DNA of 58,267 bases from Pseudomonas oryzihabitans NBRC 102199 (GTDB taxonomy: Bacteria > Pseudomonadota > Gammaproteobacteria > Pseudomonadales > Pseudomonadaceae). The translations under genes were made by a program, and so were the position numbers. The notes below the pieces were generated by a model. That model saw only the letters and a list, made by a program, of their open reading frames with translations. It was not told where the DNA came from and searched no databases. Below are positions 1-58,267 of the stretch, piece after piece (position 1 is the first letter of the stretch; the number at the start of each line of letters is the position of its first letter). Location of the stretch: assembly GCF_000730625.1 (NCBI RefSeq), contig NZ_BBIT01000008.1:1-58267 (forward strand), written 5' to 3'.

Positions 1-64
1 CGGACCGCCATGGCCGCGATATGACCCCAACGCGTGGAAAAGGCTGCGCCGTTTTCCACCCTAC
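1..64. repeat. REP-like fragment plus 26-bp hairpin repeat
   Basis: Bases 1-20 are identical to 6719-6738, part of a pseudomonad REP-type palindrome. Bases 34-59 form a dyad beginning GTGGAAAA and ending TTTTCCAC. The exact reverse complement of this 26-mer recurs at 27014-27039. These are dispersed intergenic repeats and lie immediately upstream of the atoE leader. Confidence 0.7.
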
Positions 65-80
65 GTTTGTTTATCCCCTA

Positions 81-96
81 AAGAACAACAACAAAA
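81..96 (+). promoter_or_regulatory. A-rich AANAANAA tract (Hfq/Crc catabolite-repression target) upstream of atoE
   Basis: AAGAACAACAACAAAA runs into the Shine-Dalgarno AAAAGGA, 10 bases before the atoE ATG. AANAANAA in the ribosome-binding region is the established recognition element of Hfq with Crc in Pseudomonas. This tract contains several overlapping matches, so translational catabolite repression of the permease is inferred. Confidence 0.65.
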
Positions 97-105
97 GGAT
101 CCACC

Positions 106-1527
106 ATGAGTTCAACCCCTTCCCGCGATTCGCGCAGCGCGCGGTTCGCCCTGGCCTGTTCCAACTGGGCCGAGCGCTGGTTTCCCGATTCCTGGGTGTT
201 CGCCGTGCTCGCCGTGGCCGTGGTGGCCCTGGCTGCCCTCGGCATGGGCGCGCCGGCGGCCAAGACCGCCAAGGCCTTTGGCGACGGTTTCTGGAGCCTG
301 ATTCCCTTCACCATGCAGATGGCCTTCGTGGTCATCGGCGGCTATGTGGTGGCCAGTTCCGGTCCGGCCGGGCGCCTGATCGAGCGCCTGGCGCGGGTGC
401 CCCGTACCGGACGTGGCGCGGTGTGCTGGGTGGCCCTGGTGGCCATGCTCGCCTCCCTGCTCAACTGGGGCCTGAGCCTGGTGTTCGGCGGCCTGCTGGT
501 GCGCGCCCTGGCCCGCCGCGAAGAACTCAAGATGGACTATCGCGCCGCCGGCGCCGCGGCCTACCTGGGCCTGGGCGCGGTCTGGGCGCTGGGGCTGTCG
601 TCGTCGGCGGCGCAGCTGCAGGCCAATCCGGCCAGCCTGCCGCCCTCGATCCTCGCCATCACCGGGGTGATTCCCTTCAGCCAGACGCTGTTCCTCTGGC
701 AATCGGGCGCCCTGCTGCTGGTGCTGCTGGTGGTCTCGGCGGTGATCGCCTATGTCACCGCGCCAGGGCCGGACAGCGCGCGCGATGCCCGTGCCTGTGG
801 CGTTGACGTCACCCCGGCGCCCAAGCCGGCCGCTAAGCCGACCCGTCCAGGCGAATGGCTGGAATACAGCCCCATCCTGATCATCCTGCTGGTGCTCCTG
901 GCCGCGGGCTGGCTGGTGCAGGAATTCGCCAGCAAGCCGGCCATCGAGGCCATTTCCGGGCTGAACACCTACAACCTGCTGTTCATCTCCCTGGGCGCCC
1001 TGCTGCACTGGCGGCCGCGACATTTCCTCGACGCCGTGGCCCGCGCCGTGCCGGCCACTACCGGAGTGCTGATCCAGTTTCCGCTGTACGGCTCCATCGC
1101 TGCCATCCTGACCAAGGTCAATGGCGCCGATGGCCAGACTCTGGCGCACCATATCGCGGCATTTTTCACCCAGATCGCCACCCACGACACCTTCGCCCTG
1201 CTGATGGGCGTCTACTCGGCCCTGCTGGGGTTCTTCATCCCCTCAGGCGGGGGCAAGTGGATCATCGAGGCGCCCTACGTCATGCAGGTGGCCAACGATC
1301 TGCAGTATCACCTGGGCTGGGCCGTGCAGATCTACAACGCCGCCGAGGCATTGCCGAATCTGATCAATCCCTTCTACATGCTGCCGCTGCTGGGCGTGCT
1401 GGGGCTGAAGGCGCGCGACCTGGTCGGCTTTTCCTTCGTGCAGCTGCTGGTCCATGCACCCCTGGTGCTGGTGCTGCTATGGCTGTTGGGGGGAACGTTG
1501 GCCTATCTGCCGCCGGTACACCCGTAG
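106..1527 (+). CDS. atoE: Short-chain fatty acid permease, AtoE family
   Basis: A 473-residue polytopic inner-membrane protein made largely of hydrophobic segments, with a cytoplasmic Arg/Lys-rich stretch (around residues 125-145) and a hydrophilic loop near residues 215-240. Length and phrases such as NWGLSLVFGG and FFIPSGGGKW match the AtoE/short-chain fatty acid transporter family, which takes up acetoacetate, butyrate and similar acids. The ATG at 106 has a good Shine-Dalgarno (AAAAGGA) preceded by an A-rich Hfq/Crc-type tract, so it is probably repressed when preferred carbon sources are present. No partner acetoacetate-CoA transferase genes are visible downstream; upstream lies outside the window. 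Confidence 0.88.
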   Translation: MSSTPSRDSRSARFALACSNWAERWFPDSWVFAVLAVAVVALAALGMGAPAAKTAKAFGDGFWSLIPFTMQMAFVVIGGYVVASSGPAGRLIERLARVPRTGRGAVCWVALVAMLASLLNWGLSLVFGGLLVRALARREELKMDYRAAGAAAYLGLGAVWALGLSSSAAQLQANPASLPPSILAITGVIPFSQTLFLWQSGALLLVLLVVSAVIAYVTAPGPDSARDARACGVDVTPAPKPAAKPTRPGEWLEYSPILIILLVLLAAGWLVQEFASKPAIEAISGLNTYNLLFISLGALLHWRPRHFLDAVARAVPATTGVLIQFPLYGSIAAILTKVNGADGQTLAHHIAAFFTQIATHDTFALLMGVYSALLGFFIPSGGGKWIIEAPYVMQVANDLQYHLGWAVQIYNAAEALPNLINPFYMLPLLGVLGLKARDLVGFSFVQLLVHAPLVLVLLWLLGGTLAYLPPVHP

Positions 1528-1583
1528 CTCGGGTGGGGCGCAGACGGTAAAGCGGGAGGGGTGGAGCGGGAGCCGGCTGAATC

Positions 1584-1808
1584 TCAGCCGGCGATGGCCA
1601 GGCGGGTGCTGTCGATGATGGCCTGCAGGCGGCTCGGGTTGCTGTATTCGTCGCGGTAGATCCGGCGGGTGTGCTTGGCCACGCCATGCTCGTTGACGAC
1701 GATGAAGGAAAAACCACGCTTGCTGGGCGCGTCGATGACGCAGCTCATCGGCGCGAAAGCGGCGCTGAGGGCATGCATGGCGTTCTGGGCTTGGGCTTGT
1801 ATGTTCAT
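1584..1808 (-). CDS. Small protein, possibly DUF3509 family
   Basis: A 74-residue protein starting MNIQAQAQNA (ATG at 1808); a GTG start at 1829 would add seven residues. The centre reads like a short beta-rich domain (FAPMSCVIDAP, FSFIVVNEHGVAKHTRRI) followed by a C-terminal helix ending RLAIAG. This pattern resembles the DUF3509 family common in pseudomonads, but I recognise it only loosely. It is convergent with atoE and separated from it by about 55 bases; its stop lies in a GC-rich hairpin (1572-1592). No function can be assigned. Confidence 0.55.
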   Translation of the reverse strand: MNIQAQAQNAMHALSAAFAPMSCVIDAPSKRGFSFIVVNEHGVAKHTRRIYRDEYSNPSRLQAIIDSTRLAIAG

Positions 1809-1940
1809 GACTTCAGTTGTAAACCTCACGTGTGACGCTGCTATGACAAAGGTCTTGACCGATAGTGCCTAGACTTGCCAGTTATTGTTAGCAATAGGCG
1901 TGCCGGAATGTAACAAGGCCTTTTCCAGCACGCCCTGCCC

Positions 1941-2693
1941 TCACTTGCCGGCAGCCTGCTGGCGACGCTTGGCCCGCCGCGACAGCATGTTCAGGCCCTC
2001 GATCAGCGCCGAGAAGGCCATGGCCGCGTAGATATAGCCCTTGGGCACATGGGCGCCGAAACCTTCGGCGATCAGGGTCATGCCGATCATGATCAGGAAG
2101 CCCAGCGCCAGCATCACGACGGTGGGGTTGTCGTTGATGAACCTGGCCAGGGGGTCGGCCGCCAGCAACATGACGGTCACCGCCACCACCACCGCGATCA
2201 CCATCACCGGCAGGTGCTCGGTCATGCCGACGGCGGTGATGATGCTGTCCACCGAGAACACCAGGTCCAGCAGGAGGATCTGCACGATGGCCGAACCGAA
2301 GGCCAGGGTCGCCGTCTCGCCGCCCTTGCTCAGGGCGCTGTCGGGCTCGGGATCGACGTTGTGGTGGATCTCCTTGGTCGCCTTCCACAGCAGGAACAGG
2401 CCACCGGCGATGAGGATCAGGTCCTTCCAGGAAAAGCTCTTGCCGAACACTTCGATGATGGGCTCGGTGAGCTGGACGATCCAGGCCACGGTACCGAGCA
2501 GACCCAGGCGCAGGATCAGCGCCAGGCTGATGCCGATGCGGCGGCCCTTCTGCTGTTGGTGCGCGGGCAGCTTGTTGGTCAGGATGGAGATGAAGATGAG
2601 GTTGTCGATGCCCAGCACCACTTCCATCACGATCAAGGTGGCGAGAGCAGCCCAGACGGTCGGGTCGGCGGCGAGTTGTAGCAGATAGTCCAT
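1941..2693 (-). CDS. TerC-family integral membrane protein
   Basis: A 250-residue multi-span inner-membrane protein. The N-terminal phrase [19 protein letters not shown] and the internal repeat [16 protein letters not shown] are the two acidic-residue-containing membrane motifs of the TerC/YgdQ/YoaE family, which have been linked to metal-ion (Mn or tellurite-associated) handling. The length agrees with the short members without CBS or CorC extensions. It stands alone on the minus strand, with a terminator hairpin for the upstream ABC operon between the two. Its specific ion is unknown. Confidence 0.85.
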
Positions 2694-2721
2694 TGCGGCG
2701 CGGTTCCAGTGGGAAGAGAAA

Positions 2722-2740
2722 GGCCTGACAGGGTCAGGCC
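2722..2740 (-). terminator. Intrinsic terminator of the betaine ABC operon
   Basis: Perfect 8-bp arms GGCCTGAC/GTCAGGCC with a 3-base loop. On the minus strand they are followed by TTTCTCTT. The hairpin lies between the end of the ATPase gene (2805) and the start of the TerC gene (2693). Confidence 0.6.
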
Positions 2741-2804
2741 GCAGGTCTCACCATCAGAGCCTCGCATCTGTGAAATGCTCGTGAAGGCCTCTGCCGCAAT
2801 TGTT

Positions 2805-3616
<812 letters not shown>

Positions 3617-3620
<4 letters not shown>

Positions 3621-4468
3621 CGTTCCACCTCATGGCGCTGGCGACCATAGGCCTGGGTGATGCGGTCGATGACCACGGCGAGGATGACGATGGCCAGGCC
3701 CGCCTGCAGGCCCTTGCCCACGTCCAGGGTCTGGATGCCCACCAGCACCTCCTCACCGAGGCCGCGGGCGCCGATCATGGAGGCGATCACCACCATGGAC
3801 AGCGCCATCATGGTGGTCTGGTTGATGCCGGCCATGATGCTCGGCAGCGCCAGCGGCAGCTGCACGCCGAACAGCTGCTGCCAGCGACTGGCGCCAAAGG
3901 CGTTGACCGCTTCCATGACCTCGCGATCGACCTGGCGGATGCCCAGATCGGTGAGGCGGATCAGCGGTGGCGCGGCGTAGATCACCGTGGCGAAGATCGC
4001 CGGCACCTTGCCCAGGCCGAACAGCATCAGCACCGGGATCAGGTACACGAAGCTGGGCATGGTCTGCATGATGTCCAAGAGCGGCATCAGCACTAGGCGC
4101 AGGCGGGCGCTACGGGCGCAGAGGATTCCCAGGGGCACACCGATGATGACCGCGATGGCGGTGGCCACCAGCACCAGGGCCAGGGTCTGCATCAGCTTGT
4201 CCCACAGCCCCAGGGCGCCGACCAGGAACAACAGGCCGGTGATCAGTAGCGTCGGCACCACCCGGCGGGTGGCGTGGGCGGCCAGGACCGCGACGATCAG
4301 CAACAGCGCCCACCAGGGGGTACCGCGCAGCAGGCCCTCGAGCCAGACGATGGCCTGCAGCAGGGTGTCGGAGATGGTTCGGAAGACGTCGCCGTAGCGC
4401 GTCACCAGCCAGTCGACGCCACGATTGACGGCGTCGGCGAAGGAAAAGGTCAGGCCTTCGGGAAACAT
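3617..4468 (-). CDS. Quaternary-ammonium ABC transporter permease
   Basis: A 283-residue permease of the ProW/ChoW family: several membrane spans, an N-terminal hydrophilic region, and the EAA-type loop (EAVNAFGASRWQQLFGVQLPLALPSIMAGI) that contacts the ATPase. Its ATG starts one base after the stop of the binding-protein gene and its stop overlaps the ATPase start by four bases, so the three genes form one operon. Substrate (choline, glycine betaine, carnitine or related) is inferred from the family. Confidence 0.88.
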
Positions 4469-4469
4469 C

Positions 4470-5447
4470 CTAGAGCGCCGCCTGGATCTTGCTGCGCGCC
4501 GCGGCGTCGGTCACCCAGGCCTGCCAGAGTTCCGGATGGGCCTTGAGCAGCGCCTTGGCGGCGGCGGGGGCGTCCTGCTTGGTTTCGGCCTGCTCGGCCA
4601 GGGTGCGGTTGAGCAGCTCGATGGGCACATTGACCCGACTCAGCACGGCCACCAGTTCGGGGGCGCCATCGTGGAAGGGCTTGGAGAGACCGGCCTGCAC
4701 CTGGATGCGCTTGGCTTCGCCGTCACGGGGCTTGAGCTGGACCATGTCGACCCGACCCAGCAAGGGCGTCGGCGACCAGTAATAGGTGAGGATCGGCTGC
4801 TTGCGCTTGGTGGCCGAGACGATGGCCGCATCCAGCGCCGGACCGGTGCCGGGGCGGAAGTTGGTGTACTTGTCGCTCAGGCCGTAGCTCTGCAGCATCT
4901 GGGTGTTTTCCAGCTCGCAGGTCCAGCCGGCCGGGCAGTTGTAGAAGCGGCCCTTGCCCGGCTCTTCCGGATCGCGGAACAGTTCGGCGTACTGGCCCAG
5001 GTCGGCGATGCTCTTCAGCTTGGGCGCCTTGGCGCCCTCGCCTTCCACCAGATAGCGCGGCACGTACCAGCCTTCGGTGGCGCCTTCGATGGGCGCGCCC
5101 ACGCCGACCACCTTGCCGGCCGCGGCGGCCTTGTTCCAGGCCTCGCTGCGGCCGATCCACTCCTCGGCGAACACCTGGATGTCGTTGTTGCCCAGGGCCT
5201 GCTCCAGGGTGATGGAGTTGCCCGGGATGCTATCCACCTTGCAGTCGTAGCCGTGCTGCAGGACGAAGCCCATCAGTTCGGTGAGCAGCATGCCGCTCTC
5301 CCAGTTCACCCCGGCGAACTTGACCGGCTTGCTGGCGCACCAGCTGTCGGCTTGGGCGGTACCGGCGGCGAGCAGGCCAAGGGAAAGGCCGGCGGCCAGG
5401 AGGGAACGGCGAGGAAAGGCTGTGGGCATGGGTGGCTCCGTCTGCAC
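4470..5447 (-). CDS. Quaternary-ammonium ABC transporter substrate-binding protein
   Basis: A 325-residue periplasmic protein (OpuAC/ProX-like) with a Sec signal peptide ending near AAGTAQA. It contains the conserved NCPAGWTCE cysteine pair, a likely disulfide, and aromatic residues (YYWSPTP) of the kind that form the cation-pi cage for trimethylammonium groups. First gene of the operon with the permease and ATPase. A paralogue with the same landmarks lies at 7645-8658, so one ABC core may be served by two binding proteins of different specificity, as known for Pseudomonas Cbc transporters. Confidence 0.86.
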   Translation of the reverse strand: MQTEPPMPTAFPRRSLLAAGLSLGLLAAGTAQADSWCASKPVKFAGVNWESGMLLTELMGFVLQHGYDCKVDSIPGNSITLEQALGNNDIQVFAEEWIGRSEAWNKAAAAGKVVGVGAPIEGATEGWYVPRYLVEGEGAKAPKLKSIADLGQYAELFRDPEEPGKGRFYNCPAGWTCELENTQMLQSYGLSDKYTNFRPGTGPALDAAIVSATKRKQPILTYYWSPTPLLGRVDMVQLKPRDGEAKRIQVQAGLSKPFHDGAPELVAVLSRVNVPIELLNRTLAEQAETKQDAPAAAKALLKAHPELWQAWVTDAAARSKIQAAL

Positions 5448-5713
5448 TGGGAGGGCCAGGGCGGCAGAGCCGGTCCGCTGGCGATCCTATCTTGGTCAGC
5501 GCCAATGGCTCAGGGTTCAGCCAGAGGCCCTGGCACTGCCGTTACCCGCCTCGGCGCTGCTGAATCCGGGAGCCTGCTCCGGTCGATCGATCGTCGCCAC
5601 CCGGGTCGGTCGATCTCTCTTCACTGGCTGCGACACCCGCGCGAATGGCCGCTGCGCTCGAACTTTGCCCACGCGCGCCTCTTCTACCGGAGGTCACCTT
5701 CGCGGAGCCGAGC

Positions 5714-6547
5714 ATGCGTATCCATCACCTCAACTGCGGCTGCATGTGCCCCCTGGGCGGGGCGCTGTACGACGGCTTCAGCCGCGGACTCGCCGCCCAC
5801 CTCGCCTGTCACTGCCTGCTGGTGGAAACCGACCGGGACGGCCTGGTGCTGGTGGATACCGGCTTTGGCGAAGCCGATCTGCGGGAGCGCGGCCGGCGCC
5901 TGAGTCCCTTCTTCCGGCTGATGAATCGTATCCAGTACGATCCCGAACTCAGCGCCCTGGCGCAGCTCCGCCGCCTGGGTTTTCGTCCGGGCGATGTCCG
6001 CCATATCGTGCTGACCCATCTGGATTTCGACCACGCCGGCGGCCTGGACGACTTTCCCCAGGCCCAGGTCCATGTGCTGCAGCGGGAGTGGGATGCGCAG
6101 CGCCAGCGCCACGGCTTCATCGGTCGGCGCCGCTACAGTCCGGCGCAGTGGCAAGGCATCCGCCATTGGCATTTCCACGAGCCCCGGGGCGAGGCCTGGC
6201 ACGGCTTCGCCAGCGTGCGCGACCTGCCCGGCCTGCCGCCGGAAATTCTGATGATCCCCCTGCCCGGCCACACCCCGGGCCATGCCGGCATCGCCGTCCA
6301 GCACGACGGGGGCTGGTTGCTGCACGCCGGCGACGCCTATTTCTACCGCGACGAGATGCGTCAGCCCGAACGCCACTGCACGCCGGGGCTGAGGTTCTAC
6401 CAGCGACTGATGGAAGCCGACCGCGCCAGCCGCCTGGACAACCAGGCCCGCCTGCGCGAACTCTCCCTGCGCCAGGACCTGGGGCTGACGCTGTTCTGCA
6501 GCCATGATCTGGTGGAGTTCAAGCGGTTGCAGGCAGGGACACCGTAG
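5714..6547 (+). CDS. Metallo-beta-lactamase-fold hydrolase (AHL-lactonase-like)
   Basis: About 277 residues starting MRIHHLNCGC; the ATG at 5714 has GGAG seven bases upstream, preferable to an in-frame start at 5645. The zinc-binding motif THLDFDHAGG (HxHxDH variant with D at the second position), GHTPGHAG, HAGDAYF and FCSHD are all present in order. This arrangement is seen in the N-acyl homoserine lactonase-like branch, but quorum quenching cannot be claimed from it. It is transcribed opposite to the flanking betaine-transport genes, so its physiological link to them is unproven. Confidence 0.75.
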   Translation: MRIHHLNCGCMCPLGGALYDGFSRGLAAHLACHCLLVETDRDGLVLVDTGFGEADLRERGRRLSPFFRLMNRIQYDPELSALAQLRRLGFRPGDVRHIVLTHLDFDHAGGLDDFPQAQVHVLQREWDAQRQRHGFIGRRRYSPAQWQGIRHWHFHEPRGEAWHGFASVRDLPGLPPEILMIPLPGHTPGHAGIAVQHDGGWLLHAGDAYFYRDEMRQPERHCTPGLRFYQRLMEADRASRLDNQARLRELSLRQDLGLTLFCSHDLVEFKRLQAGTP

Positions 6548-6640
6548 GTTGGGTTGAGCGCAGCGGAGCCCAACAGTGGCCAGGCAGCTCCCCCGTGTTG
6601 GGTTTCGATGATGGAGCCGTCGCAAACAACCTACGCGCGT
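6544..6640. repeat. Dispersed intergenic repeat with CGTAGGTTG ends
   Basis: Begins with CGTAGGTTG and ends with CAACCTACG, forming terminal inverted arms. The internal phrase GTTGAGCGCAGCGGAGCCC is a variant of a sequence found (in reverse) inside each 116-bp tandem unit at 44.9-45.2 kb. No coding content. Confidence 0.6.
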
Positions 6641-6658
6641 ACCCGTTAGCGGCTACTC

Positions 6659-6738
6659 ATCGCGGCCATGGGCCGCTCCTACAGAGGGCTGATGCTCCCG
6701 TAGGAGCGGCCGCATCGGCGGACCGCCATGGCCGCGAT
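6659..6738. repeat. REP-type inverted pair (BIME-like)
   Basis: Two inverted copies of a REP-like sequence: ATCGCGGCCATGG plus GGCCGCTCCTAC at 6659-6682, and GTAGGAGCGGCC at 6700-6711 with CCATGGCCGCGAT at 6726-6738. Part of the same element occurs at the window start (1-20) and end (58254-58267). The whole stretch 6548-6815 contains repeats and no gene. Confidence 0.75.
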
Positions 6739-6815
6739 TGATCAGAGCGCAACGGCAACAATGCCAGGGCCGAATCCTTCAGGTTGGTTGCGACGACAGG
6801 GCCGTCCCAACCAAC

Positions 6816-7598
6816 CTAGGCAATCACCGGATAACCCTGCTCCACCGCTTCTCGCCGCCAGTCCAGCAGCGGTAGATAGGTCGTCTCATCCACCGCTGTG
6901 ACACCCTCGATGGCCAGGATGTCGGCCAAGGCAGGATCGGCGGCCAGGCTGTCGTTCAAGGCGGCGCGCAGGGCTTCCACGTCCGCATCCGAACGACTGG
7001 CGGCGGTGATGAAGGGCAGCGTCGGACTGGGGCGGGTGCGTTGCAACAGGCGCAGGCCGGCGACCCGCTCGGGTTGGGCGCGCTGCAGATAGCCGTAGGT
7101 CACGGCATCCACCGAGGCCACATCGGCATGACCCTGCTGCAACAGCGCCAGGCTGTTGGCATGGCTCTCGCTGACGATCATCTCGCCAAAGAAGCGGGCC
7201 CGCTCCGCCAGGGGCGCCATGGCGTGGCGCAGCAGATTCATGCCGGTGTTGGAATCCAGGCCGTTGAGCGCCACGCGCTTGCCGCGCAGATCGGCCAGGC
7301 TGGTCGCCTCCAGCGTCTCGGGCACCAGGATGAAGGCGCAGTGCTCGGCCGCCTGGCAGCCCGCGAAGCGATAACGCGGCGCCGCCACCAGGCGCACCTG
7401 GCCGCGCAGGCGGGTGGCCCAGGGATAGCCGCAGGTCTGCGCCAGCAGCAGCTCGGGATGCGTCCAGAGCGCCGGCAGGTCCTCGGGCGCGGGGTCGAGC
7501 GTCTCGCCCAGGCGCAGCGCCACGGCTTCGGCCAGCTGGCGATAGGCGTCGCGCACCTCGGCAGGCTCGACGTACATGGTAAGGGCGGCGACGGTCAT
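6816..7598 (-). CDS. PhnD-like substrate-binding-fold protein without signal peptide
   Basis: About 260 residues starting MTVAALTMYV (ATG at 7598, GGAG seven bases before it). A GTG at 7613 would add five residues. The sequence resembles the phosphate/phosphonate ABC binding-protein family: DLRGKRVALNGLDSNTGMNLLRHAMAP, then SESHANSLALLQQGHADVASVDAVTYGYL. It has no signal peptide or lipobox, so the protein may be cytoplasmic, or may be exported in some other way. It sits just upstream, in the transcriptional sense, of REP repeats and follows the betaine-binding protein gene (31-base gap). Ligand unknown. Confidence 0.7.
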   Translation of the reverse strand: MTVAALTMYVEPAEVRDAYRQLAEAVALRLGETLDPAPEDLPALWTHPELLLAQTCGYPWATRLRGQVRLVAAPRYRFAGCQAAEHCAFILVPETLEATSLADLRGKRVALNGLDSNTGMNLLRHAMAPLAERARFFGEMIVSESHANSLALLQQGHADVASVDAVTYGYLQRAQPERVAGLRLLQRTRPSPTLPFITAASRSDADVEALRAALNDSLAADPALADILAIEGVTAVDETTYLPLLDWRREAVEQGYPVIA

Positions 7599-7644
7599 GG
7601 GCGGCTCCAGCACGGAAAACCGCCATTATCCCCTATCACCGCAC

Positions 7645-8658
7645 TCAGAGCGCCGCCTTTACCCGTTCGGCGTTTTCCGCCGGCAGCCAGGTCGTCCAGA
7701 CCTCCGGATGCTCCTTGAGGAAACGCTTGGCCACCACCTGGGCGTCTTCGCGTTTCTCGGCCATGCCGGCGAGGATGCCGTTGAACTGGTCGAGGGGGAA
7801 TTCGACCTTCTCGAACAGCGCCACCAGGGCCGGTGCCTTGTCGTGCAGGTCGCGGGAGACGCCGATGGTGATCTTGGCCGGCAGCGAGCGCGACGGCAGC
7901 GGATCAGGATTCTTCGGATCCGACAGGGTCTCCCAGGCCTTCTCACTGAAGGGTGGCTCTTCCAGCTGGACCAGCTTGTAGCGGCCCATCAGCGGGGTCG
8001 GCGACCAATAGTAGAAGAGCACCGGCTCGCCACGGCGCATGGCGGTGGCGATGGCCGCGTCCAGCGCGGGACCGGTACCGGTGCGGAAGTTGGTGTAGCT
8101 GTCGGTCAGCTTGTAGGCCTTGAGCTTCTGGCTGTTGACGATCTCGCAGGTCCAGCCGGTCGGACAGTTGAGGAAGCGGCCCTTGCCAGGCTCTTCCGGA
8201 TCACGGAACAGCTCCTTGTAGCGCGGCAGATCGGCGACGCTCTTGAGGTCCGGCGCCTTGGCCTGGATGCCACGCGCGGGGTCGCCCTTGACCAGGTATT
8301 CCGGTACCCACCAGCCTTCGGTGGCGCCCTTGACCGTCTCGCCGACGGCAAAGACCTTGCCGGCCTTTTCCGCCGCGCGCCAGGCCGGACTGCGCCCGGC
8401 CCACTGCTCGCCAGTGACCTGGATGTCGTTTTGCGCCAGGGCGTTTTCCAAGGTCACGGTGTTGCCCGGCACGCTGTCGGTCTGGCAGCCATAACCCTTT
8501 TCCACCAGCAGGCGCAGCACCTCGGTGGTGAACATGCCGCTCTCCCAGTTGGGGCCGGCGAACTTCACCGTCTGCGGATAGGGACAGCCGCCGTCGGCGG
8601 CAAAGGCCAGCGGGGTGATGGTAAGGCTGGCAAGGGTCAGGGCGAGACGCAGGCGCAT
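7645..8658 (-). CDS. Second quaternary-ammonium substrate-binding protein
   Basis: A 337-residue OpuAC/ProX-like periplasmic protein with a signal peptide ending near PLAFA. It shares with the protein at 4470-5447 the phrases FRDPEEPGKGRF, NCPxGWTCE, TGTGPALDAAI and YYWSPTPL. It has a short insertion (DPARGIQ) and a longer C-terminal half (SDPKNPDPLPSRSLP). Transcribed ahead of the PhnD-like gene with a gap of about 50 bases. No dedicated permease or ATPase accompanies it, so it probably feeds the ABC core at 2.8-4.5 kb or another one elsewhere. Confidence 0.83.
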   Translation of the reverse strand: MRLRLALTLASLTITPLAFAADGGCPYPQTVKFAGPNWESGMFTTEVLRLLVEKGYGCQTDSVPGNTVTLENALAQNDIQVTGEQWAGRSPAWRAAEKAGKVFAVGETVKGATEGWWVPEYLVKGDPARGIQAKAPDLKSVADLPRYKELFRDPEEPGKGRFLNCPTGWTCEIVNSQKLKAYKLTDSYTNFRTGTGPALDAAIATAMRRGEPVLFYYWSPTPLMGRYKLVQLEEPPFSEKAWETLSDPKNPDPLPSRSLPAKITIGVSRDLHDKAPALVALFEKVEFPLDQFNGILAGMAEKREDAQVVAKRFLKEHPEVWTTWLPAENAERVKAAL

Positions 8659-8733
8659 GGGCTAACTCTCCGACGAGGACGTGGGCCTTTCGACCCCCGG
8701 CACTGCCATTCGTCCCCGCGGCCCAGAGCTATT

Positions 8734-9891
8734 TCACAGCGGACCGCCCTCGGCGGTCTTGCGCAGGCCGGCGATCACCGTCTCGCCGGTTTCCCGGGCC
8801 AGCTCGGCGTACCAGGCCTGGGTGGCCTGGGGCTCATGCCCGTGGGTGATCTCGCAACGCTTGCGTGCCCGCTCGACGATGCCGGCCACCCGCTCCAGCC
8901 GCGCGGCCTGATAGGCCTGGAGCGCGGCCAGGGGATCCTGTTCGGCGTCCAGACAGCGCGCCAGCACCCAGGCATCCTCCATGGCCTGGCAACCGCCCTG
9001 CCCCAGGTCCGGGGCCATGGCATGGGCGGAATCGCCCAAAAGCGCCACCCGCCCCTGCACCAGGGTCGGCAACGGCCGGGTATCGTGGATCTCCACCCGG
9101 GCCACGCCCTGGGGGTCCAGCCGCTCGATCAGGCGCTGCACCGGCGGCGCCCAGCCGGCGAAGTGCTCGGCCAATTCCGCGCGGTAACGGCTGCGGTCGT
9201 TGTGCGTGCCCTTGGGCAGGGGTACGTCGAAGAAGAAATAGAATTCATCGCCGCCCATGGGCATCAGCGAGACCCGCTGATGCGCCCCGACGAATTGCGC
9301 CCAGTCCTGGGCCTCGGCCAGATCCGGTGCGATCTGCACCCGCCCGTTCCAGTTCACGTAGCCGCAATACTCGCGGGTGATGGCCTGGCCAACCACCCGC
9401 TCCCGCAGGCGCGAGTGGGTACCATCGGCGGCGATCAGCAGGTCGGCCCGTTCGCGCCGACCATCGCCGAGCAGCACGGTCACCCCGGCCGTATCCTGCT
9501 CGAAGCCCTCGCAGCCGACGCCCAGGGTCACCCGCTCGGCGCCCACCGCTTCGAGCAGGAGGCGCTGCAGGTGGGCGCGGGCGATGGGGCGCGCCGGTCG
9601 GCCCACGGCCTCGTAGAGCGGCAGCAGGCTGAACCGGGTAAGCAACTGTCCCTCATGGTCGCGATAGCTCATGGTCTGCATGTCGCCGCTGACCGCGGCG
9701 ATGGCGGACCCGAGCCCCAGCTGCTCCAGCACCTTGACGCCGTTGGGCCAGATGGAGATGGCCGCGCCGATGGGGGCCAGATCCTGCGCGCGCTCGAACA
9801 GGCGGACCCGGTGGCCGGCCTGTTGCAGCGCCAGGGCGGCGGTGAGACCGCCCATGCCGGCGCCGGCGATGATGATGTCGAGAGATGGCAT
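8734..9891 (-). CDS. hpxO: FAD-dependent urate hydroxylase
   Basis: A 385-residue flavoprotein monooxygenase starting MPSLDIIIAGAGMGG (Rossmann GxGxxG). Phrases IGAAISIWPNGVK, GYVNWNG, VSLMP, FYFFFDVPLP, GDSAHAMAPDLGQGG and ARKRCEITHG, and the terminal GPL, agree very closely with Klebsiella HpxO. HpxO converts urate to 5-hydroxyisourate in purine catabolism. No other purine genes (allantoinase, HIU hydrolase, OHCU decarboxylase) are adjacent. Upstream are two short dyads (9939-9952 and 10018-10028) that could bind its regulator. Confidence 0.87.
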   Translation of the reverse strand: MPSLDIIIAGAGMGGLTAALALQQAGHRVRLFERAQDLAPIGAAISIWPNGVKVLEQLGLGSAIAAVSGDMQTMSYRDHEGQLLTRFSLLPLYEAVGRPARPIARAHLQRLLLEAVGAERVTLGVGCEGFEQDTAGVTVLLGDGRRERADLLIAADGTHSRLRERVVGQAITREYCGYVNWNGRVQIAPDLAEAQDWAQFVGAHQRVSLMPMGGDEFYFFFDVPLPKGTHNDRSRYRAELAEHFAGWAPPVQRLIERLDPQGVARVEIHDTRPLPTLVQGRVALLGDSAHAMAPDLGQGGCQAMEDAWVLARCLDAEQDPLAALQAYQAARLERVAGIVERARKRCEITHGHEPQATQAWYAELARETGETVIAGLRKTAEGGPL

Positions 9892-9938
9892 GACGGACCT
9901 CGTTGACCGGTAACAGATGCCTTGGGCAAGCAATTTCC

Positions 9939-10028
9939 TGACCAAGTGGTCAAGTATTGCCGCCCGGGCGTTGCCCGCTTGCCAGGGGCCCAGAAACGCA
10001 CCAGGGTGGTGCCCCTTGACCATTGGTC
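9939..10028. promoter_or_regulatory. Two GACCA/TGGTC dyads upstream of hpxO
   Basis: TGACCAAGTGGTCA at 9939-9952 is a perfect 6-bp dyad with a 2-base spacer. GACCATTGGTC at 10018-10028 has the same half-sites with a 1-base spacer. They lie 48 and 127 bases upstream of the hpxO ATG. The TGGTC/GACCA half-site is common among FadR-type GntR regulators; which regulator binds here is unknown. The remainder of the 290-base gap up to 10182 shows only a possible -10 (TATACT, about 10086) for the Yip1-family gene. Confidence 0.45.
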
Positions 10029-10182
10029 GCTTCGTTTCCAGGCAGGCTGCCCTTCGTCGGCTCGCATGACGCATTCCAGAGCTCTTCTATACTCCTAAGG
10101 TAGTCGCCAGTCGCGTTGTACCCAGCGTTCGCCATCCACAGAGGCCCGCTTGCGGCGACCACAGCGGGTGAGGAGCAGGATC

Positions 10183-10776
10183 ATGATCAATCATGTCTGG
10201 GGCCTGCTGGCCCATCCCGATCGCGAGTGGCAGCAGATTCGTCGCGAAGGGGAAACGGTCGGGCACTTCTTTGCCCATCATGTCGCCTTCCTGGCGGCCA
10301 TTCCCGTCGTCGCTTCCCTCGTGGGTACCACGACTTTCGGCTGGCGCTTCGGTGGCGGTGAGGCCCATGTGCTGGACCTGCCTACGGCGGTGGTTCTGGC
10401 GGTCATCAGCTATGCGCTGATCATGGCGGCGGTGGTGGCCATGGGGCACGTGATCCACTGGCTGGCGCGGCGCTATCCGGATCGGCCCAGCGCCAATCGC
10501 TGCATCCTGTTCGCCGGCTACGTGGCTACGCCCATGCTGCTGAGCGGCCTGGTGGGCTTCTATCCGCTGGTGTGGCTGTGCGCCATCGCCGGGATCGTCG
10601 GCCTGGCCTATTCGGCCTACCTGCTCTATACCGGCATCCCCTCCTTCCTCAATATCGATCAGCGGGAAGGCTTCATCATGTCCGGCTCAACCCTGGCCAT
10701 CGGGGTGCTGGTGCTGGAGGTGCTGATGGCCACCACGGTGCTGATGTGGGGGTATGGACCCGAGTTGTTTGGCTGA
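10183..10776 (+). CDS. Yip1-family membrane protein
   Basis: A 197-residue inner-membrane protein starting MINHVWGLLAHPDREW, with Shine-Dalgarno AGGAGCAGGA before the ATG. Five or so hydrophobic segments and the phrases YPDRPSANRCILFAGYVATPMLLSG and YTGIPSFLNI are typical of bacterial Yip1-domain (DUF1282-like) proteins, whose function is unknown. The gene ends at a strong bidirectional terminator shared with the convergent dioxygenase gene. Confidence 0.82.
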   Translation: MINHVWGLLAHPDREWQQIRREGETVGHFFAHHVAFLAAIPVVASLVGTTTFGWRFGGGEAHVLDLPTAVVLAVISYALIMAAVVAMGHVIHWLARRYPDRPSANRCILFAGYVATPMLLSGLVGFYPLVWLCAIAGIVGLAYSAYLLYTGIPSFLNIDQREGFIMSGSTLAIGVLVLEVLMATTVLMWGYGPELFG

Positions 10777-10798
10777 TCGAACGTCGTTTTGACATAGC

Positions 10799-10834
10799 AA
10801 AAAGCCCGGATCCGTCAATTGATCCGGGCTTTTT
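10799..10834. terminator. Bidirectional intrinsic terminator
   Basis: Perfect 14-bp arms, AAAAAGCCCGGATC and GATCCGGGCTTTTT, with an 8-base loop. A-tract and T-tract flank the stem, so it serves both the Yip1 gene (+) and the convergent dioxygenase gene (-). Confidence 0.9.
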
Positions 10835-10846
10835 GTCGTCAGGGGG

Positions 10847-11623
10847 CTAGTGGCGGGAGAAGCCGTAGAGGTCCATGGCCAGGATGCGATGGGCGATGCC
10901 ATCGTGATGGACGCTGAAGGTGCCCTCGGGATCGGCCGCGCCCAGGGCGACGAACAGCGGCAACAGGTGCTCGTCGGTAGGATGGGCCTGACGGGCCTGC
11001 GGCGCCTGACGCCGGTAGTCGAGCAAGGCGTCCAGATCCCGCTCGCGCAGGCGGCTCTGGATCCAGAGCTGGAAGTCCCGCACATAGCCGGGAGACTCGG
11101 CGCCGCCACGGCGAAAGTCACCGAGGTTGTGGGTCAGGCTGCCCGAACCGATCAGCAGGGTATCCGCCGGTAGCACCCTGGCCAGTGCCCGGCCCAGGGC
11201 AAAATGGTAGTCCGGTCCACGGGCGGCGCTCATCGACAGCGGCACCACGGGAATTTGCGCGTCGGGATAGAGATAGCGCAAGGGCACCCAGGCGCCATGA
11301 TCCAGTCCCTGCTCGCCCGTCTCGGCCTCCCAGCCCTGCTCGCGCAGGCCCTGGGCCAGCTGCTCGGCCAGGGTCGGAGCGCCAGGTGCGGGATAATCCA
11401 GCTGATAGAGGGCCTCGGGAAAGCCATAGAAGTCATGGACGGTAGCTGGCCACGTGGCGTTGCCGAATACCGGTATCCGGGTGTCGAAGTGCGCCGAGAC
11501 CACGACGATGGCGGCCGGGGTCGGCAGCGACCGCCCCAGGGCGCGCCAGGCCGCTCCCGCCGCACCGGCGTCGAGCGCCTCCATGGGCGAGCCGTGGGAA
11601 ACGAACAGGGTGGGAAGCGACAT
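10847..11623 (-). CDS. DODA/LigB-type extradiol ring-cleavage dioxygenase
   Basis: A 258-residue member of the DODA (YgiD) class III extradiol dioxygenase family. Metal-ligand and active-site landmarks: SHGSPMEAL near the N terminus, VVSAHFDTR, LDHGAWVPL, GSGSLTHN and the late HHDGIAHRI. E. coli YgiD converts L-DOPA to a betalamic-type product; the natural substrate here is unknown. It is followed on the minus strand by the bidirectional terminator and preceded by doxX at a 23-base gap, forming a two-gene operon divergent from a LysR regulator. Confidence 0.85.
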   Translation of the reverse strand: MSLPTLFVSHGSPMEALDAGAAGAAWRALGRSLPTPAAIVVVSAHFDTRIPVFGNATWPATVHDFYGFPEALYQLDYPAPGAPTLAEQLAQGLREQGWEAETGEQGLDHGAWVPLRYLYPDAQIPVVPLSMSAARGPDYHFALGRALARVLPADTLLIGSGSLTHNLGDFRRGGAESPGYVRDFQLWIQSRLRERDLDALLDYRRQAPQARQAHPTDEHLLPLFVALGAADPEGTFSVHHDGIAHRILAMDLYGFSRH

Positions 11624-11646
11624 GGTAGCGACCTCTCGAGCAGGAT

Positions 11647-12045
11647 TCAGGAGCGCTTGCGTGCATCCCAGGAGAGCTGGCCCGCGCCCAGCAGCGCCAG
11701 GGCGGCAGCGGTCACGGCGAGAAAGACCGGATATTCCCAGCCGCCGTGGGGATTGGAAAAGGACCAGCCGTTGCCGAAATGGACCGTCGCCGCCGCGAAC
11801 AGTTGGACGGCGGCGACTGCCGCGACCGGACGCACCCAGGCGCCCAGGATCAGCAGCACGCCGGCGCCCAGCTCGAAGAAGGTGACCGGATAGGCCAGCC
11901 AGCCGGGAAAGCCCACCGAGGCGAAGATACCCGCCGTGCCCGGCAGGGTGAACACCAGCAGCTTGGTCAGGCCATGGGCCAAAAACATGGCGCCCAGGGC
12001 CAGGCGCAGCAACAGGGGAGCATAGGAAGAGGTACGGTCGGTCAT
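11647..12045 (-). CDS. DoxX-family membrane protein
   Basis: A 132-residue protein with four hydrophobic segments, starting MTDRTSSYAPLLLRLALGAMFLAHG. The LAHGLTKLLVF and TFFELGAGVLLILG phrases are hallmarks of the DoxX/DoxD family. Such proteins are often paired with redox or quinone-linked enzymes. It probably forms an operon with the downstream dioxygenase and is divergent from the LysR gene. Confidence 0.82.
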   Translation of the reverse strand: MTDRTSSYAPLLLRLALGAMFLAHGLTKLLVFTLPGTAGIFASVGFPGWLAYPVTFFELGAGVLLILGAWVRPVAAVAAVQLFAAATVHFGNGWSFSNPHGGWEYPVFLAVTAAALALLGAGQLSWDARKRS

Positions 12046-12147
12046 GCTGATTCTCGAACTGAGGAAAGATGACCCCATTGTCCTGTTTCCAAGACGCGAA
12101 TAAAGGTGCACGCTGGGAATGAACTGTGCACGTTATGGAAACAATCC

Positions 12148-13056
12148 TTGGATACCCTGAAAGCTCTGCAGGCCTTCGTCAAGATCGTCGAACTGGGCAG
12201 CCTGACCGCGGCGGCGGAGCGGCTGGAGCTGTCCCGCTCGGTGCTGACCAAGCACCTGGCCGCCCTTGAACGGCATTACGGTACCCGGCTGCTGCAGCGC
12301 ACCACCCGTACCCTGAGCCTGACCGAAGCCGGGCGCACCCTCCATGAAGGACTGGTGCCCCTGCTGGGTGATCTGGAGGCCCTCGAACAGCGCCTGCAGG
12401 AAGGCCACGAACGGCCCCGCGGGCGTCTCAGGGTCAGTGCGCCCCTGACCTTTGGCGTGCGTCACCTGGCGCCCTTGGTGAGCAGCTTCCTGCACGAATA
12501 TCCCGAAGTCGCCATCGACCTGGAGCTGAGCGATCGCCAGGTGCGCCTGGTCGAGGAAGGCTTCGATCTGGCCGTGCGCATCGGCGACCTCAGCGATTCC
12601 AGCCTGGTGGCGCAGCCCCTGGGAGCGGTCGAGCTATTCATCTGCGCCGCGCCCGCCTATCTGCAGCGCCACGGTCGCCCCGAGCATCCTGCCGAGTTGC
12701 GCGAGCACCGCTGCCTGCTCTACAGCTATGCCAGCGACGGCGATCTCTGGGAATTCCGGCGCGACGACGAGCGCCTGCAGATCAAGGTCAGCGGGCCGCT
12801 GCGCGCCAACAACGGCAGCGTCCTGCACCAGGCGGCGTTGGACGGCCATGGCATCATTCGCCAGCCGGATTTCCTGGTGGGTGATGACCTTGCGGCAGGT
12901 CGCCTGGAGCGACTGTTCGCGCCCTGGTACACCCAGGCCATCGCCATCCATGCCCTCTATCCCCATCGGCGCCTGGTGCCGGCCAAGGTACGGCTGTTCA
13001 TCGCCTGGCTGCAGCGACATCTGGTCACGCCCGGGCCGCGAAAAGCACTGCCGTAG
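12148..13056 (+). CDS. LysR-family transcriptional regulator of the doxX-dioxygenase operon
   Basis: About 302 residues. The helix-turn-helix is GSLTAAAERLELSRSVLTKHLAALERHYG near the N terminus, followed by a LysR substrate-binding domain (RLRVSAPLTFG...). I prefer a TTG start at 12148 (Shine-Dalgarno GGAAA eight bases upstream) over the in-frame GTG at 12106, which lacks proper spacing. The intergenic region contains GTGCAC twice (12106-12111 and 12125-12130) inside flanking TTTCC/GGAAA arms, a plausible binding site for this divergent regulator. Confidence 0.83.
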   Translation: MDTLKALQAFVKIVELGSLTAAAERLELSRSVLTKHLAALERHYGTRLLQRTTRTLSLTEAGRTLHEGLVPLLGDLEALEQRLQEGHERPRGRLRVSAPLTFGVRHLAPLVSSFLHEYPEVAIDLELSDRQVRLVEEGFDLAVRIGDLSDSSLVAQPLGAVELFICAAPAYLQRHGRPEHPAELREHRCLLYSYASDGDLWEFRRDDERLQIKVSGPLRANNGSVLHQAALDGHGIIRQPDFLVGDDLAAGRLERLFAPWYTQAIAIHALYPHRRLVPAKVRLFIAWLQRHLVTPGPRKALP

Positions 13057-13162
13057 GTCGCCGCCGAACGGTCGTTGGGAGGGGCTTCGCAGCCTCGCGG
13101 GGCTTGCCTAGAATCCCCGTCTGTCCCGCCGGCGCTGCCGGTTTCTGCGATGGCTGTCGTCC

Positions 13163-13534
13163 ATGTCGACCGAGAATCCCTGCCTCAGCTGTGGCGCCTG
13201 CTGCGCCCATTTCCGCGTGTCTTTCTATTGGGGCGAATGCCAGTCGGCCGGTGGCCTGGTGCCCGATCACCTGACCGTCGCGATCAGCCCGCATCTGGTG
13301 GCCATGCAAGGTACCGAGCAGAAGCCGGTACGCTGCACCGCCCTGCTCGGCGAGGTCGGCTGCGGCACGCGCTGCACCGTCTACGAGAACCGTTCCAGCA
13401 CCTGCCGCGAGTTCACCGCCGCCTGGGAGAACGGCGAAGCCAATCCCCATTGCGATGCGGCCCGCGCCGCCTATGGGTTGCCGCCCCTGACGCCGCCGTT
13501 GCAGCCGCATCTATCGCCCGATCGCGTAGCTTAG
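13163..13534 (+). CDS. YkgJ-type cysteine-cluster protein
   Basis: A 123-residue protein with the opening CLSCGACCAHF (CxxCxxCC) and later cysteines in GEVGCGTRCTVYENRSSTCREF. This is the YkgJ/UPF0153 zinc- or iron-chelating cysteine-cluster pattern. Function is unknown. Its stop codon TAG lies in the first bases of the palindromic repeat that starts at 13532, so insertion of that element may have set the present C terminus. Confidence 0.83.
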   Translation: MSTENPCLSCGACCAHFRVSFYWGECQSAGGLVPDHLTVAISPHLVAMQGTEQKPVRCTALLGEVGCGTRCTVYENRSSTCREFTAAWENGEANPHCDAARAAYGLPPLTPPLQPHLSPDRVA

Positions 13535-13676
13535 GCACTGTACGAAAACTGCCTGCGCTCGGTGATGCTTCGTTGAAAAACCTTTCGGAATGCTCATTTA
13601 CCACTCGTAAACTCCGCTTTCTCAAGGTTTTTCGCCTCGCCTCACCATCGCTCGGCGACTTTTCGTTCAGCGCCTA
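13532..13676. repeat. MITE-like long palindromic repeat element
   Basis: The ends are imperfect inverted repeats: left TAGGCACTGTACGAAAA, right (reverse complement) TAGGCGCTGAACGAAAA. Inside are further paired arms, GAAAAACCTT and AAGGTTTTTC, and a central TTTAC/GTAAA hairpin, so the whole 145 bp can fold as one long interrupted hairpin. It encodes nothing convincing. I found no clear target-site duplication. The rest of the gap to 13931 shows a possible -10 (TATACT near 13893) for the HU gene and a 6-bp GTAGAG/CTCTAC hairpin. Confidence 0.6.
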
Positions 13677-13931
13677 GAGGAAACCAAACGGCCATCGCCG
13701 CTGCCCAAAAAGGCGACGGCTGGGCTGTAAAGCGTGGAAAATGCAGTGCGGATCAGGTTTTCACGGCCCTGCTTGATCGAATACCCTATCGCTCTTTCGC
13801 CCGCTATGCGTATCCTGTAGCGCCGAACAACAAGGCTGCTTCAACCGGCCACGTAGAGGCTCACAAAGGCTCTACGCAAGGCAAAGCTGCCGCTATACTG
13901 CCTGGCCAATACTCACACATGGAGTTTTTAC

Positions 13932-14204
13932 ATGAATAAAGCTGAGCTGATCGACGCCATTGCCGCGTCTGCCGACCTGCCCAAGGCCACCGCTGCCAAA
14001 GCCCTGGACGCCTTCACCACTGCGGTGACCGACGCCCTGAAGCAAGGCGACAGCGTCAGCCTGGTCGGTTTCGGAACTTTCGCAGTAAAAGAGCGCGCTG
14101 CTCGCGAAGGCCGCAACCCGCAGACCGGTGCCACCATCAAGATCGCCGCTGCCAAGCTGCCCGGCTTCAAGCCCGGCAAAGGCCTGAAAGACGCCGTCAG
14201 CTAA
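13932..14204 (+). CDS. HU-family DNA-binding protein
   Basis: A 90-residue HU subunit: [28 protein letters not shown] dimerisation helices, the core [22 protein letters not shown] with the DNA-intercalating RNPQTG beta-arm tip, and a C-terminal [17 protein letters not shown]. It is a nucleoid-associated, DNA-bending protein. Shine-Dalgarno GGAG eight bases upstream. It is not next to lon, the usual place for hupB, so it may be one of several HU paralogues. A GTCTTCCG/CGGAAGAC hairpin (14225-14257) without a U-tract follows. Confidence 0.93.
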
Positions 14205-14316
14205 GACTGCGTTGGTCGATTCTTGTCTTCCGGGCGCTCCAGAGCGCTTCGGAAGACAGTCCCCCGCTCCACCCGCTCTCTCCCTCCTCCGCTTTTCCCC
14301 CTCTCCCCTCTCCGTC

Positions 14317-17300
14317 CTAGTGAAAATCCCGACTCGACACCATGAGCTCGTCGAGCAGCGGACTCAGATCGGTCAGGCGACCGGCGATCAGGTGCTGCAC
14401 CCCCGCCTCCCGTTCCAGATGCCCCTCGACCTGTAGCAGCCGTGCCTGCAGCAGGGATCGACGCTGCTGTTCGCCCACCGCGCGCCAGACCACCACATTG
14501 AGCATGCCGTGCTCGTCTTCCAGGGTCACGAAGATCACCCCGCTGGCCGTGCCCGGGCGCTGTCGGCCGCGCACCAGTCCGGCTACCCGCACCAGGGCAC
14601 CGGGCTTGATCTCGTCCAGCTGCCGGAAATCCCGACAGCGCCGCGCCTGGAGTTCGCCGCGCAGCAGACTCAGCGGATGCGGCCCCAGGGTGGTGCCCAG
14701 CATGCGGTAGTCGGCATGGACGTTTTCCGCGACACTGGGCGCGGGCAGGGCTGGTCGTTCCTCCAGGGCGCTGTCCGCCGATGCGAACAGCGGCAGCTGG
14801 CGCTCCACCCCGGCCATGGCCCAGCGCGCCTGGTGGCGATCACCGGCCAGCTCCGCCAGGGCACCGGCCTCGGCCAGCTGTCCGCGCGCCCGGGCATCCA
14901 GCTCGGCCCGGCGACAGAGGTCCTCGACATCGCGAAAGGGCTGCGTACCCCGTGCCGCCACCAGGCGCCGACCCACCGCCTCCGCCAGCCCCTGCACCAG
15001 GCGCAGGCCCAGGCGGATCGCCGGCTGATGGCCGATCCCCGCCTCCAGCCGGCAGTCCCAGTCGCTGACCTGCACGGTCACCGCGCGCACCTCGATGCCG
15101 TGGCGCCGGGCGTCCTGGAGGACCTGGTCGGGACTGTAGAAACCCATCGGCCAGCTGTTGACCAGGGCACAGGCGAAGGCGGCCGGCTCGTGGCACTTGA
15201 GCCAGGAGCTGGCATAGGTCAGCAGGGCGAAGCTGGCGGCATGGGATTCGGGAAAGCCGTAGCTGCCGAAGCCCTTGATCTGCTCGAAGAGGCGCGCGGC
15301 GAATTCCGGGCGATAGCCGCGTTCGACCATGCGGTTGTGCAGGCGTTGACGGTGGGGTTCGAGGCCGCCATGACGCTTCCAGGCCGCCATGGAGCGGCGC
15401 AGCTGATCGGCCTCGCCCGGCGAATACTCGGCGGCGACCATGGCGATCTGCATCACCTGTTCCTGGAACAGCGGGACTCCCAGGGTGCGTTCCAGCGCCG
15501 GCCGCAATTCGTCATGGGGATAGTCGGCCTCTTCCTCGCCATTCCGGCGGCGCAGATAGGGATGCACCATGTCGCCCTGGATCGGCCCGGGGCGAACGAT
15601 GGCCACCTCGATCACCAGGTCGTAGAGGGTTTGTGGCCGCAGTCGCGGCAGCATGGCCATCTGGGCGCGGGATTCGATCTGGAACACCCCCACCGTGTCG
15701 GCGCGGGAGATCATGGCGTAGGTGGGCGCATCTTCCTGGGGCAGGCTGGCCAGGGTCCAGCGCTGGCCGCGCCAGTTGGCGACCAGGTCGAAGCAGCGGC
15801 GCAGGGCGCTGAGCATGCCCAGGGCGAGGATGTCGACCTTGAGCAGGCCCACGGCATCGAGGTCGTCCTTGTCCCACTGGATCAGGGTGCGTTCGGGCAT
15901 GGCGGCGTTTTCCACCGGCACCAGCGTGGCCAGGGGCGCTTCGGAAATGACGAAGCCACCAGGGTGCTGGGAAAGGTGCCGGGGGAAGCCGATCAACTGG
16001 CCGGCGAGGATGAGCACCCGCTGCAGCAGGGGGCTGTCGGGATCGAAACCCGCTTCGCGCAGGCGCGCGGGGCCGGGGATCTCGTCGGTCCAGCGCCCGG
16101 CGCACCCGGACAGGGCGTCGAGCTGGTCGCCCGGCAGGCCCAGCGCCTTGCCGACATCGCGCAGGGCGCCGGCGGCATGGTAGGTGCTGACCACCGCGGT
16201 GAGCGCAGCGCGCTCGCGCCCATAGCGGCGAAAGACGTACTGGATGACCTCTTCGCGGCGCTCGTGCTCGAAGTCGACGTCGATGTCGGGCGGTTCGTCG
16301 CGCTCGCGGGAGATGAAGCGCTCGAACAGCAGATTGCCGGTGAGCGGATTCAGCTCGGTGATGCCCAGCACGTAGCAGACCACCGAGTTGGCCGCCGAGC
16401 CACGGCCCTGGCAGAGGATGTGCTGGCGGCGGGCATAGTCGACGATGTCGTGCACGGTGAGAAAGTAGTTCTCGTAGCCCTTCTCGGCGATCAGCGCCAG
16501 CTCCCGGGCCACCTGGTCGGTGACCCTTGCCGGTGCCCCCTCCGGCCAGCGCCAGGCCAGGCCGCGGCGGGTCAGCTCGGCCAGCCAGGAGCCGGCCGTC
16601 TCGCCAGCGGGTATCACCTCCTGGGGATAGCGATAGCGCAACTCGCCCAGGTCGAAGCGGCAGCGGGCGGCGATCGCCAGGGTCTCGGCGCGCAGCGCCG
16701 CGGGATAGAGGCCCTCCAGCACCGGCAGCGGCCGCAGATGGCGCTCGCCGTTGGGATGCAGGTGATAGCCGGCCTCGGCCACCGGCAGGTGATGGCGGAT
16801 GCCGGTGAGCACATCCTGCAGGGCACGGCGTCCGCGGGTGTGCATGTGCACGTCGCCGCAGGCTACTGCCGGCACGCCCAGCTGCGTGCCCAGCGCCTGC
16901 AGCTGCAGGAGTCGAGCGGCATCGTCGGCGCCGCGCAGCAATTCGACGCCGAGCCAGAGGCGTTCGGCGAAGACGCTCCTGAGCCAGGCGCCCTCCTCGC
17001 TCGCGGGTTCGCCGCCCGGCAGCCAGATCGCCAGCAGGCCGGGCATGGGCGGCTGCAGATCCGCGCGACCCAGCTGGTAGCGGCCCTTGGGCGCACGGCG
17101 GCGGGCCCGGGTGATCAGCGCGCAGAGGCACTCGTAACCCGGCAGATCCTCCACCAGCAGCACCAGGCGCAGACCGTCGTCGAGGGTCAGCTCGCTGCCG
17201 ATGATCAGGGGCAGCCCGACCTGCCGCGCCGCCTGCCAGGCGCGGACGCTGCCACTCAGGGTGCATTCGTCGGTGATGGCCAGCGCTGTGTAGCCCAGCG

Positions 17301-17391
17301 CCTTGGCCCGCTCGAACAATTCCAGGGCACTGGAGGCACCGCGCTGGAAGCTGAAATTCGACAGGCAGTGCAACTCGGCATAGCCGCTCAT
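14317..17391 (-). CDS. dnaE2: Error-prone DNA polymerase III alpha subunit DnaE2
   Basis: A 1024-residue C-family polymerase starting [21 protein letters not shown] (N-terminal PHP domain), with the catalytic aspartate motif [13 protein letters not shown], a thumb/fingers region, and a C-terminal OB-fold ([15 protein letters not shown]). It is shorter than replicative DnaE. DnaE2 is the catalytic translesion polymerase of the ImuA-ImuB-DnaE2 mutasome. Its ATG overlaps the imuB stop (ATGA), so it is the last gene of an SOS-controlled operon. Confidence 0.93.
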
Positions 17392-18797
17392 GCGAACCAG
17401 CCCTGGATCCACCAGGGCGCCTCCTCGCCATAGCGGCGAAAGGCCCAGGCCTGGCGTCCGTCGGCCACCTCGATGCGGTAGTAGTCGCGCCGCTGATCGC
17501 CCCCGTCCCACCAGCCGCTTTCGATGCGCTCGGGACCGGCGAGGACCCGGCGTGGCTGGCCGTCGAGGGGGCGCGGTTCGCTCAGCAGCCAACCCGGACG
17601 CAGGCCGGGCAAGGCGGTCTCCAGACGCCGCTCGTGGCGCCAGACCAGGGCGCGCTCGGGACGATGATCCGCCTGGATGCCGAGCCCCAGCACCGCTTCC
17701 TCGCCCAGCCGGGCACGCAGGCGTTCGCGTAGCACTTCCCAGCCCACGGCCTGGGCGGGACGCTCGTCGAACAGGCCATGGCGTTCCGGCACGAAGAGCG
17801 GCAACTCCTCGCTTTCCAGGCGCAGCGCCAGCACCGGGGCCACCACCTGCAGCTGTTCGAGGCGACCGCGGGCGAATTCGAACAGCAGGGCGGCATCGCG
17901 TTCGGGGGCCAGCAGGCCGATGGTGAGGGTGGTGGCCGGCCCCTGGCGATGCTCCAGCCAGAGCAGGAAGCGCTGCACGCCCCGGTCGCGACTGGCCAGC
18001 CAGACCGCCAGATCGGCGGTGAGGCGACGCAGGGGGAACAGCAGCGCCTGGTGGGATTCCACCTCGAAATTGAGCTCCACCCGCGCCACGAAACGATCGG
18101 GCGGCCGATAGAACTCCAGCGCCAGGCTGCGACTGCCGCCCAGCAGATCCAGCTGCTGCAGCAGCTCGGGGGCGAAGCGCCGGGCCAGGGCGGGCCTGGG
18201 CAGGGCCTTGAGTTGCTCCAGGCGGCGGATGCCCATGCGCACCAGCGCCTGGGCCTGCTGGGGGGCGAAACCGGCGCGCTCCACGGGCAGCCGATCGAGC
18301 AGGCGCGGCAGATCGTCCGGCGCGGCGATGAGGCCATCGGCGACATTGGTCAGCATGCGCGCCGCCACCGGATTGGGCGCCAGCGCCAGCCGGTGGCGAA
18401 AGCCCAGGCCCTGGAGCTCCTGGCGCAGGCGCCGCTCCAGCCGTGGCCAGGGCCCCAGCAGCGGCAGGCTGGACTGGATCTCCAGCAGCAGCGCCCGCGG
18501 ATAGTGGCGACTGACCTGGGAGCTGAAGCCGTAGCCCCAGGCCGCCAGCAGCGCCTCGGCCGTCTCGATGAGCGCCGGGTCGTATTCCTGCTGCTCGAAG
18601 TCGCGGGTCAGCGCCTGGGCGGCGGCCAGGGTCAGGCCGGGGCGCAGCCCCAGGGCTCGCGCGGCCGGATTGACCGCCTGCAGCAGGCGGCGCTGTGGCG
18701 GACCGGAAAGCAGCACCAGCGGCCGCTCCGGCTGGGGATGACGGCGCAGCACGGCATCCAGCGCCAGCTGCGGAAAGAGGATGCAGGCCCAGCGCAT
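17388..18797 (-). CDS. imuB: ImuB, catalytically inactive Y-family polymerase-like mutasome hub
   Basis: A 469-residue UmuC/DinB-like protein. The Y-family catalytic acidic residues are not in place: the N terminus reads [13 protein letters not shown] and the SxDE motif region reads [13 protein letters not shown]. This matches ImuB, which is a non-polymerising scaffold that binds the beta clamp, ImuA and DnaE2. Helix-hairpin-helix region around [24 protein letters not shown]. Second gene of the operon: starts eight bases after imuA and overlaps dnaE2 by four bases. Confidence 0.9.
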
Positions 18798-18804
18798 GGC
18801 AAGC

Positions 18805-19419
18805 TCAAGCGCCGCCGGCCAGATCGAGCACGCCGGGCTGACCGCCGCGGCATTTGCGGATGTGCAGCCGTTCCAGCGGCGCCCTGAGTTCCAGGCGCAA
18901 GGCCGCCGGCGAAGGATTGTCCAGGGCGGCGGCCGGGCGCAGGGCGAAGGCCAGGGTGCGGCCGCTCTCGGCGGCGACCTGCAGCCGGCGCAGCTGGCGA
19001 TCGTCGGCCCGCTCGGGCCAGCAGAGCACCGCGCCGAAGCAACCGGAGCGCAGGCACTGCTCGGCGGCCCAGAGCACCTCGGCGCCCTGGGCGTGGATCA
19101 CCACCAGGGCATCCAGCGCCACGCCGGCCGCCTGCCAGGCCAGGGGATAGGGCAACAGCGGCGGCCCGATCAGGGCGATGCGCTCGGCGGCCTGGCTCAG
19201 GCGCGCCAGGGTCGGCCAGAGCAGCCGCAACTCGCCATGGCCGGGACCGGCGAGCAGCAATTCGGTCAGGGCCGCTTCCGGCCAGCCGGCACCGGGCAAA
19301 TGGGCATCCAGGGCGGCGACCCCGGTGGGCTGGTCGCTGCGCCGGGCGTCGGGACTGGTCTGCCCCTTCCACAGGCGCCGCTCCTCGAACAGCCGGGCCA
19401 GGCTGGCGCCGCCGCTCAT
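18805..19419 (-). CDS. imuA: ImuA, RecA/SulA-like mutasome accessory protein
   Basis: A 204-residue RecA-superfamily protein in which the Walker A equivalent is degenerate ([17 protein letters not shown]). WPTLARLSQAAERIALIGPPLLPYPLAW is typical of ImuA. It assists ImuB and DnaE2 in damage-induced mutagenesis. First gene of the operon behind a LexA box. There is no lexA2 gene ahead of it, unlike the lexA2-imuA-imuB-dnaE2 order in some pseudomonads. A 12-codon frame (19454-19416, MAMDNIPAGLAA) precedes it and overlaps its ATG as ATGA. Confidence 0.88.
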   Translation of the reverse strand: MSGGASLARLFEERRLWKGQTSPDARRSDQPTGVAALDAHLPGAGWPEAALTELLLAGPGHGELRLLWPTLARLSQAAERIALIGPPLLPYPLAWQAAGVALDALVVIHAQGAEVLWAAEQCLRSGCFGAVLCWPERADDRQLRRLQVAAESGRTLAFALRPAAALDNPSPAALRLELRAPLERLHIRKCRGGQPGVLDLAGGA

Positions 19420-19452
19420 GCCGCCAGACCTGCAGGGATATTGTCCATGGCC

Positions 19453-19492
19453 ATCGCCTCTATCTGTATATGCATACAGTATTAGAGGCGAT
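19453..19492 (-). promoter_or_regulatory. LexA operator inside a larger dyad, controlling imuA-imuB-dnaE2
   Basis: CTGTATATGCATACAG at 19464-19479 is an almost ideal gamma-proteobacterial LexA box (CTGT-N8-ACAG). It is bracketed by perfect 10-bp inverted arms, ATCGCCTCTA (19453-19462) and TAGAGGCGAT (19483-19492), giving a 40-base dyad. Position 45 bases upstream of the imuA ATG fits SOS repression of the operon. Confidence 0.92.
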
Positions 19493-19541
19493 TCGCATCG
19501 GGGTCAAGTCGAACCGCTGTCTTTGCGGTTGCAGGGATCGC

Positions 19542-20441
19542 TCAGATCCAGATCACCACGCCGACCAGCGCGGCCAGCAACAGCCACTGTTCGAGGTAGT
19601 AGCGGAAGCGGTTGCGCTTCTTCAGCGCCTTGCCGCGCTGGCGGATGCGATAGAGGTGCCGGAAGGCGCGATTGAGGCCGCCGGTCTTGTCGCTGGCGTC
19701 ATTGGGCGAGGCCGCCGAGGCCAGCAGGGTGCCACTGACCCAGCGGTTGAAGGCGCTTGCCCAGCGATAGCGCAGCGGCCTTTCCACGTCGCAGAACAGG
19801 ATGATGCGATCCTGGTCGGTGGTGTTCTCGGCGTAGTGGATGAAGGTTTCGTCGAATACCACCGCCTGGCCATCGCGCCAGTGATAGCGCTGGCCGTCCA
19901 CCTCGATGAAGCAGCGTGGATCATTGGGCGTGGCCAGGCCCAGGTGATAGCGCAGGGAGCCGCCATAGGGATCGCGATGGCGCACCAGCCGCGATCCGGG
20001 CGGCAACTCGGCGAACATGGCCGCCTTGACCGTGCCGATGCCGCGCAGCAATTCGGTGGTCCTGGGGCACAGCTGCATGGCGGAAGGATGGCTGTCGCCG
20101 TACCACTTCAGATAGAAGCGCTTCCAGCCGCTCTTGAAGAAGGAGTTGAAGCCGGCATCGTTGTGCTCGGCGGATTTCTTGATCTGGCCGGCGCGCAGCA
20201 GGTCGAGGGCCTCGTCGCGGATCAGCTGCCAGTTGTCCTGCAGCACCTGGAGTTCGGGAAAGCGCTCCACCGGGTGATAGGGCGCGTTGGGCACCCGCGA
20301 GGTCAGGAACATGAAGGTGTTCAGCGGCGCCAGAAAGGTCGAATGGTCACTGAGCTGACGCAGCAAGCGATGGCGCACCCGGCCGCGAAAGTGCACATAC
20401 AAAACACAGAGAAAAAAACCGCCAATCACGAACCACTTCAC
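19542..20441 (-). CDS. lpxO: Lipid A 2-hydroxylase LpxO
   Basis: A 299-residue protein starting MKWFVIGGFFLCVLYVHFRGRVRH (N-terminal membrane anchor) and ending in another hydrophobic segment (YLEQWLLLAALVGVVIWI). The central aspartyl/asparaginyl beta-hydroxylase domain has the Fe(II) ligands in RLVRHRDPYGG (H155, D157) and FIHYAEN (H202). LpxO is a 2-oxoglutarate/O2-dependent inner-membrane enzyme that adds a 2-hydroxyl to a secondary acyl chain of lipid A. It stands alone, divergent from the DUF4124 gene. Confidence 0.9.
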   Translation of the reverse strand: MKWFVIGGFFLCVLYVHFRGRVRHRLLRQLSDHSTFLAPLNTFMFLTSRVPNAPYHPVERFPELQVLQDNWQLIRDEALDLLRAGQIKKSAEHNDAGFNSFFKSGWKRFYLKWYGDSHPSAMQLCPRTTELLRGIGTVKAAMFAELPPGSRLVRHRDPYGGSLRYHLGLATPNDPRCFIEVDGQRYHWRDGQAVVFDETFIHYAENTTDQDRIILFCDVERPLRYRWASAFNRWVSGTLLASAASPNDASDKTGGLNRAFRHLYRIRQRGKALKKRNRFRYYLEQWLLLAALVGVVIWI

Positions 20442-20621
20442 GCGTCGCTGCCCTGAAAAGAATGTTTCCGGATGTTATACGCCTCACCTCGGGCCGGGCC
20501 TAGTCTTTACAGTCTGACGATAAGCTGAATGCCTGGTGTCGAGCCGGACAGCAGCACTGGGAGCCGTAGCGGGCATCTTGTATCCTGCAGGTGACAATTC
20601 GAGTGCCCGGAGGGCCTCATC

Positions 20622-21107
20622 ATGCGTTCGCTGCTCTATGGCCTGCTGCTCGCCAGTGGCGTCGTGGCCGCTCAGGATGTCTACAAGTGCGTGGACGACC
20701 AGGGCCGGACGACCTATACCCAGGGCGCCTGCCCGACGAATAGTCAGATCACCACCATTCCGCTGCAGAGCCTGCCCGAGAGCAACGGTTTCACGCCGCC
20801 GCCCCGGCCTGCCACGCCGCCGCCGGCCGCCGCGCCGCGGGAGGTCACCGTGGTACCCGCCCCCGCTTCCAGCCGCCAACGTCCGGTCGACGACGTCACC
20901 GTGGTCGGTGGCTCTTCGTCCTCTTCCAGCTTTCGCCAGGAAAGCGAGGTGCGCGGCTCCGGCATCATCTATCAGCCGGTGCCGGTCTACATCGACCGCC
21001 GGCCGCGCAACGAGACCTGGCACATGGTGCCCCATCCCCAGGCGCAGCAGCCCCAGCCGCCGGCGCCTCCGCCGCCGCCGAACCGGGGCATTCCCATCGA
21101 TCGCTAG
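20622..21107 (+). CDS. Secreted/periplasmic DUF4124 protein
   Basis: A 161-residue protein with a short signal peptide (MRSLLYGLLLASGVVAA). A DUF4124 motif follows (VYKCVDDQGRTTYTQGACP), with two cysteines that probably pair. The rest is low complexity: Pro/Ala-rich (PPPRPATPPPAAAP), Ser-rich (GGSSSSSSF) and a Pro/Gln-rich tail (QQPQPPAPPPPP). Shine-Dalgarno GGAGG precedes the ATG. Function unknown. Confidence 0.78.
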   Translation: MRSLLYGLLLASGVVAAQDVYKCVDDQGRTTYTQGACPTNSQITTIPLQSLPESNGFTPPPRPATPPPAAAPREVTVVPAPASSRQRPVDDVTVVGGSSSSSSFRQESEVRGSGIIYQPVPVYIDRRPRNETWHMVPHPQAQQPQPPAPPPPPNRGIPIDR

Positions 21108-21109
21108 CA

Positions 21110-22054
21110 CTAGAGCTTGTGCAGGAAGTTGACGACGAACTTGCGCCCCTCGGTGCGGTTCTCGGCGTCCTGCTCGAAGTAGCTGTTGACGGTGATCAGA
21201 TTCTCCCGGGAAAAGGCGTAGGTGAAGCCCGGACCCCAGGCCCAGACCTTTTCCCGCCGCCCGCTCACGTCATGGCCATCGACCTGGGTGTCGGTGATCT
21301 GCCGCAGCCAGTAGCCGCTCAGACCGACGCTGAGGCGATCGTTCAGCGCGTACTGGGTGGCGAAGTTGGCGTGCAGCGCCTGGCCGGCCTGGGTGTCGGA
21401 GACCGCGCCGAAGCTGCGCAGCGGCTGGTCGTTCTTGCCGTTCCACAGGTACCAGAAGCGTCCGGTCACCGACCACTGGGACGTCAGCCAGTAGGTGGTG
21501 GCGTAGTAGGGATTGAAGGACCAGAAATTGCTGCCCGGATTGATCGCCCGGTCGCGGTCGTAGCGCCCGGTGGGGGCGACGATCTCGGCCTCGAGGCGTT
21601 GCGCCCAGCGCGGTCCGCCGTCGGGGCGGGTGGTGGTGGGCAGTTGCAGGAAGGCGCCCAGGGTCAGGTCCCCTACCCCTTCGCGGGCGCTCAGCGCCTG
21701 GCCGCCGAGGCCGTCATCGACATTGGCGTGAGCCAGCCAGGGCAGGATGGCGGTGAATCCGGGCATGGCGCCGTTGGCCAGGGACTGGCCGACATAGATG
21801 ATCTGGCTGACCGGGGCGAAGGTGGTCAGCTCCTGCTTGGGCAGGGGCAGCTTGCGGCCGTCCTGGTCGTTGAAGCGGCTGGTCTTGCCGTAGATCAGGT
21901 ACTCCTCCCAGTACCAGCCAGGACCGTCCGGCGCCGGGGCGCCGTCGTAGAAGCTGGTGGAGCCGAGATTGAGACCGGGCAGGTCATAGGCCTGGGCCAC
22001 TGTGGAGGCGAGACTGGCCGCGGCCAGCAGACCGAATCCGAAACGTGTGCGCAT
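21110..22054 (-). CDS. MetA/SphA-type outer-membrane transporter for aromatic compounds
   Basis: A 314-residue protein with a signal peptide ending near STVAQA. The mature part is rich in alternating aromatic/hydrophobic beta-strand patterns (WSVTGRFWYLWNGK, LSVGLSGYWLRQITDTQV), consistent with the 'phenol MetA degradation' outer-membrane channel family. It is the third gene after the aldehyde dehydrogenase and CalA-like dehydrogenase, so it probably imports the aromatic alcohol or aldehyde. A-rich Hfq/Crc tract AACAAGAACAA (22070-22080) lies 16 bases ahead of the ATG. Confidence 0.78.
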   Translation of the reverse strand: MRTRFGFGLLAAASLASTVAQAYDLPGLNLGSTSFYDGAPAPDGPGWYWEEYLIYGKTSRFNDQDGRKLPLPKQELTTFAPVSQIIYVGQSLANGAMPGFTAILPWLAHANVDDGLGGQALSAREGVGDLTLGAFLQLPTTTRPDGGPRWAQRLEAEIVAPTGRYDRDRAINPGSNFWSFNPYYATTYWLTSQWSVTGRFWYLWNGKNDQPLRSFGAVSDTQAGQALHANFATQYALNDRLSVGLSGYWLRQITDTQVDGHDVSGRREKVWAWGPGFTYAFSRENLITVNSYFEQDAENRTEGRKFVVNFLHKL

Positions 22055-22069
22055 GACGTCGTCCTAGAG

Positions 22070-22080
22070 TTGTTCTTGTT
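22070..22080 (-). promoter_or_regulatory. AANAANAA tract upstream of the porin gene
   Basis: AACAAGAACAA on the minus strand contains overlapping AANAANAA matches in the leader of the outer-membrane channel gene. Candidate Hfq/Crc site. Confidence 0.55.
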
Positions 22081-22124
22081 GTGGGAAAACGCGATCGCCG
22101 CACCGGCCGGCGCGGCGATCCGGG

Positions 22125-22892
22125 TCAGACGTAACTGGCGGCGAGACCGCCATCCACCGGCAGGTTGGCGCCGTTGATCCAGCGCGAGGCATCGCTGCAG
22201 AGAAAGGCGATCACCGCGGCCACCTCGTCGGCCAGCGCCGGGCGCAGCATGCGCTGGCTGTCGCGGGCGACGCGCTCTTCGCCGAGCATGCTGACGAAGT
22301 CGCCGAGGATGGGGGTGAATACCGGCCCGGGCGCCACGCAATTCAGGCGCACGCCGAATTCGCGCAGCCAGGTCTGGGACTGCACGAAGCTCCAGACGAT
22401 GAGCGCTTCCTTGAAGTACTGGTAGCAGGTGGCCTGGTCCACCGGATGACGCTCCAGCCAGGCCTGGGCCGGGGCGAAGTCGGCGATCTGCGCCAGCTCG
22501 CGGTGCTGTTCCAGGCGCTCTGGCCATTCGGCGCCGAGGATGGAGGCGACATTGACGATGGCGCCGCCCGGCCCCAGCCGCGCGACCAGTTGCTGGCTGA
22601 GCAAGCGCAGGCCGAGGTAGTTGACGCGCGCCACCGTCTCCCGGGGCGCCGTGCCCGGTACCCCGGCGATGTTGCACAGGCCGTGCAGGCGCGCCGGCAG
22701 GCGACTGACCAGGGCGGCGATGCTGTCGGGGTCGCCCAGGTCGGCCTGGTGGAAGTCGTCCAGGCTGAACTGGGGCTGGTTGCGGTCGACGCCGATCACG
22801 GTGGCGCCCTGGAAGCGCGCCAGCCGCGCCAGCTCGGCGCCGATGCCGGAGGCCACGCCGGTGACGACCAGGGTCTTGCCATTCAGGGTCAT
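22125..22892 (-). CDS. calA: Coniferyl-alcohol dehydrogenase (SDR family)
   Basis: A 255-residue short-chain dehydrogenase with TGVASGIG (NAD(P) binding), LCNIAGVPGTA, SILGAEWP, the YxxxK catalytic pair in CYQYFKEALIVW, RLNCVAPGPVFTPIL and the ending WINGANLPVDGGLAASYV. These phrases match Pseudomonas coniferyl-alcohol dehydrogenase CalA, which oxidises coniferyl alcohol to coniferaldehyde. It lies between the aldehyde dehydrogenase and the MetA-type channel, all on the minus strand and apparently driven by one sigma-54 promoter. The leader carries AATAACAACAA next to AGAGG. Confidence 0.82.
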   Translation of the reverse strand: MTLNGKTLVVTGVASGIGAELARLARFQGATVIGVDRNQPQFSLDDFHQADLGDPDSIAALVSRLPARLHGLCNIAGVPGTAPRETVARVNYLGLRLLSQQLVARLGPGGAIVNVASILGAEWPERLEQHRELAQIADFAPAQAWLERHPVDQATCYQYFKEALIVWSFVQSQTWLREFGVRLNCVAPGPVFTPILGDFVSMLGEERVARDSQRMLRPALADEVAAVIAFLCSDASRWINGANLPVDGGLAASYV

Positions 22893-22904
22893 GGGATTTT
22901 CCTC

Positions 22905-22915
22905 TTGTTGTTATT
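22905..22915 (-). promoter_or_regulatory. AANAANAA tract upstream of calA
   Basis: AATAACAACAA followed by GAGG, 12 bases before the calA ATG (minus strand). Candidate Hfq/Crc translational control site overlapping the ribosome-binding region. Confidence 0.65.
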
Positions 22916-22932
22916 GGGGGATGGAACAGGGG

Positions 22933-24405
22933 CTAGAAGGGATAGCGTGGCGGCTCGTTATGCTCGGTCACCCACTGCCACTGGCTGTAGTCGTCCCAGT
23001 TGCACAGGCCACCGACGCTGCCGCCGTTGCCGGACTGGCCACGGCCGCCGAAGGGATTGACCACCTCGTCGTTCACCGTCTGGTCGTTGAGGTGCAGCAT
23101 TCCGCACTCCAGCCGTTCGCCCAGCGCCCGGGCGCGGGCCAGGGAGCCGGAGAGCACGCCGGCCGCCAGGCCGTAGGGGGTGCGATTGGCCAGGTCGACG
23201 GCCTCGGCCTCGCTGGCGAAGGTCACCACGCTGGCCACCGGTCCGAAGATCTCTTCGTCGAAGGCGCGCATGCCGGGACGGACGCCGCTCAGTACGGTCG
23301 GGGCATAGAACAGCCCTTCGTGCCGGCCGCCCTGCTCCAGCCGGGCACCGGCGGCGAGGCTGTCGGCGACGATGCCCTGTACCCGTTGCAGTTGCCGGGC
23401 ATTGATCAGCGGACCCAGCTGGGTTGTGGGTTCCAGCGGATCACCGAGGCGCAGGGCGGCGGCGCGGGCGGCCAGGCGTTCGGTGAAGGCGGCGGCGAGG
23501 CGCTGGTGCACCAGGATCAACCCGGTGGCCATGCAGATCTGCCCCTGGTGCAAAAAGCTGCCCCAGGCGGCGCAGCCGACGGCGCGGTCGAGATCGGCGT
23601 CGTCGAGCACGATCAGCGGATTCTTGCCACCCAGTTCCAGGGCCACCTTCTTCAAGTGGCGCCCGGCGCTTTCCGCCACCTGGCGTCCGGCCTGGGTCGA
23701 GCCAGTGAAGGCGATCATCCGCACCTGGGGATGGGCGCAGAGCGCCGCGCCGGCCTCGGCACGCCCGGGCAGCACCTGCAGCACGCCCCGGGGCAGGCCG
23801 ATGGCCTCGAACAGCCGGGCGATGAGGATGCCGCCACTCACCGGCGTCTGGTGATCCGGCTTGAGCACCACGGCATTGCCGCAGGCCAGCGCCGGGGCCA
23901 CGGCGCGCAGGGAAAGGATCAGCGGGAAATTGAACGGCGAGATCACCCCCACCACGCCATGGGGCAGGCGCCGGGCATAGGACAGGGCCCCGCGCTCGCT
24001 GGGCAGGACCACGCCATGGGCCTGCAGCAACTGACCGGCGACCTGCTGCAGGATGACCCCGGCTTCGCGCAATTCCAGCTCGGCCTTGGGCAGGATGCCA
24101 CCGGTCTCCCGGGCGATCAGGGGGGCCAGTTCGGCGCGATTCATCTCCAGGTGCGCGGCGGCGGCCAGGAACAGCCCGGCCTTTTGCCGGGCGGTCCAGG
24201 CCGCCCAGGCCGGTTGCGCCCGGGCCGCCTTGGCGCAGGCCTGGTCGATGTCGGCGACGCTGGCCAGACCGGTGCGGTGCAGGGGCTGGCCGGTGGCAGG
24301 TTCGATGACCTCCAGGGTGCCGCCCTGGGCGGCGATCCAGTCGCCATCGAAGATCCGCTCGCGCCAGGGGGCGCCGTCCAGGAACGGCGTGGATGATCTG
24401 CTCAT
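22933..24405 (-). CDS. Aromatic aldehyde dehydrogenase (benzaldehyde dehydrogenase XylC-like; coniferaldehyde dehydrogenase candidate)
   Basis: A 490-residue NAD(P)-dependent aldehyde dehydrogenase starting MSRSSTPFLDGAPW. Catalytic residues: Asn159 in SPFNFP, Glu257 in LELGGK, Cys291 in QGQICMA. Overall pattern and ending (EFTQ-like region DDYSQWQWVTEHNEPPRYPF) resemble XylC-type benzaldehyde dehydrogenases. Being co-transcribed with a coniferyl-alcohol dehydrogenase, it may oxidise coniferaldehyde to ferulate. That is inference: a benzyl or other aryl aldehyde is equally possible. First gene behind the sigma-54 promoter; AACAACAAGGAG leader. Confidence 0.82.
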   Translation of the reverse strand: MSRSSTPFLDGAPWRERIFDGDWIAAQGGTLEVIEPATGQPLHRTGLASVADIDQACAKAARAQPAWAAWTARQKAGLFLAAAAHLEMNRAELAPLIARETGGILPKAELELREAGVILQQVAGQLLQAHGVVLPSERGALSYARRLPHGVVGVISPFNFPLILSLRAVAPALACGNAVVLKPDHQTPVSGGILIARLFEAIGLPRGVLQVLPGRAEAGAALCAHPQVRMIAFTGSTQAGRQVAESAGRHLKKVALELGGKNPLIVLDDADLDRAVGCAAWGSFLHQGQICMATGLILVHQRLAAAFTERLAARAAALRLGDPLEPTTQLGPLINARQLQRVQGIVADSLAAGARLEQGGRHEGLFYAPTVLSGVRPGMRAFDEEIFGPVASVVTFASEAEAVDLANRTPYGLAAGVLSGSLARARALGERLECGMLHLNDQTVNDEVVNPFGGRGQSGNGGSVGGLCNWDDYSQWQWVTEHNEPPRYPF

Positions 24406-24415
24406 AGCCTTCTCC

Positions 24416-24423
24416 TTGTTGTT
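24416..24423 (-). promoter_or_regulatory. AANAANAA tract upstream of the aldehyde dehydrogenase
   Basis: AACAACAA directly abuts GGAG, 10 bases before the ATG on the minus strand. Candidate Hfq/Crc site. Confidence 0.65.
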
Positions 24424-24451
24424 ATCGGGCCGCGGTGGGCACAGGCAAGGG

Positions 24452-24468
24452 AGCAAGGGCTGTGCCCA
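24452..24468 (-). promoter_or_regulatory. Sigma-54 (-24/-12) promoter of the aldehyde/alcohol dehydrogenase operon
   Basis: Minus strand TGGGCACAGCCCTTGCT. GG and GC are 10 bases apart, and GGCAC-N5-TTGC matches the sigma-54 consensus TGGCAC-N5-TTGC except for the first base. It lies about 45-60 bases before the aldehyde dehydrogenase ATG and faces a divergent sigma-54 activator gene. Confidence 0.75.
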
Positions 24469-24570
24469 GGCTGGGCTGGCAGGAAAAAGAGTCTTTCAAT
24501 CAAGGACTTGCTGGCTTGAGCGGACGCAGGTAGCAGGCTCGACCGGCAAATGCCTTGCTCAAAAGATAAA

Positions 24571-24613
24571 GTTATGAGGTATAACCTTTTCCTCGATTGC
24601 GCATTTGCGCAAT
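24571..24613. promoter_or_regulatory. Candidate enhancer (UAS) dyads for the sigma-54 activator
   Basis: GTTATGAGGTATAAC (24571-24585) has 5-bp arms. ATTGCGCATTTGCGCAAT (24596-24613) has perfect 8-bp arms around TT. They lie about 105-160 bases upstream of the sigma-54 promoter, the usual enhancer distance for XylR/DmpR-type activators, and just before the activator gene itself. Confidence 0.6.
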
Positions 24614-24632
24614 TCACCCGAGAGGTCGTGCC

Positions 24633-26360
24633 ATGGCCCGTTCCGAACGTCTGTCCCTCAGCGATCTGCAGCAGGCCGCTACCGGCTTCCAGCGTGGCGA
24701 CAGTGCCGCCTGGGATGGCAGCGCCAGCCCGACCCAGGCGGAACTGGCCGAGTGCCTGTTTTTCTCCCCCGGTGATGGCCGCATCTGGCTCAACGACCAG
24801 CGCATGCTGCTGGTACACGCCTCCGCCTTTGGTGCCCTGCGGCGCGAGCTGATCGGCGCCCTGGGGCAGGAACGCGCCCGCGGCCTGCTGACCCGGGTCG
24901 GCTATCTTTCCGGGGTGCGCGACGCCGAGCTGGTGCGCAAGCGCTGGCCCCAGGCCGACGCCGCGGCGATCTTTGCCGCCGGTACCCGGCTGCATGGCCT
25001 GGAAGGCCTGGTGCGGGTCGAGCCGCTGCATTTTGAATTCGATGTCGACCAGGGGCGCTATGGCGGTGAATTCCTCTGGCATCACTCGGCCGAATGCGAC
25101 GAGCACCAGATCGCCCACGGTCAGGGCAGCGATCCGGCCTGCTGGATGGAGATCGGCTATGCCATCGGCTACGTCAGCAGCCTGTTCGGTCGCCTGGTGA
25201 TCTTTCGCGAGGTGGAATGCCGCGCCATGGGTCATGCCGTCTGCCGGGTCGAGGGTCGCAACGCCGAACGCTGGCCCGACGTGGCGGAAGACCTGCGCTA
25301 TCTCAATGCGGCCGGCGACGGCGCTCCGGCGCTGACGCCGGCGGAACGCCTGCCCGCGCCCCTGCCCCACGCCGCCGACGGCCAGCAGCCGCTGGTAGGG
25401 GCTTCAGCGGCCTTCAACAGCGCCTTCCAAGCACTGCAGCGGGTCGCCCCGACGCCGGCCACGGTGCTGCTCACCGGCGAATCCGGGGTGGGCAAGGAAC
25501 TGTTCGCCAGCCACCTGCACCGCCTCAGCCGCCGCGCCGACGGCCCCTTCGTCGCCCTCAACTGCGCGGCCATTCCCGAGAATCTCATCGAAGCCGAATT
25601 GTTCGGCGTGGAGCGCGGCGCCTTCACCGGCGCCAACCAGTCCCGCGCCGGACGTTTCGAACGGGCCCAGGGCGGCACCCTGTTCCTCGACGAGATCGCC
25701 TGCCTGAGCCTGCCCGGTCAGGGCAAGCTGCTGCGCGCGCTTCAGGAGCGCGAGATCGAGCGGGTCGGCGGCAGCCGCACGCTCAGGGTGGACGTCCGGG
25801 TGATCGCCGCCACCAACCTGGATCTGCGCGAGGCGGTACGTCGCGGCGACTTCCGCGAAGACCTCTTCTATCGCCTCAACGTCTATCCCATCGGCATCCC
25901 GCCCCTGCGTGACCGGCGCGACGACGTGCCCCTGCTGGTGGACCTGTTCCTGCGGCGCTTCTGCGCCGCCTACGAGCGGCCGCCGGTAGGCCTGACCATG
26001 CGCGCCCTCAAGGCCCTGCTGCGCTACGACTTTCCCGGCAACGTGCGGGAATTGCAGAATCTGGTGGAGCGCGGGGTGATCGCCAGCGATCCGGGCGAAC
26101 TCATCGACCTGCCCCACCTGTTTCGCGGCGAGCCGCTGCCGGCCGAGCTCGTCGACGAGGCGCCGCCTGCCACCGGCTGGCTGGAGCGCCTGGGCGTGGA
26201 CGGCGAACGCCCGCTGCCGCTGGCGCAGCTGGAAGCCGAGCTGCTCGACGAAGCCCTGGCGCGCAGCCAGGGCAACATGGCCGCCGCGGCGCGCCTGCTC
26301 GGCCTGAGCCGCGCCCAGTTCGCCTATCGCCATCGCCGCGCCCGCCAGGATCTGGACTAG
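24633..26360 (+). CDS. Sigma-54-dependent aromatic-responsive activator (XylR/DmpR type, XylR_N-V4R-AAA-HTH)
   Basis: A 575-residue regulator starting MARSERLS. Order: XylR_N effector domain (about 35-135), V4R domain with conserved Cys/His (HHSAECDEH, DPACWMEIGYA, ECRAMGHAVCRV; about 140-205), AAA+ domain with Walker A GESGVGKE (282-289), the sigma-54-contacting GAFTGA (329-334) and Walker B TLFLDEI. It ends in a Fis-type helix-turn-helix (GNMAAAARLLGLSRAQFAYRHRR). It is divergent from the dehydrogenase operon, which has a sigma-54 promoter, so it very likely activates it on sensing an aromatic effector. Effector identity (coniferyl, benzyl or other) unknown. Confidence 0.9.
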   Translation: MARSERLSLSDLQQAATGFQRGDSAAWDGSASPTQAELAECLFFSPGDGRIWLNDQRMLLVHASAFGALRRELIGALGQERARGLLTRVGYLSGVRDAELVRKRWPQADAAAIFAAGTRLHGLEGLVRVEPLHFEFDVDQGRYGGEFLWHHSAECDEHQIAHGQGSDPACWMEIGYAIGYVSSLFGRLVIFREVECRAMGHAVCRVEGRNAERWPDVAEDLRYLNAAGDGAPALTPAERLPAPLPHAADGQQPLVGASAAFNSAFQALQRVAPTPATVLLTGESGVGKELFASHLHRLSRRADGPFVALNCAAIPENLIEAELFGVERGAFTGANQSRAGRFERAQGGTLFLDEIACLSLPGQGKLLRALQEREIERVGGSRTLRVDVRVIAATNLDLREAVRRGDFREDLFYRLNVYPIGIPPLRDRRDDVPLLVDLFLRRFCAAYERPPVGLTMRALKALLRYDFPGNVRELQNLVERGVIASDPGELIDLPHLFRGEPLPAELVDEAPPATGWLERLGVDGERPLPLAQLEAELLDEALARSQGNMAAAARLLGLSRAQFAYRHRRARQDLD

Positions 26361-26414
26361 AATGACCCCTTGATACCCTCCCCTCGCCATCTCCGACGGA
26401 AGCCCTTCCCGCCG

Positions 26415-26879
26415 ATGAGTTCCCCCGACGACGCCACGCCCCTGGACCCTGCCGCCACCCCCTGGCTGGACACCGCCGTAGGCTATGCCCTGCGCCGCGC
26501 CCAGATGAAGATGTTCCAGCACCTGGTGGACAGCCTGGCCGCCTATGACCTGCGCCCCGCCCAGTTCACCGCCTTGGTGATCCTCGAGCAGGAGCCCGGC
26601 CTGATGCAGGCCGACCTGGCCCGGCGCCTGGCCATCGAGCCGCCGCAACTGGTCCTACTGCTGAACAAGCTGGAACGCCAGGGTCTGGCCGAGCGGGTGC
26701 GCGGCACCCAGGATCGCCGCGCCTATGCCCTGCACCTCACCGAGCAGGGCCGCGCCCTGGTCGGCGAACTCAAGGAACGCGCCGCCGCCAGCGACCGCGC
26801 CGCCAGCGCCCCGCTGGACGACGCCGAGCGGGCCGAGCTGTTGCGGCTGCTGCGCAAGCTCAATGGGGAGTTGGGGTAG
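26415..26879 (+). CDS. MarR-family transcriptional regulator
   Basis: About 154 residues starting MSSPDDATPLDP; an upstream in-frame TTG at 26370 is less likely. The winged helix-turn-helix lies around MQADLARRLAIEPPQLVLLLNKLERQGLAERVRGTQDRRAYALHLTEQG, with the DRR wing typical of MarR proteins. The gene is 54 bases downstream of the sigma-54 activator. MarR repressors that sense hydroxycinnamoyl-CoA control ferulate genes in other bacteria, but nothing here proves that role. Confidence 0.82.
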   Translation: MSSPDDATPLDPAATPWLDTAVGYALRRAQMKMFQHLVDSLAAYDLRPAQFTALVILEQEPGLMQADLARRLAIEPPQLVLLLNKLERQGLAERVRGTQDRRAYALHLTEQGRALVGELKERAAASDRAASAPLDDAERAELLRLLRKLNGELG

Positions 26880-27013
26880 TACGCCACGCCTATCCGGGTG
26901 TCCTCTGCCTCCCGCCATCACTCAGGTATGCGCCCCCTATCGTTGCCGCTCCTACAAGAGCACTATCCCTATAGGAGCAACTGTATTGTCGCTACGGGGA
27001 TACATCACGTAGC

Positions 27014-27096
27014 GTGGAAAACGGCGCAGCCTTTTCCACTGGAGACTTGGTGGCAAGGGGGCGCCCTCGCCCCAACCCTCTCCCGAGGGGAGAGGG
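27014..27096. repeat. Intergenic repeats: 26-bp hairpin and CCCTCTCCC/GGGAGAGGG hairpin
   Basis: Bases 27014-27039 are the exact reverse complement of 34-59. Bases 27076-27096 form a CCCTCTCCC/GGGAGAGGG hairpin that also occurs in the 44.9-45.2 kb tandem array and at 53403-53423. The 26880-27150 gap contains these repeats and no gene. Confidence 0.7.
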
Positions 27097-27150
27097 GGCT
27101 ATCCGAGCAGATGTTCAGTTACATCAGCTCCGGCAACATCACGATGAGCG

Positions 27151-28083
27151 TCAGAAACCGTACAGACTGACCGGGTTATCGCGCAGGATGGCGTTGCGTA
27201 TCTGCTCATCCGGCGCCCAGTCGGCCAGCAGCTCGAAGATGCGCCCGTCGTCCGGCTTGTTGCCGGTCGCGACCGTGGGATGCGGCCAGTCGCTACCCCA
27301 CAGCAGCCGCTCCGGATGGCGACGCACCAGCTCCCGGGCCACCGCGCCCACATCGGCGTAGTCCGGCGCACCGCTGCGCGACCTGATATAGGGGCCCGAC
27401 AGCTTCACCCAGGTACGCTCGCCGTCCAGCAGGCGAGTCACCACGGCGAAGGTCGCCGAATTCATCCCCTCCGGTTGAGGCACATGGCCCATGTGGTCGA
27501 TCACCAACCGCGCCGGCAGCCGTTGCAGCCGACTCTCCAGCTCTGTCAGCTGATTGCCCGTGGCGACCACCTGGACATTCCAGCCCAGTTCGGCGACCCG
27601 CGCCGCCAGGGGCTCCAGATCGGCCAGGTCGGCGCCCCCATAGCTGAGGTTGAAACGGATCCCGCGCACCCCGGCCTTGTGCAGCGCCTGCAACTCGGCA
27701 TCGGTGATGCTCTGGTCGAGGACAGCTACACCGCGGGCCTGGCCCTGGCTGCGCGCCAGGCCGTCGAGCATGCAGCGATTGTCGGTGCCGTAGGTGGACG
27801 GGGTGACGATGACCATCCGCTGCAATCCCAGCAGCGCCTGCAGCTGGTGATAGTCGTCCAGGGAGGCATTGGGCGGGAGCAGCTTGGCGCCCGGCGCCGC
27901 CGGGTAGCGGTCGTCATAGAGGTGCATGTGACAGTCGACACTGCCGGCCGGCGCCTTGAGTCTCGGTGCCGTTTGGATACTGGAGAACGGAGTGGCGGCC
28001 TGGACGCCGAGGGCATCGAAAAGGCACAGGGCGGCACTGGCCTGGGCGCTCGCTTTCAGGAAGCGCCGACGATTGAAGGTCAT
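27151..28083 (-). CDS. Tat-exported amidohydrolase, 2-pyrone-4,6-dicarboxylate-hydrolase-like
   Basis: A 310-residue TIM-barrel metal-dependent hydrolase preceded by a twin-arginine signal (MTFNRRRFLKASAQASAALCLFDALGVQAA), implying a folded, exported enzyme. Landmarks: DCHMHLY, TDNRCMLDGLARSQGQARGVAVLD, VRGIRFN, VIDHMGH and LLWGSDWPHP. The TDN, DHMG and WGxDWPHP phrases resemble LigI (PDC hydrolase) and related lactonases. The substrate is therefore probably a lactone of a carboxylic acid. Last gene of a minus-strand operon after the hydroxyacid dehydrogenase and MFS genes. Confidence 0.78.
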   Translation of the reverse strand: MTFNRRRFLKASAQASAALCLFDALGVQAATPFSSIQTAPRLKAPAGSVDCHMHLYDDRYPAAPGAKLLPPNASLDDYHQLQALLGLQRMVIVTPSTYGTDNRCMLDGLARSQGQARGVAVLDQSITDAELQALHKAGVRGIRFNLSYGGADLADLEPLAARVAELGWNVQVVATGNQLTELESRLQRLPARLVIDHMGHVPQPEGMNSATFAVVTRLLDGERTWVKLSGPYIRSRSGAPDYADVGAVARELVRRHPERLLWGSDWPHPTVATGNKPDDGRIFELLADWAPDEQIRNAILRDNPVSLYGF

Positions 28084-28134
28084 GATGGATTCCTTGAAAG
28101 GCTGCCGGCCCGGACGGGCCGGCAGCGATCAGCT

Positions 28135-29466
28135 TTAACCGGCGTTGGTCGCTACGGCCTGGGCATCTGCCTTGGCGCGCGCGGCCTTGCGGCCCATGAC
28201 CAGCACCAGCAGGCCACTGATGGCGCACAGGGTGGCCAGCGGCAGTACCGCCAGGGCATGGCTGTGGGTGGCGCCATGGATGGCGCCATAGACGTTGACC
28301 ATCACCCCGCCGCCGATGAGGTTGGCCAGGGCGCCGATGGCGGCCAGACCCGCCGCTGCGGTGGAGGACGACAGCCAGCCCGAGGCCAGTGCCCAGAACG
28401 GCCCCTTCATCGAATAGGCCCCGATCAGCACCAGACTCAGCAGGATCACCGTGGCGGCCAGGGACGAGGTGAACATGCCCGTCAGCAGGCCCACGGCGAT
28501 CAACAGCATGGTGAGCGAGGTGTGCCAGCGACGCTCGCCGGTGCGATCCGAACTGCGCCCCCAGAGGACCATCGCCACCGAGGCCAGGCCATAGGGAATG
28601 GCATTGGTGAGGCCGACCTCCAGGTTGGACAGGCCAAAGGACTTGAGCAATTGCGGTGCCCAGACGCTCATGGTGCTACCGGCCGCCGAGGCGCCGGAAT
28701 AGATCAGCGCCATTACCCAGATATCCTTGTGCTTGAGCAGCTGCCACAGCGAGATATGGCCGATGCTGGTCTTGCGATTGCGCTCCTCGGCCAGCTTGAG
28801 CGTCAGCCAGTTGCGCTGCTCGTCGCTCAGCCATTTGGCCTGCTCCGGACGGTCGGTCAGCACGAACAGGCAGGCGATACCCAGCAGCACCGCCGGAATG
28901 CCTTCCAGGATGAACAGCCAGTGCCAGCCACGCATGCCCATCCAGCCGTCCAGGCTCAGCAGCAGGCCGGAGAGCGGTGAACCCAGGAAATTGGCGCCCG
29001 GGATCGCCACCATGAAGATGGCGACCATGCGCGCTCTATAGTTGGAGGGCAGCCAGTAGGTGAGGTACAGCAGCACGCCAGGGAAGAAGCCGGCTTCCGC
29101 GGCGCCCAGCAGAAAGCGCATCACATAGAGCGAGTTGGCGCCCTGGACGAAGGCGGTACCGGCCGAGATCAGGCCCCAGGTGATCATGATCCGGGCGATC
29201 CAGATGCGCGCACCGAAGCGCTGCAGCGCCAGGTTGCTCGGCACCTCCACCAGGAAATAGGAAAAGAAGAACAGGCTGCTGGCGAAACCGAAGATCGCCG
29301 GCGTCAGGCCGAGATCCTGGTTCATCTGCAGCGAGGCCATGCCGATGTTGCCACGGTCGATGATGGCGATGAGGTAGCAGACGATCAGGAACGGCAGGAG
29401 GCGCCAGGCGACGCGGCGCATCGTCGCGCGTTCCAGTTCACTGATTTCGGACGTGGAAGAGGTCAT
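28135..29466 (-). CDS. MFS transporter, anion:cation symporter (ACS) family
   Basis: A 443-residue 12-span permease starting MTSSTSEISELERATMRRVAWRLLPF. The phrases LIAIIDRGNIGMASLQMNQDLGL and YLTYWLPSNYRARM are typical of the ACS family (tartrate, phthalate, 4-hydroxyphenylacetate and related carboxylates). It lies between the hydroxyacid dehydrogenase (gap 80 bases) and the amidohydrolase (gap 51), with an AACAATAA tract in its own leader. Probably takes up the organic acid degraded by this operon. Confidence 0.85.
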   Translation of the reverse strand: MTSSTSEISELERATMRRVAWRLLPFLIVCYLIAIIDRGNIGMASLQMNQDLGLTPAIFGFASSLFFFSYFLVEVPSNLALQRFGARIWIARIMITWGLISAGTAFVQGANSLYVMRFLLGAAEAGFFPGVLLYLTYWLPSNYRARMVAIFMVAIPGANFLGSPLSGLLLSLDGWMGMRGWHWLFILEGIPAVLLGIACLFVLTDRPEQAKWLSDEQRNWLTLKLAEERNRKTSIGHISLWQLLKHKDIWVMALIYSGASAAGSTMSVWAPQLLKSFGLSNLEVGLTNAIPYGLASVAMVLWGRSSDRTGERRWHTSLTMLLIAVGLLTGMFTSSLAATVILLSLVLIGAYSMKGPFWALASGWLSSSTAAAGLAAIGALANLIGGGVMVNVYGAIHGATHSHALAVLPLATLCAISGLLVLVMGRKAARAKADAQAVATNAG

Positions 29467-29480
29467 GCAGGCTCTCCGTC

Positions 29481-29488
29481 TTATTGTT
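29481..29488 (-). promoter_or_regulatory. AANAANAA tract upstream of the MFS gene
   Basis: AACAATAA on the minus strand, followed by GACGGAGAG and the MFS ATG 14 bases on. Candidate Hfq/Crc site. Confidence 0.5.
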
Positions 29489-29546
29489 GTGGAGATAGAC
29501 GTAGCGAGCGGCTCCGGGAAGGAGACCGCCCGCCCTGACGCGAGGA

Positions 29547-30524
29547 TCAGGCCGCGATCAGGTGACGATTGACCACGGCACGGGTTTCCACCGCCTTGCC
29601 GTTCCAGCGATCGAGTACCTGCTGCACCGCCACCAGCCCGACCCGGTCGCGGGCCTCGGTGGTGTTGGCGCCCACGTGCGGCGTAGCGACCAGGTTGGTC
29701 AGGCCCCAGAGGGCGCTGTCGGCCGGCGGCGGCTCGGGGTGGAAGGTATCCAGGCCGGCACCGCCGATCTGGCCGTCGCGCAACGCCGCGACCAGCGCCT
29801 GGGTGTCGATCAACTCGCCGCGGGCGGTATTGATCAGCAGGCTGCCGGGACGCATCCGGGCGAACTGGGCGGCGCCGAACAGGTGGCGATTGGCCTCGGT
29901 GAGCGGGCAATGCAGGCTGATGATGTCGCACTCGGCCAACAGGTTATCGAAGCTCTCCTCCCGGCGCACGTGGTCACGCACCGGCAGGCTCTGAAGGTAG
30001 GGATCGTAGACCCGCACCTGCATCCGCAGCGGCGCCACCAGGTCCATCAGCACGCTGCCGATGGAACCCAGGCCCACCAGGCCGAGGGTCTTGCCAAACA
30101 ACTCGGTGCCATTGGCCTGGGCCTTGTCCCAGTGCCCAGCATGCATCCGCGCGTTCAGCCAGGGGGTCTGCCGGGCCACGCTGAACATCAGGGCGAAGGC
30201 GTGCTCGGCCACCGACTGGGCATTGGCGCCCAGGGCGATGGTGACCGGAATGTTTCGGTCGGCCGCCGCCTGCAGATCGATGGTGTCGTAGCCGACGCCG
30301 TGCTTGGCGATGATCTCGAGCTTGGCCGAGGCCTCGATCATCTCGCGGGTCAGCTTGCCCTGGCGGACGATGATGGCGTCGGGCTGCTCCTGGCGGATCA
30401 GCGCGACCAGCTCGTCATGGGGCATGTAGGGCTGGGTGGGTACCACGCGGATGCCGTGGGCGGCAGCCAGGGCCATGGCGTCGGGCGCGAGTTCGGGGCC
30501 GGTGAGAAGCAGGGTGCGGGTCAT
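29547..30524 (-). CDS. D-isomer-specific 2-hydroxyacid dehydrogenase
   Basis: A 325-residue NAD(P)-dependent dehydrogenase of the SerA/GhrB/hydroxypyruvate reductase superfamily. NAD motif GLVGLGSIGSVLMDL, catalytic Arg in LLINTARGELIDT, Glu in the GAGLDTFHPEPP region and catalytic His in VATPHVGANT. It probably interconverts a 2-hydroxy and a 2-oxo acid. First gene of the three-gene minus-strand operon; AACAACAA abuts GGGATAACC in its leader. It is divergent from the RraA-type aldolase gene. Confidence 0.84.
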   Translation of the reverse strand: MTRTLLLTGPELAPDAMALAAAHGIRVVPTQPYMPHDELVALIRQEQPDAIIVRQGKLTREMIEASAKLEIIAKHGVGYDTIDLQAAADRNIPVTIALGANAQSVAEHAFALMFSVARQTPWLNARMHAGHWDKAQANGTELFGKTLGLVGLGSIGSVLMDLVAPLRMQVRVYDPYLQSLPVRDHVRREESFDNLLAECDIISLHCPLTEANRHLFGAAQFARMRPGSLLINTARGELIDTQALVAALRDGQIGGAGLDTFHPEPPPADSALWGLTNLVATPHVGANTTEARDRVGLVAVQQVLDRWNGKAVETRAVVNRHLIAA

Positions 30525-30536
30525 GTGGGTTATCCC

Positions 30537-30544
30537 TTGTTGTT
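30537..30544 (-). promoter_or_regulatory. AANAANAA tract upstream of the hydroxyacid dehydrogenase
   Basis: AACAACAA followed by GGGATAA, 12 bases before the ATG on the minus strand. Candidate Hfq/Crc site. Confidence 0.6.
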
Positions 30545-30600
30545 ATGACGTCGTCCGTCGAGCGGACAGCCAGATGAGCAGGCCTTGACCTTAGCATAAT

Positions 30601-30685
30601 GGAATAGCGTTGCAATACTGAACGTAACCTGGAATTTAACGCCACCCATCCGACCGTTGAATGTTTAAAAAAGAAATGCCATTCT
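30601..30685. promoter_or_regulatory. Two copies of the GAAATGNCATTTC-type operator (degenerate)
   Basis: GGAATAGCGTTGC at 30601-30613 (weak, 8 of 12 defined positions) and GAAATGCCATTCT at 30673-30685 (10 of 12) lie between the divergent hydroxyacid dehydrogenase and RraA genes. They belong to a family of six sites at 30.6, 34.2-34.3 and 43.5-43.6 kb. Confidence 0.5.
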
Positions 30686-30733
30686 GAAATTCGACACCCG
30701 CTCCAGCGGCATCCAACAAAGCCCACAAGAGAA

Positions 30734-31414
30734 ATGCCCATGACCATCGGATTCAGAGTTCTCAATGCCCAACGCAAGGTCGCAGCCGAATGGGTCGCGC
30801 GTTATCGTGAGGTTCCGGTCGCCAATGTCAGCGACTCGATGAACCGCATGACCGCCGGCGGCTCGCGCCTGCGTCCCATGCACCGCCAGGGCGTGCTGGC
30901 CGGCCCGGCACTGACCGTGAAGGCGCGCCCGGGTGACAACCTCATGCTGCACTACGCCCTGGACATCGCCGAGCCGGGCGACGTCATCGTGGTGGATGCC
31001 GGTGGCGACCTGACCAATGCCCTGATCGGCGAGATGATGGTGGCCTATGCGGTCAAGCGCGGCGTGGCCGGCATCGTCATCAATGGCGCCATCCGCGATG
31101 CCGCCAACATCGGCGCGGGTGACTTCCCCCTGTTCGCCGCCGGCATCTCCCACCGCGGCCCCTACAAGGATGGCCCGGGCGAGATCAACATCCCCATCGC
31201 CATCGACGGCATGGTCATCGAGCCGGGCGATCTGATCATCGGCGACGACGACGGCCTGCTCTGCGTGCCCTACGACCAGGTCGCCGAGGTCTATGACCGC
31301 GCCACCGCCAAGCACGCGGCGGAAGAAAAGCAGATGCGGCAGATCGCCGAAGGCACCAATGACCGTAGCTGGGTGCTGGAATCGCTCAAGAAGAAGGGTT
31401 GCGCCCTCCCCTAG
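30734..31414 (+). CDS. RraA-family aldolase/decarboxylase (HMG/CHA aldolase-like)
   Basis: 226 residues (224 if the ATG at 30740 is used). It has the conserved GDNLMLHYALDIAEPGDVIVVDAGG region and the active-site GIVINGAIRD (R121, D122), followed by ISHRGPYKDGPGEINIPI. Family members are class II 4-hydroxy-4-methyl-2-oxoglutarate or 4-carboxy-4-hydroxy-2-oxoadipate aldolases with oxaloacetate decarboxylase activity. Inference: it releases pyruvate from the end product of this region's pathway. Divergent from the hydroxyacid dehydrogenase operon; ends at a clear terminator. Confidence 0.8.
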   Translation: MPMTIGFRVLNAQRKVAAEWVARYREVPVANVSDSMNRMTAGGSRLRPMHRQGVLAGPALTVKARPGDNLMLHYALDIAEPGDVIVVDAGGDLTNALIGEMMVAYAVKRGVAGIVINGAIRDAANIGAGDFPLFAAGISHRGPYKDGPGEINIPIAIDGMVIEPGDLIIGDDDGLLCVPYDQVAEVYDRATAKHAAEEKQMRQIAEGTNDRSWVLESLKKKGCALP

Positions 31415-31432
31415 TCCGTATCCCGAATGAAG

Positions 31433-31458
31433 AAAGGCAGCCTGGTGCTGCCTTTTTT
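31433..31458 (+). terminator. Intrinsic terminator after the RraA-type gene
   Basis: AAAGGCAGC-CTGGT-GCTGCCTTTTTT: 9-bp stem, 5-base loop, six-T tract, 19 bases after the stop codon. The following gap to 31795 (about 340 bases) has no convincing gene, only a small GGCGGC/GCCGCC hairpin near 31768-31784. Confidence 0.88.
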
Positions 31459-31795
31459 ATTGTGCATCGGGTCCATTGGCGCTCGTCGAACTCAACCTGT
31501 CCCTTCTGGACGGGCACGACAGGTCGCGCAGTAACCGGGACAGTAGGGTCGCACCTCGACGACTCAAGCCAACCAGCCTCGCGACGTGTCAGGAGCATAG
31601 GGCAAGGCGGCCAGCCCCCTTGCTGCGAAGAGACGCGCCATCGAGAGGCGTCAACGTTCGAGGACGCCAGCTGCCGGCATCCCGCCAGCATCTCCTGCCC
31701 GGTCCTATCCGGAGCGCTGGCCTCTCGCCCAAGAGCAGCCAGCCGCAAAAGCAGAAGGCGGCTCATCGCCGCCCCCTTCCTGGCTCGCCCCTGAA

Positions 31796-33151
31796 TCAGG
31801 TGCGACCCGCAGGCTCCAACCCGGTCCCACCAACTGGCTTCACCGGCGCCCGGCGACTCGGGTCGCCCAGCCAGAGCATCATGACGACACCCAGCGCCAT
31901 TACCGAGGCCACCACGTAGAAGGGACCGGAGTAACTCTGGGTCGCATCCTTGACCAGGCCGATGGCGAAGGGCCCGACGAAGCCGCCGAGGTTGCCGATG
32001 GAGACGATCAGCGCCAATCCGCCCGCTGCCGCCCGACCGGTCAGGAAGCTGGAGGGAATGGCCCAGAAGGTCGCCTGGAAGGACAGGATGCTGGCCACCG
32101 TCACGCTCAGACAACTCATGCGCAACAGCGGATCGGCCGAGAGCGCAGCGCCCACCAGACCGCAGGCGGCCAGCCCCAGCGCGCCGGCCACATAGGGCAG
32201 TCGGTGCGCACTCAGGTTGGCCTGCCGCGCCCAGAGGGTCATGGCGACGGCGCCGAGGATATAGGGGATGGTCGCCACCAGTCCCACGGTGGTGTTCTGC
32301 ATGCCCAGGCTCTTGATGATCTGCGGCATCCAGATCCCGATCCCCACGGAGCCGACGATGCCGCAAAAGTTGATGGCGGCCAGCACGAAGACCTTGGGAT
32401 TGGTGAGGGCAGCGCGCAGGGTGGAGCCATGGGCCGCGCCTATCTCGCGCTGCTCGCGGGCCAGTCGTTCGGTCAGCCAGGTGCGCTCGCGAGTCGACAG
32501 CCAGCGCGCCTTGGCCGGCGAATCCACCAGCACGAAAAGACAGAGGATACCCAGCAGCACCGCTGGCAAGGCTTCCACCACCAGCAGGAATTGCCAGTTC
32601 TTCAACCCCATGAAGTCATGGATGTCCAGCAGGAAGCCCGACAGCGGCGAGCCGATGATGTTGGCGGTGGGGATGCCCAACAGGAAGGCGGCGGTCGCCT
32701 TGGCGCGCCACTTCCCCGGGAACCAGTAGGTGAAGTAGAGATAGACCCCCGGGGTGAAGCCGGCCTCGGCCACCCCGAGCAGGAAGCGCAGGATGCTGAA
32801 GCTGACCGGGCCGGTGGCGAAGGCCGTGGCCATGGAGATCAGGCCCCAGCTGATCATGATCCGGGCAATCCAGATCCGCGCGCCAAAGCGCTGCATGAGC
32901 AGGTTGCTGGGAATCTCGAAGATGAAATAACCGAAGAAGAACAGACCCGCTGCCCAGCCGAACATGGTTGCCGTCAGGCCCAGGTCCTTGTTCATGCTGA
33001 TGGCCGCGAAGCCGACGTTGGTGCGATCCAGGTAGCTGATCACATAGCAGGCGAAGATGAACGGCAGGATGCGCCACAGGGCGCGATGCAATACCTGTTC
33101 GCCTTCGGCATCGGTCAAGGGCGGCTGGCCGCCCAGCGGGGTCTGACTCAT
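31796..33151 (-). CDS. MFS transporter, ACS family
   Basis: A 451-residue 12-span permease starting MSQTPLGGQPPLTDAEGEQ. Close in pattern to the MFS protein at 28135-29466: VISYLDRTNVGFAAISMNKDLGL, YFTYWFPGKWRAKA, FGARIWIARIMISWGLIS. The last ten residues (GGTGLEPAGRT after the final helix) look unlike family tails and run through a tRNA-3'-end-like sequence. Its leader has a weaker A-rich tract (CAATAATTACAACAGAGG). Convergent with the RraA gene and upstream, on the same strand, of nothing else. A carboxylate substrate is inferred. Confidence 0.84.
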   Translation of the reverse strand: MSQTPLGGQPPLTDAEGEQVLHRALWRILPFIFACYVISYLDRTNVGFAAISMNKDLGLTATMFGWAAGLFFFGYFIFEIPSNLLMQRFGARIWIARIMISWGLISMATAFATGPVSFSILRFLLGVAEAGFTPGVYLYFTYWFPGKWRAKATAAFLLGIPTANIIGSPLSGFLLDIHDFMGLKNWQFLLVVEALPAVLLGILCLFVLVDSPAKARWLSTRERTWLTERLAREQREIGAAHGSTLRAALTNPKVFVLAAINFCGIVGSVGIGIWMPQIIKSLGMQNTTVGLVATIPYILGAVAMTLWARQANLSAHRLPYVAGALGLAACGLVGAALSADPLLRMSCLSVTVASILSFQATFWAIPSSFLTGRAAAGGLALIVSIGNLGGFVGPFAIGLVKDATQSYSGPFYVVASVMALGVVMMLWLGDPSRRAPVKPVGGTGLEPAGRT

Positions 33152-33204
33152 GGATAACCTCTGTTGTAATTATTGTGGAGCTGACAAGGGCGCCGGAGCG
33201 CTGT

Positions 33205-34125
33205 TTACAGATGAGAGAACAGGGGTAGTCCCCGTACGCTGGTCTCCACCCGCAGGATGCTGCCGGTCTCGGATTCGGTGATGAACAGACTGCTCCCCTC
33301 GGGGCCGCCGAAGGCCAGGTTGGTGTTGCTGATGCCCGCGCAGGATTTCAACCGCGCCAGGGGCTCGGCCACCTGCGACAGCTGCCAGACCGAGCCGAAA
33401 CCGGTATGGGCGATATAGAGGTTGCTCTCCTCATCCAGCGCCAGGCCGTCCGGACCACCGAGGCCACCGTGGAGCTGGGCGAAGACCCCGACCTTGCCGA
33501 TCAGCGAGCCGTTGCCCAGGGGAATACGCCAGATCTGCTGCGCCCGGGTCACCGCGATCAGCAGGTGGTTGAGCCGCGGATCGAAGACGATGCCATTGGG
33601 GCTGGGCACCGTGTTCAACAGACAGCTGAGCTGGCCGTCGGCGCTCAGGCGATAGATCCGGCCGCTGGCATCCTGCAGGCCGGTCTGGCCCTGGTCGGTG
33701 AAGTAGAGATCCCCGGCCGGCGAGAACACCAGGTCGTTGACCCCCTTGAAGCCTTCCGAGCCGGCGCTGCCCAGTAGCGTCTCCACCTCGCCGCGCAGCG
33801 GATCGAGCAGCAGGATGCCGCGCTTGTAGTCGGCGATGAAGATGCGCCCGTCACGATGGATCTTCAGGCCATTGGGCCAGCCGTCGTACTCGCAGACCAG
33901 TTCCCACTCCCCTTGGGGATCGATGCGGAAGATGCGTCCATTGGGGATGTCGGTGACATAGAGATTGCCCTGTCGATCGAAGGAAGGCCCTTCGAGGAAG
34001 GAATCGATCGCCCTGCCCTGGCGGTTGGCATCCGCCCAGGCCGTGCGCTTCGGCTGGCGATAGCGATCGGGCAGGCGGGTGAAGACAGAGGTTTGGATAG
34101 TCGGCGGCGCAGCGAAAAAGCTCAT
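33205..34125 (-). CDS. SMP-30/gluconolactonase-family protein
   Basis: A 306-residue beta-propeller protein starting MSFFAAPPTIQTSVFTRLP. Landmarks: LEGPSFDRQGNLYVTDIPNGRIFRI (metal-ligand Glu in EGP), GWPNGLKIH, GVNDLVFSPAGDLYFTDQGQ (Asn-Asp), SPNGIVFD and GGPDGLALDEESNLYIAHTG. Family members hydrolyse sugar lactones and other lactones in a Ca/Zn-dependent manner. It is probably co-transcribed with the downstream MFS gene (53-base gap) and divergent from the ABC operon. Confidence 0.84.
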   Translation of the reverse strand: MSFFAAPPTIQTSVFTRLPDRYRQPKRTAWADANRQGRAIDSFLEGPSFDRQGNLYVTDIPNGRIFRIDPQGEWELVCEYDGWPNGLKIHRDGRIFIADYKRGILLLDPLRGEVETLLGSAGSEGFKGVNDLVFSPAGDLYFTDQGQTGLQDASGRIYRLSADGQLSCLLNTVPSPNGIVFDPRLNHLLIAVTRAQQIWRIPLGNGSLIGKVGVFAQLHGGLGGPDGLALDEESNLYIAHTGFGSVWQLSQVAEPLARLKSCAGISNTNLAFGGPEGSSLFITESETGSILRVETSVRGLPLFSHL

Positions 34126-34189
34126 GACCAGGCACCTGAGAGAGGCTGAAGCCCCTCGGCAAAAAAGGCTATGCAATTTTATTTTTAAC

Positions 34190-34321
34190 GAAATGCCGTT
34201 GCAAAAATAAAACACTCAAGGCCAATTGCAAGCAAAAGTTTTCAGCTAACGAAGGCTGCATCCTCAAGGCTGCTTGACAGGCAAGGCTTTTCTAAATACT
34301 CCTTAAAAGAAATGGCATTTC
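34190..34321. promoter_or_regulatory. Two GAAATGNCATTTC-type operators between the lactonase and ABC operons
   Basis: GAAATGCCGTTGC at 34190-34202 (10 of 12) is flanked by TTTTATTTTT and AAAAATAAAA arms. GAAATGGCATTTC at 34309-34321 is a perfect palindrome. The second site lies just after a TTGACA -35 (34274-34279) at the expected transcription start, a classic repressor position for the ABC operon. Confidence 0.65.
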
Positions 34322-34324
34322 AAA

Positions 34325-34332
34325 AATAACAA
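34325..34332 (+). promoter_or_regulatory. AANAANAA tract upstream of the ABC binding-protein gene
   Basis: AATAACAA merges into the Shine-Dalgarno AAGGAG, 10 bases before the ATG. Candidate Hfq/Crc site. Confidence 0.6.
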
Positions 34333-34342
34333 GGAGAACGCC

Positions 34343-35386
34343 ATGCTGCACCCGTCCGGCCGCTCATCCCGTCCCGCCCTGCGTCAGCTCGCCCGCGTCC
34401 TGGGTCTGGCCGCCAGCCTCACCTTGGCTACCGTCCTCCCCGCTCAGGCCCAGACCGAACAGAGCCAGGTCACCCTGGCCATCCAGTACGGCTACGCCTA
34501 TCTGCCCGTGACCCTGGCGGACAAGCTGGGCTTCTTTCGCGAGCAGGCCAAGGCCGCCGGACAGCCCGACACCCAGTTCGAGATCAAGCGCATCAGCGGT
34601 TCGCCGGCCATCAACGACGCCCTGATCAGCGGCAACATCGACATCGGCGGCTACGGCCTGCCCGGTACCCTGGTGGCCTGGCAAAAGACACAGAAGTCAC
34701 TCGATATCCGCGCGCTCTGCGCCCTTGTCGCCGGCGACAACGCCCTGTTCGTCAACGACCCTTCGATCAAATCACTCAAGGACTTCAAGGCCGACCAGAA
34801 GATCGCCGTGAGCTCTCCCACCGGCCAGCAGGCTCTGCTGCTGCAGATGGCCGCCGAGCGCACCTTCGGCCCGGGCCAGGCACACCGGCTGGACAACCTG
34901 ATGGTGGCCCTGCCCCATCCCGACGCCACCGCCAGCCTGCTCAACAAGGCCGGTATCACCGGCTACATCGGCCCCAACCCCTACAGCTATCTGCTGGCCA
35001 AGGACGCCAAGGTCACCAAGCTCTTCGACTTTTCCAGGGAACTCGACCTGCGCATGACCAGCGGGGTGCTGACCACCACCGGCAAGTTCGTCAAGCGCAA
35101 CCCTAAACTCAGCGCCGCCGTAGTCGCCGCCATCGGCCAGGCCCAGGACTTCATCAAGGCCGAGCCGCGCAAGGCTGCCGAACTCTTCCTGCAGTCGGAG
35201 CCCTCCAGCCTGAGTCTCGATCAGGTGGAAGAGATGCTGCGTGGCGTCAGTGGCGAATGGTCGGTGCAGCCTATCGGCGTCATGACTCTGGCCACCTTCA
35301 TGGTCGGCAGCGGTGCTCTCAAGGAGGCACCGCAACGCTGGCAGCAGGTCTTCTTCGATCCCGTGGCCACCGGCGAGGGCAACTGA
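34343..35386 (+). CDS. ABC transporter substrate-binding protein (NMT1/SsuA/TauA-like)
   Basis: A 347-residue periplasmic protein with a signal peptide (ARVLGLAASLTLATVLPAQAQ). The fold phrases IQYGYAYLPVTLADKLGFFREQ, SGSPAINDALISGNIDIGGYG and LKDFKADQKIAVSSPTGQQALLLQMAAERTFG are typical of nitrate/sulfonate/taurine/aromatic-acid ABC binding proteins. First gene of an SBP-ATPase-permease-amidohydrolase run. The ligand is unknown; the neighbourhood suggests a carboxylic acid or lactone rather than a sulfonate. Confidence 0.85.
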   Translation: MLHPSGRSSRPALRQLARVLGLAASLTLATVLPAQAQTEQSQVTLAIQYGYAYLPVTLADKLGFFREQAKAAGQPDTQFEIKRISGSPAINDALISGNIDIGGYGLPGTLVAWQKTQKSLDIRALCALVAGDNALFVNDPSIKSLKDFKADQKIAVSSPTGQQALLLQMAAERTFGPGQAHRLDNLMVALPHPDATASLLNKAGITGYIGPNPYSYLLAKDAKVTKLFDFSRELDLRMTSGVLTTTGKFVKRNPKLSAAVVAAIGQAQDFIKAEPRKAAELFLQSEPSSLSLDQVEEMLRGVSGEWSVQPIGVMTLATFMVGSGALKEAPQRWQQVFFDPVATGEGN

Positions 35387-35387
35387 C

Positions 35388-36212
35388 ATGAACGCCGTAC
35401 CGACCTCCGCACCCACCGCCGTACCGGATAGCCCTGCCTGCCTGCTGCAGGTCGACAACGTGACCCTGCAATACAAGACCCGCGAACAGCTGATCACCGC
35501 GACGCACCAGGTGTCCTTCGCGGTCCGCGAATACGACCGCTTCATCCTGCTCGGCCCCTCGGGCTGCGGCAAATCCAGCCTGCTCAAGAGCGTCGCCGGC
35601 TTTCTCGAACCGGCGGCGGGCCACATCCGCCTCCAGGGCCAGGACGTCCGCGAACCCGGTCCGGATCGCATGATGGTGTTCCAGGAATTCGACCAGCTGA
35701 TGCCCTGGAAGACCGTACTCGGCAATATCCTCTTCCCGCTCCAGGAAACCCGGCGCTTCCCCGCCGGCGAATTGCGCGACCGCGCCCGGGCTGCCGCGGT
35801 CAAGGTGGGCCTGGAGAAATTCGTCGATGCCTATCCGCACCAGCTCTCCGGTGGCATGAAGCAGCGCGTGGCCATCGCTCGCGCCCTGGCCATGGAGCCG
35901 GCCATCCTGCTAATGGACGAACCCTTCGCCGCCCTCGACGCCCTCACCCGGCGGCGCATGCAAGAGGAACTGCTCGGGCTCTGGGAGCAGTCGCCCTTCA
36001 CCCTGATGTTCGTCACCCACTCCATCGAGGAGGCCATCCTGCTCGGCTCGCGCATCCTGGTGCTCAGCCCTCATCCCGGCCAGGTCCGTGCCGAGCTCGA
36101 TGCCAGCCAGTACGGCTTCCGTCAGCAGGGCGCCGCCGGCTTCACCGCCTTCCACAATCGCATCAGCCAGATGCTGTTCGGCCCCAACGCCAGCGAGACC
36201 GCCCATGACTAA
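35388..36212 (+). CDS. ABC transporter ATPase (SsuB/TauB-like)
   Basis: A 274-residue ATPase starting MNAVPTSAPTAVPDS, with Walker A LLGPSGCGKSS, Q-loop MVFQEFDQLMPWKTV, signature LSGGMKQR, Walker B ILLMDEPFAALD and the H-switch MFVTHS. The start lies one base after the binding-protein stop. It overlaps the following permease by eight bases, so all three are translationally coupled. Confidence 0.88.
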   Translation: MNAVPTSAPTAVPDSPACLLQVDNVTLQYKTREQLITATHQVSFAVREYDRFILLGPSGCGKSSLLKSVAGFLEPAAGHIRLQGQDVREPGPDRMMVFQEFDQLMPWKTVLGNILFPLQETRRFPAGELRDRARAAAVKVGLEKFVDAYPHQLSGGMKQRVAIARALAMEPAILLMDEPFAALDALTRRRMQEELLGLWEQSPFTLMFVTHSIEEAILLGSRILVLSPHPGQVRAELDASQYGFRQQGAAGFTAFHNRISQMLFGPNASETAHD

Positions 36213-37083
36213 GCCCGCCGTCATCCTGCAACCGCGCCCGGACCTCGAATACACCCCGGTCGCCCCCGGCCAGGTCGGCGACATCGCCCGGCGGCTGGGT
36301 CTGGCGGAGCGCCTGTTCGCCCAGGCCGGCGTGCGCCGCACCCTGGTGCTGATCGCCCTGGCGCTGATCTGGGAGGTCTATGCCCGCTACCTGGACAACC
36401 CGCTGATGTTCCCGACCTTCAGCGACACCGTCGTCGCGCTGTGGACCGATCTGGTCAATGGCGCCCTGCCCCTCGCCGTGCTCAGCTCGCTCAAGGTGTT
36501 GATGGTGAGCTATGGCCTGGCCATCGCCCTGGCGATGCTGCTCACCACCCTGGCCGTGTCCACCCGGGTGGGCACCGATATCCTCGCCACCCTCACCGCC
36601 ATGTTCAACCCGCTGCCGGCCATCGCCATCCTGCCGCTGGCCATGCTCTGGTTCGGTCTCGGCGTGCAGAGTCTGATGCTGGTCATCGTCCATTCGGTGC
36701 TCTGGGCGGTGGCGCTCAACACCTATTCGGGCTTCCTCTCGGTCAGCCAGACCCAGCGCATGGCCGGGCGCAACTATGGGCTGCGCGGCATCCGCCTGGT
36801 GGCCAAGGTGCTGATCCCGGCGGCGGTGCCTTCGATCCTCGCCGGCCTGAAGATCGGCTGGGCCTTCGCCTGGCGTACCCTGATCGCCGCCGAGCTGGTG
36901 TTCGGTGTCTCCGGCAACTCGGGTGGCCTGGGCTGGTACGTCTTCCAGCACCGCAACGCCCTGGAGACCTCCAATGTCTTCGCCGGCCTGCTGATGGTCA
37001 TCATCATCGGCCTGGTGGTGGAAGGCCTGGTGTTCCGCAGCATCGAGGTGCTCACGGTGCGCCGCTGGGGCATGCAGAATTGA
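36205..37083 (+). CDS. ABC transporter permease (SsuC/TauC-like)
   Basis: A 292-residue inner-membrane permease starting MTKPAVILQPRPDLEY, with six predicted spans. The ATPase-contact loop reads KVLIPAAVPSILAGLKIGWAFAWRTLIAAELVFG, as in the nitrate/sulfonate/taurine permease family. Third gene of the ABC operon. Confidence 0.87.
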   Translation: MTKPAVILQPRPDLEYTPVAPGQVGDIARRLGLAERLFAQAGVRRTLVLIALALIWEVYARYLDNPLMFPTFSDTVVALWTDLVNGALPLAVLSSLKVLMVSYGLAIALAMLLTTLAVSTRVGTDILATLTAMFNPLPAIAILPLAMLWFGLGVQSLMLVIVHSVLWAVALNTYSGFLSVSQTQRMAGRNYGLRGIRLVAKVLIPAAVPSILAGLKIGWAFAWRTLIAAELVFGVSGNSGGLGWYVFQHRNALETSNVFAGLLMVIIIGLVVEGLVFRSIEVLTVRRWGMQN

Positions 37084-37125
37084 CTCGCCCCTCACTATCC
37101 AAAAGCCTTCTCCGGAGCCGTCGCC

Positions 37126-38193
37126 ATGGCTGAGGCTCCGGCTTCCCCCCACGCCCCGGTCCGCGAGGCCTGGCTGGCCCAGGTCCAGGAACCTATCCTG
37201 GAGCCCGAGCTGCCCATCATCGACGCCCATCACCACCTCTGGGACCGACCCGGCCAGCGCTACCTGCTGCCCGAGTACCTGGCGGACACCGGTAGCGGCC
37301 ATCGCATCCTGGCCTCGGTCTATGTGCAGTGCCGGTCGATGTACAGCGCGGACCGGGCCGCGCCCTTCGACGCCGTGGGGGAAGTGGAATTCGCGGCCGG
37401 AATAGCGGCCCAGAGCGCCAGCGGTCTCTATGGCGAGAGCCGGCTCTGCGCCGCCATCGTCGCCGGCGCCGACCTCCGCCAGGGCGAGGGGATCGTCCCG
37501 GTTCTGGAAGAAATGCAGGCACGCAGCGGCGGACGCCTGCGCGGCATCCGCAACGCCACTGCCTGGCATGGCGATCCACGGCTGGTGTCCAATCCACGGC
37601 CACCGCCGGCGGGCATCCTCATGGATGAGCGCTTCCACGAAGGCGTGGCCTGTCTTGCCCGGCATGACCTCTCGCTCGACATCTGGGCGTACCACACCCA
37701 GCTCGACGAGGTCCTGGCCCTCGCCCGCAGATTCCCCGACCAGTTGATCGTCCTCGATCATTTCGGCGGCCCGCTCGGCGCCGGACCCTATACGCACCAA
37801 CGCCAGGAGGTGTTCCAGACCTGGTCCCTGGCCATCCGGGAACTGGCCAGGTGCAGCAACCTGCGCCTGAAGCTGGGTGGCCTGGGCATGAAGGTCGGCG
37901 GCTTCGCCTTCGACGAGAGAGCCACGCCGCCCAGCTCAGCGGAGCTGGCGGACCTGTGGCGGCCCTATGTGCTGACCTGCGTGGAAGCCTTTGGCGCCGA
38001 GCGCTGCCTGTTCGAAAGCAACTTCCCCGTGGACAAGGGCATGTTTTCCTACGGGGTGCTCTGGAACGCCTTCAAGCGCCTGACCCAGGGCTGGGACAAG
38101 GATGACCGAGCAGCGCTGTTCAGCGGCACGGCCAAGGATACCTACCGCCTATCATCAAATAGCAGATCGGCCGTGGTTACCGCACGATCCTGA
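37126..38193 (+). CDS. Amidohydrolase-2-family hydrolase (lactonase-like)
   Basis: A 355-residue cytoplasmic metal-dependent hydrolase (no signal peptide) with IIDAHHHLWD near the N terminus, RGIRNATAWHGDPR, a central VLDHFGGPL and the late CLFESNFPVDKGMFSYGVLWNAFKR. This pattern is common in the L-rhamnono/L-fucono-lactonase-like branch. It follows the ABC permease by 42 bases and probably acts on the imported compound. Its last 17 bases overlap, tail to tail, the FMN oxidase gene on the other strand. Confidence 0.8.
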   Translation: MAEAPASPHAPVREAWLAQVQEPILEPELPIIDAHHHLWDRPGQRYLLPEYLADTGSGHRILASVYVQCRSMYSADRAAPFDAVGEVEFAAGIAAQSASGLYGESRLCAAIVAGADLRQGEGIVPVLEEMQARSGGRLRGIRNATAWHGDPRLVSNPRPPPAGILMDERFHEGVACLARHDLSLDIWAYHTQLDEVLALARRFPDQLIVLDHFGGPLGAGPYTHQRQEVFQTWSLAIRELARCSNLRLKLGGLGMKVGGFAFDERATPPSSAELADLWRPYVLTCVEAFGAERCLFESNFPVDKGMFSYGVLWNAFKRLTQGWDKDDRAALFSGTAKDTYRLSSNSRSAVVTARS

Positions 38194-39412
38194 GGCTGTC
38201 GCGACGGACCTCGCCGGGACTCTGGATCCCCAGCAGCGCCATGTTGCGCGACAGTTCGGTGGCCAGGATGCCGATCGCATGCTTGATGCCCGGCTGGCCG
38301 CCCACGGCACCGGCATAGTTCATCGGTCGACCGACGAAGACGAAGGTCGCCCCCAGCGCGAGCGCCATGAGGATGTCACCGCCGCGGCGGAAGCCGCTGT
38401 CGATCATCACCGGATAATCCGAACCGACCGCCTTGACCACCTGCGGCAGGATGGCGAGGGGCGCGACACTGCCATCCAGCTGGCGTCCGCCGTGGTTGGA
38501 AACGATGATGCCCTCCACGCCGACCTCCCGGGCGCGCACGGCATCCGCCGGATCGAGGATGCCCTTGACCACCAGGGTGCCCGGCCAGTGGCGGCGGATC
38601 AGCGCCAGATGCCGCCAGCTCAAATGATCGCGGGCGCCGAAATCGCGCATCACATTGGCCGACACGATGGGCGCGCCACGGCCGACGCCGGAATTCTCGA
38701 AGTGCGGCATGCCCCGCCGGAGCAGGGTGCGCAAGGCGGTACCCAGCAGCCAGCGCGGGTGGGTGATGCCCTCCCAGGCCAGGTGCAGATCCGGCTTCAA
38801 CGGCGTGGAAAAGCGTGCGCGAATCAGATTCTCCCGATTGGCCGACACCGGTACGTCGGCGGTGACCATCAGCGTCTTGAAACCGGCGCGCTGCACCCGC
38901 TCGAGGAGAGCGAGGATCTTGGCGTCTTCGCCCGGCATATAGGCCTGGAACCAGGCGTCCGGATTTTCCTGCACCACCGCCTCCATCGGCAGCAGGGAGG
39001 AGCCGCTCATGATCGCCGGGATATTGGCCTCCCTGGCCGCCCGGGTCTGGATGAGGTCACCCTCGAAGGCGGTGAGGGCACTGATGCCCATGGGCGCGAT
39101 GCCGAAGGGCGCGCTGTAGCGCTGCCCCAGGAGCGTCGTTTCGAGGCTGCGCGCCGAGGTATCGGTGAAGACGCGCGGGACCCAGGCATAGCGATCGAAT
39201 CCCGAGCGGTTCCCGTGCAGCGACTTTTCCTCTTCCGCGCCACCGCTGACGTAGGCGAACAGCGGCGTGGGCAGGTGGCGGCGAGCGGCCACCTCGAAGT
39301 CATCGAGGGACAGAATCGCCTGCAGGCGTCGGGGTATCCGGTAGCCGCCGCTGCCCTTGGGCAGGGTGTGGGACGCCAAGGGATAGTCTTGCAGTCTGCT
39401 CGTCTGGTTCAT
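38177..39412 (-). CDS. FMN-dependent alpha-hydroxyacid oxidase/dehydrogenase
   Basis: A 411-residue member of the lactate dehydrogenase LldD/glycolate oxidase/mandelate dehydrogenase family. Landmarks: FAYVSGGAEEEKSLHGNR, FGIAPMGISAL, FQAYMPGE, MVTADVPVSANRE, VVKGILDPADAVRAREVG, the active-site IIVSNHGGRQLDG and the FMN-phosphate site DSGFRRGGDILMALALGA. It oxidises an (S)-2-hydroxyacid to the 2-oxoacid. Divergent from a LysR gene, 87 bases away, which probably controls it. Confidence 0.87.
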   Translation of the reverse strand: MNQTSRLQDYPLASHTLPKGSGGYRIPRRLQAILSLDDFEVAARRHLPTPLFAYVSGGAEEEKSLHGNRSGFDRYAWVPRVFTDTSARSLETTLLGQRYSAPFGIAPMGISALTAFEGDLIQTRAAREANIPAIMSGSSLLPMEAVVQENPDAWFQAYMPGEDAKILALLERVQRAGFKTLMVTADVPVSANRENLIRARFSTPLKPDLHLAWEGITHPRWLLGTALRTLLRRGMPHFENSGVGRGAPIVSANVMRDFGARDHLSWRHLALIRRHWPGTLVVKGILDPADAVRAREVGVEGIIVSNHGGRQLDGSVAPLAILPQVVKAVGSDYPVMIDSGFRRGGDILMALALGATFVFVGRPMNYAGAVGGQPGIKHAIGILATELSRNMALLGIQSPGEVRRDSLRIVR

Positions 39413-39499
39413 GCCGCTGGCCTGGTCGTTTTGGCCATCTTAGGCGCCCGACCCGCCAAGAAAAGTTATTCTTCGTCGATCCAAAGACGAGAAAAACTC

Positions 39500-40366
39500 A
39501 TGAAGATCGAAGCCTTCCTGACCTTGCAGGCGGCAGTGGAGCGCGGCTCCTTCGCCGCCGCCGCGGAGGCGGTGAGCCTGACCCCCAGCGCTGTCAGCCT
39601 GCAGATCAAGCAGCTCGAGGCCTACTTCGGCCAGTCACTGTTCGATCGCTCGGGTCGGGCGGTGCAAGCCACGGGGTTCGCCCGGCAATTGATCGACACC
39701 ATGGCCCGGCCGTTGGCCGATCTCGAGAAGTTGCGCAATCAGCGCGCCCAGCCGCTGACCGGTCGCGTCCGTCTCGGGGTGACGGGTTCGGTCCTGACCA
39801 CCCTGCTCCCCAAGGCGGTCGCCGAACTGCAGCAACGCGCTCCCGGCATCACCCTGCAACTGGAGCGGCACAATACGCCCGAATTGATCGCCGCCCTGAA
39901 AGCGGATCGCCTGGATGCCGCCATCCTGATCAGACCACCAGGCGGCGGCTCGGCCCGGCTGCATTGGCATGACCTGCTCCGCGAGCCGCTGGTACTGGTG
40001 GTGCCAGCGCAGCTCGCGCCCCTGGAGCCAGAGGCGTATCTGCGGCGCTATCCCTGGATCAGGCTGGATCGCAAGCTGGTGGTCGGTCGCCTGGCGGCGC
40101 GCTTCGTCGATGGCCTGGTGCCCCAGTGCGAGGCCCTGCTCGATGTCCCCAGCGCCGACGCCATCGTCGCCATGGTCGGCCTGGGTCTGGGCGTCTCGGT
40201 GCTGCCGCGACTGCGCCCGGAACACCTGGGGCCCTATGAGATAAGGGAGGTCTCCCTCGGCACCGCCGCGCCCACTCGCCAACTCGCCATGGCGCGTCGC
40301 AAGCAGGACTCCGAAAGCGCCTTGCTCGACACCATCGCCCAGGCCTTCGACGTCGCCTGCCGCTAG
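39500..40366 (+). CDS. LysR-family transcriptional regulator
   Basis: A 288-residue LysR protein: MKIEAFLTLQAAVERGSFAAAAEAVSLTPSAVSLQIKQLEAYFGQSLFDRSGR forms the winged helix-turn-helix, followed by an effector domain (RVRLGVTGSVLTTLLPKAVAEL). Divergent from the FMN oxidase gene, with an imperfect TTCTTCGTC/GACGAGAA dyad in the short intergenic region. Convergent with the tctCBA operon. The inducer is unknown, likely a hydroxyacid. Confidence 0.86.
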   Translation: MKIEAFLTLQAAVERGSFAAAAEAVSLTPSAVSLQIKQLEAYFGQSLFDRSGRAVQATGFARQLIDTMARPLADLEKLRNQRAQPLTGRVRLGVTGSVLTTLLPKAVAELQQRAPGITLQLERHNTPELIAALKADRLDAAILIRPPGGGSARLHWHDLLREPLVLVVPAQLAPLEPEAYLRRYPWIRLDRKLVVGRLAARFVDGLVPQCEALLDVPSADAIVAMVGLGLGVSVLPRLRPEHLGPYEIREVSLGTAAPTRQLAMARRKQDSESALLDTIAQAFDVACR

Positions 40367-40410
40367 CACGCCGAGGGGGCGGCGAGCTCAGCCCGTCGCC
40401 CCCTCCCCGC

Positions 40411-41919
40411 TCAGGCCTCCTCCTCCTGGAAGGCCTCCTCCCGCTTCCGGCGAAACGCCGGCAACACCATCATCACCAGCAGGATGGCCGAGGCGGCGAA
40501 CAGGGTGGCGCTGATCGGCCGCTGGACGAGCACGGACGGATCCCCCTGGGAAATCAGCAGGGCGCGTCTCAGGTTGGTCTCCAGCAAGGGGCCGAGGACG
40601 AAACCCAGCAGCAGCGGACCCGGCTCGCACTTGGCCTTGCGGAACAGATAGCCCAGCAGCCCGAAGATGATCACCAGGGCGACATCGAAGCCGCGGTTGT
40701 TGACGCTGTAGACCCCGACGCAGCAGAACAGCAGGATGGCCGGGAACAGCAGCCGATACGGCACCTGCAGCAGCCGCACCCAGACGCCGATGAGCGGCAG
40801 GTTGATGACCAGCAGCATCAGGTTGCCGATCCACATGCTGGCGATCAGACCCCAGAACAGCGCCGGCTGGTTGGTGATCACCGAGGGCCCCGGGGTGATG
40901 CCATGGATCATCATGGCGCCGAGCATCATGGCCATGATCGAGTTGGACGGAATGCCAAGGGTCAGCAGCGGGATGAAGGACGACTGGGCGCCGGCGTTGT
41001 TGGCCGACTCCGGCGCGGCGACGCCCTCCACCATCCCGGTGCCGAATTGCTCCGGTGTCTTGGAGACCTTCTTTTCCAGCGAATAGGCGCTGAAGGCGCT
41101 CAGGGTCGCACCGCCGCCCGGCAGGACGCCGAGGAAGGTCCCCAACGCCGTGCCCCTCAGGGTAGCCGGCCAGGCCCTGCGGAAGTCCTCGCGGGTGGGC
41201 CACAGCCGGGTGATCTTGCCGGCCAGGGTGCCGCGGGCCTCGCGGGATTCGAGGTTGACGGCGATCTCGGCGATGCCGAACAGGCCCACGGCGATCACCA
41301 CGAAGTCGATGCCGTCGTAGAGGTCGGTGGAACCGAAGGTCAGGCGCGTGGTGCCGCTGCTGACATCCATGCCCACCATGCCGAGCAGCAGTCCCAGGCA
41401 GACCATGCCGACCGCCTTGATCACCGATCCGCTGGCCAGGATGGTCGCCGCCAGCAGACCGAAGACGGTGAGCGCCACGTATTCCGCCGGCCCGAAGGAC
41501 AGGGCGAAGCGCGACAGCACCGGGCCGGCCACCGCCAGGGCCACGGTGGCGACGGTCCCGGCGAAGAAGGACGCCAGGGCGGCGATGGCAAGCGCTGCTC
41601 CCGCCCGTCCGCGCTTGGCCATGGCATGGCCGTCCAGCGCCGTGACCACCGCCGAGGCCTCGCCCGGCAGATTGACCAGGATCGCCGTGGTCGAGCCGCC
41701 GTATTGCGCACCGTAGAAGATGCCGGCGAGCATGATCAGGGCGGCCAGCGGTGGCAGGAAATAGGTGATCGGCAGCAGGATCGCCACCGTCGCCGTGGGC
41801 CCGATGCCGGGCAGCACGCCGATCAGGGTTCCGAGCAGGGCGCCGATCAGGCAGAACGCCAGGTTGGTCGGGCTCATGGCTTCGGAGAAGCCCAGGTAGA
41901 GCGCGTCGAAGATCTCCAT
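40411..41919 (-). CDS. tctA: Tripartite tricarboxylate transporter, large membrane subunit TctA
   Basis: A 502-residue polytopic protein starting MEIFDALYLGFSEAMSP. Family signatures GTLIGVLPGIGPTATVAILLP, GIFYGAQYGGSTTAILVNLPGE and LPGGGATLSAF, and APESANNAGAQSSFIPLLTLGIPSN, are all present. Its ATG shares one base with the tctB stop (TGATG). It is the ion-coupled membrane component of a TTT system; the substrate is set by the binding protein. Confidence 0.9.
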   Translation of the reverse strand: MEIFDALYLGFSEAMSPTNLAFCLIGALLGTLIGVLPGIGPTATVAILLPITYFLPPLAALIMLAGIFYGAQYGGSTTAILVNLPGEASAVVTALDGHAMAKRGRAGAALAIAALASFFAGTVATVALAVAGPVLSRFALSFGPAEYVALTVFGLLAATILASGSVIKAVGMVCLGLLLGMVGMDVSSGTTRLTFGSTDLYDGIDFVVIAVGLFGIAEIAVNLESREARGTLAGKITRLWPTREDFRRAWPATLRGTALGTFLGVLPGGGATLSAFSAYSLEKKVSKTPEQFGTGMVEGVAAPESANNAGAQSSFIPLLTLGIPSNSIMAMMLGAMMIHGITPGPSVITNQPALFWGLIASMWIGNLMLLVINLPLIGVWVRLLQVPYRLLFPAILLFCCVGVYSVNNRGFDVALVIIFGLLGYLFRKAKCEPGPLLLGFVLGPLLETNLRRALLISQGDPSVLVQRPISATLFAASAILLVMMVLPAFRRKREEAFQEEEA

Positions 41920-42380
41920 CAGAAAGGCCCCACACGCATTTGGACATCCAGTCCATAGATGAAGACCAGCACGCCGAACAGGGTCAGCACCACGCTGGAG
42001 ATCAGCACCTCGCGCAGCCGCCACTCGCGGTCGGCCATGCTGCCGAAGATCACCAGCCCGGCCGCCGCGACGATGAAGCCGGCATACTCGGCCGCCAGGG
42101 CGAAGCCGCCGACGGAAGCCAACAGGATCAATAAAGGCCTGAGCTGTACGGCGCCGATGGATTCCGCGTGCTGCCACAGACCCAGCAGACCGATGACGAC
42201 GCCGAGGATGATCACCAGCGAGCCGACCAATACCGGTAGATAGCCCGGCCCCATCATGGCCGCGCTGCCGAACGGCAGATCCTTCGACGACCAGAGCACC
42301 AGCGCCCCCAGGCCGATGAAGATGGCACTGGCGAGCAAGTCGGGGCGGCTACCGCGCGCCGCGCGTGTCACTGCACCCAT
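41919..42380 (-). CDS. tctB: Tripartite tricarboxylate transporter, small membrane subunit TctB
   Basis: A 153-residue protein starting MGAVTRAARGSRPD, with four hydrophobic segments (LLASAIFIGLGALVLW, YLPVLVGSLVIILGVVIGLLGLW, the ILLASVGGFALAAEYAGFIVAAAGLVIFG pair, VLISSVVLTLFGVLVFIYGL). Position and size identify TctB. It overlaps the tctC end by 13 bases and the tctA start by one base. Confidence 0.86.
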   Translation of the reverse strand: MGAVTRAARGSRPDLLASAIFIGLGALVLWSSKDLPFGSAAMMGPGYLPVLVGSLVIILGVVIGLLGLWQHAESIGAVQLRPLLILLASVGGFALAAEYAGFIVAAAGLVIFGSMADREWRLREVLISSVVLTLFGVLVFIYGLDVQMRVGPF

Positions 42381-43321
42381 GGCGAGACGCTCCACAGCTT
42401 CTGGTAACCCGCGAGCTGCGCCGGCATCTGGGCTGCCCAGTCCTCGCCGGACAGATAGGCCAGCGGCAGCGAGAGGTCCCCGGCCTGCTTGACGAAGGCC
42501 GGATCCTCGATGACCTCTTTCACGGCCTGCGCCATCCGCTGCTCGATGGCCTCGGGCACCCCGGACGGGGCGGCGATGCCCCGTTCGGAGGTCATGACCA
42601 GGTCGACGCCCTGCTCCCTGGCAGTGGGTAGATTGGGCTGCTGCGGCATGCGCTCGGCAGAGAATTGGGCCAGCACGCGGAAGTCGTCGTCCGCGTTCAT
42701 CTCGCTGATGTTCTGCCCGGCCGCGCTGATATGGCCGCCCATCAGGGCGGTGCGGGATTCGGAAGCGCCACTGAAAGGCACGTGGGTGAGCTTGATGTCG
42801 GTCAGCTGCTGCAGCTCCACCATCATCAGGTGGTCATCCGTCCCGACGCCGGAGGTGCCGACCGAGAACTTGCCGGGCGCTGCCTTGGCGGCCGCGGTGA
42901 AGTCGGCCAGGGTCTGGTAGGAGGAATCCTTGGGCACCGCCAGCACCGTGGGATCGTCGACGATGCGCGCCACCGGGCGAATCTTCGCCGGGTCGTAGCC
43001 GACCTTGCGCTGCACGCGGGTACTCAGGAAGCCGGGGGTATTGATGAAGGCGAAGGTGTAGCCATCGGGTTTCGCCTTGCTCAGCATGGTGTAGGCGATC
43101 TCGCCCGCCGCGCCGGGGCGGTTGACGATGACGATCTTTGCGCCCAGGCGCTTCTCCAGATAGGGCTGCATCGCGCGCGCCATGACATCGGTGCTGCCAC
43201 CGGGGGCATAGGCGACCAGGAATTCGATCGGCCGGTCTTCCGGCCAGGCGGCCTGCGCACTGAAGGAGCTGAGGGACAGCGCCAGGAAAGAGGCAAGCAC
43301 AGCACTCGCGGTCTTGGTCAT
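42368..43321 (-). CDS. tctC: Tripartite tricarboxylate transporter substrate-binding protein TctC
   Basis: A 317-residue periplasmic protein with a signal peptide (AVLASFLALSLSSFSAQA). The Bug/TctC family phrases WPEDRPIEFLVAYAPGGSTDVMARAM and VIVNRPGAAGEIA are present. First gene of tctCBA. Leader AACAAAAACAA before GAGAG (candidate Hfq/Crc site), and further upstream the GGAATGCCATTTC operator at 43478-43490. The ligand is probably a (hydroxy)carboxylate. Confidence 0.88.
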   Translation of the reverse strand: MTKTASAVLASFLALSLSSFSAQAAWPEDRPIEFLVAYAPGGSTDVMARAMQPYLEKRLGAKIVIVNRPGAAGEIAYTMLSKAKPDGYTFAFINTPGFLSTRVQRKVGYDPAKIRPVARIVDDPTVLAVPKDSSYQTLADFTAAAKAAPGKFSVGTSGVGTDDHLMMVELQQLTDIKLTHVPFSGASESRTALMGGHISAAGQNISEMNADDDFRVLAQFSAERMPQQPNLPTAREQGVDLVMTSERGIAAPSGVPEAIEQRMAQAVKEVIEDPAFVKQAGDLSLPLAYLSGEDWAAQMPAQLAGYQKLWSVSPWVQ

Positions 43322-43334
43322 GGATAGCTCTCGA

Positions 43335-43345
43335 TTGTTTTTGTT
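43335..43345 (-). promoter_or_regulatory. AANAANAA tract upstream of tctC
   Basis: AACAAAAACAA on the minus strand, followed by TCGAGAG and the tctC ATG 13 bases on. Candidate Hfq/Crc site. Confidence 0.55.
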
Positions 43346-43477
43346 GGAATGGACGTGGCCAGGCGTCACGCGCGGCAGCGGCGTCCAGGGCGACGCTGCC
43401 GGCGTTGGCTGATCACGGGATAGCGTTTCCGGCCGCAAGGAAGATCTCTCGGCCGGCGCCCGTAGAAGCAAGATAAT

Positions 43478-43626
43478 GGAATGCCATTTCGTAAACGAGA
43501 CAGGGCATTGGCTACGCCGCCGAAAATTCGTAACCAAAAAAGTCCTATCAAGCCTTTTATGGCTTAACGGTGAGCGTGAGCCAAGCTCCTGAAACCGTCA
43601 AAAAATACACTTTGAAATGACATTTC
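43478..43626. promoter_or_regulatory. Two GAAATGNCATTTC operators between tctC and the pseudogene
   Basis: GGAATGCCATTTC at 43478-43490 (one mismatch) faces tctCBA. GAAATGACATTTC at 43614-43626 is a perfect palindrome 19 bases before an ATG at 43645 that leads into the acetolactate-synthase-like remnant. The stretch 43322-43712 holds no other feature I can support. Confidence 0.65.
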
Positions 43627-43712
43627 TTTTTTAAAGGATCGCTCATGAATTCCCACAGCTTCACTCGCCAGCCCGGAACGCCCTTCCCACTTCAAAAAGG
43701 AATACAGGACCC

Positions 43713-43872
43713 ATGATGAGGGCCGCCGGCCTGGTCATTCGTTGCCTGGAAACGAGGGTGGAATACCTCTTCGGCATTCCCGGGGGGAGAGAGCCTGGAC
43801 TGCCCGGTGGACTACTTCGAGAACGACCGGCTCCTGCGTTAGGAGATCAAGGAACGCAGCGCGGCGATCTGA
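43713..43872 (+). pseudogene. Remnant of an acetolactate synthase-type thiamine-diphosphate enzyme
   Basis: The first frame from ATG 43713 reads MRAAGLVIRCLETRVEYLFG then IPGG, the N-terminal start typical of acetolactate synthase/TPP enzymes (AADLxVxxLExxGVxYIFGIPG). About 80 bases on, in another frame, it reads SLDCPVDYFENDRLLR-stop-EIKERSAAI-stop, matching the C-terminal CPVDYSEN region of the same family. So roughly 500 codons are missing internally, with a frameshift and an in-frame TAG. Shine-Dalgarno AAAGGAATACAGG and an intact upstream operator survive, suggesting recent loss. Original substrate unknown. Confidence 0.7.
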
Positions 43873-44085
43873 GCGGCGGCGCAAGCAAAGCAATGCCCTG
43901 ACGGCATGATCGGGGCATTGGTGGACGCTCATCTCGGGGCGGGTGGGCCATTGCCATTGAAATGTCTAGCTATCAATAAAGGCGGATAGCAACGCCTGGA
44001 CAGCTGACCGGTGTGAGTGACTCACTAGGCGCACACCGGGCGCTCGCGGATAATGGGGCGATAGCTGCCCTTTAGGAACACTCGC

Positions 44086-44820
44086 TTGAACACCAACCGT
44101 CCTCGCCCAGGCGTTTCCGGCGTTGCCTCTGCTGATCGCGTCTTGACCGTTCTCACTGCCTTTCGCATCGGCGATGCCGCCCTGAGTCTCGCCGAACTGG
44201 CCAATCGCACCGGTCTGATCAAGAGCACCATCATGCGCCTGGTGGTGTCCCTGGAAAAATACGGCCTGGTGACCCGGCTCGCCGATGGCAACTACATCCT
44301 GGCCAGCGAGGTCGTGCGCCTCAATGCCGTCTATCAGGATTCTCACGATGTCGGCCGCCACATCATGCCGCGGCTGCATCAGCTCACCGAAGAGAGTGGC
44401 GAAACCGCCTCCTTCTATGTACGACACGGCGCCTACCGACTCTGTCAGTACCGGGTGAATTCCCCGCATCGCCTGCGTCTGCACCTCCAACCCGGCGACA
44501 TGCGTCCCATGGACCAGGCGGCCGGTGCCCAGGCCCTGCAGACGCCCTACGCGGTGGCCAAGGCGGGGATCATCCCCTTCTACTCCTGCGGCGCCACCGA
44601 TCCGCACGCCTCTTCCGTCGCCCTGCCCATCTATGACGCCCAGGAAGAGCTGCTGGGTGCTCTGGTGATTTCGGGACCGGCCAATCGCCTCAGCCTGGAA
44701 CGCGCCCAGACCCTGTACGAGGTCCTGCGCGAAGCCGCGGATGAACTCACCCGCAGCCTGGGCGGCAAGCCCCTGTACGGCACGGATCAGGCGAAGCGCA
44801 AGCCACGCAAGGATGAGTGA
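44086..44820 (+). CDS. IclR-family transcriptional regulator
   Basis: A 244-residue regulator with a TTG start (Shine-Dalgarno AGGA ten bases upstream). The N-terminal winged helix-turn-helix (LSLAELANRTGLIKSTIMRLVVSLEKYGLV) is followed by an IclR effector domain (HIMPRLHQLTEESGETASFYVRHG ... VALPIYDAQEELLGALVISGP). IclR-family operators are commonly short palindromes with A/T-rich GAAAT-ATTTC-like arms. It is therefore the leading candidate to bind the six GAAATGNCATTTC sites in this region (inference). Effector probably the pathway substrate or an intermediate. Confidence 0.86.
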   Translation: MNTNRPRPGVSGVASADRVLTVLTAFRIGDAALSLAELANRTGLIKSTIMRLVVSLEKYGLVTRLADGNYILASEVVRLNAVYQDSHDVGRHIMPRLHQLTEESGETASFYVRHGAYRLCQYRVNSPHRLRLHLQPGDMRPMDQAAGAQALQTPYAVAKAGIIPFYSCGATDPHASSVALPIYDAQEELLGALVISGPANRLSLERAQTLYEVLREAADELTRSLGGKPLYGTDQAKRKPRKDE

Positions 44821-44878
44821 TCGGCCATAAGGGCCGGCGGCCCCTGGCGCCAGTCTCCGCCGCCCTCGCGTAACGCCC

Positions 44879-45250
44879 CTCTCCCACGGAAGAGGCTGGG
44901 ATGAGGGATGTCGTCAGCCCCCCTTGTAGGGCTTCGCTACGCTCAACCGCAACCTACGAACGTCGCGCAGTGGCACTGAACGCTCCTTCTCCCTCTGGGA
45001 GAGGGCTGGGGTGAGGGATGTCGTCAGCCACTCACCCCCTTGTGGGGCTTCGCTACGCTCAACCGCAACCTACGAAAATCGCGCAGTGGCACTGAACGCC
45101 CCCTCTCCCTCTGGGAGAGGGCTAGGATGAGGGATGTCGTCAGCCACTCACCCCCTTGTGGGGCTTCGCTACGCTCAACCGCAACCTACGAAAATCGCGC
45201 AGTGGCACTGAACGCCCCCTCTCCCTCTGGGAGAGGGCTGGGGTGAGGGC
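44879..45250. repeat. 116-bp tandem repeat array
   Basis: Two near-identical units (about 44990-45105 and 45106-45221) with a period of exactly 116 bases. They are preceded by a diverged unit (about 44879-44989) and followed by a partial one (to about 45250). Each unit carries a CCCTCTCCC-TCT-GGGAGAGGG hairpin (44985-45005 with one mismatch, 45101-45121, 45217-45237) and a GGGCTTCGCTACGCTCAACC segment related to the repeat at 6544-6640. Short open frames across the units are not credible genes. The array lies between iclR and the end of fcs. Confidence 0.85.
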
Positions 45251-45266
45251 AACCCCAGCCGCCGAA

Positions 45267-47135
45267 TTACGCCCTGATCAACAGCGGCGCCGTTCCCCGG
45301 TAGCAAGCGTCCAGCCGCTCGGCGCGATGGGCCAGGACGCTGCGCTGGTTGAGCGAGCCCTTGTCGGTGATCTCGCCGCGGTCGGCGGATGGTGGCTCTT
45401 CCTGCAGGGCGATCCATTCCAGGCGGCTGGCGTTGCCCGAGGCCTCGCGATTGAGGCGCCCCAGCCAGGCGGCGAACCAGTCCTGCACCGGGGCGCTGGC
45501 CAGTACCGTGGCGGCATCGACCCCATCGTCCAGCCCGGCCAGTTGCCGGCAGTCCGCCAGGCGCGGAAAGACCAGCAGCCCCAGGCACTCGCGATCCGGC
45601 GCCGCCACCACCACGTCCTGCACCAGCGGCGTCCCCTCCAGCACCGCGCGATTGCGCAGGGGACCGACGCTGACGAACACCCCGGACGACAGCTTGAAGT
45701 CCTCGGCGATGCGGCCGTCGAACATCAGGCCCAGTTGCGGATTGGCCGGATCGACCAGCTTGAGCGCATCGCCCGAGCAGTAGAAGCCTTCCTCGTCGAA
45801 GCAGGCGGTGGTCTGGGCGGCATCGCGCCAGTAGCCGGGCATGATGTGCGGACCGCGGAAGCGCCCTTCCAGCTTGCCGTCCACCGGTACCAGCTTGAGT
45901 TCGCAGCCCGGCGCCGGCACCCCGACATAGCCGGCCACCGACAGCGGGCCGGTGGTGAAGGTGCAACTGGGCGAGGCCTCGGTCATGCCCAGGCCGGCCA
46001 TCATGCGGATGCGTTCGCCGCAGTGGGCCTCGGCGATGCGATCCAGGCGATCCCAGACGCTTTGCGACAGCCCCGCCGCGGCAAAGAAGAACAGTCGCAT
46101 GCGGGCGAAGAAGCGCTCGCGCAACTTGGCGTCGCGCTCCAGCGCATTGGCCAGCTCCTCCCAGCCGCGCGGCACCGTGAGGTAGGCGGTGGGCGATACC
46201 TCCTGCAGGTTGCGCAGGGTTTCGCCAAAGCCCTGGGGCGTCGGCTTGCCCTCGTCCAGGTAGAAGGTGCCACCGTTGTAGAGCACGATCCCCAGGTTGT
46301 GGCTGCCGCCGAAGGTGTGGTTCCAGGGCAGCCAGTCCACCAGCACCGGCGGCTCTTCGCCGAACACCGGAAAGGTCTGCAACAGCATCTGCTGGTTGGC
46401 GCAGAGCATGCGCTGGGTGGTGGTCACCGCCTTGGGCAGCTTGGTGGAACCTGAGGTGAAGAGAAACTTGGCGATGCTGTCCGGCCCGGTGGCGGCGAAG
46501 GCGCGCTCGGCGGCGGCCAGTTCGCCGCGGGCGAGCAGCGCCGCGAAGGCCAGGGTGCTGCGACCCTGCACCTGGCCGCGGGTCGCGATCACCGGTACGT
46601 CGGCGGGCAGTACGGCATCCAGCGCCTTCTGGAAGGCCGGGCCGTCGCTGACGAACACCAGCCCCGGCTGCAGCAGACCGCAGACATGGCGCAGCTTGGC
46701 GTGGTCCTGGGACAGCAGCGCATAGCCGGGTGACACCGGGCAGAAGGGAATGCCGGCATAGAGCGCCGCCATGGCCAGTTGCAGGTGCTCGGGGTCGTTG
46801 CCGGAGAGAATCGCCAGCGGACGCTCGGCGCAGAGGCCGAACTCCAGCAGCGCGGCGGCCAGCTGGCGCACTCGCTGCAGCATCTCGCCATAGGAAAATT
46901 CGCGCCAGGCGCCGCCGGCGTCCCGCGCGGCGAAGAAGGTGCGGTCCGGTGCCACTTCGGCCCAGTGCAGCAGGCGATCCAGCAGCCGCGGCGGCGGTGG
47001 GGTCAGGGCTTCCTGGGAGGCCATGTAGAGCAGCCCCCCGCGCTCTTCCACCGTGACCCCGGGGTGGCCCAGGGTCACCGGGCGATAGCGCAGCGGCTGA
47101 TCGGCGGGCGCGCGGGTTTGCGTGACGTGACTCAC
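45267..47135 (-). CDS. fcs: Feruloyl-CoA synthetase
   Basis: A 622-residue adenylate-forming acyl-CoA ligase with a GTG start (AGGAG eight bases upstream). AMP-binding motif FLFTSGSTKLPKAV (about 224-237), then LVDWLPWNHTFGGSHN, MMAGLGMTEASPSCTF and the late YCSGDALKL. It activates ferulate (and probably p-coumarate/caffeate) with ATP and CoA. Last gene of the ech-vdh-fcs operon. Its C terminus is followed by the tandem repeat array. An AACAACAATAA tract lies 39 bases ahead of the start, further than in the other genes. Confidence 0.9.
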   Translation of the reverse strand: MSHVTQTRAPADQPLRYRPVTLGHPGVTVEERGGLLYMASQEALTPPPPRLLDRLLHWAEVAPDRTFFAARDAGGAWREFSYGEMLQRVRQLAAALLEFGLCAERPLAILSGNDPEHLQLAMAALYAGIPFCPVSPGYALLSQDHAKLRHVCGLLQPGLVFVSDGPAFQKALDAVLPADVPVIATRGQVQGRSTLAFAALLARGELAAAERAFAATGPDSIAKFLFTSGSTKLPKAVTTTQRMLCANQQMLLQTFPVFGEEPPVLVDWLPWNHTFGGSHNLGIVLYNGGTFYLDEGKPTPQGFGETLRNLQEVSPTAYLTVPRGWEELANALERDAKLRERFFARMRLFFFAAAGLSQSVWDRLDRIAEAHCGERIRMMAGLGMTEASPSCTFTTGPLSVAGYVGVPAPGCELKLVPVDGKLEGRFRGPHIMPGYWRDAAQTTACFDEEGFYCSGDALKLVDPANPQLGLMFDGRIAEDFKLSSGVFVSVGPLRNRAVLEGTPLVQDVVVAAPDRECLGLLVFPRLADCRQLAGLDDGVDAATVLASAPVQDWFAAWLGRLNREASGNASRLEWIALQEEPPSADRGEITDKGSLNQRSVLAHRAERLDACYRGTAPLLIRA

Positions 47136-47173
47136 CTTGAATTCTCCTCTGGGCTGGCGCCCGGAGGCGCCTC

Positions 47174-47184
47174 TTATTGTTGTT
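47174..47184 (-). promoter_or_regulatory. AANAANAA tract upstream of fcs
   Basis: AACAACAATAA followed by GAGG on the minus strand, in the vdh-fcs gap. A GGCGCC-type hairpin lies between it and the fcs GTG, so the tract is unusually distant (39 bases). Confidence 0.5.
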
Positions 47185-47210
47185 GCAACAGGAGCTAGGG
47201 ACTGCGGACG

Positions 47211-48659
47211 CTAGATCGGGTAGTGACGTGGCCCCGTCTGCAGCGTCACCCAGCGCAACTGGGTGAAGTGGTCGATGGAGGCGCGCGAACCGAAGCTGCC
47301 GTAGCCACTGGACTTGACGCCGCCGAAGGGCATCTGCGCCTCGTCGTGCACCGTGGGGCCATTGATATGGCAGATGCCGCTCTCCACCCGCTGGGCCAGC
47401 GCCAGGGCGCGAGCGGTGTCGCGGCTGAAGATGGCGGACGAGAGACCGAATTCGGAGTCGTTGGCCAGGCGCAGCAGGGCTTCGTCGCCCTCGGCACGGA
47501 TCACCACCGCGACCGGTCCGAAGGATTCCTCGGCATAGAGCTGCATCTCGGCGGTGACGCCATCCAGCAGGGTCGGCTGGAGGATGCTGCCGTCGAGCTG
47601 GCCACCACAGACCAGCCGGGCGCCCTTGCCCACGGCGTCGTCGATCATGGCCTTGATGCGGGTGCCGGCGCTGGCGTCGATCAGCGAGCCCAGCACCGAG
47701 TCGGCTGCACTGGGATCACCCGCCTTGAGGGTGCGCACCTTGGCCACCAGGCGCTCGACGAAGGCGTCGGCGATACGGCTGTCGACCAGCAGGCGCTCGG
47801 TGGACATGCAGATCTGCCCCTGGTTGAAGTAGGCGCCAAAGGCTGCCGCGGCGACCGCGGCATCCAGGTCGGCGTCTTCCAGCACCAGCAGCGGCGCCTT
47901 GCCGCCCAGTTCCAGCACGGCGGGCTTCAGATGGCGCGCCGACAGCTCGCCAACGATGCGACCGACCCGGGTGGAGCCGGTGAAGTTGACCCGCCGCACC
48001 GCCGGGTTGGCGATCAGCCGTTCGACGATGGCCGGGGCATCCTCCGGGGCGTTGGTGACGACGTTGACCACGCCGTCGCCCAGCCCGGCGTCCTGCAGCA
48101 CCTGGCCGATCAGCCGGTGCACGCCCGGACTCTGCTCCGACGCTTTGAGCACCACGGTATTGCCGCAGGCCAGCGGCATGGCCAGGGCGCGGGTCCCCAG
48201 GATCACCGGAGCATTCCAGGGCGCGATACCCAGCACCACGCCACAGGGCTGGCGCAAGGCCATGGCGAAGCTGCCGGGAACGTCGGAAGGGATGACTTCG
48301 CCCTGGATCTGGGTGGTCATGGCCGCCGCCTCGCGCAGCATGTTGGCGGCCAGGTGGACGTTGAAGCCGTACCAGTTGGCCATGGCTCCGGTCTCCCCGG
48401 CCAGGGCGACGAATTCGCCACTGCGCGCCGCCAGGCCATCGGCTGCCGCCAGCAAACGGCGGCGGCGCTCGCCTGGCGGCAACGCCGCCCAGGCGGGAAA
48501 GGCGGCCTGGGCCGCGGCCACCGCGGCGTCGGCATCGTCCAGGGTGGCGGCGGCCACCGTGGAGACCACCGCGCCAGTCACCGGATGGCAACGCTGATAG
48601 CTGCGACCGTCGCCGGCCGGGCGGCTGGCGCCGCCGATGAGCAGGGATACCTCGACCAT
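47211..48659 (-). CDS. vdh: Vanillin dehydrogenase
   Basis: A 482-residue NAD-dependent aldehyde dehydrogenase. Asn149 in IAPWNAP, Glu250 in LELGGK and Cys284 in NQGQICMSTE form the active site. The run ETGAMANWYGFNVHLAAN and the ending FTQLRWVTLQTGPRHYPI match Pseudomonas Vdh closely. It oxidises vanillin (and p-hydroxybenzaldehyde) to vanillate. Middle gene of ech-vdh-fcs; its leader has AACAACAAGAGG nine bases before the ATG. Confidence 0.92.
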   Translation of the reverse strand: MVEVSLLIGGASRPAGDGRSYQRCHPVTGAVVSTVAAATLDDADAAVAAAQAAFPAWAALPPGERRRRLLAAADGLAARSGEFVALAGETGAMANWYGFNVHLAANMLREAAAMTTQIQGEVIPSDVPGSFAMALRQPCGVVLGIAPWNAPVILGTRALAMPLACGNTVVLKASEQSPGVHRLIGQVLQDAGLGDGVVNVVTNAPEDAPAIVERLIANPAVRRVNFTGSTRVGRIVGELSARHLKPAVLELGGKAPLLVLEDADLDAAVAAAAFGAYFNQGQICMSTERLLVDSRIADAFVERLVAKVRTLKAGDPSAADSVLGSLIDASAGTRIKAMIDDAVGKGARLVCGGQLDGSILQPTLLDGVTAEMQLYAEESFGPVAVVIRAEGDEALLRLANDSEFGLSSAIFSRDTARALALAQRVESGICHINGPTVHDEAQMPFGGVKSSGYGSFGSRASIDHFTQLRWVTLQTGPRHYPI

Positions 48660-48670
48660 GGCGCTACCTC

Positions 48671-48678
48671 TTGTTGTT
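48671..48678 (-). promoter_or_regulatory. AANAANAA tract upstream of vdh
   Basis: AACAACAA abuts GAGG in the ech-vdh gap, 11 bases before the vdh ATG (minus strand). Candidate Hfq/Crc site. Confidence 0.65.
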
Positions 48679-48698
48679 GTATGTGGGGCGGTGGCGAT

Positions 48699-49529
48699 CT
48701 AGCGCTTGTAGGTCTGCAGACCGGGCTTGATGCTCTTGTCGTCGAGGAACTGCTTCATGCCCTGCTCGCGACCGCCTTCCGGATCCTGCAGGCGCGACTG
48801 GTCGAGCTTGGCATAGAGGTAGTCCTCGTTCTGCTCCCAGGTCAGCTCGCGGCAGCGCTTGAAGCCGACCTTGGCGGCGCGCAGCACCACCGGATTCTTG
48901 TCCAGCAGCTCGCGGGCCAGGGCGGTGGTCACCTCGCGCAACTGGTCGCGCGGCACGCTCTGGTTGACCAGGCCCATGGCCGCGGCCTCGGGACCGCTGA
49001 AGGTCTTGCCGGTCATCACATAGTAGAGGGCGGTGCGATGGCCCACGGTGTCGGCCAGGGCCTTGCTCACCAGGTTGCCCGGCGGGATGCCCCAGTTGAT
49101 CTCGGACAGGCCGAAGGTGGCCTCGTTGGCGGTGATGGCCAGGTCGCAGGCCACCAGCGGACTGAAGCCGCCGCCAAAGCACCAGCCGTTGACCATGGCG
49201 ATGGTCGGCTTGGCGTACATGCGCAACAGCTTCCACTGCCACTGGGAGGCTTCGCGGCGAATCTTTTCCTGCAGGATCTCCGGGCCGGCATCGGTCTCGC
49301 GGAAGTATTCCTTGAGGTCCATGCCCGCGGTCCAGGCCTCGCCGGCACCGGTCAGCACCAGCACGCCGGCAGTGGCGTCCTGCTCCAGGGTTTCCAGCAC
49401 CTCGACCATCTCGCGGTTGAGGGTGGGGCTCATGGCATTGCGTTTTTCCGGACGATTGAGCGTCACCCAGGCGATACCGTCCTCGATGTCCACTTTGACC
49501 GTCTGCCAGCGTCCGTCGTAACTGCCCAT
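48699..49529 (-). CDS. ech: Feruloyl-CoA hydratase/lyase (enoyl-CoA hydratase/aldolase)
   Basis: A 276-residue crotonase-family protein, the exact length of Pseudomonas fluorescens HCHL. The residues known to matter there are at the same numbers: Tyr75 (DLKEYF), Ser123 (GGGFSP), Glu143 (LSEINWG) and Tyr239 (DYLYAK). It hydrates and cleaves feruloyl-CoA to vanillin and acetyl-CoA without an external oxidant. First gene of the ech-vdh-fcs operon. AACAACAAGAGG precedes the ATG. Confidence 0.94.
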   Translation of the reverse strand: MGSYDGRWQTVKVDIEDGIAWVTLNRPEKRNAMSPTLNREMVEVLETLEQDATAGVLVLTGAGEAWTAGMDLKEYFRETDAGPEILQEKIRREASQWQWKLLRMYAKPTIAMVNGWCFGGGFSPLVACDLAITANEATFGLSEINWGIPPGNLVSKALADTVGHRTALYYVMTGKTFSGPEAAAMGLVNQSVPRDQLREVTTALARELLDKNPVVLRAAKVGFKRCRELTWEQNEDYLYAKLDQSRLQDPEGGREQGMKQFLDDKSIKPGLQTYKR

Positions 49530-49541
49530 GGCGTGTGCCTC

Positions 49542-49549
49542 TTGTTGTT
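49542..49549 (-). promoter_or_regulatory. AANAANAA tract upstream of ech
   Basis: AACAACAA abuts GAGG on the minus strand, 12 bases before the ech ATG. Candidate Hfq/Crc site. Confidence 0.65.
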
Positions 49550-49635
49550 GGGTGGGTATGGCACTGAAGCTACGCCAGGGAATTAGTTAAGTCAATTAAC
49601 TATTTTTGGCAAAACGATGACCCTGGCAAAAGCGG

Positions 49636-50979
49636 CTAGCCCAGCGCCTTGCCCGCGGACACGCTAAAACCCGCTGACGCCGGCCGTCCTTCGGGGCGGG
49701 TCAGCAGGAGCAGCAGCCCCGCCGCGACGAAGACGCCAGCAAAGACCAGGTACAGCCGCAGCGGCGGCCACCCGTTATCGAGCAGCAGTCCTGCTACTAC
49801 CGGCGAGAGAATGGCGCCCAGGCGACCAATCCCGATGCCCCAGCCCACCCCGGTGGCGCGCACTTCGGCGGCATAGGCCAGCGCCGGCAGCGCATAGAGT
49901 CCGGCGACGCAGCCATTGGCGAAGAGCCCGATCAGCAGGCCCATGGCCAGGGCGCCCAGGTAGGAACTGCCCATATGGGCGAAGGCCACCAGCAGCAGCG
50001 CGGTGGTCAGCATGAAGCCGCCCAGCGCCCGGGACAGCGGCAGGCGAGCGAACAGCAGACCCACCAGGGCGGCGCCAAAGATGCCGCCCACGCTCAGCAG
50101 CACGCCACCGGCCACCCCCTGCTGCTCGGAAAGCCCCAGGGTGGTCAGCAGCTTGGGCGTCCAGCTCATGATGAAGTAGAAGCCGAACATGGCCAGAAAG
50201 AACAGCGTCCACACCAGCAGGGTGGTCCGCCGCAAGGCCGGAGCCAGCAGCCGGCCAACGGTGCCGGCGGCGCCGGGGCCTTGCACCTGCGGTGGCAGCG
50301 CGGCGAGCTCAGGCTGGCCAAGTCGCCGGGCCAGGCGATTGACCTGCACCAGGGCGCTGACCGGCCGCCGCGTGAGCAGAAAATCCAGCGATTCCGGCAG
50401 ACCAAGGAGCACCAGTGGCAGGGCGCCCAGGGTGATGAGGCCACCCGCGCAGAAGACCGCGCGCCAGCCCCAGTGCGACAGCAGCCAGACCGCCAGCAAG
50501 CCACCCAGGGTCGCTCCCAGCGCATAGCCCATGCCCTGCAAGCTGACCGCCAGGCCCCGCCAGCGGCGCGCCGAATATTCGCTGGCGATCACGTTGCTGC
50601 TGGCCAGCACTCCCCCCACGCCCAAGCCGGTAAGGCCGCGCAGCAGTGCCAGTTGCAGCGGCGACCCCGCCAGCGCCGAGAGCAGCATGCCGATCCCCGA
50701 GAGCAGCAGGCAGACCAGGATCAGCCGGCGGCGCCCCCAGCGATCGGCCAGCGGCGCCAGCAGCAGCGAACCGGCCGCCATGCCGACCAGGCCGGCGCTG
50801 AGCAGCAGCCCGACCTGAGCGCCGGAGAGTCCCCACTCGCGGGAAACCGAGGCCGCGGTAAAGGCCATCACCAGCACATCGAAGCCATCGATCATGTTGA
50901 GCAGGATGCACACCAGCACGGCCAGGTACTGGAAGCCGCGCATAGGCCCCCGGTCGACGATCTCGCGCAGATCGGTCAT
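49636..50979 (-). CDS. MFS aromatic-acid:H+ symporter (AAHS family), vanillate/ferulate transporter candidate
   Basis: A 447-residue 12-span transporter starting MTDLREIVDRGPMRGFQYLAVLVCILLNMIDGFDVLVMAF. The NMIDGFDVLVMAF first helix, LADRWGRRRLIL loop and the paired late motif resemble PcaK/VanK/BenK. It sits between ech and vanA and is divergent from vanAB, so it probably imports vanillate or a related acid. Its ATG overlaps the stop of a 29-codon leader frame that carries the ribosome-binding and A-rich signals. Named by family only; PcaK-type specificity cannot be excluded. Confidence 0.83.
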   Translation of the reverse strand: MTDLREIVDRGPMRGFQYLAVLVCILLNMIDGFDVLVMAFTAASVSREWGLSGAQVGLLLSAGLVGMAAGSLLLAPLADRWGRRRLILVCLLLSGIGMLLSALAGSPLQLALLRGLTGLGVGGVLASSNVIASEYSARRWRGLAVSLQGMGYALGATLGGLLAVWLLSHWGWRAVFCAGGLITLGALPLVLLGLPESLDFLLTRRPVSALVQVNRLARRLGQPELAALPPQVQGPGAAGTVGRLLAPALRRTTLLVWTLFFLAMFGFYFIMSWTPKLLTTLGLSEQQGVAGGVLLSVGGIFGAALVGLLFARLPLSRALGGFMLTTALLLVAFAHMGSSYLGALAMGLLIGLFANGCVAGLYALPALAYAAEVRATGVGWGIGIGRLGAILSPVVAGLLLDNGWPPLRLYLVFAGVFVAAGLLLLLTRPEGRPASAGFSVSAGKALG

Positions 50980-51065
50980 AGCCCACCTCGCGCAACGAAC
51001 AGGTGACGGCGACCGCGCGGGACGCGCCCGGGATTGGACGGAAAGAGAGCGAGGCGTACTGACAT
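50976..51065 (-). CDS. Possible 29-residue leader peptide of the AAHS transporter gene
   Basis: Starts ATG 51065 (MSVRLALFPSNPGRV...; an in-frame ATG at 51074 adds three residues) and stops in TGA overlapping the transporter ATG (ATGA). AAGGA lies ten bases upstream and the AACAACAAGAA tract directly before that. The strong initiation signal belongs to this frame, while the transporter start has only a GAGGTGGG ahead of it. Translational coupling is plausible. Not recognised as a protein family; it could be chance. Confidence 0.35.
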   Translation of the reverse strand: MSVRLALFPSNPGRVPRGRRHLFVARGGL

Positions 51066-51081
51066 GGCGAGCATCCTTGGG

Positions 51082-51092
51082 TTCTTGTTGTT
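51082..51092 (-). promoter_or_regulatory. AANAANAA tract in the transporter leader
   Basis: AACAACAAGAA on the minus strand, just upstream of AAGGATG and about 100 bases ahead of the transporter ATG. Candidate Hfq/Crc site acting on the leader frame. Confidence 0.55.
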
Positions 51093-51120
51093 GGAATCTC
51101 AGCCCGCTAACGCTGGCAAA

Positions 51121-51332
51121 TATGGATCCAATCCACAAGATACCGCTGCCCAATCGAATCCAGGCGCCACCTCTGTCCTGCCCGGAAAGCGCTGGCCGAT
51201 CAAGGCTATTCCGTCCTACAAGAACCCTTATCTTTGACCAATTAGCGGGCGATTATCGAGCAGCAATCGCGCTCGACGACCTGGCAGCCGCATTGACACC
51301 CCTAAAGACCTCAATCGATTATTGGATCCAAT
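51121..51332. promoter_or_regulatory. Two VanR-type operators in the transporter-vanA intergenic region
   Basis: ATTGGATCCAAT at 51321-51332 is a perfect 12-bp palindrome, the same sequence as the Caulobacter VanR operator. TATGGATCCAAT at 51121-51132 matches 10 of 12. One lies 25 bases before vanA, the other near the divergent transporter transcript, so VanR can control both directions. The 51093-51336 gap contains no gene. Confidence 0.75.
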
Positions 51333-51336
51333 AGAC

Positions 51337-51344
51337 AACAACAA
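51337..51344 (+). promoter_or_regulatory. AANAANAA tract upstream of vanA
   Basis: AACAACAA abuts GAGG, 12 bases before the vanA ATG and four bases after the VanR operator. Candidate Hfq/Crc site. Confidence 0.65.
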
Positions 51345-51356
51345 GAGGTCCCATTC

Positions 51357-52415
51357 ATGTACCCGAAGAACGCCTGGTACGTCGCCTGCACCCCCGACGA
51401 AGTGCAGGACAAACCCCTAGGCCGCCAGATCTGCGGCGAACCCCTGGTCTTCTATCGCGATGCCAACGGCCAGGTGGTGGCCCTGGAAGACTTCTGTCCG
51501 CACCGCGGCGCGCCGCTGTCCCTGGGCTTCGTCCGCGACGGCACCCTGGTCTGCGGCTATCACGGCCTGGAGATGGGCTGCGGCGGCAAGACCCTGGGCA
51601 TGCCGGGGCAGCGGGTCGGCGTCTTTCCCGCGGTACGTCCCTATGCCGCCGTCGAGCGGCACGGCTTCGTCTGGGTCTGGCCGGGCGACCAGGCCAAGGC
51701 CGATCCCGCGCTGATCCCCCGCCTGGAATGGGCCGAGAGCCCGGACTGGGCCTATGGTGGCGGCCTCTATCACATCCAGTGCGACTACCGGCTGATGATC
51801 GACAATCTCATGGATCTCACCCACGAGACCTATGTCCACGCCTCCAGCATCGGCCAGAAGGAGATCGACGAGGCGCCGCCGGCCACCCGCGTCGAAGGCG
51901 ACGAGGTCATCACCAGCCGGCACATGGAAAACATCGCCGCCCCGCCCTTCTGGCGCATGGCCCTGCGCGGCAACGGCCTGGCCGATGACGTCCCGGTGGA
52001 TCGCTGGCAGATCTGCCGCTTCACCCCGCCCAGCCACGTCATGATCGAGGTAGGCGTGGCCCATGCCGGCCATGGCGGCTACGACGCCCCGGCGGCGGTC
52101 AAGGCCGCCAGCGTGGTGGTGGACTTCATCACCCCCGAGACCGAGACCTCCATCTGGTACTTCTGGGGCATGGCGCGCAACTTCAAGCCGGACGATGCCG
52201 AGCTCACCGCCAGCATCCGCGAGGGCCAGGGCAAGATCTTCGGCGAAGACCTGGAGATGCTCGAACGCCAGCAGCAGAACCTCCTGCGCTATCCCGAGCG
52301 CGGCCTGCTCAAGCTCAACATCGATGCCGGCGGCGTGCAGTCGCGGCAGATCATCGACCGCCTGCTGGCCGCCGAACAGGCCGCCACCGGCATCCCGGTC
52401 CGGCAGATCGCCTAG
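51357..52415 (+). CDS. vanA: Vanillate O-demethylase oxygenase subunit VanA
   Basis: A 352-residue Rieske non-haem iron oxygenase. Rieske ligands Cys47, His49 (FCPHRGAP) and Cys66, His69 (LVCGYHGLEMGC), and the mononuclear iron region DNLMDLTHETYVHASSIG. The opening MYPKNAWYVACTPDE is almost invariant among VanA proteins. With VanB it demethylates vanillate to protocatechuate plus formaldehyde using O2 and NAD(P)H. First gene of vanAB, behind a VanR operator and an Hfq/Crc-type tract. Confidence 0.95.
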   Translation: MYPKNAWYVACTPDEVQDKPLGRQICGEPLVFYRDANGQVVALEDFCPHRGAPLSLGFVRDGTLVCGYHGLEMGCGGKTLGMPGQRVGVFPAVRPYAAVERHGFVWVWPGDQAKADPALIPRLEWAESPDWAYGGGLYHIQCDYRLMIDNLMDLTHETYVHASSIGQKEIDEAPPATRVEGDEVITSRHMENIAAPPFWRMALRGNGLADDVPVDRWQICRFTPPSHVMIEVGVAHAGHGGYDAPAAVKAASVVVDFITPETETSIWYFWGMARNFKPDDAELTASIREGQGKIFGEDLEMLERQQQNLLRYPERGLLKLNIDAGGVQSRQIIDRLLAAEQAATGIPVRQIA

Positions 52416-52425
52416 GAGACCTCCC

Positions 52426-53379
52426 ATGCTCGACCTGATCGTCACCGCCGTGCAGCGCGAGGCGCCCACCATCCTGGCCTTCGACCTGGCCCGCGCCGAC
52501 GGCGGCCCCCTGCCCGGCTTCGCCGCCGGCGCCCATCTGGAGATCGCCCTGGGCGACGGCCTGCTGCGCCACTATTCGCTGTGCGCCACGCCCGAACCCG
52601 CCCCGACCCGCTATCGCATCGCCGTGCTGCTCGTCCCCGACTCCCGCGGCGGCTCCCAGGCCATGCATCGCCTGCAAGTGGGCGATCGGCTGCAGGTCAG
52701 CGAGCCACGCAATCTGTTCGCCCTGGTGCCGAGCGCGCGCCGCACCCAGCTGCTGGCCGGCGGCATCGGCATCACCCCCCTCCTGGCCATGGCCGAACAG
52801 CTCTATCGGCAGGGCGCGCGTTTCACCCTGCGCTACCTGGTGCGCGACCGCGAACACGCGGCCTTCATCCCCTGGCTCAAGGCGCGGCCCTATGCCGAGC
52901 AGGTCAGGGTGCATTTCGACCAGCACGATCCGGCGCTGAGACCCAACTTCCAGCACCTGCTCGGCCCGGCGGCGCCGGACGACCATCTCTATGTCTGCGG
53001 TCCGGCCGGCTTCATGGCCGCGGTGGTGGACGCCGCCCAGGCCCAGGGCTGGCAACCCGGGCAGATCCATCGCGAATTCTTCGCCGCCGATCCCGCCGCC
53101 CAGGGCGAGCAGCGGCCCTTCGAGGTGGAGCTGGCGCGCAGCGGGCGCCGTGTGCAGGTACCGGCCGAGCGCAGCGTGGTCGAGGTCCTGGCCGATATGG
53201 GGGTCGTCCTGCCGGTGTCCTGTGGTCAGGGCCTCTGCGGCACCTGCCTGACCCCGGTGCTTGACGGCGAACCCGAGCACCGCGACCTCTTTCTCTCCGC
53301 GGCCGAGCACGCCGCCAACGACCGCTTCACCCCCTGCTGCTCCCGCGCCAAGGGCGAGCGGCTGGTGCTGGATCTCTGA
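52426..53379 (+). CDS. vanB: Vanillate O-demethylase reductase subunit VanB
   Basis: A 317-residue phthalate-dioxygenase-reductase-type protein: FMN-binding ferredoxin-reductase domain (LLRHYSLC), NAD domain (LLAGGIGITPLLAMAEQL, YVCGPAGFM) and a C-terminal plant-type 2Fe-2S ferredoxin (VSCGQGLCGTCLTPV ... FTPCCSR). It passes electrons from NAD(P)H to VanA. AGGAGACC precedes the ATG ten bases after vanA. Confidence 0.94.
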   Translation: MLDLIVTAVQREAPTILAFDLARADGGPLPGFAAGAHLEIALGDGLLRHYSLCATPEPAPTRYRIAVLLVPDSRGGSQAMHRLQVGDRLQVSEPRNLFALVPSARRTQLLAGGIGITPLLAMAEQLYRQGARFTLRYLVRDREHAAFIPWLKARPYAEQVRVHFDQHDPALRPNFQHLLGPAAPDDHLYVCGPAGFMAAVVDAAQAQGWQPGQIHREFFAADPAAQGEQRPFEVELARSGRRVQVPAERSVVEVLADMGVVLPVSCGQGLCGTCLTPVLDGEPEHRDLFLSAAEHAANDRFTPCCSRAKGERLVLDL

Positions 53380-53402
53380 CGACCCGAGCCCTCCTAGCCT
53401 CC

Positions 53403-53423
53403 CCCTCTCCCCCTGGGAGAGGG
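53403..53423. repeat. CCCTCTCCC/GGGAGAGGG hairpin between vanB and vanR
   Basis: A 9-bp perfect stem with a 3-base loop in the 63-base gap between convergent genes. Same dispersed hairpin as at 27076-27096 and in the 45-kb array. It may also limit read-through, but it lacks a U-tract. Confidence 0.65.
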
Positions 53424-53442
53424 CCGGGGTGAGGGAACCGGC

Positions 53443-54150
53443 CTACACCAACACCCGCACCGCCCCCGCCTCCCCCTCTTCCCCACCAAACCAGCGTGCA
53501 TAGCCCAGGGTCGCCTGGGCGTGCTCGCGCATGATGCCCTCGGCACGGGCGCCCTGGCCGCGCACCAGGGCATCGAAGACCGCATGGTGCTGCAGATGGG
53601 CGAAGTTGAAGCGGCGGTATTCGCGCTCGAGATTGTCGGCATCCACCGCCAGGGCGCTCACCGAGGCGAAGGGCAGATGCTCGTGGCGGCCCAGGGCCAG
53701 GCCGATGGCCGGATTGCCGCTCGCCGCGACGATGGCCTGGTGGAAGGCCCGGTTGAGATCGTGGTACTCCTCCAGATCCTCCAGCAGCACATGCCCCTTG
53801 GCGAACAGCAGATCGCCCCGGCGCAGGCAGTCTTCCAGCCGGGCGCGCGTCGGCGCGTCCAGGCCACGCTCGGCGGCCTGGCGCGCGGCCAGGCCCTCCA
53901 GCACCCCGCGCACCTCCACGGCACCCTCCAGATCGGCACCGGTCAGCGCCCGCACCTGATAGCCGCGGGCACCGCTGCGCTCCAGCAGGCCTTCCTCGGC
54001 CAGGGTGCGCAGGGCCAGGCGCACCGGCATGCGCGACACGGCGAAGCGTTCGGCGGTGGGAATCTCCGCCAGGCGCTCACCCGCGCCCAGTTCGCCGGAC
54101 AGGATCATCTGCCGCAGAGCGGCCAGTACCCGCTGTCCCGGCTTGCTCAT
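53443..54150 (-). CDS. vanR: GntR-family (FadR/FCD) repressor VanR
   Basis: A 235-residue regulator: GntR helix-turn-helix (GAGERLAEIPTAERFAVSRMPVRLALRTLAEEGLLERSGARGY) and an all-helical FCD ligand domain with metal-type His residues (DLNRAFHQAIVAASGNP, HLQHHAVFDAL). VanR releases its operators on binding vanillate. Convergent with vanAB, and matching operators lie in the vanA promoter region. Its ATG overlaps the stop of the LysR gene (ATGA), so both regulators probably share one transcript. Confidence 0.87.
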   Translation of the reverse strand: MSKPGQRVLAALRQMILSGELGAGERLAEIPTAERFAVSRMPVRLALRTLAEEGLLERSGARGYQVRALTGADLEGAVEVRGVLEGLAARQAAERGLDAPTRARLEDCLRRGDLLFAKGHVLLEDLEEYHDLNRAFHQAIVAASGNPAIGLALGRHEHLPFASVSALAVDADNLEREYRRFNFAHLQHHAVFDALVRGQGARAEGIMREHAQATLGYARWFGGEEGEAGAVRVLV

Positions 54151-55052
54151 GGCTGTCCTTCTCCTTCATTGATCTCGGCCAGCAGCCACTGCCGAAAGGC
54201 CTGCAGCGACGGCAGCCCCTCGTTGCGCGGCGGATAGACCAGGTAATAGCTGCGGCGACTGACCAGCGCCGGCCCACAGGCCAGCAACTCGCCCTGGGCC
54301 AGTTCGTCTTCCACCAGTACCCGCGGCACCAGGCCGATGCCAATGCCGGCGCGTACCGCCTGGATCAAGTGCGAGGTCAGTTCGAAACTCGGCCCCGGCC
54401 GCATCGCCCGATGCGGCAGCTCGTGATGCCGGAACCATTCGCCCCAGGCCTGGGGATTGTTGGCCACGCCCAGCAGCAGCTGGTCGGCCAGGGTGGCAGG
54501 CGTGGCGTCCGGCAATTCCGCCAGGGTCGCCGGGCTGGCGATCACCACCAGGTGCTCGGCTTGCAGCGGATGGGCACGGAGCCCCGGCCAGTCGCCGCTG
54601 CCGACGCTGATGGCGGCGTCGATCTCGCTGGCGGCGAAATCCACCGCCTGGATGCGCGAATGCAGGTGCACCAGCATGCCGGGGTGGGCGGCATAGAAGT
54701 CGCCCAGGCGCGGCAGCAGCCACTTGGAACCAAAGGTCGGCAGCACCGCCAGGCGCAGGGTGCCCTGGCCGGAGGCGAAGGCCATGGCCTGCAGGGTGGC
54801 GCTGCGAATCTGCCCCAGGGCCAGGCCCAGCTCGCGACTGTAGGCGCGACCGACATCGGTAAGGACGATCTGCCGCCCCTCGCGGCGAAACAGCGTCAAT
54901 CCCAGCAACTGTTCCAGGGCCTGCACCTGGCGACCGACGGCGCTCTGGGTCAGCGACAGCTCCTCGGCCGCCCGGGTATAGCTCTCATGGCGCGCCGCCG
55001 CCTCGAAGGCCAGCAGCAGCGACATGGAGGGCGTCAGGCGACGGTGATTCAT
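54147..55052 (-). CDS. LysR-family regulator (GcvA-like)
   Basis: A 301-residue LysR protein with the GcvA-type start MNHRRLTPSMSLLLAFEAAARHESYTRAAEELSLTQSAVGRQVQALEQLLG and effector domain (TLRLAVLPTFGSKWLLPRLGDFYAAHP). Divergent from the ydiJ-like gene, which it may regulate, yet it overlaps vanR by four bases downstream. This joins control of the vanillate genes and of the flavin dehydrogenase on one transcript. Confidence 0.85.
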   Translation of the reverse strand: MNHRRLTPSMSLLLAFEAAARHESYTRAAEELSLTQSAVGRQVQALEQLLGLTLFRREGRQIVLTDVGRAYSRELGLALGQIRSATLQAMAFASGQGTLRLAVLPTFGSKWLLPRLGDFYAAHPGMLVHLHSRIQAVDFAASEIDAAISVGSGDWPGLRAHPLQAEHLVVIASPATLAELPDATPATLADQLLLGVANNPQAWGEWFRHHELPHRAMRPGPSFELTSHLIQAVRAGIGIGLVPRVLVEDELAQGELLACGPALVSRRSYYLVYPPRNEGLPSLQAFRQWLLAEINEGEGQP

Positions 55053-55197
55053 TCAGGATCTTCCGGCATAGGCGGCGGAATCTTCGGTTGTGGCGCCGCC
55101 GCGCTGTGGTGAGAATGCCTACTATAGCCAGAAAAGGTCGACGCCATTCCTTCGCTCGCTGAAGGAGACGGCCGTCCGCCGCCAGAGAGCCCGCCTG

Positions 55198-58100
55198 ATG
55201 AACATGATCGCCCGCCTGCCGGCCCCGGCGCCCCTCGCCGCCGCCTACACCGACTTCCTGACCACCCTGGCCGCCAGCGGCTTCCAGGGCGAGATCGCGC
55301 TGGATCATGCCAGCCGCACGGTCATGGCCACCGACAACTCCATCTACCAGCGCCTGCCCCAGGCGGCGGTCTTTCCCAAGGACAGCGCCGACGTCCAGCG
55401 CCTGGCCCGGCTGATGGGCGAGTCGCGCTTCCAGGGCGTGGTCCTGACCCCGCGTGGCGGCGGCACCGGTACCAACGGCCAGTCCCTCACCGATGGCATC
55501 GTGGTCGACCTCTCCCGCCACCTGAACCAGATTTTCGAGATCAACGCCGCGGAGGGCTGGGTGCGGGTGCAAGCAGGCGTGGTCAAGGACCAGCTCAACG
55601 CCGCGCTCCGGCCCCACGGCCTGTTCTTCGCCCCGGAGCTGTCCACCTCCAACCGCGCCACCATCGGCGGCATGATCAACACCGATGCCAGCGGCCAGGG
55701 CAGCGTGACCTACGGCAAGACCCGCAACCACGTGCTGGAGCTGGATGCCTACCTGATCGGCGGCGAGCGCCTGCAGAGTCGCCCGGTGGACAACGCCGAG
55801 CTGGACGCCCTCTGCGCTCGCGACGACCGCACCGGCGCCGTCTATCGCTGCGCGCGGGACATTGCCGAGCAGCAGGCCGACCTGATCGAGGCGCGCTTTC
55901 CCAAGCTCAATCGCTGCCTGACCGGCTACGACCTGGCGCACCTGATCGAGGCGGATGGCCGCTTCAACCTCAACAGCGTGCTCTGCGGCGCCGAGGGCTC
56001 CCTGGCCTTTATCGCCGAGGCCAAACTCAACGTCTTGCCGATTCCCAAGTATTCGGTGCTGGTCAACGTTCGCTACGCCAGCTTCATGGATGCCCTGCGC
56101 GACGCCCGCGCCCTGATCGAACTCAAGCCGCTATCCATCGAGACGGTGGATTCCAAGGTGCTCCTGCTGGCCATGCAGGACATCGTCTGGCACAGCGTGG
56201 CGGAGTATTTCCCCGAGGACGTCGCGCGTCCCACCCTGGGCATCAACCTGGTGGAATTCAGCGGCGACGATCCCGAGGAAGTGGATGCCCGCGTCCAGGG
56301 CTTCCTCGAGCACCTGCGCCAGGACCCTACCGTCGAGCGCCTCGGCCACACCCTGGCCGTCGGCCGCAATGCCGTGACCCGGGTCTACACCATGCGCAAG
56401 CGCGCGGTGGGCCTGCTCGGCAACGTCCAGGGCGAGATCCGCCCGCAGCCCTTCGTCGAAGACACCGCGGTACCGCCCGAGCGGCTGGCCGACTTCATCG
56501 CCGAATTCCGCGCCCTGCTCGACGGCCACAACCTGCAATACGGCATGTTCGGCCACGTCGACGCCGGGGTGCTGCACGTGCGTCCGGCGCTGGATCTCAA
56601 GGACCCGCGCCAGGCGGCGCTGGTCCGGCCGATCTCCGACCAGGTGGCCGCCCTGACGCAGAAATACGGCGGCCTGCTCTGGGGCGAACACGGCAAGGGC
56701 GTGCGCTCGGAATACGCGCCGGCCTTCTTCGGTGACCTCTACCCGGCCCTGCAGGCGCTCAAGGGCGCCTTCGATCCGCACAACCAGCTCAATCCGGGCA
56801 AGATCGCCACCCCGCTCGCCAGCGGCGCCGAGTTGCTCAAGGTCGATGGCGTGACCCTCCGCGGCGAACTGGACCGCACCCTCGACGAGCGCGTCTGGCA
56901 GAGCTACGGCACCGCCATGCACTGCAACGGCAACGGCGCCTGCTACAACTACGATCCCGACGACGCCATGTGCCCGTCCTGGAAGGCCACCCGCCAGCGC
57001 ATCCATTCGCCCAAGGGCCGCGCCGCCCTGATCCGCGAATGGCTGCGCCTGCAGGGCCAGGCCGGCATCGATGTCCTGGCCCCGGCGCCGCGCGGTGCGC
57101 TGAACTGGCTCAAGGCCCTGCCGCAGCGCTGGCGCAATGGCCGCCAGGCCGAGGCGGATTTCTCCCACGAGGTCTATGACGCCATGGCCGGCTGCCTGGC
57201 GTGCAAGTCCTGCGCGGGCCAGTGCCCGATCAAGGTCAATGTGCCGGAATTCCGCTCGCGCTTTCTCGAACTCTATCACCGTCGCTATCTGCGCCCCGTC
57301 CGCGACTACCTGATCGGCTCCCTGGAATTCAGCCTGCCGCTGTTCGCCCGCGCCCCGGGCCTCTACAACGCGGTGATGGGTGCGACGCCGATCCAGCGGC
57401 TGTTCGCCGAGCGCATCGGCATGGTCGACAGCCCCCTGCTCAGCCGCTTCGACCTGGTGCCGGTCATGCATCAGTGGCAGGTCCAGATCGCCACGCCGGA
57501 GCGGTTGCTGGCGCTGAGCGAGGACGAGCGCGCCAGGACCGTAGTGGTGGTACAGGATGCCTTCACCCGCTACTTCGAGACGCCGCTCACCGCCGCCTTC
57601 CTCGAACTGGCGGCCCGGCTGGGCCAGCGGGTGTTCCTCGCGCCCTATCGCGCCAACGGCAAGCCGCTGCAGGTACAGGGTTTTCTCGGCGCCTTCGAGC
57701 GCACCGCACGGCGCAACGCCGCCCAGCTCGCCAGCCTGGCCGGCTTCGGCGTCAAGTTGGTCGGCCTCGATCCGGCCATGACCCTGGTCTATCGCCAGGA
57801 ATACCCCAAGGTCCCCGGCATTGCCCAGATGCCCGAGGTCCTGCTGCCCCAGGAATGGCTGCTGCATGTGCTGCCGAAAGAGCAGAAGGTGGTCGGCGAC
57901 AAGGTCTATCGCCTGCTCGGCCATTGCACCGAGAAGACCAACGCCCCGGCCAGCGTCAGCCAGTGGCAGCAGGTGTTCGAACGCCTAGGTCTGGGCCTCA
58001 AGCCGGAAAGCACCGGCTGCTGCGGCATGTCCGGCACCTACGGCCACGAGGCACGCAACCTGGCGACCTCCAAGGTGATCTACGACCAGTCCTGGGCCCG

Positions 58101-58233
58101 CGCCGTAGCCGTCCCGGCGGACCAGGGCGAAGCCCTGGCCACCGGCTATTCCTGCCGCAGCCAGGTCAAGCGCATCGATGACCGCCGCCTGCGCCATCCG
58201 CTGGAAGCGGTGCTGGATGCGGTGCGGGGCTGA
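55198..58233 (+). CDS. ydiJ: FAD- and 4Fe-4S-binding dehydrogenase, YdiJ family (D-2-hydroxyglutarate/D-lactate dehydrogenase type)
   Basis: A 1011-residue protein starting MNMIARLPAPAPLAAAYTDFL, close to E. coli YdiJ in length. Domains in order: FAD-binding PCMH (TPRGGGTGTNGQSL, TSNRATIGGMINTDASG; about 60-280), FAD-oxidase C-terminal domain (HVDAGVLHVRPALDLKDP, WGEHGKGVRSEYAP, FDPHNQLNPGKI), then a 4Fe-4S ferredoxin motif (CLACKSCAGQCPIKV) and cysteine-rich CCG-type segments (GHCTEKTN, TGCCGMSGTYGHE). It oxidises a D-2-hydroxyacid, passing electrons through the Fe-S part. Substrate not certain. Divergent from the LysR gene. Confidence 0.88.
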   Translation: MNMIARLPAPAPLAAAYTDFLTTLAASGFQGEIALDHASRTVMATDNSIYQRLPQAAVFPKDSADVQRLARLMGESRFQGVVLTPRGGGTGTNGQSLTDGIVVDLSRHLNQIFEINAAEGWVRVQAGVVKDQLNAALRPHGLFFAPELSTSNRATIGGMINTDASGQGSVTYGKTRNHVLELDAYLIGGERLQSRPVDNAELDALCARDDRTGAVYRCARDIAEQQADLIEARFPKLNRCLTGYDLAHLIEADGRFNLNSVLCGAEGSLAFIAEAKLNVLPIPKYSVLVNVRYASFMDALRDARALIELKPLSIETVDSKVLLLAMQDIVWHSVAEYFPEDVARPTLGINLVEFSGDDPEEVDARVQGFLEHLRQDPTVERLGHTLAVGRNAVTRVYTMRKRAVGLLGNVQGEIRPQPFVEDTAVPPERLADFIAEFRALLDGHNLQYGMFGHVDAGVLHVRPALDLKDPRQAALVRPISDQVAALTQKYGGLLWGEHGKGVRSEYAPAFFGDLYPALQALKGAFDPHNQLNPGKIATPLASGAELLKVDGVTLRGELDRTLDERVWQSYGTAMHCNGNGACYNYDPDDAMCPSWKATRQRIHSPKGRAALIREWLRLQGQAGIDVLAPAPRGALNWLKALPQRWRNGRQAEADFSHEVYDAMAGCLACKSCAGQCPIKVNVPEFRSRFLELYHRRYLRPVRDYLIGSLEFSLPLFARAPGLYNAVMGATPIQRLFAERIGMVDSPLLSRFDLVPVMHQWQVQIATPERLLALSEDERARTVVVVQDAFTRYFETPLTAAFLELAARLGQRVFLAPYRANGKPLQVQGFLGAFERTARRNAAQLASLAGFGVKLVGLDPAMTLVYRQEYPKVPGIAQMPEVLLPQEWLLHVLPKEQKVVGDKVYRLLGHCTEKTNAPASVSQWQQVFERLGLGLKPESTGCCGMSGTYGHEARNLATSKVIYDQSWARAVAVPADQGEALATGYSCRSQVKRIDDRRLRHPLEAVLDAVRG

Positions 58234-58253
58234 ACGCTCCTGCCCTATCCCTG

Positions 58254-58267
58254 ATCGCGGCCATGGG
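58254..58267. repeat. REP-like fragment at the window end
   Basis: ATCGCGGCCATGGG matches the left arm of the REP pair at 6659-6672; the element continues beyond the window. Confidence 0.6.

Follow-up and report, generated by a model that had tools for sequence, protein, structure and literature searches.

Does a short A-tract motif, AANAANAA, found ahead of gene after gene in one stretch of a Pseudomonas oryzihabitans genome, mark each of these genes for control by Hfq and Crc, or does it mark something other than the gene? The question arises from a 58,267-nt stretch of DNA (the window, analysed at its full length) for which an earlier note listed thirteen such leaders. Each of the thirteen listed tracts is an exact AANAANAA match (Table 1), and the two strands of the window together hold 34 matches, a total that counts overlapping matches and the in-gene AAGAAGAA, against 1.93 expected from 100 dinucleotide shuffles. 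The motif begins between -40 and -8 in 11 of 51 window genes as compared with 14 of 549 background genes (Fisher p = 1.0e-6), and between -60 and -8 in 12/51 and 16/549, whereas the complement control TTNTTNTT precedes a single gene in each set (1/51 and 1/549). Gene starts for these counts come from our own gene caller rather than the published annotation, genes with open 5′ ends or less than 60 nt of upstream sequence are omitted, and the background comprises 32 stretches (621 kb) of the same genome spaced by position, with the exception of one, L034, taken because it holds CrcZ. The shuffles and the TTNTTNTT control rule out chance composition as the source of the tracts, whose commonest position is -18 to -23 relative to the start. 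A first genome-wide pattern, AANAANAA at a fixed spacing to GGAG, occurred in only 4 places and was rejected as too narrow.

The tracts and their enrichment at gene starts are thus confirmed, but several particulars of the first description, its breadth included (see below), have to be narrowed. The tracts were said mostly to abut a GAGG or GGAG ribosome-binding site directly, and 7 of the 13 do, a bare majority. The tract at 47174 lies 46–49 nt ahead of the GTG of its gene, farther than the 30 bases within which the earlier note proposed to count; a GGCGCC-N4-GGCGCC repeat stands between this tract and the Shine-Dalgarno sequence, but in folding of the leader the small GGCGCC hairpin did not stand out (z = -0.89). 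The tract at 51082, listed among the leaders, in fact precedes an upstream ORF (uORF) and is outside the transporter's own initiation region.

Table 1. Tracts of the window, with the aromatic-acid transporter and its uORF (tract positions are relative to the start of the gene named).
Feature	Coordinates	Strand	Remark
AANAANAA tract, leader of short-chain-fatty-acid-transporter family gene (106-1527)	81..94	+	Pfam SCFA_trans
Tract at -26/-23 of Phenol_MetA_deg family gene (21110-22054)	22070..22080	-	kept in 5/5 genus orthologues
Tract at -23/-20 of coniferyl-alcohol dehydrogenase (22125-22892)	22905..22915	-	kept in 6/6 genus orthologues
Tract at -18 of aldehyde dehydrogenase (22933-24405)	24416..24423	-	kept in 6/6 genus orthologues
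Tract at -22 of HpaX-like MFS transporter (28135-29466)	29481..29488	-	kept in 5/5 genus orthologues
Tract at -20 of 2-hydroxyacid dehydrogenase (29547-30524)	30537..30544	-	kept in 5/5 genus orthologues
Tract at -21/-18 of NMT1/SsuA-like ABC substrate-binding protein (34343-35386)	34322..34332	+	kept in 3/3 genus orthologues
Tract at -24/-21 of TctC substrate-binding protein (42368-43321)	43335..43345	-	kept in 3/3 genus orthologues
Tract at -49/-46 of feruloyl-CoA-synthetase-like acyl-CoA ligase (45267-47135, GTG start)	47174..47184	-	kept in 8/8 genus orthologues
Tract at -19 of vanillin-dehydrogenase-like ALDH (47211-48659)	48671..48678	-	kept in 7/8 genus orthologues
Tract at -20 of p-hydroxycinnamoyl-CoA hydratase/lyase (48699-49529)	49542..49549	-	kept in 8/8 genus orthologues
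Tract 15-27 nt upstream of two possible uORF starts, 110-113 nt from transporter start	51082..51092	-	
Tract at -20 of VanA-like Rieske oxygenase (51357-52415)	51337..51344	+	kept in 8/8 genus orthologues
Aromatic acid/H+ symport family MFS transporter	49636..50979	-	NCBIfam TIGR00895 match, 359.3 bits, below cut-off 418.55
uORF, 29 aa (32 aa from ATG at 51074), out of frame	50976..51065	-	TGA overlaps transporter ATG (ATGA)

By family, the genes behind the tracts are catabolic or uptake genes in 13 of 13 cases, the gene at 21110, whose product is probably an outer-membrane channel, being classed by its Pfam name only; the aldehyde dehydrogenase at 22933-24405, judged by its context, is coniferaldehyde dehydrogenase-like. 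The expected dependence of tract frequency on gene class held in the sampled background as well, where 11 of the 16 genes with the motif at -60 to -8 read as catabolic or uptake by Pfam, whereas 30 genes drawn at random from the 401 motif-less ones of 150–700 aa included 4 clear importers and 5 ambiguous enzymes (Fisher p 0.015 against the motif genes with the ambiguous ones counted), a classing that was not blind. Among the genes with the motif in the background are those for an Edd-family dehydratase, an OprB porin and a solute-binding protein; in P. stutzeri, Hfq represses oprB and gtsA (PMC11332353). As had been noted, the genes identified with the mutasome, lpxO, terC, the betaine ABC system, hpxO and regulators have no tract at -60 to -8.

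Conservation follows the same division. Across eight same-genus genomes, the strict motif is present in 64 of 65 orthologous leaders of eleven tagged genes versus 2 of 93 leaders of the remaining genes, a comparison that omits orthologues below 70% identity or 60% coverage or at an edge and that counts the transporter (0/3) as untagged because its tract lies beyond -60. Identity is 0.976 within the tracts versus 0.797 in the 25 nt upstream, and their AAN period is kept across orthologues. In family loci, from which matches below 45% identity, past residue 12 or at a stretch edge are omitted, 28 of 30 vanA-like leaders (own genus included) carry the strict motif; ech and vdh leaders often lose it further out in the family, and 19/30 and 13/29, respectively, retain it.

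The genome also encodes the trans-acting components, namely Hfq, Crc (1.7e-157 to a PDB Crc chain) and CrcZ (273.8 bits, with 12 overlapping motif starts); a second CrcZ-like match, at 57.1 bits, falls short of the family cut-off (95). Next to CrcZ lie two genes, of 982 and 472 aa, and only from these do we infer CbrA and CbrB. Reading the AANAANAA-type tracts as Hfq/Crc (CA) elements is well supported by where they lie, the class of gene that they precede, their conservation and the occurrence of Hfq, Crc and CrcZ in the genome; such tags most likely let the bacterium shut its aromatic-catabolism genes off while better food is present. In P. stutzeri, Hfq eCLIP peaks are enriched for this motif, and changing it raised translation of zwf and gcd (PMC11332353).

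Which genes are tagged is a more complex matter. The tract had been ascribed to nearly all catabolic or uptake genes that stand first in a transcription unit; by our reading it is found at 7 of 13, namely those at 106, 22933, 29547, 34343, 42368, 49636 (via its uORF) and 51357, and is lacking at 4470, 8734, 30740, 33205, 38177 and 55198. Omitting 4470 and 8734, which are of kinds the earlier note had itself excepted, the proportion is 7/11. Among downstream cistrons, 8 of 12 that follow a gap of more than 20 nt have their own tract and 4 lack one, versus none of 17 closer ones, although close genes leave no non-coding room for a tract, which partly explains the zero and confounds the spacing rule. 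Of the earlier interpretation, then, the Hfq/Crc regulon is well supported by the sequence, whereas separate control of each cistron fits the spaced cistrons but not the closer ones, and one element precedes a coupled uORF.

This last arrangement recurs well beyond the window. A coupled uORF precedes the transporter in 30/30 family loci (30 of 36 matching genomes) and in 75/75 pseudomonad-type loci of a named set (the best 80 of 225 matches). The tract before the uORF start is strict in 28 of the 30 family loci and has one mismatch in 2; the corresponding figures for the pseudomonad-type named loci (again from the best 80 of 225) are 51 and 24 of 75. The two sets overlap, giving 105 loci and 82 distinct leaders, of which 57 have a strict tract and 25 a tract with one mismatch; these leaders fall into 25 length/junction classes, the named part being the best 80 of 225. 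The named set scored 76/80 with a uORF, that is, the 75 pseudomonad-type loci, among which ‘Pantoea sp. Ap-967’ was placed as a judgement because of its sequence, and one Comamonas locus (best 80 of 225). The scan that scored these loci found no uORF in a Pseudonocardiales MAG, a locus later viewed by eye only. In relatives the uORF is 18–43 aa long, its overlap with the transporter is mostly 4 nt, and the tract lies 66–143 nt from the transporter start (about 110 nt here).

The peptide itself is nearly unconstrained, with pN/pS of 0.82–0.97 in six of seven length groups and 0.56 in the exceptional one (four uORFs of 43 aa), so the product of the uORF appears to be of no consequence in itself. 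These values, together with a consensus scan for terminator-like sites that found none within 49400–51500, speak against attenuation by a regulatory leader peptide. RNA folding showed no consistent or conserved switch at the transporter start, whose Shine-Dalgarno sequence has a mean predicted unpaired probability of 0.23, or 0.33 when the uORF is kept open, and the values scatter widely. An aromatic-acid-symporter paralogue (L248) has a tract at its own start without a coupled uORF, and the uORF is therefore not general to that protein family. A search for other combinations of tract and uORF in the window and the sample returned one weak candidate (L006, in which the stop lies 20 nt before the start); the CC and GG controls of that scan fall largely inside genes and are uninformative.

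It could be argued that the uORF is a constitutive bicistronic ribosome loader and that the tract before it is incidental. Four of four Comamonadaceae loci examined have a coupled uORF with a Shine-Dalgarno sequence and without a strict A-tract (those of Delftia, Variovorax and a second Comamonas were recognised by a test that needs no A-tract), so the strict motif need not be a requirement for the uORF. Nevertheless, two of these four, both Comamonas, have a one-mismatch A-rich stretch at the uORF start, and in the named pseudomonad loci (best 80 of 225) the tract is invariably there, 15–27 nt before the uATG as at other targets, whereas shuffled upstream DNA places a strict tract there in just 0.5% of trials and one with a mismatch or better in 6.6%. 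We regard an incidental tract as unlikely.

Less probable still is that Hfq acts at the tracts alone or with small RNAs and that Crc adds little. The motif is after all an Hfq site, and the tests in P. stutzeri mentioned above used an hfq mutant (PMC11332353). A partial published answer from P. putida M2 also goes against the expectation that aromatic enzyme levels should shift in a crc mutant: upon crc knockdown, PcaJ is given as the only aromatic catabolic protein to change significantly (PMC10617552). Yet a knockdown may leave enough Crc, structures are reported to put Crc in the repressive assembly (PMC9890229), and both Crc and CrcZ are encoded in this genome. The same study of M2 reports that Fcs, Ech, Vdh and VanA fall upon glucose addition, and for KT2440 names VanAB as a Crc target and Ech as an exception that glucose does not lower (PMC10617552). 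Many motif-bearing candidates in KT2440 reportedly did not rise when CrcY/CrcZ were overexpressed (PMC12533007), which indicates that the motif alone over-predicts.

The M2 knockdown, with its enzymes unchanged apart from PcaJ (PMC10617552), would also suit tracts that are A-rich translation enhancers or ribosome standby sites, raising initiation in GC-rich mRNAs without any repression, as would their adjacency to Shine-Dalgarno sequences (directly so in the 7 of 13 mentioned above) and the predicted accessibility of the transporter tracts (mean unpaired 0.91). Enhancers, however, would be expected at highly expressed genes of all kinds, whereas the tract occurs in 2.6% of background genes, mostly catabolic or uptake ones, and its AAN period is maintained across orthologues, making this account very unlikely. 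That the uORF is no more than a frame left open by chance in GC-rich DNA is hardly credible, for although shuffled intervening DNA, given the frame, is open in 0.55–0.94 of trials at most loci (0.07–0.08 at four) and a coupled ATG ORF of some kind occurs in 29 of 248 leaders of first genes in the genome (8 with a Shine-Dalgarno sequence, the transporter's included), a random frame lowers the chance to 0.22–0.66 per locus, mostly about 0.3, and the uORF persists in all 30 family and all 75 pseudomonad-type loci, through 82 distinct leaders and 25 length/junction classes (named set: best 80 of 225).

We therefore return to Hfq/Crc repression, which starts from what the DNA gives directly: positions, gene classes, conservation, the presence of Hfq, Crc and CrcZ, the uORF architecture and a near-free peptide. 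Binding by Hfq/Crc, repression and translational coupling are the steps that we infer from it. The tracts would be Hfq distal-face binding sites at translation start regions; in the presence of a preferred carbon source, Hfq with Crc would cover the tract and the adjoining ribosome-binding site and block initiation, and once that source is exhausted, CrcZ-type RNAs, rich in the same motif, would draw Hfq/Crc away. There would be one tract per ribosome-entry point, such that spaced cistrons mostly own one and close cistrons ride on the tract upstream. For the aromatic-acid transporter, ribosomes would enter at the tract-bearing short uORF, and since its stop overlaps the transporter start, a block at the uORF should, by way of translational coupling, also shut off the transporter. 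We hold with considerable confidence that the tracts are sites of translational repression by Hfq/Crc, one per ribosome-entry point, with the transporter reached via its coupled uORF. A more specific proposal, to which we lean somewhat, is that the VanK-type transporter of pseudomonads may be controlled via a dispensable mini-cistron, an old coupled leader ORF (found also in the four Comamonadaceae loci without a strict A-tract) that was captured by Hfq/Crc, so that repression at ribosome entry some 110 nt upstream would be relayed through a near-free peptide; more generally, the CA motif would mark each independent ribosome-entry point and not each gene.

Several consequences follow. A catabolite-repression code that can be read from sequence is extended, in the P. 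oryzihabitans group, to the genes for ferulate, coniferyl alcohol and vanillate, which are useful in lignin conversion, and the spacing pattern suggests why some cistrons lack a tag. The transporter illustrates how likely control sites can escape a scan that looks no farther than 30 bases ahead of annotated starts, and its uORF offers a natural case of selection that appears to act on the translation of a leader ORF and not on its peptide.

The closest known system is the Hfq/Crc regulon of Pseudomonas (CA motif AANAANAA; CbrAB-CrcZ), all of whose features compared here, namely the motif, its position in start regions, catabolic and uptake targets, Hfq, Crc and CrcZ, have their match; what goes beyond it is the identity of the targets in a genome of the P. 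oryzihabitans group, together with the presence of tracts on successive spaced cistrons. Multi-tier Crc control of the benzoate and alkane pathways of P. putida, acting at several steps per pathway, was reportedly described by Hernandez-Arranz in 2013; the genes in this window are instead those for ferulate, coniferyl alcohol and vanillate. An earlier genome-wide prediction of Crc sites by Browne et al. (2010) found transporters to be conserved as targets, and in its main text the terms vanA, vanK, vdh, vanillate and ferul* do not occur (PMC3003667).

For the transporter, our search of the open-access literature, as far as its sources extend, returned cbrX as the only Crc-linked leader ORF. 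In P. putida, translation of cbrX is needed for cbrA while the identity of its peptide is not, and the Hfq/Crc site before cbrX has been proposed to act on cbrA through cbrX (PMC6591292). As in that case, an Hfq/Crc consensus stands before a short ORF that is out of frame with the gene under control and overlaps it (PMC6591292), and by this analogy Hfq/Crc probably acts on the transporter, too, through translational coupling. No A-tract was seen in the cbrX leader of the present genome. Whereas cbrX encodes 58 aa, has an overlap of 17 nt and is conserved across the family (PMC8871633), the uORF that heads the aromatic-acid transporter is shorter (18–43 aa), has an overlap of mostly 4 nt and shows almost no constraint. 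With a near-free peptide in the one and a conserved peptide in the other, the transporter uORF would work like cbrX but is not cbrX.

The exact ("strict") motif AANAANAA is present at all 13 coordinates where the earlier note had listed an A-rich tract, and every one of the 13 tagged genes is catabolic or uptake by family assignment, as that note had held. A motif start lies 8–40 nt before the gene start, most commonly at -18 to -23, in 11 of 51 window genes versus 14 of 549 from the background (Fisher p = 1.0e-6); the complement-motif control gave 1/51 and 1/549 near starts. The claim that most tracts adjoin a ribosome-binding site stood in part, with a direct run into GAGG or GGAG in seven of the 13, and the claim that almost every first-in-unit catabolic or uptake gene is tagged failed, only 7 of 13 having a tract on our reading of the units. 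AACAACAA also occurs about 100 nt ahead of a small gene (13932), in a long intergenic region and lacking an adjoining Shine-Dalgarno.

The window is an entire contig (58,267 nt) of a 5.03-Mb genome in 34 contigs, and its genes were predicted with our own caller based on dicodons and ribosome sites, for which the window plus 32 genome stretches (679 kb in total, GC 66.5%) served as training data. By NCBIfam and Pfam it encodes a coniferyl-alcohol dehydrogenase and an aldehyde dehydrogenase, a p-hydroxycinnamoyl-CoA hydratase/lyase with vanillin-dehydrogenase-like and feruloyl-CoA-synthetase-like enzymes, a VanA-like Rieske oxygenase plus reductase and, for uptake, an aromatic-acid symporter-family transporter, HpaX-like transporters, and ABC and tripartite systems (the names vdh, fcs, calA, calB and vanK are given here from family and context); the mutasome, lpxO, terC, betaine ABC, hpxO and regulator genes are unrelated. 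Genus genomes differ in the segment that separates the coniferyl from the ferulate cluster: stretches sampled from two (G003, G007) contain no orthologues of it, and several others contain only part.

Coordinates of the features discussed (window positions unless a genome or stretch handle is given)
Feature	Position	Strand
AACAACAA	13826-13833	+
Porin-like gene	21110-22054	-
calA-like	22125-22892	-
calB-like	22933-24405	-
Variable segment	27151-43321	
HpaX-like transporter	31796-33151	
fcs-like	45267-47135	-
fcs-like leader	47135-47184	-
vdh-like	47211-48659	-
ech	48699-49529	-
vanK-like transporter	49636-50979	-
Transporter leader ORF	51065 or 51074 to 50976	-
Partial ATTGGATCCAAT copy	~51122-51132	
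ATTGGATCCAAT palindrome	51321-51332	+
vanA-like	51357-52415	+
GntR regulator	53443-54150	
Second CrcZ-like RNA (stretch L019)	G000:C33:730353-730596	
ORF at cbrX position	L034:4768-4983	

Elsewhere in the genome, catabolic or uptake functions account for 11 of 16 background motif genes (an Edd-family dehydratase, a solute-binding protein, an epimerase, OprB, two citrate-family transporters, two MFS transporters, a short-chain dehydrogenase and two alcohol dehydrogenases), the other five comprising two regulators (one PrpR-like, one LysR), BatD, a START protein and one family-less protein. Thirty random motif-less genes included four importers and five ambiguous enzymes; on our own, unblinded classing the predicted excess at catabolic genes was borne out, at 11/16 versus 4–9/30 (p = 0.00025 if the ambiguous enzymes are left out, 0.015 if they are counted). 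The genome has a single Hfq gene, a single Crc (259 aa; E 1.7e-157 against the PDB catabolite repression control protein) and a CrcZ (273.8 bits) that carries 12 overlapping motif starts. Four motif starts occur in a further, short CrcZ-like RNA, perhaps CrcY or CrcX, whose 57.1 bits fall below the family cut-off of 95.

For eleven tagged genes, a set that includes neither the transporter nor the leader at 106, 64 of 65 orthologous leaders in stretches from eight same-genus genomes retain the strict motif, versus 2 of 93 leaders of other genes, both of the gene at 33205, at -59. Identity to the window is 97.6% at tract positions, 79.7% over the 25 nt upstream and 90.7% from tract to start. Family-wide, own genus counted, the strict motif is found in 28/30 vanA-like, 19/30 ech and 13/29 vdh leaders, and by eye many of the remainder look like degenerate A-rich versions. 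The tabulated HpaX-like transporter also has a leader without the strict motif; its A-rich ACAAYAAYTACAASAGAGG leader, retained in four orthologues, is probably a degenerate site. A perfect palindrome, ATTGGATCCAAT, lies immediately upstream of the vanA-like tract and, by eye, in most family vanA leaders, and a partial copy precedes the transporter tract; it is a candidate operator of a GntR regulator such as the one tabulated, which we take to be VanR-like. In the fcs-like leader a GGCGCC-N4-GGCGCC repeat, kept in 8/8 genus genomes with a varying loop, separates tract from Shine-Dalgarno; hairpins are part of published Hfq/Crc assemblies too (PMC9890229).

The proposal that each cistron is controlled separately fits spaced cistrons but not close ones: among genes that follow a tagged one within a run, an own tract is present in 8 of 12 with gaps above 20 nt and in 0 of 17 with smaller gaps or overlaps (p = 1.2e-4), a pattern confounded because a small gap would force the tract into coding sequence. 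Every cistron is tagged in ech-vdh-fcs and in calB-calA-porin; untagged genes no more than 10 nt after the preceding one are two ABC subunits (35388 and 36205), TctB/TctA and the reductase partner of VanA, and 27151 and 37126 are spaced yet untagged. This distribution fits blocked ribosome entry, with one tag per entry point.

The classical account, whose motif, proteins and target classes are already known, is the most likely one: Hfq with Crc would cover the tract and ribosome site, and CrcZ would lift the block. Hfq eCLIP peaks in P. stutzeri are enriched in the motif, which is repressive at zwf and gcd (PMC11332353); VanAB of P. putida KT2440 has already been described as a Crc target, and added glucose lowers Fcs, Ech, Vdh and VanA in P. 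putida M2 (PMC10617552). Against this, glucose did not lower Ech in KT2440 and, to the detriment of the expectation that enzyme levels respond to crc loss, PcaJ alone changed significantly among aromatic catabolic proteins on crc knockdown in M2 (PMC10617552); CrcY/CrcZ overexpression in KT2440 was without effect on many motif-bearing candidates (PMC12533007). Because leaders outside the genus often lack the strict tract at ech and vdh, these contrary findings may say more about the general rule than about the window sites.

At the vanK-like transporter the tract (51082) sits 110–113 nt from the ATG (50979), and between them lies an out-of-frame ORF of 29 or 32 codons whose TGA overlaps that ATG. 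All 30 family loci examined (a search of 298 genomes gave 36 with a match) have a tract (28 strict, two one-mismatch) 15–27 nt upstream of such an ORF, which ends from 15 nt before to 11 nt inside the transporter. Among the best 80 of 225 named loci, 75/75 of pseudomonad type have a tract (51 strict, 24 one-mismatch) and a coupled ORF (ends -15 to +16). The two sets overlap, and their combined 105 loci hold 82 distinct leaders (57 strict, 25 one-mismatch); in shuffled upstream DNA the chance at the same distance is 0.5% for a strict tract and 6.6% for one mismatch or better. Four Comamonadaceae loci have the coupled ORF and Shine-Dalgarno and lack the strict tract; a one-mismatch A-rich stretch is present in both Comamonas loci and was not found in those of Delftia and Variovorax, and no coupled leader ORF was seen in a Pseudonocardiales MAG locus. 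The transporter itself has no match in 5 of 13 genus genomes (ech and vanA-like genes are present in 13/13), and in two sampled stretches (L126 of G009, L127 of G008) it is reported with in-frame stops.

The ORFs fall into 25 length and junction classes, with ends including +1, +4, +8, +10, +11, +16 and 11–15 nt short of the start. The per-locus chance of a coupled ORF in a random frame is 0.22–0.66, mostly about 0.3; a coupled ATG ORF with Shine-Dalgarno occurs in 8 of 248 first-gene leaders of the genome, the transporter's counted. Leader-peptide pN/pS is 0.82–0.97 in six of seven length groups (0.56 in four 43-aa ORFs) and about the same in the other two frames in the three groups tested, and for transporter codons 11–110 it is 0.06–0.18 in six of seven, the 0.79 of the 28-aa group perhaps reflecting differing main-start positions. 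The peptide is nearly unconstrained; therefore what selection appears to keep is the act of translating the leader ORF up to the transporter start, not its product.

From this arrangement we infer that repression would act at the leader ORF and reach the transporter through translational coupling. RNA folding revealed no uniform folding switch at the transporter start, and therefore termination-reinitiation is as likely as unfolding. Our searches of open-access literature found no earlier description of the arrangement. In P. putida, a length-preserving peptide change in cbrX left cbrA expressed, a start-codon change nearly abolished expression, and the authors proposed that an Hfq/Crc site upstream of cbrX acts via coupling to cbrA (PMC6591292). 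In sampled stretch L034 of this genome, an ORF at the cbrX position overlaps by 17 nt a large gene next to CrcZ that is cbrA by position; no A-rich tract was seen upstream of the ORF, in which it differs from the published P. putida cbrX. The leader-ORF arrangement at the transporter represents a cbrX-type variant.
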